A stretch of DNA of 64,000 nucleotides from Ehretia macrophylla (Eukaryota > Streptophyta > Magnoliopsida > Boraginales > Ehretiaceae). A program made the translations under genes and the position numbers. The DNA lies in NCBI GenBank assembly GCA_037974665.1, contig CM075767.1, forward strand, positions 4,861,501 to 4,925,500, in the 5' to 3' direction. Positions 1 to 64,000 of the stretch are shown here, piece by piece. Position 1 is the first letter of the stretch. Each line of letters begins with the position of its first letter. The notes under the pieces were generated by a model. The model did no database searches. It saw nothing but the letters and a program-made list of their open reading frames with translations, and was not told where the DNA came from.

Positions 1-1384
1 ATAGTACTACAATTTATGTTTCTAGATGGTTATTGATCATGCTAGACATATGATATCAATACAATACAATAAAACCACAATTAAATTATACCATAATAAT
101 CTATGGTTCGATACGATTCTAACGCATTCGACCGTGCCTCAATCCGACATCAGTATCTTCCAAAATCTTTAAAACAAGATCCTTGCAATTAGGTCAACGC
201 TTCTACATTAGCCTAACTTTGGAGGTAAATTTGTCTAGTTTCTCAAACTCCAATTGATCTGATTTTGGCCTATAATCGAAGCTTATCGAATTTAGATAAC
301 TCTAGAATCAAACAGAACTCAATTCAGAGTTGAAACGAATGAGATATGGCTTCCGCAAAATCACTGCGCAGAGTTGTCAAACATCTGGGCGCTAAGGCCT
401 TAATCCGGTCGACCGGAAGAAGTAGGTAACGCCCGGATCGAAGCTTTTTGCCGGGCGTTGAGGCCTCTATCCGGGCAACCGGATAGGGGCTGTAACGCCC
501 GGATAGCTGCACGAAAAACACCAAAATTCTACTCAATTCATCTATACCACAACCAATCCAGCTACCAATATACAAACAAGTTCTAAATGGCTATTAGGCA
601 TCATACAAGGCTTCAAAATCAACCAAATGCATCCCACATCAATGATCAATAACACCCAATAATTCATGTTCAAGCTCCAAGCCCCACAACCTCAACACCC
701 TCAACAACTCAATACACCTCTTAACAAGTTCAAATATACAAATATATATCACATGTAAACACCCAATCAAGCTCTAAACACAAGTATAATCATTGACCAT
801 GCTTAATGTATCTTGAAAAGCATTTTGAAAAACAACCCTCACCTCAAACTTGAGTATAGAAACAATGGAAAGCCAAAGAACTCTTGAGACTAGCTGAGAG
901 ATATAGAATTAGCTTGGAACAAGGCTGAAATTCCCTTCTTTCTTCTTCTTTTCCTCTTTTCTTCTCTCCCTCTCTTTTCCCTCTTTGATCGTGTATGAGT
1001 GTGTGTAAGTGTGTGTGCAGAGATTTGTGTGTGTTTGAGTGTGTGGTGTGTGTTTTTAGTGGGCAAAATAGTATAATGGTTGTATATAAAAATCTGATTT
1101 TGCCAAATGACCACCTTGCCCTCCAACTAAATCATATTTTGCTAGTTTGCCATTTTGGTTGAATTGCAACTAATTAGTTACTAATCTTGACTTGCTAGAA
1201 TATATTTAATGTCTATGACATGTAAAATTCCTAAATGCACAAAAATAAACATTTTGGCACGTAATACGATAAATATGCACGATAAATAATATTAACGCAC
1301 ATAATTGATGCCAATGCATATGAAATAATATGAATGCATTATCATTAATATAATTATATATAGACTCTCGTGTTGGGTTTTACA
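1..1384 (-). mobile_element. Ty3/gypsy LTR, partial (left part outside window)
   Basis: Read on the minus strand, this begins at 1384 with TGTAAAACCCAACACGAG, nearly the same start as the LTR at 56202. It continues through a GT/CA-rich stretch (about 990-1060), a pyrimidine/purine-rich stretch, a GGTGAGGG motif (about 834-846) and a GC-rich patch holding the palindrome CCGGTCGACCGG (405-416). The 56202-58454 LTR has the same order of parts, so the two belong to one family. The window cuts the copy before its 3' end. No protein is expected here; short open frames such as 324-575 are chance. Confidence 0.75.
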
Positions 1385-3464
1385 GTATGTCAGCTTAGCC
1401 AGTTGTATCTCCATACAACTCCTAAGTTGTTTAGCCCCTCAATCCACGTAGACCCCTAGGAGGTAGGGACCATCTACCGTTTGAGTATAAGTCAACCATC
1501 AACAGTGCATATGATTGATGAGCGTGTGTCGCATGCTACCCCATGAGAGGCAGGGTCAAGAGACATGCATCCACACCCTTCCGCACATACTACCTTGAGT
1601 AGAAGTCATCAAGTAACCATGAAGTTAAGACCCCCTGGGAGGCAGGGCCAAGTCGTTCATCTCATAATTAAATGATCGCCCACCTACTATGATGGAAGGG
1701 TTACGATTACACACCCAGTGCTGATTAATCGCTTATTGACTTAATATTGACTGGAGGGAATTATTAATGTTATTTAGTTTTGTCTCATCATTTTAACATG
1801 CATGCATCATACATGGATAGTGCATAGGCCATACGTATAGATTATCATGCTTTCAATGCGATAATATATCTTTATATAATATATAATCTATACTACACTA
1901 CCGAATATGTTATGGAGCTTTTATCTTTCCCTTCACCAAGTCACTTAGTGAAACATAGAGTAGATCCCTAGAATGAATGTAAATGAAAATTAAGGAAAAT
2001 AATGCAATTATCCACAATTGAAAACTCCTTCCCAATATGGAAATTGTATTCGATCCATGCTGGCCCACCATCTTTAGTCTTCATCTTGATCTCCATCTAT
2101 CTTTACTCCTATACTAGTCCTATCATACTACATTACATTGTTTTCCAAAAGTAGAAACCCCTAGATAGGGGGAGTTACATAGGAGGGAGAGAGAAGAAAT
2201 TACAAGCAGAAATAAAGAGAAGGCGAGACACGCAAGCTCCATTTCCAAAAATACATTCAACATCTATTTACGCGAAAGATGCAAATCATACATTCATGCA
2301 TGACTCTAAGCTCCATAACCACCCCATGCATATACATTTATGAAATATAATATTAAAATTGACAATTCATAAAACAAAGTCTTTTTTTGTTTTCTCGCAT
2401 CTCCCATGGATTATGTTGGCATACATATACTTTCTCGTTGCTTTTCCCTTTATAATAATCTTAGGAATTAATTGGGCTCAACTTACATCCACATGATGAC
2501 TTGTTGCGCAAGGCCCAATATTCATCCTAAGCCCACTTCGTGATCCAATTAGAGTTCCTAGGCTTAATTTAAATTTTTTCAAGAAAATCCAAATAATATT
2601 AAGCTCATAGGTTTTTAGGCCCAATTGGGATTTACCAAAACCTAATTCATCATACATGTAATTTTAATTTATGACCCACTATCAAAATTAACTCTAGATT
2701 CTCAATCCTATTAATTTTGACTAAGTCAACAAATTAAAATTGTCAAGTCAAACATTGGTCAACCTTGGTTAAATCACATAAAACGTGAATTTTTTCACCT
2801 ACCTAGTTAATTAATTTGATTAGGATTTGAATCTCTAAGAAAATTGGATTACAAAATCAACTCCTTAATTTTGACTTTCCAAAATCGTACCAAGATCAAA
2901 TCTATTACCAAATATGACAACTAGGACTAGGGTTTGACCATTATATTGACCTTGACACTGGAAAAAACATCATAGGCTCATAAAAAAATCATGTCGCCAC
3001 TTTGGAGTAGCGAAACAACCCTCACAAATGCCAAAAACGAATTTTCCCAGAATCTGCCATAACAAACTTGTGCACTGACCTAACTGTAATTGCTTCGTTT
3101 AACATACTTATACATCTCCAAAAATTCTAACATTCGACATAGAGATAGCTCTTTAAGTGTAGATAATGTTAAAAAAAAAAAAGCGGAACTCAATTTGGAT
3201 TTGTTTTTACCGAGTTATGCCTCCTAGACCAGACACTATGCAGTCGGTCCAGAATGCTGACTCTACAAAAAGTACTGTTCATGCCATTTTTCGCATATTA
3301 AATCACGAACTAACGAAGCGGGTATAAGCCTAATTTGTTGTACTATCAGTGGGGAATAACACACAAAAACATTAGGCACAAACAACGAGTTTTAATATGA
3401 CAAACAAATAATATAATCTTAGTGCGCAGAAAATGAATTCATGTTTTCAATGCATGTTTGGGTG
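1385..3464 (-). mobile_element. Gypsy LTR-like remnant, bounds uncertain
   Basis: No gene is visible. On the minus strand, 3100-3290 matches the part of the 40.6-40.8 kb LTR remnant that contains ACACTTAAAGAGCTAT and a GAGTTCCG motif. The 230-345 stretch of the neighbouring LTR has a comparable motif. The rest (1385-3000) has the mixed, non-coding look of a degenerate LTR. I could not find clean TG/CA ends or a target duplication, so the call is that this is decayed LTR material and nothing more precise. Confidence 0.4.
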
Positions 3465-3476
3465 GCTCTGATACCA
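3465..3476 (-). other. Primer-binding site (initiator Met tRNA type)
   Basis: The minus strand reads TGGTATCAGAGC, the standard plant retrotransposon site complementary to the 3' end of initiator methionine tRNA. It lies 2 bases inside the LTR edge at 3479. This fixes the LTR at 3479-5250 as the 5' LTR of an element running leftward. Confidence 0.85.
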
Positions 3477-3478
3477 AT

Positions 3479-5250
3479 TGGAGGTTCTCTAACATGAAAA
3501 ACACATATAGCGTAGTGGAAACATGAAAAATAAAGCTATAAAAACTTAGAGAACCAAGAATTGAATCATCCAAATATGCATTTAAATCCAAAAACATGAT
3601 AAAACCAAGCAAAGTTGAATCTGAAAAATTCATTACCTCTTGAAGAAGACTTTGAATTGTTTACTTGGATTGGAGACCACAACGTAGCAGCCCTCTGCGA
3701 TCTCACACACACCACGTCGAGGCTAGAACAAGGGAAAGCAAGCTCTTGCCTGAGCTTCAATGGCATGGCACAACTCCCAAGGAAAGAGAGAGAGAGTGGC
3801 GGCTAGGTTTTTGTGAGAGAAAGAGTTGCATAATTTTTTCTGATGTTCTCTCCTAGGGTTTCACTTTAAGCTGTATTTATAAGGTGGTATAAGTTTTCAA
3901 TATTTGTACCTTGACCCCAGACCTTATGGGGTTCTTTAAATTCAGCTTATAACCTTTTTATAATCAACTATAGGTTAATTAGACATCAACCCATAATTAA
4001 TTGACATCAATTCAACTTATACAAAAGTCAATTTCCCAAATTGCCCTTGATCTAAGTTTAACGTTTGACCATCAAACATTCTCTCTTACTTGCATACTCA
4101 AATGGTTTTCCTAAACCCATTCTTACCATATGCAATCCATTATATAATTGCTTCTAGATAGAATACGAGAAGATCCTCGTGGTAGCGTGAATTCTCTATT
4201 ATATCCCTCATAGTTCTAACCCTTTAGCTTGTGCGCGATCCTGTAGGTTCGAGTACCAAGCCAGTAGTAGCTGGGATAAGTACCAATTAACCCATCTCCA
4301 TTAGAACTCCTTCTAACTGCTACTAACTGAGGTTGGCGTCTAGCAACACTCCCCGACGACCAGATGGCTCGAATGCTTAATCCAAGTTTTCCTATTCAAG
4401 AACCTTTTGGCGACTATGTAACGTACTTTCTATTCCTTCCACTAGATGCCCCGAGCTTACCCTAGGGTATGGTTAATGTTAGTCAAACCTTAATAGGCTT
4501 ACTCTTATGTTCTGTTGACTTTTCCTGTATGATCCAATCATACCACCATGGCCATGGATTTCTGTCAACATCTCTATGAGATGACATAGGGCATACTCTA
4601 TTTCATCCAGAGTAGTGGATCCTCGTAGCAACACTCACTAGCTTCGCAAGTACTTGATTGTACCCAAATCCCCTTTCAAGCGGGTCTTATCTTCCTCCCT
4701 TTTGTCCAGGGCCAAAGTACAATGAGTTGCTTATAAGCTACTATGATGACCTCAAGTCAGATGAGTACTTTGCACAACTATCACATGAGAACCTTCTCAT
4801 TGACTTAGGCAGATGAAGCCCCCATTGAGTGTTCTCTATGGATCGTGTCCGATGTACATATCTCCATACGCACCCATGCATTAGCCTTGACATCTCATGT
4901 CACTTGGTCGATGAAATCAACCTAGATAGAGCTAACTACATGCCAGTCTTGCCGAATTCATCAATGCCCAGTCTTGATGAATCCTACGACCTAGGACAGG
5001 CTTTAGGTATGTCTTAGGTGTCGATTCTCATCAACCATAAGCTCTTTTATTTCGACCCTATGCTGACATATCCAAGGACTTTATCAGTTATACGTAATAT
5101 GTAGCTAGACGATATATGAACGAATAAGAGATAAAGATAAACGCCATATAGTACTTTTATTTGATTAAAACTTTATAACAAAGATCGTTTTGTTACACAA
5201 ATATCCCTATCATCCTTCACCAAATGATTGGCTTGCAGGGCATATTCACA
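3479..5250 (-). mobile_element. LTR (5' LTR of a leftward element), probably copia
   Basis: On the minus strand it starts TGTGAATATGCCCTGC at 5250 and ends in CA at 3479, directly followed by a primer-binding site. Length is 1772 bp. The general style (long, low coding potential) matches the LTRs at 34775 and 58455-60261. Its internal region is not recognisable to the left, where gypsy LTR material follows. Short frames inside (3439-3856, 4829-5017) are not genes. Confidence 0.7.
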
Positions 5251-6025
5251 ACATGACCTTTTTCTTGAGTTTAGCTTGTTTGCCTCTAGGGTAGGGATAT
5301 CCCTTGCTTTGAAAGGGACATGAAAAAATAATTATTGGCTTTGCTGTTTAAAAAATGAAAATTTTATGCATCACTTGTGCAAGATTTGAACCTGGGACCT
5401 TTTAACTTAAGTCTAAGATTGTTTGCCGCTAGGCTCTGAATATCCCTTGACATCAAATGAACATGAAAACTTAATTATCTCTTTACTGTGAAAAAATGAA
5501 AATTTTAAGTTTACTGTTCAGAATTAATTTATTATTCTCTTTACTGTTAAAAAAAGAATTTTTAATTTAAAGTCATAGTCCATCGTAATTTTATTAGATA
5601 TATAACGCTTAGTATTTCTAATTTTATTGTGTATCGTATAACGTTACAATAATGCTTTATATTATAGTTGAAAGTTTTATAAAGATGGATGAGAGCTTAA
5701 TTCCTCTTAATGAGTGACCACACTCAATGGAGGATAGCGGTCATGTCATTTCGTCATCAACCGATAAAGTAATCCACCAAGTACTTGAAGAACGACCGTT
5801 GAACAATAAAAAAGTCTTTAATGATGAGACTGAAGACCAACCTATTGTACCACTAGGAAGCCAAAATTGAAGTGGTTCCAACAGCTCTTTGATGAAAGAA
5901 ATCCAAGAGTTACAGATAAGAGTCCGCGTCCTGATGGACTAAGATGATCAAAGAGAATAGAAGAGTAGAACAGATTAGGACAACAATTAGTAAATATGGC
6001 TTTGATCACCTAAATCATCAAGACG
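5251..6025. other. Unassigned AT-rich intergenic stretch
   Basis: No gene seen. The stretch contains short internal near-repeats (a block around 5340-5360 recurs around 5485-5505 and 5540-5560). A tRNA T-arm-like stretch, reading GGTTCAAATC on the minus strand, lies around 5382-5400. From about 5815 the plus strand looks like decayed copia sequence leading into the fragment at 6026. Confidence 0.35.
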
Positions 6026-6400
6026 GTGAAAGAACTGGTAACTGTGGAGGAAGCCATGACATATCCAAATTGGAAAGCAGTTATGCAAGTCGAGTGTGAT
6101 AGTATCATGAAAAATGATACTTGGGAGATCGTTGAAAAGCCACTGAACAGAAAGATCATTGGCATCAAATGGATCTGGAAAGTGAAATATAAGGCAGATG
6201 GAAGTCTTGAAAAATATAAAGCATACTTTGTAGCACAAGGATTTTCACAAGTCAAAGGTTTTGATGTATATGAAACCTTTGCTCCAACAACAAAAATGAC
6301 AACAATCAAGTTAGTTGTTACAATTACTACTCACTATGGATGGATTGTACGTCAAATGGATGTCAAGTCACAAGCAACTCAAAGCAATCGGAAAAACACA
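6026..6400 (+). mobile_element. Copia reverse transcriptase fragment
   Basis: The plus strand encodes the N-terminal part of a Ty1/copia reverse transcriptase. Visible motifs include NDTWEIV, IGIKWIWKVKYKADGS, KAYFVAQGF and an ETFAP...MDV block. The catalytic YVDD part is absent, so this is a relic fragment. It faces the opposite way from the copia gag remnant that follows at 6440. Confidence 0.85.
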
Positions 6401-6439
6401 TCTTTTAAGGTCAATGTACCAGAATCTGTCAAGATTTGA

Positions 6440-6860
6440 GAGTGAGTAGTACTGAAGTCCAATTGTAACCCTGCCAAAAAACACATGACCGCAAGCTGCT
6501 TCCACGGAGCCTGCATTTCTTTGATTTTGCAAGTAAGAGGTCTCAGGGTGTTCAATTCCTCAAATAAACGTTTGAAGTTAACAAAGTAATCAATGAGCGA
6601 TTCCCCTTTTTGATTTGCACAAAAGAATTCCCGAGTGAGATCATAAAGTAGGGATAAATTCTCCCAGCCAAAATAAATTTCTCCCAAATATTCCCAAAGT
6701 TCCTTCACAATATCACAATGCTGAGTAATATTGTCAACTCATGAATCAAGAGTGCGTTGAATTAATGAATATAATCTCTTATCCTCTTGCATCCACTTCA
6801 TCTTAGCCCCTTCATCGGATGAAGGAGTTTTAGTAAGGTGATCCTCCAACTCGAGACCAT
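6440..6860 (-). mobile_element. Copia gag fragment (outer, older element)
   Basis: The minus strand reads like a copia GAG (UBN2/Retrotran_gag family): LWEYLGEIYFGWENLSLLYD, then a SLIDYFVNFKRLFEELN block and an MCFLAGLQ motif. It is broken off on the left by the plus-strand RT relic and on the right by the younger copia insertion at 6866. It probably belongs to the same old element as the LTR at 12763-12962. Confidence 0.75.
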
Positions 6861-6865
6861 AAATA

Positions 6866-7178
6866 TGAAGAAATGAGAGAATAGGAGAGAATATATTTTT
6901 CTGAAATGGTTTTTCATTATCTGAAAATGAATTGATATAGTACTGCTATATATATAGCATTGAGTCAATTGCTTTGCAAGCTTTACAGAGATTGACAGCT
7001 GTAAACAGCTATTTACCACTAGCTAACTATTCCTATAGTTAACACTATAACTGTTTGTCACTAACTAACTGTTCATATAGTTAACACTATAAGTACAGAA
7101 CTTATAACAGAATACAGTAAAGACTTATTCCTATAGTTCTGCGTTGCATTCTAGCTAGATACATTACTATCCTTAACA
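6866..7178 (-). repeat. 3' LTR of copia 6866-12028
   Basis: Begins on the minus strand with TGTTAAGGATAG and ends with CA at 6866. It is 313 bp long and matches 11695-12028. The polypurine tract GAGGGGGGA (minus strand) lies immediately upstream at about 7179-7187. Confidence 0.95.
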
Positions 7179-7201
7179 TCCCCCCTCAAGCTGATCTTGG
7201 G

Positions 7202-10200
7202 CTAGGAGAGGACTAATGGCAGCTTGCTCTTGAGGTAGTTGAATCTTTGTTGAGTGAGAGTTTTGGTGAAGATGTCTGCAATTTGATCTGTAGTAGATAT
7301 ATGAGATAGCTGCAGCTGCTTTGCTAGAACCTGCTCCCTTATGAAGTGATAATCTATCTCAATATGTTTTGTTCTGGCATGGAAGATTGGATTAGTGGCT
7401 AGTGCGATTGCTGAGACATTATCACAGATTAGAGTAGGGCCTGAAAATTGCAGATTTAGATCTCGTAGAAGATAAGTTAGCCACTTGACCTCTGCAGTTG
7501 TTTGTGCCATGGATCTATATTCTGCCTCAGTGGATGACCTTGCCACTGTTGGTTGCTTCTTTGAACACCACGAGACTAGATTTGGCCCTAGGAATACACA
7601 GAAGCTTGTAGTGGACTTCCTATCCATTGGATCACTAGCCCAGTCACTATCAGAGTATGCTTGTAAGTGAAATGGACCAGATCTGAATATGATGCCTTGG
7701 TTGAGAGTCCCTTTAATGTACCGAAGTGTTTGTTTTAAGGCATTATAGTCTTGATTGGTAGGAGCATGCATATGTTGACAAATGCTATTAACAGCAAACT
7801 GCAGGTCAGGCCTTGTAATGGTAAGGTATTGGAGTGCACCAACTAGGCTCCTAAATTCTGTGGGATTTGAATATGGCAAAGTGTCTGACTGTTTAACCAC
7901 TGTGGATTTAGAGGCAGTGGGAGTGGATGAAGGCTTGCAGTCTGCTAGACCAGCTTTGTGAAGCAGTTGTTTTGCATACTGAGCTTGATGAAGTAGAATG
8001 CTATCTGTTGTTCTAGAGACTTCAATACCTAGGAAATAGGTCAGGGGTCCTAGGTCTTTCATAGCAAAGGTGGAACTCATGACGGAGATGAGGGACTGAA
8101 TAGCTTTAGGAGAGTTACCTGTGATGATTATATCATCAACATAGATTAGAATGATGATTGTGTGAGTAGGAGTTTTTTTGAGTAAAGAGTGATGTATCTG
8201 CTGCACTGCACTTGAATCCTTGGTGAATTAGGAAAGAGGATAGCACAGAATACCAAGCTCTAGGAGCTTGTTTAAGGACATAGAGAGATTTGTGTAATTT
8301 ACAAACATAGTTGGGGTGAAGTGGATCAATAAAACCTTGTGGCTGAACCATGTAGACATCTTCTTGGAGATGTCCATGGAGGAAAGCATTAGAGACATCT
8401 AACTGAGTTAAAGACCACTGAAATTGCATTGCTAAGGCTAAAACTACCCTTATGGTTTGTGGTTTCACAACAGGGCTGAAAATTTCTATGTAATCTAGGC
8501 CTTGTTCCTGATGAAATCCCTTGGCCACTAACCTTGCTTTGTACCAAGATATGCTCCCATCTACATGCTTTTTAATTCTAAACACCCATTTGCACCCAAT
8601 AGGTTGTCTGTGGGAAGGTAGAGGTACTAAAGTCCATGTTTTCTGTTTGAGTAGTGCATCATATTCCTCTTGCATGGCATTAAGCCAACATTGATGAGAA
8701 GATGCTTGTTTGAATGTTGTGGGTTCTGTGAGACGTGTAGAAATTGTATTATGCAATTGATATAGGGGTGGTGGTAAGGATCCCATTTTGGATCTTGTTT
8801 GCATAGGATGTGTGGAGTGAGAGGGTCTTGAGAGATTAACTGTCTGAGTTTGAAGTTCAACATTTGTAGATGTCTCAGTTTGTTTGTTTATGGCAGGAGT
8901 TGACTGTGGGGAGTGAGTGGGTGATGACTGGTTAGTATTGTGTATTGGTTCAGTGTTGGGTACTGATGCAGATGACTGGCCATTGTTGTGTATTAGTTCA
9001 GTGTTGTTTACTGGTTCAGGGTCTGTAAGAACATTAGGGATTAAAGTAGGTCTTGGTTGGATACCTGTTTGTGATGACTGTAAATATGAGATCTGAGGTT
9101 GAGTTTCAGAAGTGGTTGAGAGAAATGTTGGGGAAAATTGTGTGATTTCTAGTTTAGTCTGTGATTGTGCTTTGTAAGGATAGATGTGTCCTTTGAATAG
9201 TACATGCCTTGAGATGTATATTCTGTTGGTTGCAGGATCAAGGCATTTGTAGCCTTTTGTGTTGGGGCAGTAACCAAGAAATACACAAGGCTTGGATTTA
9301 TATTCAAGCTTGTGTTTTGTATAGGGTCTAAGCCAGGGAAAACAAAGGCATCCAAAGGCCTTTAAGGTGTGGTAATTGGGTGTTTGAGAGAAGAGACAGT
9401 AATAAGGAGAGTTGTTGTTTAGTATAGGGGTGGGGAGCCTATTTATGAGGTGATTGGCTGCTGCTAAGGCTTCTAGCCAATAAATGGTAGGTAGATTACT
9501 ATGGTTTAACAAGGCTAATGTGGTTTCTATGAGGTGAAGATGTTTTCTTTCCACTCTTCCATTTTGCTCAAGGGTATGGGGGCAAGTGGTCTGGTGCACA
9601 GTGCCTAATTGTTGCAAAAATAAACTAAACTGTGTGCTCATATATTCCTCCCCATTATCTGTCCTAAGCAATTGTATAGTGGTCTTAAACTGAGTTTGAA
9701 TCATTGAATGAAAGCTCTTAAAAGCAGAAAGTGAATCAGATTTATGCTTTAATGGATAAAGCCAACAATACCTTGTGAAGTCATCTAAGAAAATGATGTA
9801 ATATCTATAGTTAGAACAGGAAACAATAGGGGATAGACCCCAAACATCACTATGTACTAATTGAAAAGGTGCAGTAATAATAGTATTAGAAACAGAGAAA
9901 GGAAGTTTGTGGGACTTGGCTACAGAGCAGTCAAGGCAGTCCTTAGTAGAGTGCTTTATTTTGACATCTAGTAAGGAAGAAATGATTGTAGCAGTAGCAG
10001 CTGAAGGATGGCCTAGCCTCAAGTGCCAGAGCCTGTCATCAGTTGGAATTGTCTCTTTGCAGTGACAGTGCATTGCTTGAGAGGTGGTAGATGTGAGTGG
10101 TGAAGAAGGCAGTGTATAGAGGCCTTGCTTACATGGGCCTCTGAACTTGATCAAATGGGTATTGTTGTCCCAGATTGCCACCTCCTTAGAAGTGAAAACA

Positions 10201-10589
10201 ATAGAACAATTATTTTCCTTGGTAAGTTTGTAAACAGAGATGAGATTAGAGGTAATAGAAGGAGCAAAAAGAATGTTGGATAGATGAAAGGAAGAATTAA
10301 GAGTGTAAATGGTGCCTGAACCAATACCTTGCACAGAGATTACTTGGCCATTGCCAATTGTGATAGCATTTGTACCATTGTAGGTTTGTTGAGGTTGCAG
10401 GTAAGTCATATCATGAGTGATGTGACTGTTAGCTCCTGAGTCCAGGATCCAGTATGGATCAGCAGTTTGTTGAGGTCCAAATTGAGCTGTGAGGGCTTGT
10501 TTTTCAGGCTTTGGTAGAATGTAGTTATAGAAATCAAATTTGTGCCAACATTCTAAAGCAGAATGGTTGGCTTTGCACAGATTTGACAC
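7202..10589 (-). mobile_element. Copia pol region (PR-INT-RT-RNase H)
   Basis: In order on the minus strand: aspartic protease motif WILDSGANSHITHD; integrase zinc-binding HLRLGHPSAA...CLDC; integrase catalytic core with HSDVWG, FLDDFTRYCW and DNGEEY; RT motifs CKWVFRIKKHVDGS, KARLVAKGF and LDVSNAFLHG; catalytic YVDD; RNase H motifs SDSDWASDP and [12 protein letters not shown]. This order (integrase before RT) defines Ty1/copia. The frame is largely preserved but not wholly intact. Confidence 0.93.
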
Positions 10590-11401
10590 TGAATAGATGA
10601 AGTTAGAGGTAAGGATTGATAGGTTTGTGGTTTAGAGTTGAAACATCCTCTAGAGTTGCCTCTTTGACCTCTGCCTCCTCTGTTGTTGTCCTTGCCCCTG
10701 CCTCTGTTATTGGAGTTAGGTCTATAGTTCTGTGTGGTGCTATAGAGAGCAGTGTGGATTTCAAAGGTGGAGGAGTCAGAAATTGTCACTTTCTTTGCTA
10801 GATTGAGATGCAGTTCTTCTGTGAGAAGAAGGCTACTGATTTCTGCAAGTGTAAGTGATCTTGTCTTGACTCTTATGGAGGCTTTGAACTGATCATATTC
10901 TGCTAGTAAGCCTTTAAGCACATAGAGAACTAGATCTTCCTCTTTGAAGATTTCAGAGGCATTGGCTAGGCTATCAACTAGATGTTTGACTTCATCCAAG
11001 TAAGCTTGCATAGTCTAAGTTGTTTTACTGATATTGAAGAGCTTCATTTTCAGTTGGTGGATATGTGACCTACTTAGTGAATTGAACCTTAGTTCTAAAG
11101 CGTTCCATATTTCAGGTGATGAGGTGAGCTCAAGCACTAGAGGAAGAACAGATGGAGAAATTGCAGCAAAAAGACAAGTTTTGAGACACTCATCAATAAT
11201 GATCCAGTTTGTGTACTCTGGATTTGGAGTTTTGGCGCCATTTTCAGCAGTGATTTCTTCAGAAGGACAAGGATCATCACCATTAATATGATCCAGAAGC
11301 TTGTGAGCCTTAAGAACAGCTCGTAGCTGAGCTTTCCAAACTAGATAATTAGATGTATCTAGTTGAATCTTCACTAAGGAGTTGAAGTTTTGCAGTAGCA
11401 A
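10553..11401 (-). mobile_element. Copia gag region
   Basis: The minus strand encodes a copia-type capsid. It starts with a KIQLDTSNYLVWKAQL block, continues with LVLELTSSPEIWNALELRF and a YLDEVKHLVDSLA...YVLKGLLAEYDQF block, and ends in an Arg/Gly/Asn-rich basic tail. It lies directly upstream of pol in the same element. Confidence 0.88.
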
Positions 11402-11682
11402 TTTTAATCCAAAAGGTAAAGCTTGATCAGTGGAAGAGCCATTGAAGATGCTGAGAGAAGCTTTATCAATGGAGATTTCTCTGATGTGCGCAGCTATGGA
11501 GGAAGAGATTGAAAAGATGAAACCCTAGGTTGCTAGGATGATGAGAAAACCTTGATTTGAGGTCGTGAGGGCAGAATTAGAAGCTGAGTTGCTTTCGCAA
11601 CTTCAGAAATGGTGAGATCAACTTTCTTTAAAGCTTGATCTCGAAAAAAAAATGGAATTTTAATGGCAGCAGAATCTACCTG

Positions 11683-11694
11683 CTCTTGATACCA
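11683..11694 (-). other. Copia primer-binding site
   Basis: The minus strand reads TGGTATCAAGAG, a usual copia variant of the initiator Met tRNA site. It abuts the inner edge of the 5' LTR. Confidence 0.88.
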
Positions 11695-12028
11695 TGAAGA
11701 AATGAGAGAATAGGAGAGAAGATATTTTTCTGAAATGGTTTTTCATTATTAGATAATGAATTGATACATTGCTGCTTTATATATAGCATTGAGTCAATTG
11801 CTTTGCAAGCTTTACAGAGATTGACAGTTGTAAACAGCTGTTTACCACTATCTAACTATTCCTATAGTTAACACTATAGCTGTTTGTCACTAACTAACTG
11901 TTCATATAGTTAACACTATAAGTACAGAAACTAAGCTAAGAATACACGTGCTTATAACAGAATTCAGTAAAGACTTATTCCTATAGTTCTGTGTTGCATT
12001 ATAGCTAGATACATTAGTATCCTTAACA
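11695..12028 (-). repeat. 5' LTR of copia 6866-12028
   Basis: 334 bp, TG...CA ends, paired with 6866-7178. It carries about 21 bp more than the 3' LTR near its middle. The flanking AAATA duplication is intact. Confidence 0.95.
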
Positions 12029-12033
12029 AAATA

Positions 12034-12762
12034 TACATCTCAACTACCTTTTTCCATCGAGGATAATTGTGAGAATCAATCAGTTTTCAATATGTAATTT
12101 TTCTAGGAGCAGGGATTAATTCCGAAACAACATTTCATCCACTAGAACCCTCAATAATAGAGCTATAAGCCTGCTCTTTTGCAATTTCTCACAGCAACAA
12201 ACCAGCCAAAGGAAAATAAGGTAACAGAGACCAAAAAAAAAAAAGAAAAAAAAAAGAAAAAAAAAAGATAGCCAATAAACGGTGACTAATTAGAAAACTT
12301 TCCACCACTCAGCCCCAAAATAGCAACAGAAACCAAAAGAAAAGCAGCCAAAAAGGACTGGAACGAATCAGTCAACTTGCCACCACACCAACCAACCAAA
12401 AATGGAAACAGAGAGGAAAAAAAGAACCTACAGCAGCAGTTTCGAGAGAAAGAACCAAAAAACTGAACAAGAACAGCCATAAAATCAGTCTTGGCAGCCC
12501 CTGCACGCACCCTCCCTGTACCAAAATGTGACGACACTACCTAGTCGTCCTATTGCATCCTGCGACCCAACCTGGTTGCCTAATAGAGACTTGCGACCTG
12601 CCTAATCGCGTTACAACATTAGAACTGTGAATTGCTGGTCACATGGGCAGCAACAAAGTCGGAAGTAAAAGCTAAAGAGAAAAAAAGACTGATCAGAGAA
12701 AAAAAAGTGATTAAGGAAGAGGGGAGGCTGAGGATGCAAAGGTTAACCTAGCTTTGATACCA
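12034..12762 (-). mobile_element. 5' internal region of the older copia remnant
   Basis: Non-coding sequence between the nested copia insertion and the LTR at 12763. It includes an A/G-rich low-complexity run (about 12230-12265). Next to the LTR, the minus strand carries the primer-binding-site-like GGTATCAAAGC (about 12751-12761). The frame at 12286-12537 is not convincing. Confidence 0.55.
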
Positions 12763-12962
12763 TGCAGAGAAGAGAGGAGGATATAGAGAATCCTTGTGTC
12801 AAAAGCAGTCCAAAGACATCTTCTTATATAATATGTAAAAGTATAATGACAAGAGAAGATCACGGAGACATAAAAGAGTAATTCTAGGAATCAGAAACCT
12901 AAATAGGAAACTTATCTTGAGCTGCCTTATTTAGCTAATTGACTGCTACTAATATGCTAACA
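12763..12962 (-). repeat. 5' LTR of the older copia remnant
   Basis: About 200 bp, minus strand, starting TGTTAGCATATT at 12962 and ending CA at 12763, followed by a primer-binding-site-like motif. No matching 3' LTR was found in the window, so the outer element is a 5' fragment (LTR plus part of gag) split by 6866-12028. Confidence 0.7.
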
Positions 12963-13430
12963 ACTTCTAACTGAAATCTAACCCGAAACTTAATGAGTTT
13001 AAAAATCACCCCAACCCCATTACAGAGAGGGGGAAGGGGAAGGAATGAGAAAAGGATGGGGGGAGGAGGAGAGGAGAGGGGGAAAAGGCAAGAGAGGGGG
13101 GAGAGAGGGGGAAAGAGAGGAAGAGAGAATCTTGAAAGACACAGGTACCACTGAAACAAAGATTTCCCCATCACAGAAGTATTTAGTTCTGCAATATTGC
13201 TCACCATTGAATATAAAGGCCAAAATCAATCATGAAGAAAGAACCTTAAATAACAGATAAGAAGAGGCTTCAAGTAGGCTATAATAAGGTATAAATTACA
13301 AGACCAGCTCAAAGTGAAAAGGATGAACGAAATATTCACAAAGGTACAAGCCACATAGATAGGGACTTGTAGTAGTTCATATCAACAAATCTCCTGCCAA
13401 GGCCGGATGGTAAAAAAATTCTTACAAATA
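12963..13430. other. Downstream flank of the host gene with a purine tract
   Basis: No gene. The stretch between the outer copia LTR and the host gene 3' end is marked by a nearly pure purine run on the plus strand at about 13023-13130 (many GGGG and GGGGA blocks). Frames across it (12935-13260) are products of that low complexity. Confidence 0.6.
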
Positions 13431-13452
13431 GATAAAAAAAACAAATAGGTAT

Positions 13453-13458
13453 TTTATT
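13453..13458 (-). terminator. Candidate poly(A) signal AATAAA of the host gene
   Basis: The minus strand reads AATAAA about 230 bases after the stop codon of the host gene, in T-rich sequence. It is a plausible plant polyadenylation signal; transcript ends are not visible from sequence. Confidence 0.45.
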
Positions 13459-13685
13459 TAACACTATACGTAGGCCATTTCCCCAAACCAAAAAAGGAAA
13501 AAGAAAAAAAAAATTATGAAAAAATAAAGGGAATTAATTGTTGGTAATTTACAAGAGTAGCAGCAGCAAGAAAATAAGAAAGGAAAAGAATAATAAAGAT
13601 TTGCCTAAACCAATCTAATTTCATCTTAGTTACAACAATTGAAGAGAAATTTACATGTGGTTTGGGAAAAAAGAAAGACTCCGCG

Positions 13686-13787
13686 TCAGATCCCCAACCT
13701 CTTCGTGCCACATTCTGAGCAGAACTTAGATGTATCCCTCAAATAAGGAGCTCCACATTCATCACAAAACTTGGCAGGACTAGTATG
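13686..13787 (-). CDS. Host gene exon 8 (zinc ribbon, stop)
   Basis: Acceptor GATCAG; encodes [19 protein letters not shown] and [14 protein letters not shown], then TGA. The two CxxC pairs spaced by 11 residues are typical of a small zinc ribbon at a protein C-terminus. Confidence 0.92.
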   Translation of the reverse strand, partial: HTSPAKFCDECGAPYLRDTSKFCSECGTKRLGI

Positions 13788-16700
13788 CTGATCGTAAACA
13801 ATTTGAAAGAAGCAATTTTAGTCAACAGTAAAAGAAAATAAGTTGACAAGAAAATAAAATAAAATAAACTACTTCAATGAGAACGTCCATATAAAAAAGT
13901 CCCTATTATCATCTCCCAACCCATAGGTAATATGATGCTCCGTGATATGCTATTTTCGATTAAATAGTTACTTGAATCTTAATGATGTTCTAACCATTAG
14001 GGTAAAAAAATTTCTCCTAGGAAAAGTGACACCTAGTATTGAAATAATGACTCAAAATAGTCTTCAGCTTTAGATATATGTATGTCTAACAGATCTACAT
14101 AAGGATTAATAAAGCCAATAGTCGAAAGGGATCAATTTTGCTCTCAAAGAATTTTCTTAACTTCACTTAGATATCCAGCCAAATCAATGTATCCTCACGA
14201 ATCGCCACAGCAATATAGATAAGTTTGGTGACCAGAAATACACTGGCTTTTGGCAAAAGACTGTGTTCATTAACTATACATAAGAGAGAAGAGCATGAAT
14301 AAACTAGACAAATATGATCATCTGCAGAAAAATGAGTGAGCCTCTTTAAGTCCCATAGGGAAGATGACTTGAGTTTGATTCACCAACACCAACAGTAACA
14401 TACAATTTCTGCTCCTTCCTTTCCTTCTCCCATGAAAAGAAATGGAAGAAATAACACCAAATAAATTTTATGGCCTGCTACCATGAAATAACTGGCTCTT
14501 ACGGGTCATGATCATGCATGTAATATTTCCCACAATCTACTAATATGCCTTTATAAGCATATGCACAATGAAGTTGTATGGAGAAAGTCATTGTTTTCAT
14601 TAATATTTTATAAGTATAACCATATAGACTGTAACAAGCTCTAAGGATATGCAAATCTACATGTTATAATTTGTTTTAACACGTCCAACATTGTGGCCTA
14701 CTTGCGTTCAAACACATAACGACTCCTTTGCTACAATGCCGTCACTCTCAATACTATAAACTAGATTATAAACCTCAAAATAAAAGCGATTACTAGATTT
14801 ATCAATAGAAAGTCCATATAAGCTTAGTTTCAAAAGAAGGGATGAACATGCGAAGGAACTCAACCCAAGCGTAAACCTCACCATCACATGCAAACGTCCC
14901 CCCACATGCCCTAGCGGCGGCAAGCAAGCCATGTGTTGTGATATGGTTGAAGACTGCTGGGCATGTGCAATATCAGGTAAATGTGACGGTGGTCCACATT
15001 GCTGATTGTGAGAAAAGTGAGCTGCATTTTGACTTTGGTTGATATGATGCTGATGGCTCTGCTGCAGGGGATGAAACTGAGCCTGATGAGGCAGTGGGTG
15101 GAGATGTTTTGATGGAGTCTGCTGTGTATTCTGTGGCTTCAGAAAAAAAATTATAATATTAGAAAGCTTTGACATAGCACAAATAACAACGTATTTCTTC
15201 TCTTATGGTATGGTTCTTCTATTAGATATGTTGTCCATCTATTGATATCTGAAACTAGCACATAAGAATATCTCCAAATATCGGCTAAGTAACAAAAAAC
15301 CATACCAATTCCAAAGAGGGACATCAAGAGGGAAAAGCAAACCATGTTTAAAATAAAAAAAAGGCAATTGTGATAGCAGCAAGTAAATGGAAACATTGAT
15401 CTCAGACACAGGATACAGGATGCTGTGCTTACAGTAAAGGTAATAAGAATAATTGTCCTTCCAAACAAAGTTATATGATAATAATACATCAGATACACAT
15501 AAGATGTGACAAAATTAGGGCTCCAAAATCAATTTACAACAAGCTTAGATCAACTTGAAATACAATATAAAAATTGTTTCAGGTACCACAAGCCAAAGCT
15601 CATAACGTCAATGTTAAACTTAAAAGAGACAACTTTTTCTGGATAGAATATTGTAAAGTATCATCTCTTCATTAACTCTTTTGTGGATAAACACATAAAA
15701 AGCTAGAACCTACTCCTAATTACTTATTTTACAGTAGAGAATGTATTAAACATTGATAAAAGAAGAGGTGCCACTGAAGTTAACACAGGGTGCAATCTGA
15801 GGCAGGCTCAAGTGACGTGAAAAATTCATTTGTAACACAACAGGGGAGTAAGGAAAACAAGATAATAACATCAGCGGTTTACGTGAATTCTGTAGATCTA
15901 ACACGATTTAGTCAGTATGAATACCAGCTATATGCAAAGAATCTTAAAGAAATAAATCAATGGAAATTTATGAAAGAAAACACTGAGAGACAAAATTTCA
16001 AATTAAATAACAGTAAAATATGTTTGAGTGAAAATTCATCAGCATTGCAACACCAAAATGGGAAATTTTGCAGCTCATAATGCTTCTGGGATAGATTGCT
16101 TTTATTCTCTTTTCCTTTAAAATTTTCTGTTGTTTGGGGCGGGCCAAGGGGTTGAGAGGAGCAAATCTTGCAACTATCATGTGGAATCATAAATCCCATC
16201 ACGGGGCTATCTGTCACCTCTAGAGCATCTTACAACAGAAATTAAATGTAATGGTCATGGTCTTACTCCCCAGAAGTGAAATACTTATAATAAAATAAGA
16301 AAGAAGAAAAAGATTCGAGGATTACATGTCACTAGTGAAACTGGTTACTATCATATGATACTTCTGCAGGACCAAAAAAACTGAGAAAGTGGCAAATATA
16401 AATTGAAGGAGCAGATAAAATTTCCTTCTACTGAACCAAAAAGAAAGAGAAAGAGCCAGCATATTATTTGCCAAGCACGTAGACAATCAAATAACCACAT
16501 GAAACACAAACACACTTATTGACTAAGTTCAGAGAAAATAAATGCATTCCCCTTCCATGCCCACCAGCACAGAATCTCAAAATATATGGAACAAGGCAGT
16601 GACAGCTAAATATAAAATGCAAACACATAAACAAGTTACAATAATTTGTAATAATTTCCATGAAAAGAGCATATATACTAAATCTAAAACAACAACTTAC

Positions 16701-19700
16701 ATCATTGACACAGCGGTAGCCTTGGTTGGTACCTAGTGGAGATGAGTTCTCTGTACAAGGGAATGCCTGAAACATATATCATAAGGGAAGTTAGAAGATA
16801 TACCTTTAAATCCAATAAAGCTAAACAATCAGCTTGTTGCAAAATGAAAAATCAAACTACCGGCAAACCAGAGATGTTGGAGATAGAGTTCGATGTAACA
16901 CGTCTATACTTGTGTCTGGGAGCATAAAACTTATAGTCCCTAGCAGAGACAGCTACTTCATTCCGGCCCGTCAATCTTTTGAACCTATATAACATATAAA
17001 CCAGTAGAGCTTTTAATGAAAATCGTCTTCAATTTGTAGAAAAGAAAACCAACTAATTTTGAAAGGCAAGATTACAAATCAAAATTCAATAGCACAAAAA
17101 GTTTTCCTTAATCATCGAGCAAATAAAAAAATGCAAACTGCTATTGAAAGACCACAGCATCCCCCTGTCAGTTATTTCAGAAAGCTAAAGAGTTTCTTTT
17201 TTTATTTTTCTTTTTTTGTATTCTTGCCATTTTAATTTAATAAGTTCAGAGTCTAAGGGAATTTCATATGGAAATCAGCATCTACAACATAGGAAATATA
17301 TTCAGTCGGTAACATCATGAAAGGACATCTGGAATAGATTACACAGTTAGGTTGGGTGAACAAATTATAATGGGATTTCAAACCATGTACCAGCATCATA
17401 ACCATTAAACTAATAAAATGGTTATTAACATGAGAATTTACGTTCTTTTCTAGACAGTACCTGGAAAATATAAGCTGATAGCAGAAAGAAAGCTTAATGT
17501 TAGACGATCATACTGCTAGTAATGCTTCAATCAGTGATATGTTATACGAATCAAAGCTTCTTGTAATTGTCCCATGTCAGGGATATGTATATAGGACATT
17601 TTAGCTTCCATGGATCTCACAACCTGTGATATTTACTTATGCATTGCTCAACTCGTTATAAATTAGAAAATAACATTATTATTTCAAACAAAACCTCGAC
17701 GAAAATTAGTGCCATTTACTGTGACAGAGAGAACTGAAACACACAGCAGCATCAACAAGTATCCCAACTTAAGTTTTACAGGAGATGTTTACGAGGCAAA
17801 AGGACCACGGTCAAGCATGGTCCTAGGGCAGCTCTTTTCTATTCTTTCCAATACCTAGGTAGCACTAAAGGATGGATATTTCTCCTGCACTTGGATAAAT
17901 GTCAGACACACTACTTCATCTCAGGCTCTTTGATAAATTTAATGAAGAATAAAAGCTTACATGGTGAGCTCAAAAGACATACTCAATATTTTTAATGTCA
18001 ATCATCCAGCAACGGATCTTCCAGAAATCTCTCAACACGAGAATATCTGCTATACTTAAATAATAAATTCACCTGGTTGGGTGCTCAGCAATGTTATTTA
18101 CTTAATTTCACGAAACAGGCATTAACCTGATACCGCGCAATGTAGTCATACTATAAGAGACAAGAGGATATAAAACAACAGCGACACGATGAACAAAAAA
18201 TACACGACTGAATGTGCCAGGAGAAACTTTTTGCTTCCTATATTGATTCTAACTCATTCAGCATGGATGGCTCATCAAGATTAAGATTGAAGGCGATAAT
18301 GGTACCATTCTGCGAAACCATGACTCTGGGTGTATCATACAACATAAGAAGTCAAAAACAAGCAAATTTGGCAAAATTAAACCGGCCCGTCACTAAAATG
18401 AGGCATAAGTTTGTACAGAAAAAGAACAAAATATGATAAAGAATCTGATGGATGATAAAATGCAAGAGACAGAGTTTATACTATAAGTGATGTATTGTAT
18501 AAAAACTGATATAGTAGATAATATCAAATATGAGACAATATCACTTCCTACTATCTCAAATGATTGCATCTAGAAGTTTAGTTAACCTATTTCTACGATA
18601 TTTTCTATATGAACCCGACAAAGGATTCACTATAATTATTCCAGGATCTTACTAAAAGCTCTCATAATAGTTTCAACATGGATACACAGAAGTTTGATCG
18701 GGACTTCACTTAAACCCTTGCTTCGGCTTAAGGCCACCTGCCAGGTCATTATTATCCCTTCTTCTACTGTTGTATAGTTTTATTTCTTATTACTCTACAG
18801 CTTAAAAAATAAAAACCCTTTTATGTTATTGGATTCTCGTATTGTGATCAGCTCCTACTAGTAAGAAGTTGTTCCCGAGCTAGGTTCCCTAGATGATCCA
18901 CATGTTCCTAGTCAAGCCTAAATGGATGAATGAAGATAAAAAGGGTACAACACCAAATCAACTAGCAGAAGGCGATGAACCAGAAACCATGTTATCTTAC
19001 AGACTAAAAAGGGTCCAAATTTGTCATTTAAATGATACGTCAAACTAGCCTAAAAGAGGGATTGGCTTGTGGTTGCATAATCAAAGTCCAAAGAGTCCCT
19101 TCTGAGTTCTAATTCTCTCATATGTTGATTTTCAGACCCAAACGCGCAGAGTTCTAATTCCAAGTTGATTACCCACAACAAGCTGCAATTAAAAGTTGCT
19201 TTTGAAGATCCAGTAGGCGTAAGAGGAAAGAGTGTGTCAAACACACAATGAAGGTTAGTGGACAATAATTTGTGAGAGATATCACTTATTGTTATCTGAT
19301 ATGATTGTAATCTAGGAGTCCATGTGACTCCCGAGATTTAGCCATGCATTCAATTACTGTTGCATCCTTTGTTTGTGCATTTCTTTCAGTGCTTTATTAA
19401 TTGTCTTCTTTAGCTACTATTCACTCCGTTTTCAAACTACATTCTATTAGTTAATTAACATTTTTATTAAATCATATTAATTGTTAAAGTAGTGGAAAAA
19501 ATGTGCAATTGAGCTAGAGGCGATAGGAGAGTTCGTCTAGAAAATGTTTTTAGTAGTTGAATGAATAGTATTACGTAACTACCTTAGAGTTTAATTAACT
19601 AACATTAATTTATGCTTAGGACTTGTTTCTAACTAGTTTGACTCACATTTTGACCATACACTTAAACTAAAATAACTCACCTAAGCTTATATAACACACA

Positions 19701-22700
19701 CACAACTCACCTTAGCTCATAACTAGCAAAAATCAAAACAAAAAATGCTGAAAAATACTGTAGCATAGCCGACAGCAGCAAACAGGAAAAAGAAAAAGAT
19801 TTTGCTCTTCAATCCTTCAATCCAAGCCTCTCCAAGCCTTGAGCAAGTAGTGTAGGGTGTGTGCAAGCTTCTTAGGTGCCCCTACGCGCATTGGTGAGGG
19901 ATTTCATGGCTTATTTTCGCATTTCTAAATAGTTGCCATTTTCTTGATTTGTTGAAAATGTGATCAAATGCTATTGTATTGATTATCTATGCTATTATAC
20001 CTTGCATAGGAGTGCTAGAAAACATATTTGAGCCATTGTTTCGCTTTTTAAACGGTTAAAATCGTTAGTTTAATTTATGAGGTGAATAGTGACGTTTTTC
20101 TAGGGTTTTGTGTAATTGCACGTATTAACTTGATTCAACACTCCTAATAGATGCCTTAGGTGCTAATGAAGGTAGTCTAATAGCCCCGTGCACTTGAATT
20201 ACTCTAGAATCGCATAAAACGTGAAATAGCCGACTTTAACAAAGGGGTTTCGGGGTTAATGCAAATCCGGGTGGATTTGGGCTTCACTTCTAGTATTCTT
20301 AGGCTACCTAGGTGCTATAGAAGCTTTGATAACCCTTGTTTGAAGCCCGGATATGGTATGTGTAGGTTAAAGCCATAAGAGGAATTTTGGGACTTTCGGG
20401 GTATTTGCGGGCGTTTGAATGAGTTAGAGGGTTGAAGGGGATCCTTGAGGGTTAGTTAGAAGGTTGGGAGAGTTTCCCTTTGAATTTGAATCATTAACTT
20501 GGGATTGGAAGAGAAATAGTGTGAAAAACAAAGGGGTTTAAGTGTAATTTCAGTTGTCTCACGCTTCTATGTCCATGGCATGACTCCTTGAGTGTTTAAA
20601 TGTGGTTTCAAGTTGATTTGGAGCTTTCGGTATGATTCCATGCTTATCATGTATATGTCCCTTTGTAAAACTGCTTATTTGCTTGTATCAACTGCTTCTA
20701 TTCTAACTGCATTGAGGTCAACCTACTTCGTTGATCCTCCTACGTGTTATTGCTTATCTTATTGATATTAACTTGCCATTGTAAAGTGCATTGCATAGTG
20801 GTTGCGCAACCATAGTGTCAGGGACGGATGTGTTGAATATCGGCTGGGCGGCAGAGGGCTTGCCAGTGGATATTCAAACTCCGTGCTCTATTCCCTCACT
20901 CGCCTGGTCCGGAGATTGCCAAGGGGTGTTGGGTCGTAGGATTATCGGGGTACATCCGGAGTACACCCACTGGAGTGTTTGGGGTTATGCCGGCTTATCG
21001 TGATCGTGATCGTGGTTCGTGGATCGTGAATGAAGACCCAGTGAAGATTGGTGTATAGGGGTTATGTGAAATGTATCCTTTCAAATGTGTGGTTATTTAA
21101 GCTATCATTGTTTCTTGAATTGCTCAATTGTTATTGTTATTAACTGTATTACTTGTTGCATTGCACGCCCCGGGACCTTATCCCTCACTGGGCAACAGTT
21201 GTTGCTCATACCTCGATATATGTTTCAGAAGACGCTGAGGGTGATCCCCAGCTTGTTGAGTTAGTTGAGGAGGAGGAAGTTCAGACTGATTCTTTACCTT
21301 AGTTGCTGTGCCTGATAGCTTAAGGTGGTTTATATTCTTGCTGCTATGTGGAAGGCTCATCTGTTTATCTTATGTCCTATTTTGTAGCCTGAGGGCTATG
21401 TATATGCTTGTTGTACAAGTTGAAGGATAGTTGATTGTGGTGTAGATTTGGAAGCCTATGTCTTGTAATAACTTATGTTTCTGCCTTTATTCACCTTGCA
21501 TGCTTGGGAGTGAATGGCTTAATGTAGAATGTTTTTATCTTCCAAGTATGTTTTAATATTATCCTAGAATGGCATGGCTATTAGCCTATATTGTAAACAA
21601 GTTACTTGCATGCTTGTGTGGTTTTGGAACTGTTGTTTCCTTCAAGGCTTGGATGGCCTTGAATCTTTAAATATTTAGCCATGAAAAGCTTGTTATCTTG
21701 TGGTTACCTTATTTGAGAGTTTATAGGTTTTCAGAATGTCCACGGTACAAGGGAGACTCTGTCCGTGTGTCGGGTCCGGACTTAACTTCTAGCTTGGGGA
21801 TTGGGTCGGGGCGTGACAGTCCATTCAACCCACGATCCTAGGATATCTTTAAACCTGACAAAGATCTTTGCAAATATTCCAAAGCTCTAAGTAAAAGCTC
21901 CCAATTTATATTTTTTTCTGTGAACAGAATATCAAGATTTCAACTTACCACTCTGCATCATCAATTTGCATATTTGTTGGTTTCTCAACGATTGCCAGTC
22001 CATTTACAACTACAAATCGAACACGCTTTTCCTCTTGTATCACTAGTTCAGGAAACCTCGACCTTGTTTCAAAAGAAGTTGCCAATTCCCGTCTTTTAAA
22101 TGTGCAAGGTCCTGTATACATGAAGCACGTTTTAGAAAATTCATAATTAAAATTCTTTGTCGAACAGTACAAGGAGAAATAATGTTTTGACTTAATGTTA
22201 TTCGCATGTTTTGTTAAGAATTAAGGCAAAATGCAATACTTTAAAATAGGTATCAGAGAAGAAAATGAAATGAAAGCGCACCCACATTGCCATGAGAAAG
22301 GATCATAACAAGTATACAAGAAAGCAAACTTAAGAGCATCAAATAGAGCTGAAGTGATTACTAGTTCCTCTTAATAATGTTGAGGCACAAAAAATAGCAG
22401 TGTGTGGAAATAAAGTTCAAATCCAATGGTTAACGAATTAAGGTCTCCCGTATCCAATGTTCTTTCATTAAAATACCGATATTGGCAAAGTGAAAAATTC
22501 AAGTTAGTTGGCTCATCATTCACTACCCCCCATCCCCTCCCATTTTCCCCAATTTAAGAAGAGAAGAGATGTTGATACCTTTCCTCGGAAACTTTTTGGC
22601 AAGCTTTCTATACAGACCACCAGCGGCTTCAAGAGCCACGCCAACTGTTTTCTCCCGCATGCCATTCAAAGAGGACAGCCTTATATTGACTTCATTAACT

Positions 22701-25700
22701 AATGTCTCATATATGTTTGCAACATACATCAAAGGCAAAACATATCGCGAATCGCCTTCATAATGCATCTCTCTTGACTTTCTCTTGCTTAGTTTATGTT
22801 GCACAGATTGAGCCATGAAGTCAGCCTCCGTGTCTGAAACTTCTATGACATGAGGGTTTATAAAATGATCCACGATGATGTCCAAAAATCTTGCCCTTGC
22901 TGTTTCAATTGGTGAAACATCTAGTTCGATATGAAACTAAAATCAGCCCGTTTGGAAGATGAAAAAATTTGGTCCCTCGCATTCTTCCGATTTTAATAAA
23001 ACAAAACAGAATACGTAATTGCTTAGCAAAAAAAAAAAAACAGAATACGTAATTCGAGAATCACCATCCATGGTCAAAATATTGTAGCTGGCTGTTGAAG
23101 AACTGCTGTTCTCCAGGCTAGCTCGATCTTCCTCTACCGCTACGCTGTGAAGTGGTAAAGAGCTCCTGTATGATTCGTGCATGCAGTCCTGAAAATGTCG
23201 ACATACAAAATTAGTTGTGAAGGACCATGAGTTGTTCGAGCCTATCAAAGCAAGGTCTTCACAGAGTAAATTTACCACTGCATTACCATTGTCAAAAGTT
23301 CTACAATCTCTTTTACAAACAGAAAAAGCTTTAAGATTCATATAAAGGTTGAAAATTATCAGACCGGAAGCTTCAATCAGACCAAAAATAAAATAAAAAC
23401 AGCCCCGACAAGGAACATGCGAGCAATCGCCTTGAACAACAAGATTCAGCTTCTGTGTTCAAGTAGCTTGAGTAATTAAACAAAGTAGAAAAGCAGAACA
23501 CATGTCCATACCGAATCTTCTCTCTAAAGAAATGACATATTAACAAGTGAAATCCATATTCATGACCTATACAACCCTAAAATACAGAATGTTTTAAGAG
23601 ATTAAAATTACCTATACAACTCTGACATATTAACATTGTTTTGAATAGTATGTTAATGTATATATTCCATAAATGCATTTGAAAATGTAGTTCTTAAAGG
23701 CATTTGCAGCCAAAACACAAAACAAACATGATTTTCAGCCTTTTCATTTAGCTAAAATAGCAGCATTCAAATAACATTAAAAGCAAAATTTATGATGCGG
23801 AACATGATTCAAAAGAGTTGATGAAAAAGATTGACAAAATCAAACCCAAGAAGAAGAACAAATAAACCTTCATATTTTTCTTATGTTATGAATAGTATTG
23901 TTTTGTTATGAATAATACCATTTAGTTTGTTTTATCTCACATAAGAAGTTTAGCAAATTTTAAGGCCTAAGAGCTCCTATAAATAGATAGCTCCCCAAGC
24001 TTATTAAACACACCTCAATTAATACAAAGCTAGTATTGTATACTTCCTCTCTAGCATTCTAGAGTTGTAATATTTAAAGTTTTCCTTATATCAAGGACGT
24101 TTTGCTAGAACGAATCTAGTGTTTCGCTTCTGTTCTGCGTCAGTTGGCACCAGAGCCAAGTTCGAGAGTCCTAGTTTAGAGGGTTGTAGTTGTAATTGAG
24201 CCGTATGCTCTGCACTTGCCACTAATAGTGGACCCTGTGCATCAGAAAGCTTGATTGGTCGATTGAGTCGTATGCTCTGCACTTGCCACGTATAGTGGAT
24301 CCTGTGCATCAGAAAACTCGACCTATTAAATTACAAACCTATAAGCCGGAGAAGATGGCGTCCAAGAACAACAATGGAGGTGGAGATAGTGGCAACGTCG
24401 AAATCAACATTGCTGGTAGTAGCCATAGTAGAGGTGAAGGCGGCCATCCTATTGACGGTGATCGAGGGATGGAGGCCCTTTGGGCGGTGATACAAGCTCA
24501 AGAAGAAAATGTGACTCGTGAAATCCGAGAGATTCACGACATCCTTTCCAACTTAAGCCTAAACGCCAACAGGACTCGTGACGATGGTGGGATCAACCGT
24601 GTCAGAGAAGATGCTCATGGCCAACCTATCAATCAACGCAACCTAATTCGTCATAGGCAACCAGCCTATGAAGATGAATCTGATGAAGAACTCCTAAACT
24701 AGCGAGGAATCAACCAAGTACAACCACGAGCTAGAAATCAACCACAACATCCTCATCAACATGGTTTTGCTCGACATCGCAGACTACCAACTTATGAGGA
24801 GGAATCTGACAGTGACGAAGAAATAAATCAAAAGCATCAACATGCACCCAGGAGAGGACAAAGCTTTGACGAATATTATCCTAAAGCCGACATTCCCAAC
24901 TTCAACGGCGATCTTAATATTGAAGCATTTCTTGATTGGTGCTATGAAGTTGAAAAATTCCTTGATATGATAGATGTACCGGAGGACAAACAAGTAAAAC
25001 TAGTCGCCTACAAATTAAAGGGCGGTGCAGCTGCTTGGTGGGACACCTTGCAAAACAATAGAAGGCGATAAGGAAAGGCACCCGTTCGGACTTGGAGAAA
25101 GATGAAACAACAACTGAAAGGAAGATTTATTCTTCCAGATTATGAACAATACTTGTTCCAACAACTGATAAATTTCTGCGCCTTACTGCTAGGTGCAATA
25201 TGTCAGAGTCGGAGGAACAGCAAACATCACGATACCTTAACGGCTTGAAATTTGCAATCCGGGAGAGGATGACATTAGCTCCAATATGGGCCGTTGATGA
25301 AGGTTACAACATGGCATTAAAGGCAGAAATGCTTTTGGCTCGTCCTTCTACTCGACAAACTCCTTTTGCACCAGTCCGTTCGAATCCTGACAAAAGCAAA
25401 CAAGTTGCAGAAGAAGCAACTCGTCCTTCTACTCACAATACTGGCACTAGCAATCAAGGAATGGCCAAATCAATCAGACAGGCGTCGAATACCACCCGAC
25501 CCAATAATCCATATGCTAGGCCAACCATTGGAAAATGTTTCAAATGTGGAGAACCTGGTCATCGTTCCAATGAATGCCGAGCTCGCAAGTTTGTCAATCT
25601 AGCAGACTATGATAATGAGTGTGACGAAGAAGTTGAGTACAATAATGATGATGACTTGGAGGATGCAGAAATTGCAGATAAAGATGGAGACCAAGTGACG

Positions 25701-28700
25701 TGTGTCATTAAACGATTATTGTACACCCCGAAACAAAAAGACTCATCCCAGCGCAAACGCATCTTTCATTCAAAATGCAGCATTCAAGAAAAGGTATGCA
25801 ACCTTATTATTGACAATGGGAGCTGGGAGAATATTGTTTCAAGAGCTTTGGTCTTGAAGCTGCCCACAGAACCTCATCCAACACCGTACGAGATTGGGTG
25901 GGTCAAGAAAGGACCTTCAATAAAGGTCACAGAGGTGTGCAAAGTTCCTATTTCTATCGGAAAATCTGACCAGGATGAAATCATGTGTGACGTAATTGAC
26001 ATGGATGCCTGTCATATTCTACTTGGACGACCGTGGCAATATGACATTAATGCAACTCATCGAGGAAGAACAAATGTCTATTTTTTCTGGTGGGATGGAA
26101 ATAAAATAACAATCCTTCCAACCAACAAAGATCGACCAAAACTTCTAAAGTGGAGGGGAAATCTTTCCCTATTATGGCAGATTCTGCAAATGAATTCCTC
26201 AAAGAATCAAATGAGACCGGAGAAACTTTTGCTCTTGTAGTCAAAGGAGAGGAATCGCATGAAGAAGAAGTCCCAGAGGAGGTACAACACATATTGGAAG
26301 AATTTAAAGAAATTATTCCGGATGAATTACCTGATGGACTTCCACCAATGAGGGCCATCCAGCATCACATTGACTTAGTCCTAGGAGCAAGTTTGCCAAA
26401 TCTACCTCACTACCGGATGAGCCCAAAGAAGAATGAGATACTAAAAGAGAAGGTAGAAGAATTAATGCGCAAGAGGCATATTAGAGAAAGTATGAGTCCG
26501 TGTGCAGTACCAGCTCTGTTAACACCCAAGAAGGATGGAAGCTAGAGAATGTGTGTGGATAGCCAAACCATCAACAAAATCACAATCAGGTATCGTTTCC
26601 CTATACCTCGACTGGAGGATATGTTGGATCAATTACAAGGTCAACAATCTTCTCGAAGATTGACTTGTGCAGCGGCTATCACTAAATTTGTATAAGGCTG
26701 GGAAATGAATGGAAAACTGCTTTCAAAACACGGGAAGGCTTATACGAATGGTTAGTCATGCCATTTGGACTATCCAACACACCAAGTATATTCATGCGTC
26801 TTATGAATCAAGTCCTCAAGCCATTTATCGGAAGGTTTGTTGTGGTTTATTTCGACGACATTTTGATCTATAGCCACAACAAAGAAGAGCATGTGGACCA
26901 CCTGCGTCAGATTATGAAAGTCCTTCAAGACAGCAAGCTATTTGTCAACTTAAAAAAATGCAGCTTTATGACAAATTGCTTAGTTTTCTTGGGCTTCATT
27001 GCAAGTGCTGAAGGAATCCATGTTGATGATGAGAAAGTTTGAGCAATCAGAGACTGGCCGACTTCAAAGACAGTCACTGAAGTCAGAAGCTTTCATGGCT
27101 TAGCTACATTTTACAGGAGGTTCATCAAGAATTTTAACAGTATTGTTGCTCCTATCACTGATTGCTTAAAGAAAGGGAAATTCCAGTGGAGCGAGGCTGC
27201 TGACAAAAGTTTTGCACAAATCAAAGAAAAGTTGACAACTGCACCTGTCTTGGTATTGCCGAATTTCGATAAAGTTTTTGAAGTGGAATGTGATGCAAGT
27301 GGAATTGGCATTGGGGCAGTATTATCTCAAGAAGGCAGACTTGTTGCATTCTACAGCAAAAAGCTTAGCGAGACACGCCAAAAGTGGTCAATCTATGAGA
27401 AGGAGTTATATGTTGTGCTTCAAGCTTTACGACATTGGGAGTATTACTTAATTCCACATGAATTTGTAATATATTTTGATCATGAAGCCTTGAAGCATTT
27501 CAAGAGTCAAAAACATTTGAACAAGATGCATGCAAGGTGAGCTTCGTATATGGAGCAATTTCCTTATGTTATTAAACATAAATCAGGAATTTCCAACCGT
27601 GTTGCCGATGCCTTGAGTAGAAGGGCAACTTTGCTGGTTACTTTAAGTGGCGAAATTGTAGGGTTTGAATGTCTGAAGGATCTCTACCCAGAAGATGAAG
27701 ATTTTAATGAAGTTTGGCATAAACATTTGTCAAAGCAACCAACTGAAGACTTCCACGTCCATGATGATTACCTATTCAAAGGTAACAGACTTTGCATCTC
27801 GAGGACATCTTTAAGGGAGAAATTCATTCGAGACTTGCATGGAGAAGGACTCAGTGGATATCTTGGACGAGATAAAACGATTGCAAGTGTGGAGGAAAGG
27901 TATTTCTGGCCACAAATCAAAAGAGATGTGGGCAAGTTCGTGAGACAATGTCCAATTTGTCAAATTGCAAAGGGCCAGACACAAAACACGGGATTCTATA
28001 TGCCGTTGCTTATACCAGAAGATATTTGGGAAGATTTGTCTATGAATTTCGTCTTGGGATTGCCAAAAACCCAAAGAGGAATAGACTCTGTATTTGTGGT
28101 CGTGGATAGATTTTCAAAGATAGCGCATTTCATCCCTTGCACAAAGACTTCAGATGCAATGCACATTGCAAGACTATTCTTTCAAGAGATTGTGCGACTC
28201 CATGAAGTCCCAAAATCCATCACTTCTGATAGAGATTCTAAATTTCTATCTCACTTCTAGCTCACATTATGGAAGCGCTTCAATGCAAGATTGAAGTTCA
28301 GCAGCACAGCTCATCCTCAAACTGATTGTCAAACCGAGGCAATCAACAGAACCTTGGGAAATTTGATTCGTTGTATTTGCCTAGATAAGCCGAAACAATG
28401 GGATTTTGCACTTGCACAAGCTGAGTTTGCCTATAATAGTGCAATCCACAGCTCAACTGGAGTATCACCATTTTTCATTGTCTACAAGAAGGTACCAAAG
28501 CATGCTCTAAATTTGGTTAAACTGCCGAAATTCTCTGATAAGAGCATTGCAACAAATAAAATGGCGGAACAAGTGCAGTCTATTCAAGAAGAGGTGAAAC
28601 AGAAATTGGAAGCCTCAAATGCCAAATACAAGGCTGTAGCTAATAAACATAAAAGAGTAAAGGTATTTAAAAAAGGGGATATGGTCATGGTCTACTTGAG

Positions 28701-29684
28701 GAAAAAAAGAATTCCAGTGGGTACTTACAACAAGCTGAATCTGAAGAAGTATGGTCCCTACCAAATTTTAAAGAAGATCAATGACAATACTTATGTGGTT
28801 GATCTTCCGGATGATTGGGGAATTTCATCAACCTTCAATGTTGTTGATTTATATGATTACTATCCACAGGAAGGTTCTTTATATCCGGAAATTAACTCGA
28901 GAGCGAGTTTTTCTCAAGTGGAGGAGATTGATGAGGAACATGATTCAAAGGAGTTGATGAAAAAGATTAACAAAATCAAACCCAAAAAGAAGAACAAATA
29001 AATCTTCATATTTTTCTTATGTTATGAATAGTATTATTTTGTTATGAATAGTACCATTTAGTTTGTTTTATCCCACATAGAAAATTTAGCAAATTTTAAG
29101 GCCTAAGAACTCCTATAAATAGATAGCTCCCCAAACTCATTAAACACACCTCAATTAATACAAAACTAGTATTGTATATTTTCTCTCAAACATTCTAGAG
29201 TCGTAATATTTAAAGTTTTCCTTATATCAAGACGTTTTGCTAGAACGAATCTAGTGTTATGCTTCCGTTCTGCGTCAATTTAAGTGTCCACAAGCAAGAT
29301 CAATGTTCTGAACTTAAAGACTAACTCCCAAATTCACTACGCTAAATAGTTAAACTTTATATTATTACCCAAAACCACAACCCTCGAGATAAAAAAAATA
29401 TAATGAAAATGAAAAATCCATAAAATCTAAGAACATTAATAATAATAATAACAACAAGAACTAGAAAGAGAGAAAAGAAAGCTCACAACAGCCGATGAAT
29501 CATCGTCATCGTCCAAGCTATCCTGGGAGACGTCATCAGGTGCTCTATCAACAACGGCATTGTGGGCCCCACCAATGGCATCGGCGGCATTGAGGTCGTG
29601 TATCGACGCGCTTCCGATGTAAGAATTCACCGCCGATGATCTCAAATCATTATAGTGATCCACCACCGGAATCCTACTCTCCAT
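13686..29684 (-). CDS. Conserved plant protein with C-terminal double-CxxC zinc ribbon, 8 exons, 457 aa
   Basis: This is the one clear host gene. Coding exons on the minus strand are 29684-29487, 23188-23065, 22920-22579, 22111-21949, 16984-16861, 16766-16701, 15136-14882 and 13787-13686. All introns are GT-AG, phases agree at every junction, and the total is 1374 nt (457 codons plus TGA). I recognise no named function. What is visible: residues 1-66 end in an acidic Ser/Asp run; about 108-221 form a likely helical domain starting [20 protein letters not shown]; about 222-317 hold [19 protein letters not shown] and [17 protein letters not shown]; 340-424 are Gln/His-rich (15 Q and 14 H in 85), suggesting a disordered or nuclear-type tail; the end is a CDEC...CSEC pair (C-x2-C-x11-C-x2-C), probably zinc binding. 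The start is the ATG of exon 1, preceded by a GAA-rich leader. Introns 1 and 4 are swollen by retrotransposons. It appears intact. Confidence 0.92.
13788..14881 (-). other. Host gene intron 7
   Basis: 1094-bp GT-AG intron, AT-rich. No mobile element or small RNA recognised in it. Confidence 0.8.
14882..15136 (-). CDS. Host gene exon 7 (Gln/His-rich)
   Basis: Acceptor CTGAAG; encodes a Gln/His-rich segment from [18 protein letters not shown] to [15 protein letters not shown]; donor GTGAGG. 255 nt, phase 0 at both ends. An acceptor 6 bases further in (CCACAG) is also possible and would drop two residues. Confidence 0.86.
15137..16700 (-). other. Host gene intron 6
   Basis: 1564-bp GT-AG intron. 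Frames inside it on both strands (15151-15498, 15790-16080, 15957-16217) are not supported by any domain and are treated as chance. Confidence 0.78.
16701..16766 (-). CDS. Host gene exon 6
   Basis: 66-nt exon: acceptor GTTTCAG, residues [20 protein letters not shown] then ND, donor GTAAGT. Phase 0 at both ends. Confidence 0.88.
16861..16984 (-). CDS. Host gene exon 5
   Basis: Acceptor TATATAG; encodes [20 protein letters not shown] and [19 protein letters not shown]; donor GTAGTT. 124 nt, completing the split Trp codon from exon 4 and ending in phase 0. Confidence 0.9.
20714..20739 (+). other. LTR hairpin A (loop CTACTTC)
   Basis: GAGGTCAAC pairs with GTTGATCCTC (one bulged base) around the 7-base loop CTACTTC. 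It is the first of a set of hairpins with a near-constant loop and varying stems found in several gypsy LTRs in this window. Confidence 0.6.
21189..21208 (+). other. LTR hairpin B (TGGGCAAC/GTTGCTCA)
   Basis: An 8-bp stem with a 4-base loop, about 25 bases before a TTTCAG. Positionally equivalent hairpins with different inner stems occur at 54835, 57975 and 62754. Confidence 0.6.
21949..22111 (-). CDS. Host gene exon 4
   Basis: Acceptor TATACAG; encodes [37 protein letters not shown] and DDAEW; strong donor GTAAGT. 163 nt. The following intron 4 carries the solo LTR 19323-21818. Confidence 0.92.
22579..22920 (-). CDS. Host gene exon 3
   Basis: Acceptor ends AACTAG; the exon encodes [19 protein letters not shown]..., then [20 protein letters not shown] and [20 protein letters not shown]; donor GTATCA. 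342 nt. The sequence looks like an alpha-helical conserved domain. Confidence 0.92.
23065..23188 (-). CDS. Host gene exon 2
   Basis: Acceptor TTTCAG precedes [20 protein letters not shown]; the donor is GTGATT after a TMDG-type end. 124 nt, leaving one base of codon 108. It is Ser-rich. Confidence 0.88.
23793..24142 (+). repeat. 5' LTR of chromovirus 23793-29277
   Basis: TG...CA ends, 350 bp. The inner edge is followed by TTGGCACCAGAGCC, a primer-binding-site-like sequence close to the initiator Met type. It starts with a copy of the pol C-terminal coding tail because the LTR overlaps pol. Confidence 0.93.
24195..24320 (+). repeat. Two-copy tandem repeat in the element leader
   Basis: A unit of about 59 bases beginning ATTGAG(C/T)CGTATGCTC occurs at 24195 and again 67 bases downstream at 24262, with few differences. 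It lies between the 5' LTR and gag. Confidence 0.85.
24356..25740 (+). mobile_element. Chromovirus gag region
   Basis: Capsid-type sequence with the fold motif [20 protein letters not shown] and a CCHC zinc knuckle [14 protein letters not shown] near 25540. It directly precedes the protease of the same element. Confidence 0.88.
25741..28998 (+). mobile_element. Chromovirus pol region (PR-RT-RH-INT)
   Basis: Order seen: protease-like segment ending [12 protein letters not shown] with [20 protein letters not shown] and YFDDILIYS; RNase H with [18 protein letters not shown]; integrase HHCC region ending [11 protein letters not shown]; catalytic core [15 protein letters not shown] and [16 protein letters not shown]. 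It ends after [11 protein letters not shown] in a Lys-rich tail [13 protein letters not shown] encoded inside the 3' LTR. Integrase after RT makes it Ty3/gypsy. The tail is in the place of the CR motif of CRM elements. Confidence 0.9.
28929..29277 (+). repeat. 3' LTR of chromovirus 23793-29277
   Basis: 349 bp, TG...CA ends, pair of 23793-24142. A short purine-rich stretch GTGGAGGAGA just upstream is the likely polypurine tract. The pol frame continues into the LTR for about 23 codons. Confidence 0.93.
29487..29684 (-). CDS. Host gene exon 1 (codons 1-66)
   Basis: Starts [19 protein letters not shown] and ends in [12 protein letters not shown] with donor GTGAGC right after it. Phase 0. An in-frame continuation past the donor soon becomes a Ser/Cys/Tyr low-complexity run, supporting the splice. 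Confidence 0.88.
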
Positions 29685-29742
29685 TTCTTACTTTCAAAAT
29701 TTTATTCGCCCTCCAAAATTACACACCACCACCCCTCACTAT

Positions 29743-29774
29743 TCTTCTTCTTCTTCTTCTTCTTCTTCTTCTTC
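29743..29774 (-). repeat. (GAA)n microsatellite in the host gene leader
   Basis: Uninterrupted TTC repeat on the plus strand (GAA on the sense strand), about 60-90 bases before the start codon. GAA repeats are common in plant 5' leaders. The transcription start is not identifiable. Confidence 0.85.
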
Positions 29775-30890
29775 GTCTGTTTCTGTTATAACTAGAAGCT
29801 TTATTTTCTGCAAAGCAAAAACACCGTTTGGAAGCCATGAACTGTGTGTGTCAGTGCGTGTGTTTAGAAGCTTTATAAGTATGCATGTGTTTGTTGTGTG
29901 TGAATCAGTGAATGTATCCGAGGCTAAAGAGGTACCTGAGATACAGATAGTGAGGAAGCACAGTCCGAACCTGCCCCGCTATTCGAGCGTCAGCTCCCAA
30001 GCCGGCAGGTTAGGTTTTAAGATATGCGATTCTATTTTTGGGAAATTGCGCAAATGTCTAAAATTTTAAATTCAAAGATTCCACAATTTAATCATTATTA
30101 TTTTAAAAAAAATATTAATTTAATCTCTAATATTTTCATATAAAATTTAAATAAGTCCTTAATATTTTTTTTAAAAAAATTGGACTAAATTTAAATTTTT
30201 AAAAATTAATAAATAATAAATTGACTAATTCTAAATAATATAGATAAATTTAAAATATTTTGGACAATAATAGACACTAAATTTATTAATTTTAAATAAT
30301 AAAAATGAATTTAAAATTTTTTAAAAAATAATAAGAGTTATTTATACAATTTTTTCTTCCATTTTTTTTTTATAGTGTATCATTAGGTAGGAGTGGGTGC
30401 ATTATGAAATGTTTTCTTGAGATTATGATGTCATTATGGGTGGTCTTGGTAAATCAAATGAAATTAGTTACTTTTGAAAGAATTCTCAACTCACACTATT
30501 TTTCCTTTTCTAAATCAGAAAATACCATTTAGGTCTTGAAAATTAGGCAAATATCAAATTAATCAATAAAAAATTGTAAATCTACTTATAAATTTCTCTA
30601 ACCTAACACCATTAGACATTTTTAACAATGAAAATGTAAGAAGACAACTGTACCCATAAACAAAAAAAAAAAATCCAACCAACCAGATGTGGCCTTATAC
30701 GGTTGTTGGGCTCATTTGTTTGATTGTTGTGGGTGGTGTTTTACTGCCTTGGTTGGGTTTGTTTTGCCTTGTTGCCATCCTTTGGAAGCTTTTTGTGTTT
30801 GTACAAACTCATTGTATTCTTTTTTATTTAGGAATGTACAATTTTGGTTACTTTGTAAATAAAAAATAAAAAAAACACATTATGTGGCTT
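29775..30890. other. Upstream flank of the host gene, AT-rich
   Basis: It must contain the promoter of the minus-strand host gene, but I see no clear TATA box at a convincing place. From 30060 to 30350 it is extremely AT-rich with runs of A and T. At 30670-30870 a T/G-rich stretch ends in an A-rich tail, which might be a decayed LINE or retrocopy 3' end. The small frames at 29848-30069 and 30687-30869 have no recognisable domain. Confidence 0.5.
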
Positions 30891-31430
30891 GCCTGGGAAA
30901 ATAAGCAATAGTTATTGCACCTCACATGGCACGAAATATTGGGCCAAGGAAACAAGCCAAAGTAATAAAGAAATTCGGTTAGAGTAATAGGCCAAGCCCA
31001 TCGCAGAATAAAGGCCCAAGATACTCAGCCCAATGTGGTCCAAGCCTTGCCCAACAGGCACTGACCCAATCAACCAAATGTCAACTAACTCTTCAAAAAT
31101 CATAGGTCACAATTCACTCCAAAATCTATGGGTTAATATCTCTACTAAGGTGCAAGTATATTCTACAAAATCGGAGCTCCCTATAATGGGTATAAACCTT
31201 CTAATTATAAATACATGAGTTTACTAGTTCAAAATGATAAATGATTCTTACTCACTATTTGCTATTTGTTCATTTGTTTTTACATAAACACTCTTTGATC
31301 CTCATAACTGACTTAAATATAGAAAAAAAACCTCAAACCTATTTTGTTTTATAGGTCTGGAGACCAACGAAATTATGAAATCCAAGTCTGGTTTATCGTT
31401 CGAGACCAACCAAGTTAACTATCCATAACA
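30890..31430 (+). mobile_element. Tat-like gypsy LTR remnant
   Basis: It shares the late-LTR block with the Tat-like LTR at 32.3-32.8 kb: a TATAAATACA-like box near 31207, TTCTCACTA-like motifs and TGATCCTCATAACTGACTTAA near 31299 (compare 32670). Ends are not clear and no internal region follows. Confidence 0.5.
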
Positions 31431-31863
31431 ACACCTAACTGATAGATACACGCAACATCGAACTCAAAACACACACACGACAACAGTGATTCTACACACA
31501 TACACAAAGCTCGCTTACACTTATACACCTGCATGATCAAGTTGACCCTCAACAAAGGAAGCTCGCTAGATGTAATTCTAGCTCTTATACAGCCGATCAC
31601 TATAGAAGCTTGTTGGATCCCTAAACGTAGTTTTTTTTTGGGTCAAACCAAAACGTAGTTGAAAACATTTTTTTTTTCAATTGTTCTATATCATATTCAT
31701 ATATAGCTAGGAAAAAGCTGCTCGTGCGTAAATGTGTATTATATGTTATCGCATGTGCAATTTATTATGTACCGTTTAATATTTTAGTTTAATCTTTGGT
31801 CATATTATGCGTCAATCATCATGGCTAAATTTTGTGCAAAATGAAACTTTGTAAACAGTTACA
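31431..31863. other. Unassigned intergenic stretch
   Basis: No gene or element end recognised. The sequence has AC-rich and T-rich patches. Confidence 0.4.
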
Positions 31864-32252
31864 CCTTGTTTGGATTGTACGAGGGAAAGGAAAATCAAGT
31901 AAAATAGAGGGGAAAAAATAAAGGAACGAAAAGGAAAGGAAAGAGATTTTACTTGTTTGAATTGCAATAAATTAGTAAGGGAAAGGAAGTGATTTTATGA
32001 TTTTATTTGGATTGAAGAAGTAAAGGAAAGGAAATGATAATTTTAAATAAAAAATTATTGAAGTGCTTTTTTTATTTTCATAGCTAAGAGATAAGTAGGG
32101 GTAAGAGACGTTTTTTATAACTTTACTTTCCTTTCCCTACAAAAAAATTTCAATTTAAAAGGATTGTAAAATCTTTCTTATTAAAGGAAATTATGGAATT
32201 TTAGAACCCCTCCATAATTCTTTCCTCATTTGAAATTCCAATCCAAACAAGG
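31864..32252. mobile_element. MITE (non-autonomous DNA transposon), about 389 bp
   Basis: A 14-bp perfect terminal inverted repeat CCTTGTTTGGATTG lies at 31864 with its complement ending at 32252. The inside is AT-rich with GGAAAGGAAA runs on one side and TTTCCTTTCC on the other, as in fold-back MITEs. No coding capacity. A clear target duplication was not found, so the superfamily (hAT or Mutator-like) stays open. Confidence 0.8.
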
Positions 32253-32279
32253 GGAGGGATTCATTATTCCATTCCTACC

Positions 32280-32814
32280 TAATAGGCTATAAAATGCAGC
32301 CCAAACCAATAAACAAGGCCAACAACTATAATCAGGGGCTGAATTGAATAACTTGTCTCAAATATGATCGGATCGTGACCCAACTAGGAGACTAAGTCAA
32401 AACAAGCTAAGATATTATTGACTAAGTCAAGGGAAGTCACAACTAACTGAACTAACTTAGGTAAACATGCTCTTAGGGGCTCAGAAACTATGGGGAACAA
32501 CACCTACATCTATCATGGGTCAATCCCACTTCTCACTCAATAGAATTACAAGTACAACCTTGCCTATAAAAAGGTTTAGCAACATCCAAAGGGGGTATCA
32601 AATTCTCACTAAGTAATTAATCCTATTACATTGCCTTTTTAAACTCTACCCGAGCTTTCTTGTCCTCATAACTGACTTAAGCATTAGAGAAGGACCCTAG
32701 GCACCGCCTAGCCCATTAGTTTTGCAAGTAATCTAGCTAGAATTCTCAATTGTTAGGCACGAATAAGGAGTTTCAACCCAATCCTTGAGGCCCATCTCAA
32801 ATCCGACCTTAACA
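32280..32814 (+). repeat. Tat-like gypsy 5' LTR, left end uncertain
   Basis: Ends in CA at 32814, followed by GTTTAGCGTCGTTTGTAGGA. That is a drifted form of the TTGGCGCCGTCTGTGGGA type primer site that follows Tat and Athila LTRs. A TATAAAAAGG box lies near 32564. The MITE at 31864 may have entered this LTR. Confidence 0.6.
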
Positions 32815-34774
32815 GTTTAGCGTCGTTTGTAGGAACGACTTGGTCATCCCATTGAGTAACCAACATGGTACACACAAGGAGTCAGGCTACAAGTGACATT
32901 TGGCCTACTTAGGATGAACAGAACCTCCACGAGTAGGAAATCCAGCTCTGTCAGTGTTTGCTCATCCATCACTACCTGTAGCCACCACAAACATTCCTGT
33001 AGTGACTACTGTAACAATAGCTACGCCAACAATGGTCATACTACTGGCCTCGTCGTCTAAGGTAGTAGATATGTCGACCTTGGTACAGATGTTCTATAGC
33101 TTACAATGAGCAATGAACCAGTTCATGGAAACCTAATGCTTTATTACAACCCCAGGAATAGCTCTAGGTTAACCCCTAATGATTCCCCTGCCTCACAACC
33201 CATCTAAGCAAGGAGGTCGACCTCCAGCCTCCAAACAACAGAATACTAGAGCCAGGTTATAGGCGGCAAGGTTGGAAGGACCTGAAGCTTCACAAGTACG
33301 TTAGGAGCATCGTCGCTGAGGGAACCGATCTCTCTCAAGAGAGATTCAAGAAGAACCAATTCCGAAAGGGTATCCCAACTCTGCCTACCTATGACAGGAC
33401 AATAGATCCTAAAGATCCTTTTCAGATCTTTGATCATCTTATGAACTTCTACGATGTGTCTGACCTAGTTAAGTGTAAGATTTTTCCCATTACCCTAGTT
33501 AGTGCAACTCGCAGATGGTTCTCAAAGCTGCCAATCGGATCTATAAGGAGTTATGAGCAATTATCCAATGAGTTCTTGAACCGCGTTGCCTGTAGCAGGC
33601 TGTACTTCAAGCTCATGGCTTCCTTGCTGAACATCAAGCAACAAAAGGGAGAAACCCTCTAGGAATACACAGATGTTTAATCAAGCAACTCTCGATGTGC
33701 CAGGCATACAACAATCCGTTGTTTTAGTAGTCTTTACGCAAGGTTTGAAGTCGCAGTCCTTCGAGGACTCGCTAGCTTGGAAAGCCCCGCAGACCCTCTC
33801 AAAGTTAATGGGCAGAGCAAAAAAATACACACACTCAAAAGAAGTGACATTGGCCAAACGGAAGAAGTAAAGGGACTTTGGAAGACACAACCCTAGGAGG
33901 GATAAAGACCTCAGAGCTGACAAAAAGAAAGGGTCATCAAAAAAGTAGGAAAGCACGGGGCAAAGGGATATATAAAGAATATACCTAGCTGAATGCCCCT
34001 AGAGCTGAGATCCTATATGGGATTCGTGGAAAGAAAACCTAAAATGGCCCAATAAGATGATCGGTAACCTAGACAAGAGGAGCAAAGATAAATATTGCAA
34101 GGCCTATGACGATCACGGTCATGACATCGAAGAATACAAATAGCTAAGGGATGAGATCGAGTCCTTGGTCAAAATAGGAAGACTCGTCGACTTCCTAATC
34201 AAAGAACGTAGAGGTTGAAGGGAGTAGGAACCTTAACGAGATCGAGATTGGAGCCATAGGATTGGGCAACCGAATAGGCATGTAAGAGTTGTAGATACCA
34301 TAGCAGGGGTCCTGCGGCAAGAGGTGAATCGAGGATAGGAAAGAAATCTTACCAAAGGTCAGGAAGAAGTGAATCCATCACCACCAAACCTGAGAAGGAA
34401 GAACAGATAATCTTTACATCGGAGGACTTGTAGGACTCATCATCCTACATGATGATCTATTGACCCGATAACAATTGCTAATTTGTTTATGAAGAGGATA
34501 ATGGTTGACACAAATAGCTTGACAGAAATGTTGTTCCAGAATGCCTTTTTCAAGCTCGGTATCAACCGTAACAATCTAATGCCCATGAGAGGGACCCTAT
34601 CCAAATTCATATGAGAGTCTTTTCAAGTAGAATGCATCATCAATCCACCTTTAATGTTGGGGAGAAGCGAGAAGAAGGTTACAACCATATGGGATTTTAT
34701 TTTGATGGATTACAAGTCCACCTATAACAGAATCATGGGACGAGTATAAAGGTGCATGCTACCTAGATATACTA
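32815..34774 (+). mobile_element. Tat-like gypsy gag and protease relic
   Basis: The plus strand shows Tat/Ogre-type gag: DPFQIFDHLMNFYDVSD, ATRRWFSKLPIGSIRSYEQL, NEFLNRV and LLNIKQQKGETL, around 33410-33660. Towards 34560-34740 there is a protease-side segment with an MDYKSTYNRIMGR motif comparable to the YNAILGR motif of gypsy proteases. Many breaks; ancient. It stops at the LTR that begins at 34775. Confidence 0.75.
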
Positions 34775-36485
34775 TGGTGTTTAAAAAATTTTAAAGCATA
34801 TAAACGCAGCGAAAACTTGATAGCATGCTTATCTAGGATCAAACCACAAGTTCTAAGATGAATAATTGCAATAACACTAAGAAAATGTGTAAGAACAATT
34901 CATAAAGAATAAATTCCAGCAAGAGATAGTTTTGTTACCTTGACTCGTGAGCTTAAAAATCTTAATGAAAAACACAAAACTTGATCACCATTTTGCTCCT
35001 TGAAGATCTACGCATCTAGGAGCTCTTGAAAGCTTTTGATCTTCTCCTCTATGACCTTCTTTCTTCTCTTAGATGATGAAAAATTGTGGGATTCTTCCTC
35101 TTGTATTTTCTTATTAATTCTCATGTGAGAGGGAGAGAGAGAGAGAGAGTTTTCTTCCTCTTCTTCTTGCTCCTACTCGTGTAGGTGATTTGCAATGAGG
35201 AGGTGAATAAGACCTCTATTTATAGATATGGAATAGCCTTAGTAGTCAATCCAAGCTAAACTATGATTTGGATTCTTAGCCCATAAGCCAATCCTATGTA
35301 CCTTTGGACTAGGCTAACCCAATAGCATATTTAATAAAACTACTACCTCTCCTATCTCTCTTTGGATCTCATGTGTGGATCATGCCTAGTAGGCTAGGCA
35401 TGTGGCTTTGTCCATTATGCTTAGTCCATGTATTATTTTGCTAAATTAATTAATTTTTAGTTTCCACATTATCCATAACTAATCCAAATAGGATATTCGC
35501 CTAAAAGGGATACTAAGTTGCAATTGGATACTTTAATTTAGCAACTCTAAATATAATAAGCATCTAGGAAACTATAACATATATCTAAAAGGAAATAGGC
35601 TAGAAGAGGGACCAAAAGATATAAACAACTTGGCAATTGAAAAGACCAAAATGCCCCTGCTAAACCCTATAGCACATTTAGGCTCTTCAACTTGACTTAT
35701 TCCACTAAAAAGTCATGGTTGTACTCCAAGATGTTTACTGCTAAATGCAAAAGCTCGTCATACTAAGTATAGCCTTTGTCTATGTCCTACTAAACAAAAT
35801 GACCATAATATCCCTCCATATAATACTCAAACAAGAAAGACTTTTCATGTACTATCTCTTTCTTGATTGCATCTTCTCCTTGAGACATCTAAATCATTTA
35901 AGTAACCATCCATTGGATAAATAACACTTGATCTAGGGAGTGATCCCCAAGCCAAATAACTGACATACTCCCAGAGTACATCATTGAGCTCAGATTAGGA
36001 CAATCTATTGGATAATCACAAGGAAGCAATCATTCTGTGACGCGACGACATGGATTATCTATTGCATACGCACGTCCTAACTAGTCAAACCCATACGCCC
36101 AACACACAGAGTTGTTGACCTATAACTGAGGTCTCACCCATAGTACATCAAAGCACATGAACCTAATTTCGTCAATTCATCCATATATGCTCAAGATTTA
36201 GAGTACTGATCACTTAGTAGTATAAAGTATGTATTGATCTCTATCTTCGATAATACCTCTTAGAGAGATCATACCTAAGTAGTCCGTTCAATGTGTGACA
36301 CATACACTAGTAAGGCTTAGTCCGAAAACCTAACAACGACCAAGGTAGGTCACGTTTCACATGAGACTAACTCACTAAAACCTAGACCTTGATGAAGTGC
36401 CCAACTCTATCAATCGGTTATGAATTGATTTTAGAACCATGTGTCTATGACTTAGACCTTCTGTGCTCGGACACCGTGTACCTAA
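34775..36485 (-). mobile_element. Long LTR, minus strand, inserted in the Tat relic
   Basis: The left edge TGGTGTTTAAAAAATTTTAA abuts Tat coding sequence at 34774. The start region resembles the layout of the LTR at 3479 (a GCAGCGAAAAC motif comparable with GCGTAGTGGAAAC). A GA microsatellite lies near 35128-35145. No coding sequence. The right edge is set by the gypsy LTR that seems to begin at 36486, so its true end is not seen. Confidence 0.55.
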
Positions 36486-37345
36486 TGTGAGACTCGAGCA
36501 TGAACAAATGTTCATTTATCTATTTTAATTGTTACATGAAATAATATGTGCATTTAATTACCTATTCTATCATTTGAATCTACTTATGCATTTGAATTTG
36601 CATTTAACTTCAATTTGAATTGCATTTCATCTAAATTGCCTAGAGATAAACTTGTAAAATTATGCATGTATTGAAGGGTAAAATAGTCTTTACACTATTA
36701 AATATTTCTAGCTTGGTATAATTGCAATTTGAATAAGATAGCAAGGGGTGTTTAGTCTTTTAGCATTTTAGACATCTTAGCCACCACATTTGACTTAATT
36801 TGACATGCATTTAACTTGAATTTGGTTTGGAATTTGACCTAACATTGACCATGCCTTGACCCTTATATCATCAAATTAAGCAAACCAACAAGGAGGAAGA
36901 AGAGTTGGTCGGCCACAGGAGAGAGAAAGAGAGAAAAATTATTATTTTGGGTTTTTTTTTGACATTTTGATGCATTTAAAAGTGGATTTTGGCAAAACTC
37001 ATCTCTAGCATTCTTATTCCTTGCATATCTAGCTTTCTAGAAATACCAAAGGTGAGGGATTTCTTGTATTCTATGTGTAGATCATGTTGTATATACTTAT
37101 AAACTTGTTTTATGTTTAGAAGTTGTTTATAATACAAGAATAACTATTCTAGTGCTTGTTTTATGGTATATATGGAATAATATGTGCTTGTTGCTATGTA
37201 AATGTTTAAAGAATGTTTCTATGGAGTTATATCTTGTGTTGGAAGCTACATATGGTCTTTTACAAGTGCTCATATGTGTTAACACTTGAAAACTAGTTTC
37301 TAGCTTCGTGTTCGATCGTGCGTTTAAACAATTAAACATGTTTGC
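36486..37345 (+). mobile_element. Gypsy LTR, 5' part only
   Basis: Begins TGTGAGACTCGAGCATG, comparable to the TGTRAAACCC starts of the other LTRs, and contains AAAGGTGAGGGATTTC at 37048-37063. It is cut off near 37345 by non-coding copia sequence. Confidence 0.55.
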
Positions 37346-38186
37346 AGATAGAACACAGCAATAAGTGAATCCATCACAGTGATACACCTAATTCATATAG
37401 TAAAACAAATGGAAAAATAGTAAGTAAAGGACACACGGTATTTTAACGTGGAAAACCCAACTGGAAAAAAAACCACGTGACCAATCCTTGGTTGAAATAG
37501 GCAATCCACTAAATGTTTTCTTAGTTACAATAGTCAATGGACTTATGTGATTGACAACTCCCTTGTAACCCTCACCGCCTAGACCATCTAAGCCACCTAA
37601 GGATTACAACCTAGCGAGATTCCCTCGACTTAGCGTATTCTCCCGAATACTCGCCTCCTTCTCCTGAATGATGTTTAATGAAACAAATGAGTATAGTGAT
37701 TACAAACAAAATATGCTCAGTACACTCATAGTGCTAAAACAAACTCTCACCACAGTGTTTTCCAAACAGACTCGATAAACACATTACAGCCCTTATAAGA
37801 TCTAGACTTTGCTCTCCGTCCTCTGTCCCCACTTGATCCTTGAGAGATTATCAATAGATATAGGTGTGAGTGCTGTAATCTTGGGCTCCAAGCATCCGTG
37901 AACATTATTGACCTTTGTAGGAGTCTTTAACCAAGTCAATCTCTAAAGATTTGCTCAATTAAAATCTTCTTTGCCTTATCAAAATCGTCTCAACATAATT
38001 ATAGTTGCAGCAAATTGATCTCTTTTCATATAAGATAAATCCTGCACAATCTTTTACCAAAACAAGGCAAGATTTGTGTTGCCAAAAACAAAGCCAAAGG
38101 GGAGCTTGTTAGCCTGTCCAAAATTTAGCCCGAGATTACGCTCATTTGATAATTGTTACACTCTACCGGTTCCATCTAACTAGGCT
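37346..38186 (+). mobile_element. Non-coding copia-like sequence
   Basis: Contains AACGTGGAAAACCC at 37447-37460, a motif common in plant copia LTRs. Near 38080-38110 there is a GCCAAAGGGGAGCTTGTTAG stretch that looks like a copia polypurine tract running into an LTR start. No gene. Boundaries are soft. Confidence 0.4.
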
Positions 38187-38575
38187 ATGGTATGCCTTAA
38201 CAGTTCAATTCAAATCACTGAACTGTGGCATAAGAAGTTAGGTCATCTAAATGTTGATATGCTAACCAAGATTGCCAATGAAGGAATTGTTAGGAGAATC
38301 CCTAGATTATTAGGAAATAAGGAAGAAGTTTGTGGTCCATGCCAATTGGGAAATCAGATTCGAGCTCCTCCACACAAGAAAACACAACAGTTAGCCACGC
38401 ATAAAGTTTTAGAACTATTGCACATGGATCTCATGGGTCCAGTTCAAACAGAGAGCTTGGGAGGTAAGAAATATATCTTTGTGTGTGTTGACGACTTTTC
38501 CAGGTTTATATGGGTGGACTTTCTACGGGAGAAATCCGAAACCTTTCAAGCCTTTCGAAAATTGTGTTTGCGGAT
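38187..38575 (+). mobile_element. Copia integrase fragment
   Basis: GAG-pre-integrase and integrase start: LWHKKLGHLNVDMLTKIA, CGPCQLGNQIRAPP, LLHMDLMGPVQTESLGGKKY and CVDDFSRFIWVDF. The style is of the SIRE/Tork group. It stops near 38575, where sequence of another copia type begins. Confidence 0.85.
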
Positions 38576-40203
38576 CATCTCAATATTCGGACTATGTTGC
38601 TCTCCAGTCTACTACAATTTTCACCTCTGCTTCTAAGTCCCTCAACTTTGAATCTCACACATATACTCAGGCCTCCAAATTTCCTCACTGGCGCAAGGCC
38701 ATGGATGCTGAGTATAATGCTCTCATTAATAATGGCACATGGATTCTTGTTCCTCTTCCCCCAAATGCTAATGTTATCAGGTGTAAATGGGTTTTTCGGG
38801 TCAAACGAAAATCCGATGGCTCTATTGAGCGACACAAAGCTTGTCTAGTGGCGAAAGGTTATAACCAGGACAAAGGGGTTGACTATTCTGAAACTTTTAG
38901 CCCTGTCATTAAACCCACTACTATTCGAGTTGTACTCTCACTTGCTTTTTCGCAGAAATGGCATATTCGACAAGTTGACGTTAATAATGCCTTTCTGCAT
39001 GGTCTCTTAGATGAGGATGTCTACATGGCTTAACCTCCAGGTTTCACTCATCCGTCTTATCCTCATCATGTCTATAAGCTCAAGAAGGCATTGTATGGTT
39101 TGAAACAAGCCCCTCGAGCGTAGTTGTCTAGGCTGAGTTCGTGTCTTTGTTCTTTTGGTTTCATTGCATCACAGTCTGATTCCTTGCTTTTTATCAATCA
39201 TCGTACCACACATGTGCCTTATGTTTTTATCTACGTAGATGATATATTGATCACTGGTAGTGATGCTAGTGCTATTAATGCTCTCATTTCTTTTCTGCAT
39301 AGACAGTTTGCACTAAAAGATCTTGGTCAACTCTAATTTTTCTTAGGTGTTGAGTTTCATCATACTCTTGGAGGTCTTGTGCTTACCCAGACTCGTTATA
39401 TTTTTTATCTACTTAAACGGGCTAACCTTGATGGTACTAAGCCAATCTCCTCACCTATCACCACTAATCATAATCTTTCCCTTCACTCTAGTGATCCATT
39501 TCACAATCACACTTTGTATCGTAGTATTGAAGGTGCACTTCAATATCTTACTATCACACGTCCTAACATTGCCTTTGTTGTGAATAAAGTCTGCCAGTTT
39601 ATGCATTCCCCAACTGATCCACATTGGTTTGCCGTTAAGCGCATTTTGTGATATTTAAAGGGTACTATGGCATATGGGTTGACAATCCGGAGGTCTTCAG
39701 ACCAGGTTTTACATGCTTACTCAAATTCAGATTGGGCTAGTTGTCCGGATGATCGTCGCAGCACACATGGGTACTGCATTTTTCTAGGTCCAAACTTGAT
39801 TTCTTGGTCTGCGAAAAAGCAAACGACCACTGCCAGGTCTAGCACTGAAGCGGAATATCGAGCCATTGCCTTTGCAACTACTGAATTGTATTGGCTTCAG
39901 TCTCTGCTTCGAGAGCTTCATATTGCTACCTCCTTACCACCCACTTTATGGTGCGACAATATTGGAGCTACATACTTGACAGCTAATCCTCTCTTTCATG
40001 CCAGGACTAAACATATAGAAATTGATGTGCACTTTGTGCGAGAAAATGTGGCTTCCGGAGCTTTGCATATTCGTTTTATCTCTATTGTTGATCAAATAGC
40101 CGACATAATGACAAAAGGGACTCTCTATTACATGTTTCTCTCTACTTCGGTCCAAGCTCACCATCTTCAGAAACAAGAGCCTAAAAGCATGTTTCTAGCT
40201 TAG
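38576..40203 (+). mobile_element. Copia RT-RNase H fragment (different lineage)
   Basis: RT and RNase H of a copia element: [78 protein letters not shown] and [14 protein letters not shown]. The sequence style resembles the copia at 6866-12028 more than the integrase directly upstream. Several breaks. Confidence 0.88.
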
Positions 40204-40915
40204 GAATCAAAGAGCAATCTGCACATTGATTTTGTGTGGCCACTTTGATATGGTAATCCTTAATAGATAAGGCTGATTTTTTGATATGTTATACTATACT
40301 TATAGTAGAATAAACTCTATGTTTGGTGCATGTCAAGATTTCGTGGTTAATCGACACTTTTAGGCCCTTTTCAGAGAGATAAATACATTTAGCACAAATT
40401 TGGATACTTTTCTGCACAATGATTTTTCATGCTCGATTTGAGGTAAGAAATGTTGTTGCGATGGTCTAATTTTTGGATATGTGGTACACGACTCCTTTTA
40501 GAGTAAATTTTGTGTTGGGAGTTTCTCCAGATTTTGAGGGTAAGAGTTTCTTTTAAGCTCATTTAATTGAGGTTTTGTTTCTCACGTAAGTCTTGACAGT
40601 TTTGCGCAGTTGTGTTCTAGGGGTCATATCTCATTGAGTTTAACTCTGAATTGAGTTCCGTTTGATTCTAAAACCATCTACACTTAAAGAGCTATGTCTT
40701 TGTATAGTTTTAGAGTTTTTAGAGGACTTTGAGTTTATTAACCGAACTGAGTAAATCATGCATGTGTTGTCCAAATTTTCCAGCTTACACGTCTATGTGT
40801 TTTATGTTGTAAGTGGTTAAATGATGACTAAATATTGGTGTTAATATGTTGAATACATGTTCTTTTGAAGCTTAGTTGATGGAAATGAGTAGAAGTTTGA
40901 AGGTGTAGTTAATGG

Positions 40916-40940
40916 TTGGATAACCTACTTTGTTCTCCAA
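40916..40940 (+). other. LTR hairpin A (loop CTACTTT)
   Basis: TTGGATAAC pairs with GTTCTCCAA (one mismatch) around the loop CTACTTT. Confidence 0.55.
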
Positions 40941-40969
40941 TGAATTTGTTGTTAATGATTAATGTGGTT

Positions 40970-40997
40970 AAGAGACAACCTACGTTGTTGATCTCTT
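40970..40997 (+). other. LTR hairpin A, second copy (loop CTACGTT)
   Basis: AAGAGACAAC pairs with GTTGATCTCTT (one bulged A) around CTACGTT. It lies about 30 bases after the first hairpin of this LTR. Confidence 0.55.
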
Positions 40998-41747
40998 TAC
41001 ATGATGCGAATATGTGAATATGTTTGATGTGATGCGATGTGAAGCAATAGATTGCAACTTTTAGTGCGTCATAGTAGTGTCGTGTCGTGCTGGGTAGCAT
41101 AGGGCTTACCGGTAATTGCATGACTACCATGTACTAGTCCCTCTCTTGTGTAGTCGATAAAGGCCATAGGGTGTTAGGTCGTAGATTCACGTACATCCGG
41201 AGTACACTCGCGGGAGTAATAAGTGTTATGCAATGAGTTCGTAAGGGAGTTATAAGTGTGGGCACCAACAATGTTAAGCGGTATCCTTACAATGTGAATT
41301 TATATAACTTGGTTGAATTCAAGTTATAATGCGATGTGAATGCAAATGCAATTATATGTTGTCTTTAATGTGTTTCAAAGGACTTTCAGGTTAAAGCTTA
41401 CAAAACTTCCAGTTACCTCCTTCATTGAGCCTGTTTAACTTACCCCTCTTTATATGCATGCTACAGATGAACCCGAGGATTGATTATATGCGAGAAAAGA
41501 ATGAGAATATGACTTATGTTTATGTATTTGGATTACGAATACAATGTTTATGCTTTTAGTAATTATGTTATATTATAAGGCATTTGAACTTATATTGTAT
41601 AATTGACTAAGTCTTGTATTTTGAAGCCTAGCTTCTTTTGTTGTATATATAGATGGTTGATATGACCATAATTGCAACACTCAAACCACTGTATTTCTAC
41701 TACATTTGCATCATAAACTAGGAATAAATGCTACATTTATATACTTT

Positions 41748-43221
41748 TGATGCGATGTAGGATGATCTCGAAAAATGAATTATGTCTGTTTTTGACAAAT
41801 CATACCATTTTTTGGGTAAAAACGGTCTTCTAAGCAAAGCGCAAGTTTTGCCCTACGCAAAGTGTGATTTGAGCCAAATTCCATTGTTTTGAGTGTCAAA
41901 ATAGTGGAATGAGACCCGAAAGGATCCAAAATTAAAATTCAAAATCAGATCAGCAAAAGGGCGCTCGAGTACGCCTTTCGAGCACCCTCCACAGAATATT
42001 CTACCAAATTCTACCACTTTCGCGAAAGACACGTGGCGGTCGAGCGCGCCTCAAGGGCGCTTGAGCGCCCTACATGGAAATTTTCACCACTTTCTCGAAA
42101 CGACACGTGGCGCAATCTCAGCGAATGATCAGAAGAGCGCTCGAGCTTGCCCCGGAATTTTTGCCTATAAATAGGCCCTCAACTGGACCAAATTTTGTAA
42201 TTTATTTTATTTTAAATATTGTTTTTAGAATTTAATTTTAGTTTTAAATATTAGTTTAATTAATTTGTTAGTTTAATTTTACTAGTAATTTGTAGAATAC
42301 GGGAGAAATTCTACCCGAATAGCTTTTCTTAAAGCTCTTATCAGGGAAAGTTCTGCCTAAGTAGCTCTTATTCGGGGGAAATTCTACCTGAATAGCTATT
42401 TTGCGTAGAACCTCTGCTCAAATTCCGATGATCAGAAATACACGTTCGTTAATATGAGAGAGCCTTTCTTGACTCTCTTTTATTTGTATAACTTATATTT
42501 ATTTATGTCTAAGTAGATTTATATCTAGGGGAGGATATTGTAAATGACGGTCTTTTAATCTATGGTCTCAGATTCGGATAATTTGATTTAAATGCAATAT
42601 ATGGCTTGTATTAATTCAGCATTGTCTTTCATACGTAATGCTTTTAAGTAGATGTTATGATTGCTTTACTTTCATGCCATATATCCGTGTTTTAATAGCG
42701 AATCTATAGGTTGTACCATAGTTTCTAACTCGTGGAGTTGTTGATTACTTAGTTAAAACAAACCTTTTACACTAGGTTACAAGTATTACGACTATATAAC
42801 GGACTCGTAGATGGAACGACACCTATAACAAATATAGTAATCAGGACTTTAATTAGACTAAGATAATTAACTAGGTTAATGCTTATAGCTTAACCCTTGC
42901 ATAAAATTAGAGAATCCTAGATACCGAGTATAGATTAACTGCCTCATTACTTATCCAGCCCCATAGATCATTTTCTTCGTATTTCACAAAACTATACCTT
43001 AGTTTAGTTTACATTTCTTACACGATACTCAAACCATTTTTCCAAACTGTCACGTTTTCACTCTAACATTTTTACACTACTTCACTAAACTAACTAACGA
43101 GCTTCCCTATGGAATTCAACTCCGTACTCAAAGCACACTATATTACATGATCCGTGCACTTGCGGGTTATTAAAACTTGGTTATTTTGCACACTTTTTAT
43201 ATGCACACCAAGTTACGATCA
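41748..43221 (+). mobile_element. Athila-like gypsy 5' LTR, left end uncertain
   Basis: The LTR ends in GTTACGATCA at 43221, followed by the Athila-type primer region. The left end at 41748 (TGATGCGATG) is a guess. Around 41960-42150 it has a GC-rich patch with repeated CGCTCGAG-like units and two GACACGTGGCG boxes. A TA microsatellite lies downstream in the leader near 43391-43410. Confidence 0.55.
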
Positions 43222-43245
43222 AGTTTTTGGCGCCGTTGTCGGGGT
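43222..43245 (+). other. Athila-type primer-binding region
   Basis: AGTTTTTGGCGCCGTTGTCG directly follows the LTR end. TTTGGCGCCGTTGCCGGGG is the hallmark of Athila-group elements. Confidence 0.75.
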
Positions 43246-43501
43246 AGCACGGTATAGTTTAATTTTTAAAGTATTTGTGAACTTGTTTAAAGTGATTTAT
43301 TTATTGTTTGTATCATACTTGTTCATAGTTGTTATGCTTTGATAAAATAGCTTGTAAATATACTTAGCATATTTTCTGTAGTTTCTTATTGTATATATAT
43401 ATATATATATTTTGTATGCACGGCCGTCGTTCTTGAATCCGGAACTCGCCTAGTTTGATCCCGAACCCTAGAAAACTCCATGAAGGAGAGTCCAATTCCC
43501 G

Positions 43502-45545
43502 ATGGCAGACCAAGAAGGAAATGTTCAAAACCTTCAACCTCTTTCAGTAGCTCAACCTGTTAATCGACCCGTGAACCCACCAATGACTCTTCGTGAATAT
43601 TTCTTTCCGGGCGATTATAATCTTGAGTTTGCCATAGACCCACCAGCTTTTGGCAATGTTAACTTCGAGCTCAAAATGGGAACCATTTCAATGCTTCATT
43701 CCTTTTACGGAAGAAACAACAAAAACCCTCACACTCACATAGTAGAATTATTGCAGGCGTGTTCCACGCTTCATATTTCTAACGTGACCCATGAAAGCAT
43801 TTAGCTTTGTCTCTTCCCATTTTCACTAAAAGATAAAGCCAAACAGTGGCTTAATCATCTTGATGGAGGAGTCATCACAATTTGGGCATAACTTATTTAG
43901 AAATTCTTACATAGATTCTTTCCAATGGCTAAGATGACCACTTTGTGAACAGATATAATGACGTTCGCTCAGTCGGACCTAGAGCCCTTTCACGAATCGT
44001 GAGAGAAATTTAGTGATCTCCTGAATTAGTGTCCTCACCATGGATTCGAACGTCCTGAACTCTTGCATTATTTCTTCAAAGGTCTTATGCCTCAACAGAA
44101 AATGATGATAAATGCAATGAGTAATGAAGGTTTCTATAATCTCACGGCAGACGATGCTTGGAGTAGGATAGAAAATATAGCTGAAGACTCTCACCAGAAC
44201 ATATCAATAAAAAGAGAGAGAAATAGCATCCACAATCCCCAAAAGAGGGCATTATTCGAAGTTATCTCCAACTCCGATTTAACAAACAAAGTAGATGCTC
44301 TAGCACACCAAGTAGAAAAATTTATCTCTCTAAGGTCTACTTCTTCTCAAGCTTCGTAGATCTCGGAGGTATGTGAAATATGCTCAGCAGTAAATTATTC
44401 TACTATGAATTGCCCAATTGGTTCGCAATTTCCCTAGTTTACACAAGAACAAGTCTATGCCACTCAATGATTTACAAGGAATTACAATCCTTACTCTAAT
44501 ACTTATAATCTTAGATAGCGAGACAATCCCGCTTTTTCTTGGCGACAAGGGAACCAAGAGCCTCAGTTTCCCCAACAACAATATCAAAAACCATAGAGAA
44601 ACTTTGAGCCTCAGTACCCTCAATAGCAATAGCATAAGCCACAAAATACTAATCCTCCTAGTTTCTACCAAGTCCAAAAGGATAATCCGTTCAGAATGCA
44701 ACAGAACAATTTTCCCGCTCTTCCTCCTGCACAGTCATCATCTGATGACAAGTTTGATAAACTATTGCAAGTAGTCCAAGTACAGCAACAATCCATTGCT
44801 AAACTTGAGGGACAAATCGAGCAGTTGGCCCAAAATCTTAGTAGGAGAGACGAGGGTAAGCTCCTATCTCAGACCGTAAAAAATCCACGAGGTCAGTGTA
44901 GTAATCTTCAAATTGAGAGTACCTAAGAACAGGCTAAGGCTGTTATAGTCCTTAAGAGTGGGAAAAGAATAGACAACCAGGTTGAAAAGAAAAGTAAGGA
45001 TGTCTAGAAGAAATAGAGGAACCTGAGATTGAGGATTTAAGTAACGATATTGATGACTCCCATAGGAATAAAAACCCAATGATTGAGTAAATAGTTGAAC
45101 CCTCATCTCAATCACCTTTCCCAGCAGCTTTGTCCCGACCGAAGCCAATTGAGGATCTGAATCAACTTAAGGTCTTGGAACATTTAAAGGATATAAAGAT
45201 CAATCTACCCTTAGTTGAGGTAATCCAATAGATCCCAGCCTATGCAAAATTTTTGAAGGATCTGTATGTCAAGAAGAGGTGGACTACCTACATTCCAAAG
45301 AATGTCCGATTCACTCAAAAAGTTAGCAATATATGCACTAAAGGATTGCCTCAAAAGTGCAATGACCCAAGAGCTTTCACAATACCATGTTTCATTATGT
45401 AGAAAATGCCTTGCTAAACTTAAGGTCAAGTGTTAACCTCATCCCCCACACAGTCTATCAAAGACTAGGTCTTGGGGAGCTGATACCAACTAATGTGACT
45501 TTTAAGTTAACAGATAGATCTGAGAAAAGACCTCAAGGATAGTGG
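43502..45545 (+). mobile_element. Athila-like gag and protease-side relic
   Basis: Gag features: MTLREYFFPGDYNLEFAID at the start, LCLFPFSLKDKAKQWLNHLD, the CPHHGFE motif and FKGLMPQQKMMINAMSNEG. These are characteristic of the Athila capsid domain. The protease side is suggested by LGLGELIPTNVTFKLTDRS near 45470-45525. Many breaks. It ends where the LTR fragment starting at 45546 is inserted. Confidence 0.85.
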
Positions 45546-45592
45546 TGTTAGAGATATGCCCTAATACTATATAGTTAGATGACCTATATAGG

Positions 45593-48087
45593 TGTAACGC
45601 CCCGATCCCTCACGAGACCGGAGGCTCTAACGACCATGCTAATCTCAACCCAATACTAAGCCCGGTCACAAAATTTTTCCTAATGGTTAAGTCCGGACCC
45701 GACACACGGACAAAGTCTCCCCTGTACCGTGGACATTCTGAAAACCTGTAAACACTCAATAAAGCCACAACATAACAAGACATTCATTTATAACTAAAGA
45801 TCTTAGCTTTAAGGCCATCCGAGGCTGAAGACATACAAACAGTTTAGATACAGACAAGCATGCATACATAACTTAACTTCTTTACAAATCGGGTTATCAT
45901 GACACTCCATGATAGATTTTAAGTATTCTTAATAATTAAAAAGAACCAATCATTCACTCCCAAGCATGCGAAGAAGCTAATAGCAGAAATATAAGTTATT
46001 ACATGCCATGGTTCTAAATCTACCACTACAACATCTATCCCTCAATTTGCAAACTATATAATATACACATATCACTTAGGTTACAAAATAGAACATAAAG
46101 TAAAGAAAACAAGTCCTACTCTCATCAACAAGAACATAGTCCACCTCAGTCAACTAGTCACAGCAACTAATGCAACTCCTTCAATTGCGCCACCTGAAAC
46201 ATGTTAGCGAGGTATGAGCAAGCACTGTTGACCAGTGAGGGATAAGGTCCCGGGGCGTGCAATGCAATAGGTAATATAGTTAAACAACAATAACAATTAG
46301 ACAATTTAAAGAACCAATGATAGCTTAAATAACCACACATTTAAAAGGATACATTTCACATAACCCCTATACACCAATCATCATTGGTCTTCATTCACGA
46401 TCCACGAACCACGATCACGATCACGATAAGCCGGCATAGCCCCAAACACTCCAGTGGGTGTACTCTGGATGTACCCCGATAATCCTACGATCCAACATCC
46501 CCTGGCAATCTCTGGACCAGGCAAATGAGGGACTAGAGCACGGAGTTTGAACATCCCCCGGCAAGCCCTCTGCCGCCCAGCCGATATTCAACACATCCGC
46601 CCCTGACACTATGGTTGTGCAACCACTATGCAATGCACTTTACAATGGCAAGTTAATATAAATAATAGAAGCAATAACACATAGGAGGATCTACAAAGTA
46701 GGTTGACCTCGATGCAGTTAGAATAGAAACAATTATATAAGCAAATAAGTAGTTTTACAAAGGGACATTTACAAGATGAGCATAGAATCATACTAAAAGC
46801 TCCAAATTAACTTGAAACCACATATAAACACCCAAGAAGTCATGCCATGGGTTTAGAAGCGTGAGTCAACCGAAATTGCACCTAAACCCCTTTGTTTTTC
46901 AAACTATTTCTCTTCCAAACTAAAGTTAATGATTCAATTTTCAAGGGAAACTCTCCCAACCTTCTAACTAACCCTCAAGGAACCCTTTCAACCCTCTAAA
47001 TCATTCAAACGCCTACCAATACCCCGAAAGCCCCAAAATCCCTCTACCTCGTCCGGGCTTCGAACAAGGGTTATCAAAGCTTCTATAGCACCTAGGTAGC
47101 CTAAGAATACTAGAAGTGAAGCCCGAATCTACCCGGATTCGCATTAACCCCGAAAGCCCTTTGTTAAAGTCAGCTATTTCATGTTTTATGCGATTCTAGA
47201 GCAATACAAGTGCACGGGGCTATTAGACTACCTTCATTAGCACCTAAGGCATCTATTAGGAGTGTTGAATCAAACCAATACGTGCAATTACACAAAACCC
47301 TAGAAAAATATCACTATTCACCTCATAAATCAAACTAACGATTCTAACCTTTTAAAAAGTGAAACAATGGCTCAAATATGTTCTCTAGCACTTATAAACA
47401 AGGTATAATAGCATAGATAATCAATACAATAGTATTTGGTCACATTTTCAACAAATCAAGAAAACAGCAACTATTTTAAAATGCGAAAATAAGTCATGAA
47501 ATCCCTCACCAATGCGCGTAGGAACTCTCGGGAGGCTAGCAAACACCCTAAACTACTTGCTCCTAGCTTGGCTTGGCTTGGCTTGAAGATTTGTTGAGCA
47601 AAAATCTCTATTTATCCTCCTATGCTATTCTCGGATTTGCTACAGTAATTCCTGCATCTTCTTTTTTTTTTTCGTGTTTTGTTAAGTTATGAGCTAGGTG
47701 GTGTTGTATGAGCATATATATTAAATGGGGTCAAGTTAGGTGCTTAGTGGTCCACTAAAATGAACGTTGATAACCTTAAAATAAGCCTAAGGTGAAGAAT
47801 ATATGCTAGCTAATTAAATTACTAAATTATGTTGCGTAACACTATTCATTGACCCATTAAAACATTTTCTAACCGAGTGCTCCTATCGCTCCTAGCTCAA
47901 TTGCACATTTTTCTCATTCCTTTAACAATTAATATGATTTAATAAAAATGCTAATTCACTAATATAATGCAAGTTAAAAATGAAATGAATAGTGACCAAG
48001 AAAGACAACAGGTAAAACACAGAATTTAATGCGCAATTAATGGATGCAACATTTAAAAATGTGTACGGTAGAATCTCGGGCATCACA
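45593..48087 (-). mobile_element. Solo LTR, Ty3/gypsy, copy 2 of the 2.5-kb family
   Basis: 2495 bp, minus strand, starting TGTGATGCCCGAG at 48087 and ending GGGGCGTTACA at 45593. A perfect duplication ATAGG lies on both sides (45588-45592 and 48088-48092). It matches 19323-21818 end to end. No internal region, hence a solo LTR. It carries the same GGTGAGGGATTTC motif (about 47498-47510) and hairpins. Confidence 0.95.
46685..46710 (-). other. LTR hairpin A (loop CTACTTT)
   Basis: GAGGTCAAC pairs with GTAGATCCTC on the minus strand, with one mismatch. Orthologous position to 20714-20739. The equivalent of hairpin B lies at 46215-46234 but pairs less well. Confidence 0.5.
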
Positions 48088-48309
48088 ATAGGGCATTTTG
48101 ATATAAATCTGAATGGCATGTTAATTGGATGTTCATATTCTCCGTTCAATTATATGAATATGTCATCAATGTTTTTCGGAGAAGAAATATATTCTTAAGG
48201 TGTTGAGAATTCAATGGCATGTTTCTTCGACATGATAAACATTCAAAAGTATTCATAGTCCTTAGATTATTCGACCAGGACTAGAATAATCAAGTACGGG
48301 TCTAAGGCC

Positions 48310-51300
48310 CGAGATTCAGGATGCAATGGCCTTGATACAGTACGATGAGTTTTCTGAGGCCTTTAATGCGGCTTCTAGGTTAGAGAAGAGGAAAGGGGAA
48401 CAGGTTGTTTCTAGTCAGGCCAGTAAGAGGCCGTTTCAGCCACAGGGTCAGCAGGTCATGTCAATGCCTATAGTGCAGCAGAGTGGTTATAGGCCCCCAG
48501 TGCAGCAGGGTTCTTTTAGACCTCAGGGGCAGCAAGGTTTCTTTAGCCTCCAGTTTCAGCAGGGATCTTATTAGGCACAGTCACAGTATAGGCTGGCCCA
48601 GTCTCAGGGTCAGTTCAGGCCTAGTGTTGCAAGACCTCAGCAGCAGGCTGGTTCAGCTGCTTATTCAACTTCAGGTTCTTTAGGAGGCAGCGTTAGTGCT
48701 CCGTCATTGCAGTGTACTTATTGTAGACGTAAGGGCCATTTAGAGGCCGACTGTCGGGCAAAGGCAGGGACATGTTTGGGTTGCGGCAGCAACCAACACA
48801 GGGTGAGAGATTGTCCCAAATATCAAGGTTCTGAGGGTCAGCCAGTAATCCAGCATTATCAGGGTAGACCTGCAGGCAGTACACCTCAGCAGCAGTGGGT
48901 TCAGGCTCAGGCCTACGCAGTAGACTTGGAGGAGATATTTGAGGTAGCGGCAGTTGTGGAAGGTAACTTTCTTATACTCGATCAACTTGTTAAAGTATTG
49001 ATTGTTTCTGGTGCTACGCATTCTTTCATTACACCTACCTGTGTGCAACGTGTTAATATACAACCTGAAAGATTGCCTTATGTGGTTGAAATTAGTACTT
49101 CTTTGACTGATACATATGTGACTGCTTAGTATGTAAGGATTATAAAATACATGTTAAGGGTCAGGATTTTTCTTTGGACCTTATCTTATTTCCTATTCGG
49201 GGGTATGATGTTATCTTAGGTATAGACTTGCTTTTTTATCTTGGGTATAGACTTGCTTTCTAAGTATGATGCTCAATTAAACTGTAAAACAATGGTAGTA
49301 CAATTTTGTTTGTTAGAATAGCCAGTGGTTGAAGTAGCGGGGAACCGGGATGCTCAGACGAGTTTCATTATCTCATCAACTAAAGCTATTAAGCTGGTGA
49401 GTAAGGGGTATTCAGGGTATCTAGCTTATTTGATCAACAAGACATCTGATAAGCTAAAGTTGGAGGAAGTTTTGATAATTGGGGAATATCCCAATGTATT
49501 TCCCGAGGAGTTGCCAGGATTGCTGCCAAAGAGAGATATTGAGTTTTTGATCAACTTGCTACCCGGTACTCAACCTATTTCTAAATCAGCATACTAGATG
49601 GCCCCAACTGAGCTTAAGGAGTTGAAGACTCAGTTGCAGGAGTTATTAGAGAAGGGTTTCATCGAGCAGAGTTCTTCTCCGTGAGGAGCACCCGTTTTAT
49701 TTGTGAAGAAGAAGGATGGTACCTTGAGATTGTGTATTGATTATCATGGTTTGAATCAGGTGACCATCAAGAACAAGTATCATTTGCCACTAATTGATGA
49801 GTTGTTTGATCAACTTCAGGGAGCCAAAGTATACTCTAAATTTGACTTGAGGTAGGGGTATTATTAGCTTCGGATCCGTACGGAGGATGTTCCAAAGTCT
49901 GCTTTCAGGACTCGGTACGAGCATTATGAATTTGTAGTTATGCCCTTTGGACTAACTAACGCACCGGCAGCATTCATAGAACTTATGCATCGAGTCTTTC
50001 AGTGGTACTTGGACCAGTTCGTGGTAATCTTTATTAATGATATCTTGGTTTATTCTAGGATTGAATCGGAGCACGAACAACATCTACGGTTTGTCCTACA
50101 AAAGCTTCAAGAGCATCAGTTGTTTGCGAAATTCAGTAAATGTGAATTCTAGCTACAACAGATATCTTTTCTTGGCCATGTGATTACACAGAACGGTATT
50201 TCAGTAGATCCCGCTAAGATTAAAGTGGTGATGTCTTGGAAATAGCTGGAGAATGTTTCAGAGGTCCGCAGCTTCCTTGGTTTGGAGGGTTATTACCACA
50301 GGTTTGTGAAGGACTTTTCTGTGATCGCAGGGCCACTTTCTAAGCTAACTCAGAAACGAACCAGCTTTACTTGGGATGAGAAATGTGAGAGTGGGTTTCA
50401 AGAGCTGAAAAAGAGATTAACTACCGCTTCAGTACTTACTCTGCCAGAGGGAACATATAATATGGTCATCTATAACGATGCATTCAATGAGGGCTTGGGT
50501 TGCGTACTTATGCAGAATGGTCGGGTTATTGCCTATGCTTCTAGAAAGTTGAAACCGTATAAGGTAAACTATCTGACTCATGATCTTGAGTTGGCAGGAG
50601 TTGTATTCGTACTGAAAAAGTGGTGTCATTATCTGTGGGGTAGTAAGTTCGAGATTTTCACCGATCATAAAAGTCTGAAGTACTTGTTCTCACAAAATGA
50701 GTTGAATATGCGTCAACAGAGGTAGATGAAACTTCTCAGAGATTATAATTGTTCTATCAATTATCTGCCTAGGAAGGTAAATGTTGTAGCAGATGCTCTT
50801 AGTCGTAAGACGAGTATTGCTTGTTTGGCTGTTAAAAAGTGGGAGGTTCTTGAGGAAGTCAATTATTGGACACCGGAATTGACTCAGGTTAGGGTGACGT
50901 GTTCACATCTCCGTATTCAACATTTATTACTGTCTCAGATTAGAGAAGTTCAACAACTTGATGCAAAACTTCAGAAGATCAAGGATCAGATCACGAATTA
51001 TCAGTCTGACTTCAAATTACATGAGGGTAGTATTCTTCGATTTTGGAACAGGGTTTGTGGTCCCGATGAACCGGGTTTGAGGAGAGGTATTCTGGAGGAG
51101 GCTTATAATTCTAAGTACACCATTTATTCCAGTGGAAGCAAGATGTACCAGGACTTGAAACAACATTAATGGTGGAACAACATGAAAATAGAGGTTGCAT
51201 AGTTTGTGTCCAAATGTTTGACTTGTCAGCGAGTGAAAGCAGAACATCAACGACCTGCAGGGTTACTTCAGCCGTTGGGAATACTGGAGTGGAAATGGGA

Positions 51301-52396
51301 ACATATTACAATAGACTTTGTTACTAGTTTGCCTAGAACACCAAGTGGTAACGATGCAGTTTAGGTTATTGCGGACCGTTTGACGAAGACAACTCATTTT
51401 ATTCCGATGAGGATAGGAGATGACGTTGCAAAATTGGCAGACCTTTATTTGGATTAGATTGTTAAACTTCACGGGATTCTATCTAGTATTGTCTCTGATC
51501 GAGATCCTCAGTTTACTTCTCGACTTAGAAACTCCAAGAAACTTTACTCAGTTGAACTTCAGTACAACGTATCATCTGCAGACCGACGGTCAGTCGGAGA
51601 GAGCTATTCATATTTTGGAGGATATGCTCAGAGCTTGTGTTCTGGACTTTGGGAAGAATTGGGATAAACATCTACCACTTGCCGAGTTTTCGTATAACAA
51701 TAGTTATCAAGCGATTATTAGGATGGCACCTTATGCAGCTCTTTACGGCCGTAAGTGTTGATCACCTTTGTACTGGGATGAAGTAGAGGAGATGAAGGCT
51801 ATTGATCCGACTATAATGTCAGAACTTCTACAGAATATTGAGAATGTCCAGTTGATCAGGCAAAGGATGTTGACAGCGTAGAGTAGATACAAGAGTTATG
51901 CTGATAAACACCGTCGGGATTTGGAGTTTGCAGTCGAGGACCAAGTTTTCTTAAAGTTGTCTCCTCGAAAGGGATTTGCTCGTTATGGTAAAGGTGGTAA
52001 GCTGAGTCCGAGGTTTGCAGAGCCATTTGAGATTACCGATAGAGTTGGCAAGTTGGCGTATCGGTTGGCATTACCGGAGAACTTCTCTAATGTTCATAAT
52101 GTTTTTCATGTATCTGCTTTGAGGAAGTATTTTTTAGATCCTTCTCATATTCTTGAACCAGAGCCGTTACAGCTTCGTGAGAATCTGACTTATGATGAGC
52201 AGCCGATTCGTATTCTAGATCAAATGGAATAGGAGTAGAGGTCGAAGAAGATTCTGATGGTCAAGGTATTGTGGAAATATCACGGGATTGAGGAAACTAC
52301 TTGGGAAAGAAGGGATCAGATTCAGCAACAGTACCCAGATCTATTCCGAATAGCAAGTAAGAATTTTGAGGATGAAATTTCTTTAAGGGGGGACAA
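48310..52396 (+). mobile_element. Ty3/gypsy chromovirus, Tekay/Del-like, 5' end missing
   Basis: Order: end of gag with a Gln/Pro/Gly-rich linker and two zinc knuckles (CTYCRRKGHLEADC, CLGCGSNQHRVRDC); protease-like LVKVLIVSGATHSFI; RT with [20 protein letters not shown] and [10 protein letters not shown]; RNase H with [10 protein letters not shown]; integrase core with [10 protein letters not shown]-like and YNNSYQA motifs; and a C-terminal chromodomain part with MVKVLWKYHGIEETTWE. It ends in a polypurine tract TTTAAGGGGGGA and a 3' LTR. About ten breaks or more. No 5' LTR in the window; the left side is cut at an older LTR fragment. Confidence 0.92.
52380..52396 (+). other. Polypurine tract of the Tekay-like element
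   Basis: TCTTTAAGGGGGGACAA directly before the TGTGAAACCCC start of the 3' LTR, as in other Del/Tekay elements. Confidence 0.8.
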
Positions 52397-52757
52397 TGTG
52401 AAACCCCATATTTTATCTATACGTAAAATTGCATGTTTTGACCTATATATGTGTTATCTGAGTTAAAATACACAAATCTTGTGATTTATACTCCTATTAC
52501 ATGCTATGTGAGCATTCATGAAAGTTTCATAAAAATCGGCATTGAAAATTTTATCGTCAAGTTTTATGAATAGTAATTTTGAAACATGTCCGCTAAAATT
52601 TTGAAACTGGTCTTTTTAGTGTTTGAAAATCTATTCCTCAGAAATTAACAGACCCGTGTTTGGTTAAAATAGATTTTAAATAAGATTAGGAATTTTAAAG
52701 GCTTTTACACCTTCTTTTGTAAAAATTGAGTTTTATAGCTATTTGTATGTATATGTA

Positions 52758-53007
52758 TGTAATATCTCACATCGGACGCAGAGGTCTTTGGGCTGCTTGA
52801 TATATAGAGTTCGCTCGTATATCGTGACAACGCGTTTTCCTGGCAGTGGCTGGGAGAAGCAAAGTCGTGAGGGGTATGGGCTCCAAAGCGGACAATATTG
52901 TCATAGTGCGCTTCCGGGCCCACTCGCCATGGCCTCGGTGCTCGCTTGGACCGTTAAGGCCAGGGAGTATCCTGTAGGCATGGGAGTATTAGTTTCAGGG
53001 CGTTACA
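52758..53007 (+). repeat. TRIM left terminal repeat
   Basis: 250 bp, starts TGTAATATCTCACATCGGAC and ends GGGCGTTACA. Contains a GATATATAGAG box that could act as TATA. Confidence 0.95.
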
Positions 53008-53074
53008 AATATGGTATCAGAGCCGACGCGTTTGCATGGCCAGCGAGGACGCTGGGTCCCCAAAGGGGGGCGGG

Positions 53075-53324
53075 TATAATATCCCACATCGGACGCGGAG
53101 GTCTTTGGGCTGCTTGATATATAGAGTTCGCTCGTATATCGTGACAACGCGTTTTCCTGGCAGTGGCTGGGAGAAGCAAAGACGTGAGGGGTATGGGCTC
53201 TAAAGCGGACAATATTGTCATAGTGCGCTTCCGGGCCTACTCGCCATGGCCTCGGTGCTTGCTTGGACCGTTAACGCCAGGGAGTATCCTGTAGGCGTGG
53301 GAGTGTTGGTTTCGGGGCGTTACA
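53075..53324 (+). repeat. TRIM right terminal repeat
   Basis: 250 bp, the same length as the left copy and about 96% identical by eye, ending GGGGCGTTACA. Confidence 0.95.
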
Positions 53325-54332
53325 ATGTATGCATATGAAAATGTTGTCACCTATACTTGAACTACAAAATATAGTTTATATGATAAATATATGTGTAAGT
53401 AAGTAAAATAGTCTAAAATACAATTAAAAGACTAGAAAATACAATTAAAAGACTAAAATTGGCGACTTTGACTTGGCTTTAGTTATTTGACTTTGCATAT
53501 ATATACATAATACATACAATATATCATATAACAAAGCTCAAAACACCTCCAATTCTCACCTACATGGCTGAAACCCCATAGACAAAAAAAGAGAGTTTTT
53601 CAAATATTTTTCAAAGCAAATTTTCTTGAGAAAACTCATTTGAAGGCCTTGTCATCCAAAGTTGAATTTTGCTTGTTGGGCATCCATTGCATACATTTCT
53701 AACTTCATTTGGCATCAAAGGTGAGAGAAAAATTCTAGATCTAAGAATGCTATTTTTTGTCAATTTCATATAACTGTATTTCTATCCGATATTTTGTTGA
53801 ATTGTCTTTAGATTATTGCTCAATAGTTGCCAAGGATCATTTATATGTATTTATAGCTGTTTTGATCGGTAGTAGCATGTATTTCTATTTTTCGGGTATT
53901 AAAGTTGAGTTATTGGTTCATTGTTGAATAATTGTTGTTGTAATGGTTGGAATTGATTGGTTGTTGCTTCTAAAAGCTTTTTAATTGCGGGGTAGTAATG
54001 TTGTAATGCCGAATTTTTGATTGGAATGTTGTAGCAAAAGTCCAAAAAATTCAGCCTTGATACATTGCCAAATTAGGGTTGCTGGGCTTGATTTGGATGG
54101 CTTTTGGTTGGTTTTCAATGGGGCTAATGTAGTTGCATGTGTGGTGGAGTGATAGGAAGTGGTTTGGAGGTTATTGGATTAGTAGAATGTAAGTTATGAA
54201 TTTTGGAAGTTTGTGTAGTCTTTCTTTAAAATGTTGAAATGTTGCCTTTGGTTGTTGGGTAGTGTTTGTGTAGTTGGTTCTTGAGTTATTGTAAGCTGGG
54301 TTCGGGATTGAATGCATGTTTAAATGTATGTT

Positions 54333-54363
54333 AAGTTGGGTGACCTACTTGGTCATCTAACTT
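54333..54363 (+). other. LTR hairpin A (12-bp stem, loop CTACTTG)
   Basis: AAGTTGGGTGAC pairs along its full length with GTCATCTAACTT (two G-T pairs) around CTACTTG. This is the longest stem of the set and has a sequence unlike the others. Confidence 0.65.
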
Positions 54364-54435
54364 AGTAGTTTTAATTGTCTAATTGATGTAATATTGAATA
54401 GAATGTTATTAATTGATTGATGATTGATGATGATC

Positions 54436-54465
54436 TGGAGGACAACCTACTTTGTTGTCTTTCCA
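54436..54465 (+). other. LTR hairpin A, second copy (loop CTACTTT)
   Basis: TGGAGGACAAC pairs with GTTGTCTTTCCA (one bulge) around CTACTTT, about 70 bases after the first. Confidence 0.6.
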
Positions 54466-54834
54466 AAATATGAGATGCTTATGATTATTGTCATGAGTTT
54501 TGATAATGTGTGCCACCTCTCGGGCAACTTCGGGCTGTCGGGTTGATAACGGCATGACTATCATAGACTACCCTCAGCTGGCATTGACGGAGATGCCATG
54601 GAGGGAGGGGCTAGATGAAGTACCTTGGTTATGTATTATGGGAGTTATAAGAAGATGGTTGAGATCGTGATGGCGTATGGAGCTACACCAACTAGTATAT
54701 CTTTTCACATTGAATGGTTATTTATGTGGTTGAATTGAAATGTTGATGTTAATGAAGTTGTTGTTATTATTGTTCATAGGATGATTTCTCAAAGGGTAAA
54801 GTAAATGCTTTCAAAAGATCTTTCGAATCCTTAC

Positions 54835-54858
54835 TGAGCTTTGTTATATATAAGCTCA
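54835..54858 (+). other. LTR hairpin B (TGAGCTT/AAGCTCA)
   Basis: A 7-bp stem with a TA-rich loop, followed within about 30 bases by a pyrimidine-rich stretch and CATCAG. Confidence 0.6.
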
Positions 54859-55414
54859 CCCTCATTCGTTTATTGTCATCAGGTGTAACTGAACCAGATT
54901 TAGGGTATGTCTCTCAGGAAGCTGAGTATGTGCCTTCTGTGGATGAGTCTTATGTGCTCGCGTCCTATCCTTGATGTCGTGGCTGAATTTCTATTTTGAT
55001 GTCTTGTATATTAGAACATGTGGTATTGTATTTACTTTGAGGTCATATTGTATAAGATGTTATAAAGTTAGTGGAACATATAATGCTAGTTTAGTTGTCT
55101 TACTTTTGGAACTTGAATAGGTTGTTAGACTAGCTTAATATATATATTATGCATGTGTATGGTTGGCTTATAGTTGATGTTGGAACGGAGGCGTATAGCC
55201 TATGGGTGAACTGTTGAATGGTTGTTTAATATATGGAAATGGTTGTGTTGTATGTTGATGAAATAGTTGTGGAGTTGTTGTTGATCTTTGGAGTTGGCTG
55301 TATGAATTATAGAGGGTTGGCTTAGATCCCTGATGTTCGTGTTACAGTCGTTATACTGCTGAAATTCCGTTGCGTCCTAACTGATCATAAATGGGGTCGA
55401 GTTGGGGCGTGACA

Positions 55415-56201
55415 ATACAAATCTTGGAAGACATGCTAAGAGCTTGTGCATTGGATTTTGGAGGGACATGGGAGAAACATTTGTCGTTGGCAGAGTTTGC
55501 GTACAACAACAGTTACCAAGCAACAATTGGCATGACACCCTACGAGGCTTTATATGGAAGGAAGTGTAGATCACCTCTATATTGGAGCGAGGTCGGTGAA
55601 ATGAAAACCATTGACCCTACATTTTTACCAAAAATGATAGAGAAGATAGGTAATGTGCAGTTGATTCAGAAGAGAATGCTTACCGCCTAAAGTAGGCAAA
55701 AAAGCTATGCCGATAGAAGAAGAGACTTGGAGTTTGAAGTGGGTAATAAGGTGTTTTTTAATATGTCTCCACGGAAAGGGTTTATTAGGCATGGCAAATG
55801 TGGCAAATTAAGTCCGAGATACGTGGGACCATTCGAGATCGTGGATAGAATTGGCAAGTTAGCATACCGGTTGAGTCTACCAACAAATCTCTCTGGTATA
55901 CACGATGTGTTTCATGTCTCGATGTTGAGAAAGTATCAACCCGACCCTTCTCATATCTTGGAGCCGAAGCCACTACAACTTTGTGAGAACCTCTCCTATC
56001 AAGAAAGGCCCATGCAAATTTTAGATGAACAAGAATGGGAATTACGTAGGAAGAAGATTCCTATGGTGAAGGTATTGTGGAACAACCATGGAATTGAGGA
56101 AGCAACCTGGGAGTTACGTGATCAAATGGAGAAGCAATATCCGGGATTGTTTTCAAGGTAAAAAGAAATTGTGAGGATACAATTATTTTAAGGCGGGGAG
56201 A
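55415..56201 (+). mobile_element. Second Tekay/Del-like element: integrase C-terminus and chromodomain
   Basis: Starts abruptly at the end of the previous LTR. Encodes the end of the integrase core ([52 protein letters not shown]) and the C-terminal GPFEIVDRIGKLAYRL / FHVSMLRKY part. A chromodomain follows with VKVLWNNHGIEEATWE. A purine-rich TTTTAAGGCGGGGAGA follows, then the 3' LTR. The preceding element probably inserted into this one. Confidence 0.92.
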
Positions 56202-57572
56202 TATAAAACCCGACACGAGAGCCTATACGTAATTTCACTATTAATGATGCATTCATATCATTTCATATGCATTAGCATTAATTTGTAAGCAATAATGTCA
56301 TTTACCGTGTATTTTCATCATTTTACGTGCATTTGTGTCGTATAACGTGCATTTGTGTGATTTAGATATCGTAGGAGTTAAATAAACTACATTACACTAC
56401 GTTAATGAACCAAACCAATAAAACTATAACTAAATGGAAAACTAGTAAGAGTGCATCTAGTTGGAAGGCAATTTGGTCAATAGGACCTTTAGATATTTCT
56501 TACCCGACATAAAACACACAACTCACTTTACACACACACACACACACATCTGATCATACACACATACATACGTCTAAACACACACATATGATTGAGAGGA
56601 AAGAAGAAAATAGAGGAAGAGAAAAGAAGATGAAGGGAGATTAAGCTATTTTCTTGCATCTCCTAACTCTAGCTTGCATCTTCAACATCAAATCTAGCAT
56701 TCAAACTCAAGAACAAGGTGAGGGATGATTTTCCAAAAGCTTTGTAAAGTCATATAGCTTGTTATATAACTCTACGTGTATGTATTGAGCTTGTTAATGA
56801 TAGACATAGACTTGTGTTGAGTAATGGAGGTTGTCTTGAATACCTAAGGTTCAATGTTATGTGTAGTGTTCTATGAATCTTGCTTAAATCCTTGAATACT
56901 AGTATGATGTTGATATGTGTGTTGTACATGTGTTTGGCTTGCTAGAAGTTGGGATTGGGCTATCTTAGTTGTCAAGCTTGGGTGTGTGAATTAGTAAAAG
57001 ATTGTGTTTTTCCGTAGACAGCACAACCGGGGGACCCCCTATTCCACCGGTCGACCGGTAGAGGACCCCTCTTCTACTGGGGAGGCTTCGGTCGGAAGAC
57101 CTTATTTGCACCGGTCGACCAGTTGCTCTAGGGTCTACCGGTTCGATCAAAAGATTTAGTGATTTCGGGAACTACAGAGATCGGATTGGGGCACGGTCAG
57201 AAGCGTTAAAACCGTATCGAACTCTAGTTTATTATAGTAGAATTAAATTGTGGATTTGTGCCACAAGTTGAGTGCTATATTGTTGCCAATTCCTATATGA
57301 TGTTTGGGAGACTAAAGAATGTAGGCAATATTGATGAATTTTGTTAGTTTTATAGCATGGTTTGTTATCATCAAAACCAAGATTAGAAGCCCTTTGGGCT
57401 AACAGATAATAACTTGTTTCATGAGCGTTCTTGGGGATTAATTGAGGCATAACCATGGTATATATGAGAAATGTTTGCATGACATACGAGTAAGCGGGAT
57501 GTGTGAATTGATTATTGAGCATTGTACATTCATAAGTCATGTGTTAATTGCATTTGTTTATACTTGATTACT

Positions 57573-57595
57573 GGGGCAACCTACTTTGTTTCCCT
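57573..57595 (+). other. LTR hairpin A (loop CTACTTT)
   Basis: GGGGCAAC pairs with GTTTCCCT with one internal mismatch around CTACTTT. Confidence 0.5.
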
Positions 57596-57974
57596 CCTCT
57601 CTATGTTATTATTCGTGACATGTTTACAATGTTAACAACTACACACGCGACAGTTGTAACCACAATTATGGGTATGGTAGCGTTCGTTTCCCCTGGGTAC
57701 ATAGGGCTACCAGTCACTCTCAACTACCATGGGCCTCGGTAGATATCCAGATATCACCTAATGTTTAGAGTTTGAGGAAAAGGAATGAAGATTGAATCAA
57801 GGTCGGCCGACTGCAACAATTACAAGGAAAACAATATCCTTTGATATATGATAAAAACTACCTTCGCTTGGTTCCTTGAGGACCTCGGAGGGTAGAGCTA
57901 TGTGTTAATACTTGTTCATTATTGCTTCGAAACATCAAAACTCTTGTGAAAATCCCCTGCTTGTTATCCTTCAT

Positions 57975-57995
57975 TGAGCTAAATGGTGTAGCTCA
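57975..57995 (+). other. LTR hairpin B (TGAGCTA/TAGCTCA)
   Basis: A perfect 7-bp stem with a 7-base loop, followed by a pyrimidine-rich run and TTTCAG. Confidence 0.6.
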
Positions 57996-58454
57996 CCCTT
58001 TTCGTGACAATCTTTCAGGTGAGGCCGAGCCTGAGCTAGCAGCTCAAGCCGAAGGCAAGGCATACTTGTGTGACGAGTCGGAGTTCTACTTGTTGTGATC
58101 CTGCTTGCTTGTATTGTTGGATATTTTGATGTTATGAACTAAATTAATTTGAACAACTTCAATGACTGTAATATTATTTTGGATGTTGGGTCGTAACCAC
58201 TCTACTATTTTATTCTTTTGGGGCCTATGAGGCATTGACGACTTGTAACATGCTTTGATGTGGAGTACTAGGCCTTGTATATATGCAACAGGTTATTGAA
58301 GGTTGAAGTGCCATTAGTTTGGGCACCCTTCTTGAAGTTACTTGTGGAATTTATAATGTTTAGGTTATGAGTTGATGATTGTACAGGTTTATCTATCTAG
58401 TACACGTCATGTTCCAGCCTTGTCTTAACAATGGGTTGGGGTCGGTGCGTGACA

Positions 58455-60261
58455 AGCCATGAATGTCTTAGGATCATAATCATTATCTTTAGATGGCAAG
58501 ATTTCAATCTTCTCTCTCCTTTTATGCTTGGCCGAAAAAGGTGAGTGGAAATAGAGAGGTTTTTGTCTTCATTTGATTATAATATAATATAATATATATA
58601 TATATATTATTAACCTTACTTTATTATATAGCCAATCATAATTGCTTTCTTCTAAAGTTAAATCAGACAAAGCCATGTAAATCCTAGGATTGTAATCATT
58701 GCAATCCAAAGGTTAACTTTATTCTCTCTCTTGACATTTGGCAAAAAACACTTATCTTCAAAAGTAAAGGCTAGGATTAGTTTGTCTTTATTCAAGACTT
58801 AATCCTAGCCATTCAATTCAAATTCAAATGACTAGGATTGATGACATGGACTATCCTAGTCATCAATCTCTACAAGAATACACCACATGTACATATCTAG
58901 TCACTAATTTGCAATTCTCTTTTGGCGACTAGGATGATGACGTGACATTTCACAAATTACATCACCATAACATTTATATATATATATATATACACCTTTA
59001 TATATAAATATATTATTTTTGCCCATTCTAATCTCTATTAGAATAAATACGTTGAAACTACTTTTCAATAATTACAGTTTGGCCTCAAAAGTTTTGATAA
59101 TTATAATTTGACTCCAAAACTTTTTGAAATTATACTTTTGGCCCAAATACCAACATAGATGACTCTTAATACCTTAAAGCCACCAACCACATTATACAAG
59201 ATTCCGGTGAACTTATTCATGATACTTATTAGTGTGTCACCTTTTAGATTCATAATCGCGTACCGATGAGGGACCGATAAACCTCCTTATCTATTATGGA
59301 AATGTCTCCGCCATTTACCGAAATACTCTCATGCTCATGAGTGACGTACTAGCAACGAGCATACCATGAGAATGTATACGATAATGAAGATGACGTCTTT
59401 TATGAATCCATTTAACCGTCGAGAATTAGCGTGTAGTCCAATCTTTCTATTAAAATGTCCCGAACAGGAAAAGACCATGAAATTGTTAAGTCCACCTCCG
59501 ATACTATGAATAAATCTGAACCGGTGAAACGAGAGATACTACTATGGAAAAACCTCTTTCCATTAGTTCATACTCACCTCGGCCAAGGACTTCCTCGCTT
59601 AACGACCGATCTCAGATATCATAGGACATCGGCTCGTGCCGAAGGTTAACAGATCCTATCTTGACAATTATCTGTCAGTTCATATCACAAAACTAAAATA
59701 CGAAAGGTCATAACCTACCTTTTGGAAGACGGGCATTGTCTAAACGCAGTATTTAGCCCGTGATATAACCGGCAGTCACAATTTCTCAAGTTTGAGGATT
59801 AATTTGCACAATTCTTAACTAAATAATAAACTATTAACCTGAAATCATGCAGTTCACTATTTATTGTCACATTCAATGATCCGTACACTGACGATCACTC
59901 ATATGTTTATTAGTCCACATCATCATGTTGTTTTGGCACTTCGCACGCTATCCTTTATCATTAACATCACTTTGTTAATCAAAGGTAATAACATATGATA
60001 ACTCGTACTTGATTATTCTAGTCCCAGTTGAATAATCTGAAAGGCTATGAATCGATTCTTAATGTTTATCATATAGAAGAAAAACTGCGAAATATCTTAA
60101 ACATTTTTAGAACATTTTTCTTCTTGGATAAACATTAGGGACACATTCATATTGAAGTGAAGAATATGAACATCCTTGAAATAACATAGTGTACAAAACA
60201 CATTAATATATTCTTATTAAGCCCGAATTCAAGGCATCTCAACTAGGGCATATCCCTAACA
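58455..60261 (-). mobile_element. LTR fragment, minus strand
   Basis: On the minus strand it starts TGTTAGGGATATGCCC at 60261, the same family as 45546-48309. It is cut on the left by the second Tekay-like element. It contains AT microsatellites (about 58585-58610 and 58976-59000) and a loose internal repeat (58455-58500 resembles 58672-58715). No gene; the frame at 59455-59649 is chance. Confidence 0.65.
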
Positions 60262-62061
60262 CTTATGTGTTTACTTTAAATGTTTGCATATAATTATGTG
60301 ATTACTTTAATTAAATTCATTCATTTATTTGCACTATTTTCACATTTCTTGAAAAACTTACAAATTGTGTCTAATTAATTTGTACGAAATAATTATCTTA
60401 GTATTAAATTTATTTGGAATTAATTTCTTGCATTTAAAGAATTAGTTCTTATTATTTTCATTATATGTATAAGTAGCTTCGAGCTCAGAAATAATTTTAT
60501 TTTATTTTATTTTATTTAATTATTTGGCATGCATAATTATATTATTTAACCTATATCTAGTGCACGTTCATCGAATAAATTTCATTTATTGCATTTCAAG
60601 AAGATCCTAAGTGCCTAGTGTAACGCAAATGAATAGTAACCTATGTTAGACTTTTTATTTGGGCCATTAGATGAATTAGATTAGCTTTGGGCTATTATCT
60701 TTTAACTAAACTAAATTAACTAAGCCCATTAGGATGATTATGTATTCTTATAATTAGAAAAGAAGACCAAAAATTCAAAGAAAAATCTAGAAAAAGGAGG
60801 AAGGGTGAGTCGGCCATAGAGGAAAGAAAAAGAAGGAGAAGAAGAAAAAGAAAAGAAGAAAAAGAAGAAGAAAGAAGAGAATTCAAGCCAAACTAAGTTA
60901 ATTTCTTGCATATTCTCCATGCTAGGTGAGGGATTTCATCCTTTCATGCATTTATAAGCTCATTGATCATATAACTATATCATAGCCATCATTAAAGAAA
61001 CAAGAATATGTAGTTTATGTGTTTGAAAGAAGTCATCAATGAAGTGTTCATGATATTTATAGCAAGAACATGCTTGACTATACTTTAAACTAGCAAAAAG
61101 GCAAGAAAACAACAAAAGTGCAAGAGTGAGCTTGTGTGTGTGTTCGGCCTATGGCCTTTTTTCCTACCCCTTTGAGTTTTGTGAAACTAAACATGCTAAG
61201 TGTTGTCTATGTGTGTTGATAGTTAAGCCATTTTTGTGATAAAGTGTAGGTTGACTTGAGATATATGTTTAGTGTGTTACGTTAGTTAGTTAATGTCTAG
61301 CTAGAGTGTTAATGAATTAAAGCTAAGATCATGCTAATAATTGTGTCACCAAGAATGCTAGCAAGACATGAAATCAAGGAATATATTTGAATTATGTGAA
61401 TTATAGAATGTTATAAACCTTGCCTTATGCTATATTTTAATGCATGTTTGATAAGTGGTGCTTGTTTACAAGTGTAAATTTTAACTAAAGTTTGTATTTT
61501 GGTTGTAATGAGTTGAGTTAGCTAAAAGAAATGTATAAAGTATAGAGTTAAGTGAATGTATTGCCATCCAGGAAAATTAAAAGGTGTTAGTGAACTACTT
61601 ACATGTTAGAAGTTGGAAAATGTTAGCTAGATAAACTATTTTATGTGTTAATGTGTAATTGAGTTTGAATGGATATTTAACTTGTAAGGTTATGTGTTGT
61701 TAATGCTATGTAGTGAATCAAGGATGTGTTTAGAGTCTCGTGCATGTCAATGTGAATTGTCTAAAGGTATTTGTAATTCATGGTAACCAAGAATATCTTT
61801 AAACCATGTTTTGTACTTTAAAGTAAAGTAGAACTCGCTTGGTAACCTTGTTGAGTTGATTAGTTGTTAACCATCTAGAGTTTAGGTAAATTAAGCTTCA
61901 TGAATGCCAACGACCGTGTAATCCGTAAATGCTTCCATGTTATGTGCATTAAAGGATGTTCCAAGCATATCACTTAGTTTTAACTTAATGAAGTGCATGT
62001 TAAAGCGAATTTTAAATATGTTAGTGGACCTAATGCATGTTAATGTACATTTGCATGAGAT

Positions 62062-62080
62062 AGTGGCCTACTTTGTCACT
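62062..62080 (+). other. LTR hairpin A (loop CTACTTT)
   Basis: AGTGGC pairs with GTCACT (one G-T pair) around CTACTTT. It is a short stem of different sequence from the others. Confidence 0.5.
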
Positions 62081-62753
62081 CCTTGTTTACGTGTCATTTC
62101 ATATTTACATTTTATAAGTGATACTACGTGAATACGTGTTATGTGCTATCAAGCGGAACTAACAATACTACTAGCGAAGAGTAGTAAAGGTTGCAACCTA
62201 AAGCGTCGTGACGGATGTGGTGACCTTCCACTAGGCGGCAACAAGCTTGCCAGTGGTTGCTCATCCTCTGTGAGCTATTCCCTCATCCCATGGAAAACAG
62301 GTACATCCATAGGTATGAGTCGTAGGTTTCGGGGTACATCCAGAGTATACCCAACGGGAGTGATAAGAGTTGTTAGCATTTCTAGCGACAAGCGATGAAG
62401 AAAAGAAGCAAAGAAGTAGAAGGCCCACATGGAAAAGGTTAGTGTCCATGACGGTTCGCGAAGTCCCACTTGGAAAAGGTTGGCGTCCAAGAGAGTTCGC
62501 GAGCGATATACTTTTTATAAGTGTTTACTTAGCATTTAATGTTGTAATGCGTTCAAGTTTATCATGTACATGCCATGTTTTCAAGTTTCTTATAAAGTGT
62601 ATTTAGTGTTTAATGTGATATTACTTGCAATTTTACTATGCATAAAGTGATATACTCGTGTTCCTATGTATTCTATTTCATGTTTATATGAATGCCTTAT
62701 ATGCATTACACGATAACGTTTTCAAAAACTTCCCCAGTTTATACCTCTTTCAC

Positions 62754-62773
62754 TGAGCATAAGTGTATGCTCA
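62754..62773 (+). other. LTR hairpin B (TGAGCATA/TATGCTCA)
   Basis: A perfect 8-bp stem with a 4-base loop, followed by a pyrimidine-rich run and TTTTCAG. Confidence 0.65.
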
Positions 62774-63075
62774 CTACTCTTTTCTCAAACATTTTCAGGC
62801 GAGGCGGAGATTGCCCTCAAGTGATAGAATAGGAAGATCAAGTGTTCCTTTGCTTGTTGGTAGCCAAGGTTGAATGTTTTATGTGAAATTATGTAAAGTG
62901 AATTTGGTATTGTATATGTATTCAGTATTTTGAAGTTTTGAAGGCATTGTGTATATTTATGTGTACTAAGGGTTTGTAATTAAGTTGACGTCTACTAGTT
63001 GGTATGTAATAAGTTTACAACTACATAGTTTAGTAGTTGTTTAGCTAGAAATGTTTTATGAGCTAGGAATAGAAC

Positions 63076-63079
<4 letters not shown>

Positions 63080-63114
<35 letters not shown>
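63080..63114. repeat. (AT)n microsatellite
   Basis: Uninterrupted alternating A and T inside the LTR near its 3' end. Confidence 0.9.
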
Positions 63115-63119
<5 letters not shown>

Positions 63120-63299
63120 GGATGTTGTTGTGTTGATTCTTCTATGTGCAGGTTGTGGATTGGCCTAGAAATAAGAGAAACTCCGTCTGTTTTCCCTTAT
63201 TTTTCGCGCCCGGAGTTAGGGTCGGGTTGTTATTAGTGGAATGAGTAGGAGTCCTGATTCCGTGAGGGATCGGGGCATGTATTATGTTATCATTCGGCT

Positions 63300-64000
63300 A
63301 AGTGGGATAGTGTAAGAACATAACCTAAGTATACCTAGTATAGTCATCTATAACTACATAGACATATCTTGATCCTCCTAAACTAGCCACATACATTGGT
63401 CCAAAAAGGTCCATGTGAAGTTTTTGTAATACTTTAGATGTGGTTACTTTGTTTATAGGTTTGAAAGATGTTTTATGTTGTTTTCCTAAATTGGCATGCA
63501 TCACATAAATGATCTTTTTCAAATCTAGTTTTAGGAAGACCTCTTACAAGCTCTTTTTCTAGAAAGCTTCATAATTAAGTTCATGCTTGTATGTCCTAAC
63601 CTTCTATGCCATAACCAAGAGTCTTCATTCATAGCAATTAAACAATTAACATTTTGACATGTAAGATCCTTGAAATTAATAGTGTAAACATTTTCATGAC
63701 TATTTGCAACAAATAGCACTTTGTTTGATTTATCATATACAATGCAACATGCAACTTTGAATTCAACTCTATACCCATTGTCACAAAATTAACTCACACT
63801 AAACAAATTGTGTTTCAATCATTTCACAAGTAGTACTTATGGATAGAGATTGAAAGAACATTACCAATGTTACCTCTTCTAATGATTTTACCTTTTCCAT
63901 TATCTCTATAACTCACATTTCCTTTGATTTTCTTATTGAGCTCATAGAAGAAGGATGAGTCTCCGGTGTCATGTGTCTTGAGCATCCACTATCAATGATC
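63300..64000 (-). mobile_element. Copia fragment (protease to integrase), runs off the window
   Basis: On the minus strand, right to left: protease-like IIDSGCSRHMT at the window edge; GAG-pre-integrase DSWLWHRRLGHTSMNLIMKL; then integrase start LHMDLFGPMYVASLGGSRYV and VVIDDYTRYT near 63330. The style is of the SIRE/Tork group. It is cut on the left by the gypsy LTR. Confidence 0.85.

Follow-up and report, generated by a model that had tools for sequence, protein, structure and literature searches.

Conserved hairpins with changing stems in the long terminal repeats of Ty3/gypsy elements of Ehretia macrophylla, and a candidate leader intron around them

The H1 hairpin and its host elements

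The window, the whole stretch of 64,000 nt of Ehretia macrophylla DNA analysed here, contains a family A LTR copy (19323..21786, plus strand) that holds four hairpins, H1-H4, and H1 recurs in LTRs of several other families. In this copy H1 occupies 20714..20739, with the loop CTACTTC at 20723. Family G carries two copies (40916..40940 and 40970..40997, the second with the loop CTACGTT), as does family C (54333..54363, with 12 pairs, and 54436..54465), while families E and F have one each at 57573..57595 and 62062..62080, respectively. The initial annotation had listed eight CTACTT-loop hairpins, and all eight sites are present; the seven on the plus strand start exactly at the positions it gave, but the stem of the minus-strand site, in a family A copy (46685..46710), is broken at pair 3. 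When its closing pair is imposed, that site scores -7.4 kcal, and its hairpin is absent from the free fold of the surrounding sequence. The hairpin at 40916 is likewise absent from a free 90-nt fold, although its 36-nt core does form it. Several H1 stems contain one bulge or one mismatch each, and the closing C-G pair claimed for the hairpin is general, except for a T.G in one site at locus L019.

CTACTT is the top-ranked word among 7-nt hairpin loops in the window (3 seen versus 0.16 expected, p 6.5e-4), an enrichment that is not significant in the window alone once corrected for all hexamers. In an independent sample of 20 genome loci of 10 kb each (L001-L020, one of them almost entirely N), it was seen 9 times versus 0.39 expected (p 3.8e-10), with 7 other loop words outranking it. 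All 18 exact CCTACTTTG words in the window and sample fold into a hairpin of at least -5 kcal stability, compared to a background of 9.6% of 3,000 random C-N7-G sites, and 5 of 35 one-mismatch words do so. Genome-wide, the pattern C-N12-CCTACTTTG-N11-CG has 6,248 matches and its reversed form 25. Taken together, the loop counts in the sample, the genome-wide pattern counts and the folding of 18/18 exact words rule out a chance origin of H1, and confirm that the hairpin is real and reaches past the window.

The placement of these hairpins in gypsy LTRs by the initial annotation was borne out: H1-H4 lie on the sense strand of LTRs of Ty3/gypsy elements that probably bear a chromodomain. Retrotrans_gag, RVP_2, RVT_1 and RT_RNaseH_2 domains were found in ORFs of L014 and L019, and a Chromo match was found in all 4 ORFs tested, weakly so (E 0.0016-0.008, with scores short of the 25.1-bit Pfam cut-off). 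The host elements, with their long LTRs, are probably of the Tekay/Del kind, with which they share the RT, an RVP_2 protease and an SH3_Tf2-1-bearing integrase with a weak chromodomain match; the name Tekay is our assumption from the domains, and we take their primer-binding site to be of the tRNA-Met type. The H1 strand is the coding strand in 5/5 families testable by primer-binding site or ORFs. Family A also occurs as tandem units with a 3.59 kb period, composed of a 2.5 kb LTR and only about 1.1 kb of internal sequence. These LTRs share 97.5-98.8% identity with the LTR of the L018 element, and all eight that were fetched keep H1, most of them with an exact donor, H3 and H4. The L018 element itself, whose LTRs are 97.7% identical and which has no ORF of at least 130 aa, is without H1. 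It belongs with the L017 and L001 LTRs to a subfamily that has lost H1 and kept donor-like sites (GTAAGGG in L017) and H4, H3 being present in L018 only. When L019, both L018 LTRs, L017 and one L001 copy were aligned, the H1 stretch alone had diverged.

Pairing in changed H1 stems

The central claim of the initial annotation was that the stems change in sequence and still pair, which it took as a sign of selection on a fold, and it proposed shuffled sequence as a check. The 18 exact-core sites of the window and sample yielded 12 distinct arm pairs, to which we added 3 from genome-wide pattern words, with no selection by energy. At pairs 2-5, 56/60 cells are paired, a value reached by 0/5,000 shuffles, and the double-change score of 188 (shuffle mean 46.2) is also reached by 0/5,000. 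Two coarser counts at pairs 2-5, of standard pair types and of pairs showing at least one double change, are not above shuffles (1,116/5,000 and 1,037/5,000, respectively, reach the observed values). The coarser H1 pair counts left out a core-mismatched minus-strand window site (34177), a second one in L004 (minus strand, 3561) that was excluded by judgement though pairing well, and extra family A copies, with L036 kept. Throughout, the H1 rows are mutually related and come from one genome, and copies are not equivalent to independent events.

Three differing inner stems were counted genome-wide in their paired form: CAAC/GTTG (39,107 copies, reversed control 1), TGGC/GTCA (14,844, control 0) and TAAC/GTTA (7,387, control 44), giving 61,338 exact copies against 45 for the reversed controls, in keeping with pairing. 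Stem variants of the G.U type number 3,614 and those of the A.C type 1,181, in a comparison where the mutational context of the two H1 arms is largely mirror-image. The minimum free energy of 150-nt windows over the hairpin domain is not clearly lower (Mann-Whitney p 0.06), and folding-energy z-scores were rejected as proof of structure since they do not discriminate. Pair and double-change scores for H1, and the double-change score for H4, indicate compensatory stem changes. Selection on a fold in these gypsy LTRs, whose stems have changed yet remain paired, is thus supported; what the earlier description missed are three further hairpins and the donor and acceptor signals that flank them.

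Further hairpins and a predicted leader intron

H2 and H3 lie about 100-270 nt downstream of H1. In family A, the long hairpin H2 is found at 20833..20877 (plus strand, apex GGC-AGAGG-GCT) and 46547..46591 (minus strand), and a hairpin resembling it occurs in family G at approximately 41070..41131 (plus strand). H3 is found at 20947..20968 (plus strand, loop ATCCGGA) and, with the loop ATCCAGA, at 46456..46477 in family A (minus strand) and 62331..62352 in family F (plus strand). Families C and E have no recognisable H3, and that of family G pairs poorly. Genome-wide, H3 has 21,895 copies versus 0 in the control. On contig C1 below 4.34 Mb, 60 of 67 listed H3 places have an H1 on the same strand 185-235 nt upstream, compared to 0 on the opposite strand and a random expectation of 0.5. 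LTRs that are otherwise poorly alignable share islands at H1 and H3, and the space from H1 to H2 holds a self-complementary word, GGTTGCGCAACC or GGTTGCAACC, in families A, B, D and F.

H4 is located at 21186..21209, where it ends in the branch-point-like CTCAT, and at 54832..54859 (family C) and 62751..62774 (family F), all on the plus strand. A scan by motif and pairing found 15 H4 sites in the window and sample, with none in families E and G or in three of the four family B copies (L001, L010 and L020). H4 ends in YTCAY, which resembles a branch point. In 13/15 sites, representing nine distinct hairpins, no AG occurs after it until a CAG at 12-35 nt; the background is 6.9% of 2,609 YTCAY sites. 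Because the H4 rows were chosen for at least 6 pairs, only the double-change score counts for this hairpin.

Upstream of H1 lies a donor-like motif. GGTGAGRGA occurs at 15 sites in the window and sample, 12 of which have H1 620-1141 nt downstream and 7 a TATA box 194-223 nt upstream; this motif was picked post hoc, with a donor matrix. Donor motifs of the form AG/GTGAGRG or TTG/GTGAGGG are present in families A, B, C, E, F and H (family D is cut by the locus end), and near matches in 3/4 family B copies and in the subfamily lacking H1. Among 30 family A copies, selected by match around H1, the exact donor is found in 29, exact H3 in 27 and exact H4 with CAG in 24.

Since H1-H4 sit between a common 5' donor and a common 3' acceptor, we read this part of the LTR leader as, very probably, a spliceosomal intron 1.2-1.9 kb long. 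Judged from these signals, the predicted introns span 19894..21228 in family A (TTG/GTGAGGG to TTTCAG), 53721..54882 in family C (AAAG/GTGAGAG to ATCAG) and 60926..62798 in family F (CTAG/GTGAGGG to TTTCAG), all on the plus strand. Two more donor-like sites, CAAG/GTGAGGGAT in family E (56718..56726, plus strand) and TTG/GTGAGGGAT at 47501..47509 (minus strand), lie 862 nt and 807 nt, respectively, upstream of the H1 of their copies, for neither of which the scan found an H4. In 7 copies, the T content is 16-32% in predicted exon 1, 35-39% in the intron and 39-40% in predicted exon 2, whose T-richness thus equals that of the intron and is atypical of plant exons; predicted exon 1 has no real A excess in 2/3 family C copies. 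The exact splice junction predicted for family A has no copy in the genome, a result that leaves splicing neither proven nor refuted.

Possible roles of the hairpins in element RNA

For H1-H4, we computed the hairpins themselves, their covariation, order, spacing, strand, copy number and signal motifs; from these we infer that splicing removes the predicted intron, that RNA fate is set by the domain, and the identity of a protein reader. If the predicted leader intron contains H1-H4, then the hairpins would be present in unspliced RNA only. Splicing would remove them along with a 1.2-1.9 kb leader rich in upstream ATGs, leaving an RNA suited to translation of gag-pol, while the intron-retaining RNA would carry the hairpins and, as genomic RNA, undergo export, packaging and reverse transcription. 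Acting in cis, H1-H4 might hold back splicing, or mark the RNA for export or packaging; the unspliced genomic RNA is their most likely site of action, be it in splicing balance, export or packaging. We give this reading as a whole, conserved hairpins in an LTR leader intron acting in cis on unspliced genomic RNA, an even chance of being correct. Against it stand the subfamily that has lost H1, the T-rich predicted exon 2 and the folding energy, which by itself does not distinguish the domain. A bolder proposal, which we advance only tentatively, is a retrovirus-like RNA fate switch wholly within plant chromovirus LTRs, in which the four hairpins of a leader intron would hold some of the RNA unspliced and label it as genome, the spliced RNA being translated.

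Alternatively, Gag may read H1-H4 as a signal for packaging and dimerisation, with the splice-like signals carrying little weight. Sharing Gag in trans, poorly alignable and partly non-autonomous families would then keep the same hairpins; the tandem family A units, which still keep H1, mostly the donor, H3 and H4 around their short interior, favour this view, as does the position of GGTTGCGCAACC/GGTTGCAACC, where a kissing or dimer site might be expected. We judge it rather unlikely, given that the ORF-poor L018 element is without H1 and that this view accounts for neither the donor nor the branch-like site nor the AG-free acceptor. A poly(A) or termination structure at the transcript end, in the R region, would fit hairpins that lie within the LTR and downstream of the TATA box where one was found, but a CAG with an AG-free gap suits splicing better, and a scan of 14 LTR stretches showed no AATAAA in the 740 nt that follow H1. 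Since poly(A) signals in plants are weak, this absence is not decisive; we nonetheless consider this role improbable.

Inverted repeats extrude in DNA too, and G.T is somewhat tolerated there, so the G.U excess does not decide against a cruciform or dyad-symmetric protein site. The strand-specific loop CTACTTT, the H1-H3-H4 order fixed on one strand, the one-arm bulges and the sense orientation in 5/5 testable families point to RNA instead, making a feature of the DNA the most improbable of the explanations weighed here. Scarcely more credible is that the inverted repeats have no function and were inherited, kept by recent amplification or by gene conversion between the arms. The number of pair types not above shuffles and the unremarkable folding energy agree with it, and few independent changes may underlie our counts because these stem from few large families; yet stems vary between LTR families that otherwise align poorly while loop and pairing are kept, and there are three times fewer variants of the A.C type than of the G.U type. 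Known RNAs were considered as well. Rfam at gathering score gave 0 matches in the window, and a search of 6 loci that admitted E values up to 0.5 gave rRNAs and two sub-threshold matches, none at an H1 site, so that a known Rfam RNA or ribozyme was rejected. tRNA genes were rejected as a source, with none in the window, and a microRNA-like origin and a loop likeness to snRNA or tRNA pairing sites were considered in general terms only and dropped.

The reading of a cis-acting domain in a leader intron has partial counterparts elsewhere. In retroviruses, the packaging signal lies downstream of the major splice donor, as structured leader RNA confined to unspliced RNA; here, in contrast, all parts are within the LTR. 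CRR is itself a chromovirus. Excerpts of PMC3735527, PMC6317226 and PMC12786077 describe introns in the plant gypsy elements Ogre, CRR and Bagy2 as well, with only part of Ogre transcripts spliced, but place them between or in coding regions or for env, not in the LTR. The barley copia elements BARE1/BARE2 likewise combine splicing, separate RNA pools for translation and replication and a non-autonomous partner, according to the parts of PMC3735527 available, with an intron of 104 nt at the gag-pol border of a copia element rather than in the LTR leader of a gypsy one. Export of unspliced LTR-element RNA through structured cis elements is the role of the MusD MTE and the IAP RTE, which belong to mouse elements (PMC12786077, in excerpt). 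Retrozymes are non-autonomous plant retrotransposons with structured RNA, a hammerhead ribozyme (PMC4918200, in excerpt), a likeness that stops at the lack of any Rfam match at gathering score in our window. For Tekay/Del elements, the excerpts of PMC6317226 mention neither a structured domain in the LTR nor an intron in its leader. In the sections available, a 2013 broad LTR study left plant Ty3/gypsy LTRs unmodelled owing to length variation (PMC3601003), and a 2025 review holds that plant LTR elements are generally without introns, with Ogre and EVADE as exceptions (PMC12786077). Among the matches listed in open-access literature, as far as their text was available, no account of this hairpin or of a chromovirus LTR leader intron appeared, and two 11-letter sequence words, present in 14 and 13 papers, led, among the 10 listed for each, to subjects unrelated by title. 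Neither IMG/VR (two patterns) nor prokaryote contigs (one pattern) gave an exact match in other hosts.

If the fate switch is true, it would help explain the great length of these LTRs and the presence of the same islands in diverged and non-autonomous families. An LTR intron with a covarying RNA domain, shared across copies in the tens of thousands, would define an anatomy for this lineage, provide a structure-based way to find its LTRs, and allow a direct test of how plant retroelements split their RNA between protein and genome.

An abundant hairpin with compensatory stem changes

We recovered all seven plus-strand hairpins with a CTACTT-type loop (H1), and their starts agreed exactly with those of the initial annotation; the one placed on the minus strand exists, although its third pair is mismatched. 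The host genome (1.58 Gb, 20 contigs; the window is C4:4861501-4925500) was sampled at 20 10-kb loci (L001-L020) at set positions on ten contigs, L012 being almost entirely N. The copia and gypsy reverse transcriptases among the repeats, together with the size, point to a plant. Enrichment of the loop word was suggestive in the window alone and strong in these samples (9 hairpins, 0.39 expected), where seven words scored higher, probably owing to an origin in satellite arrays. In the window and samples together, exact CCTACTTTG words formed a hairpin at -5 kcal or better in 18/18 cases, compared to 9.6% of 3,000 random sites, and only 5/35 one-mismatch variants had a hairpin. Genome-wide, C-N12-CCTACTTTG-N11-CG occurred 6,248 times vs 25 for the reversed pattern, while CAACCTACTTTGTTG, TGGCCTACTTTGTCA and TAACCTACTTTGTTA occurred 39,107, 14,844 and 7,387 times vs 1, 0 and 44, respectively, for their controls.

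The comparative evidence is between element families within one genome, the LTRs having been sorted into eight (A-H), many of which align with one another only in short islands. Our main set comprised 15 distinct arm pairs with an exact core, selected irrespective of pairing. Standard pairs occupied 56/60 cells at pairs 2-5, and the double-change score was 188 compared to a shuffle mean of 46.2; each value was reached in 0/5,000 shuffles, a certainty that is overstated because the rows are related to one another. These values bear out the earlier claim that the stems change while pairing is kept. In a wider set of 18 arm pairs, selected partly by energy, 67/72 cells were paired; at pairs 2-4, 50/54 were paired, and sliding the partners by -1, +1 and +2 left 17, 17 and 14 of 54. 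Neither the number of pair types nor that of pairs with any double change was higher in this wider set than in shuffles. Since the arms are inverted repeats, with mutation type and near context largely alike, changes from CAAC/GTTG that give G.U (or U.G) should roughly equal the mirror other-arm changes that give A.C if pairing were not selected. The genome counts were 3,614 and 1,181, figures that count copies rather than events and in which a single family-wide change may weigh heavily.

H1 is present two or three times in some LTRs, with copies spaced, for example, 55, 98, 102 or 184 nt apart. L010:6590-6793 is a tandem duplication of the H1 region with a 98-nt unit, and spacings of 98 and 184 nt recurred on C1, as though the number of hairpins could change freely.

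Host elements and the downstream hairpins H2 and H3

LTR-adjacent ORFs matched Retrotrans_gag, RVP_2, RVT_1, RT_RNaseH_2, rve and SH3_Tf2-1, with a Chromo match under the cut-off; in L002 an integrase ORF terminates just within its LTR. Judged from these domains, the H1-bearing elements are probably chromoviruses of the Tekay/Del type. The family A LTR is 2.5 kb long (L018:3372-5874), ends in TGTAAC...TTACA, has a 5-bp target duplication (AAGAT) and carries H1 on the coding strand, ~1.4 kb from its start. Some copies (L033, L034, L038, L046, L048, L049) have GG and a primer site of the tRNA-Met type, TGGTATCAGAGC, after the LTR end. A primer-site-like TGGTATCAGAGC also directly follows the first of two 249-bp direct repeats, 95.6% identical, at 52760-53008 and 53077-53325 of the window. 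Family A further forms tandem arrays with a period near 3.59 kb and ~1.1 kb internal. LTRs recur every 3.59 kb (or double) on one strand at C2:56869309-56876788, C6:74142149-74149616, C11:44154773-44158655 and C16:62370286-62381334; the arrays resemble LTR-internal-LTR chains and are probably tandem non-autonomous elements.

H2, a putative long hairpin, has RGC-N5-GCT at its apex around GGGCGGC..GGGCTTGCCGG. The family B basal stem is CATGGTAG/CTACCATG, and that of family A is TTGAATATC/GATATTCAA. Between H1 and H2, families A, B, D and F hold a self-complementary GGTTGCGCAACC or GGTTGCAACC (window 20800-20811 and 62189-62198; L018:4856-4867; L014:5669-5678; L017:679-690), which could be a dimer contact. 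H3 has the form GGGRTAC-ATCCGGA-GTAYCCC, with variants such as GAGTAT-GTCCGGA-GTACTC and GGATAC-TTCCGGG-GTATTCC, and occurred 21,895 times genome-wide vs 0 for the reverse pattern. Among the 67 H3 places listed on C1 below 4.34 Mb, 60 had a same-strand H1 (YRAC..GTTG form only) 185-235 nt upstream, and none had one on the opposite strand (0.5 expected). Families C and E carry H1 with no recognisable H3, and H3 of family G pairs poorly. H1 is a covarying, conserved RNA hairpin whose order relative to the others is fixed. Its copies number in the tens of thousands, and wherever orientation could be tested it lay on the sense strand.

H4 and a predicted leader intron

A further hairpin, H4 (YACTGRG-stem-YTCAY), lies ~440-690 nt downstream of H1, and its stem sequence varies among families. 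Nine distinct hairpins, chosen for 6 or more pairs, were paired in 63/63 cells, with a double-change score of 122 vs 28.9 in shuffles (0/5,000 reached it). Scanning the window and samples by motif and pairing, with downstream sequence ignored, gave 15 H4 hairpins; in 13/15, copies from one family among them, the first AG past H4 was a CAG at 12-35 nt, compared to 6.9% of 2,609 background YTCAY sites. The exceptions were a tandem-array match in L009 and L017 -6700, where the first AG is AAG. For families E and G, and for the family B copies L001, L010 and L020, no H4 turned up in these scans. A branch point, an AG exclusion zone and a 3' splice site usually follow in that order, and the H4 end, AG-free gap and CAG look like this layout.

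The donor-like GGTGAGRGA, chosen post hoc after scoring with a matrix, occurred at 15 sites in the window and samples; H1 followed 620-1141 nt downstream in 12/15, and TATAWA lay 194-223 nt upstream in 7/15. Family B has a donor-like AAG|GTGAGGGTT in 3/4 copies. In 30 family A copies selected by match around H1, we found the exact donor in 29, H1 in 30, H3 in 27, H4 with CAG in 24 and all four in 21. Predicted introns in the seven copies with both signals span 1.16-1.87 kb and contain 26-69 ATGs. Mean T minus A was -13% in exon 1, +11% in the intron and +14% in exon 2, which is still T-rich; the exon 1 A excess was absent or just 1 point in copies C_L005 and C_W. The predicted exact family A splice junction was absent from the genome. 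A donor-like ACCAAAG|GTGAGGGATTTC at window 37052 and the family G hairpins, 3.9 kb downstream of it, are separated by copia ORFs (38184-40203); perhaps a nested copia element has interrupted what was a single LTR. Taken together, these signals strongly suggest a leader intron within the LTR that would enclose the hairpins.

Elements lacking H1 and possible roles

H1 has been lost from a subfamily whose H4 has 11 pairs (minus strand; L018 8275 and 1226, L017 6700, L001 5513 and 306). The L018 element, with LTRs 97.7% identical, retains donor, H3 and H4; the related L017 and L001 copies retain H4 and, where aligned, the donor-like site, and neither H1 nor H3 was found in them. In the 4/5 subfamily copies aligned to L019, identity was 61-64% over the H1 stretch and 82-94% in two flanking 200-column blocks.

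Plant Metaviridae LTRs resisted modelling, according to PMC3601003. New structured plant RNAs are reported in PMC12218528, in the available portions of which retrotranspos, transpos, repeat and gypsy do not occur. A description of H1 may exist elsewhere; none was found in the accessible portions of the open-access literature, including these two papers, PMC12786077, PMC3735527, PMC2832683, PMC7730604, PMC6317226 and PMC4918200.

We infer unspliced RNA to be where the hairpins act. Retroviral packaging signals are generally absent from spliced mRNA, and a hairpin domain inside the intron would likewise be missing from it. For BARE, separate RNA pools are described in PMC3735527. A simple packaging role is disfavoured, since the L018 element lacks H1 yet has donor, H3 and H4, and the L017 and L001 copies are likewise without H1. 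H1 may serve packaging less than splicing or export, or be replaceable. H1 is real, abundant and compensatory, and belongs to a larger LTR RNA domain for which we infer a function.
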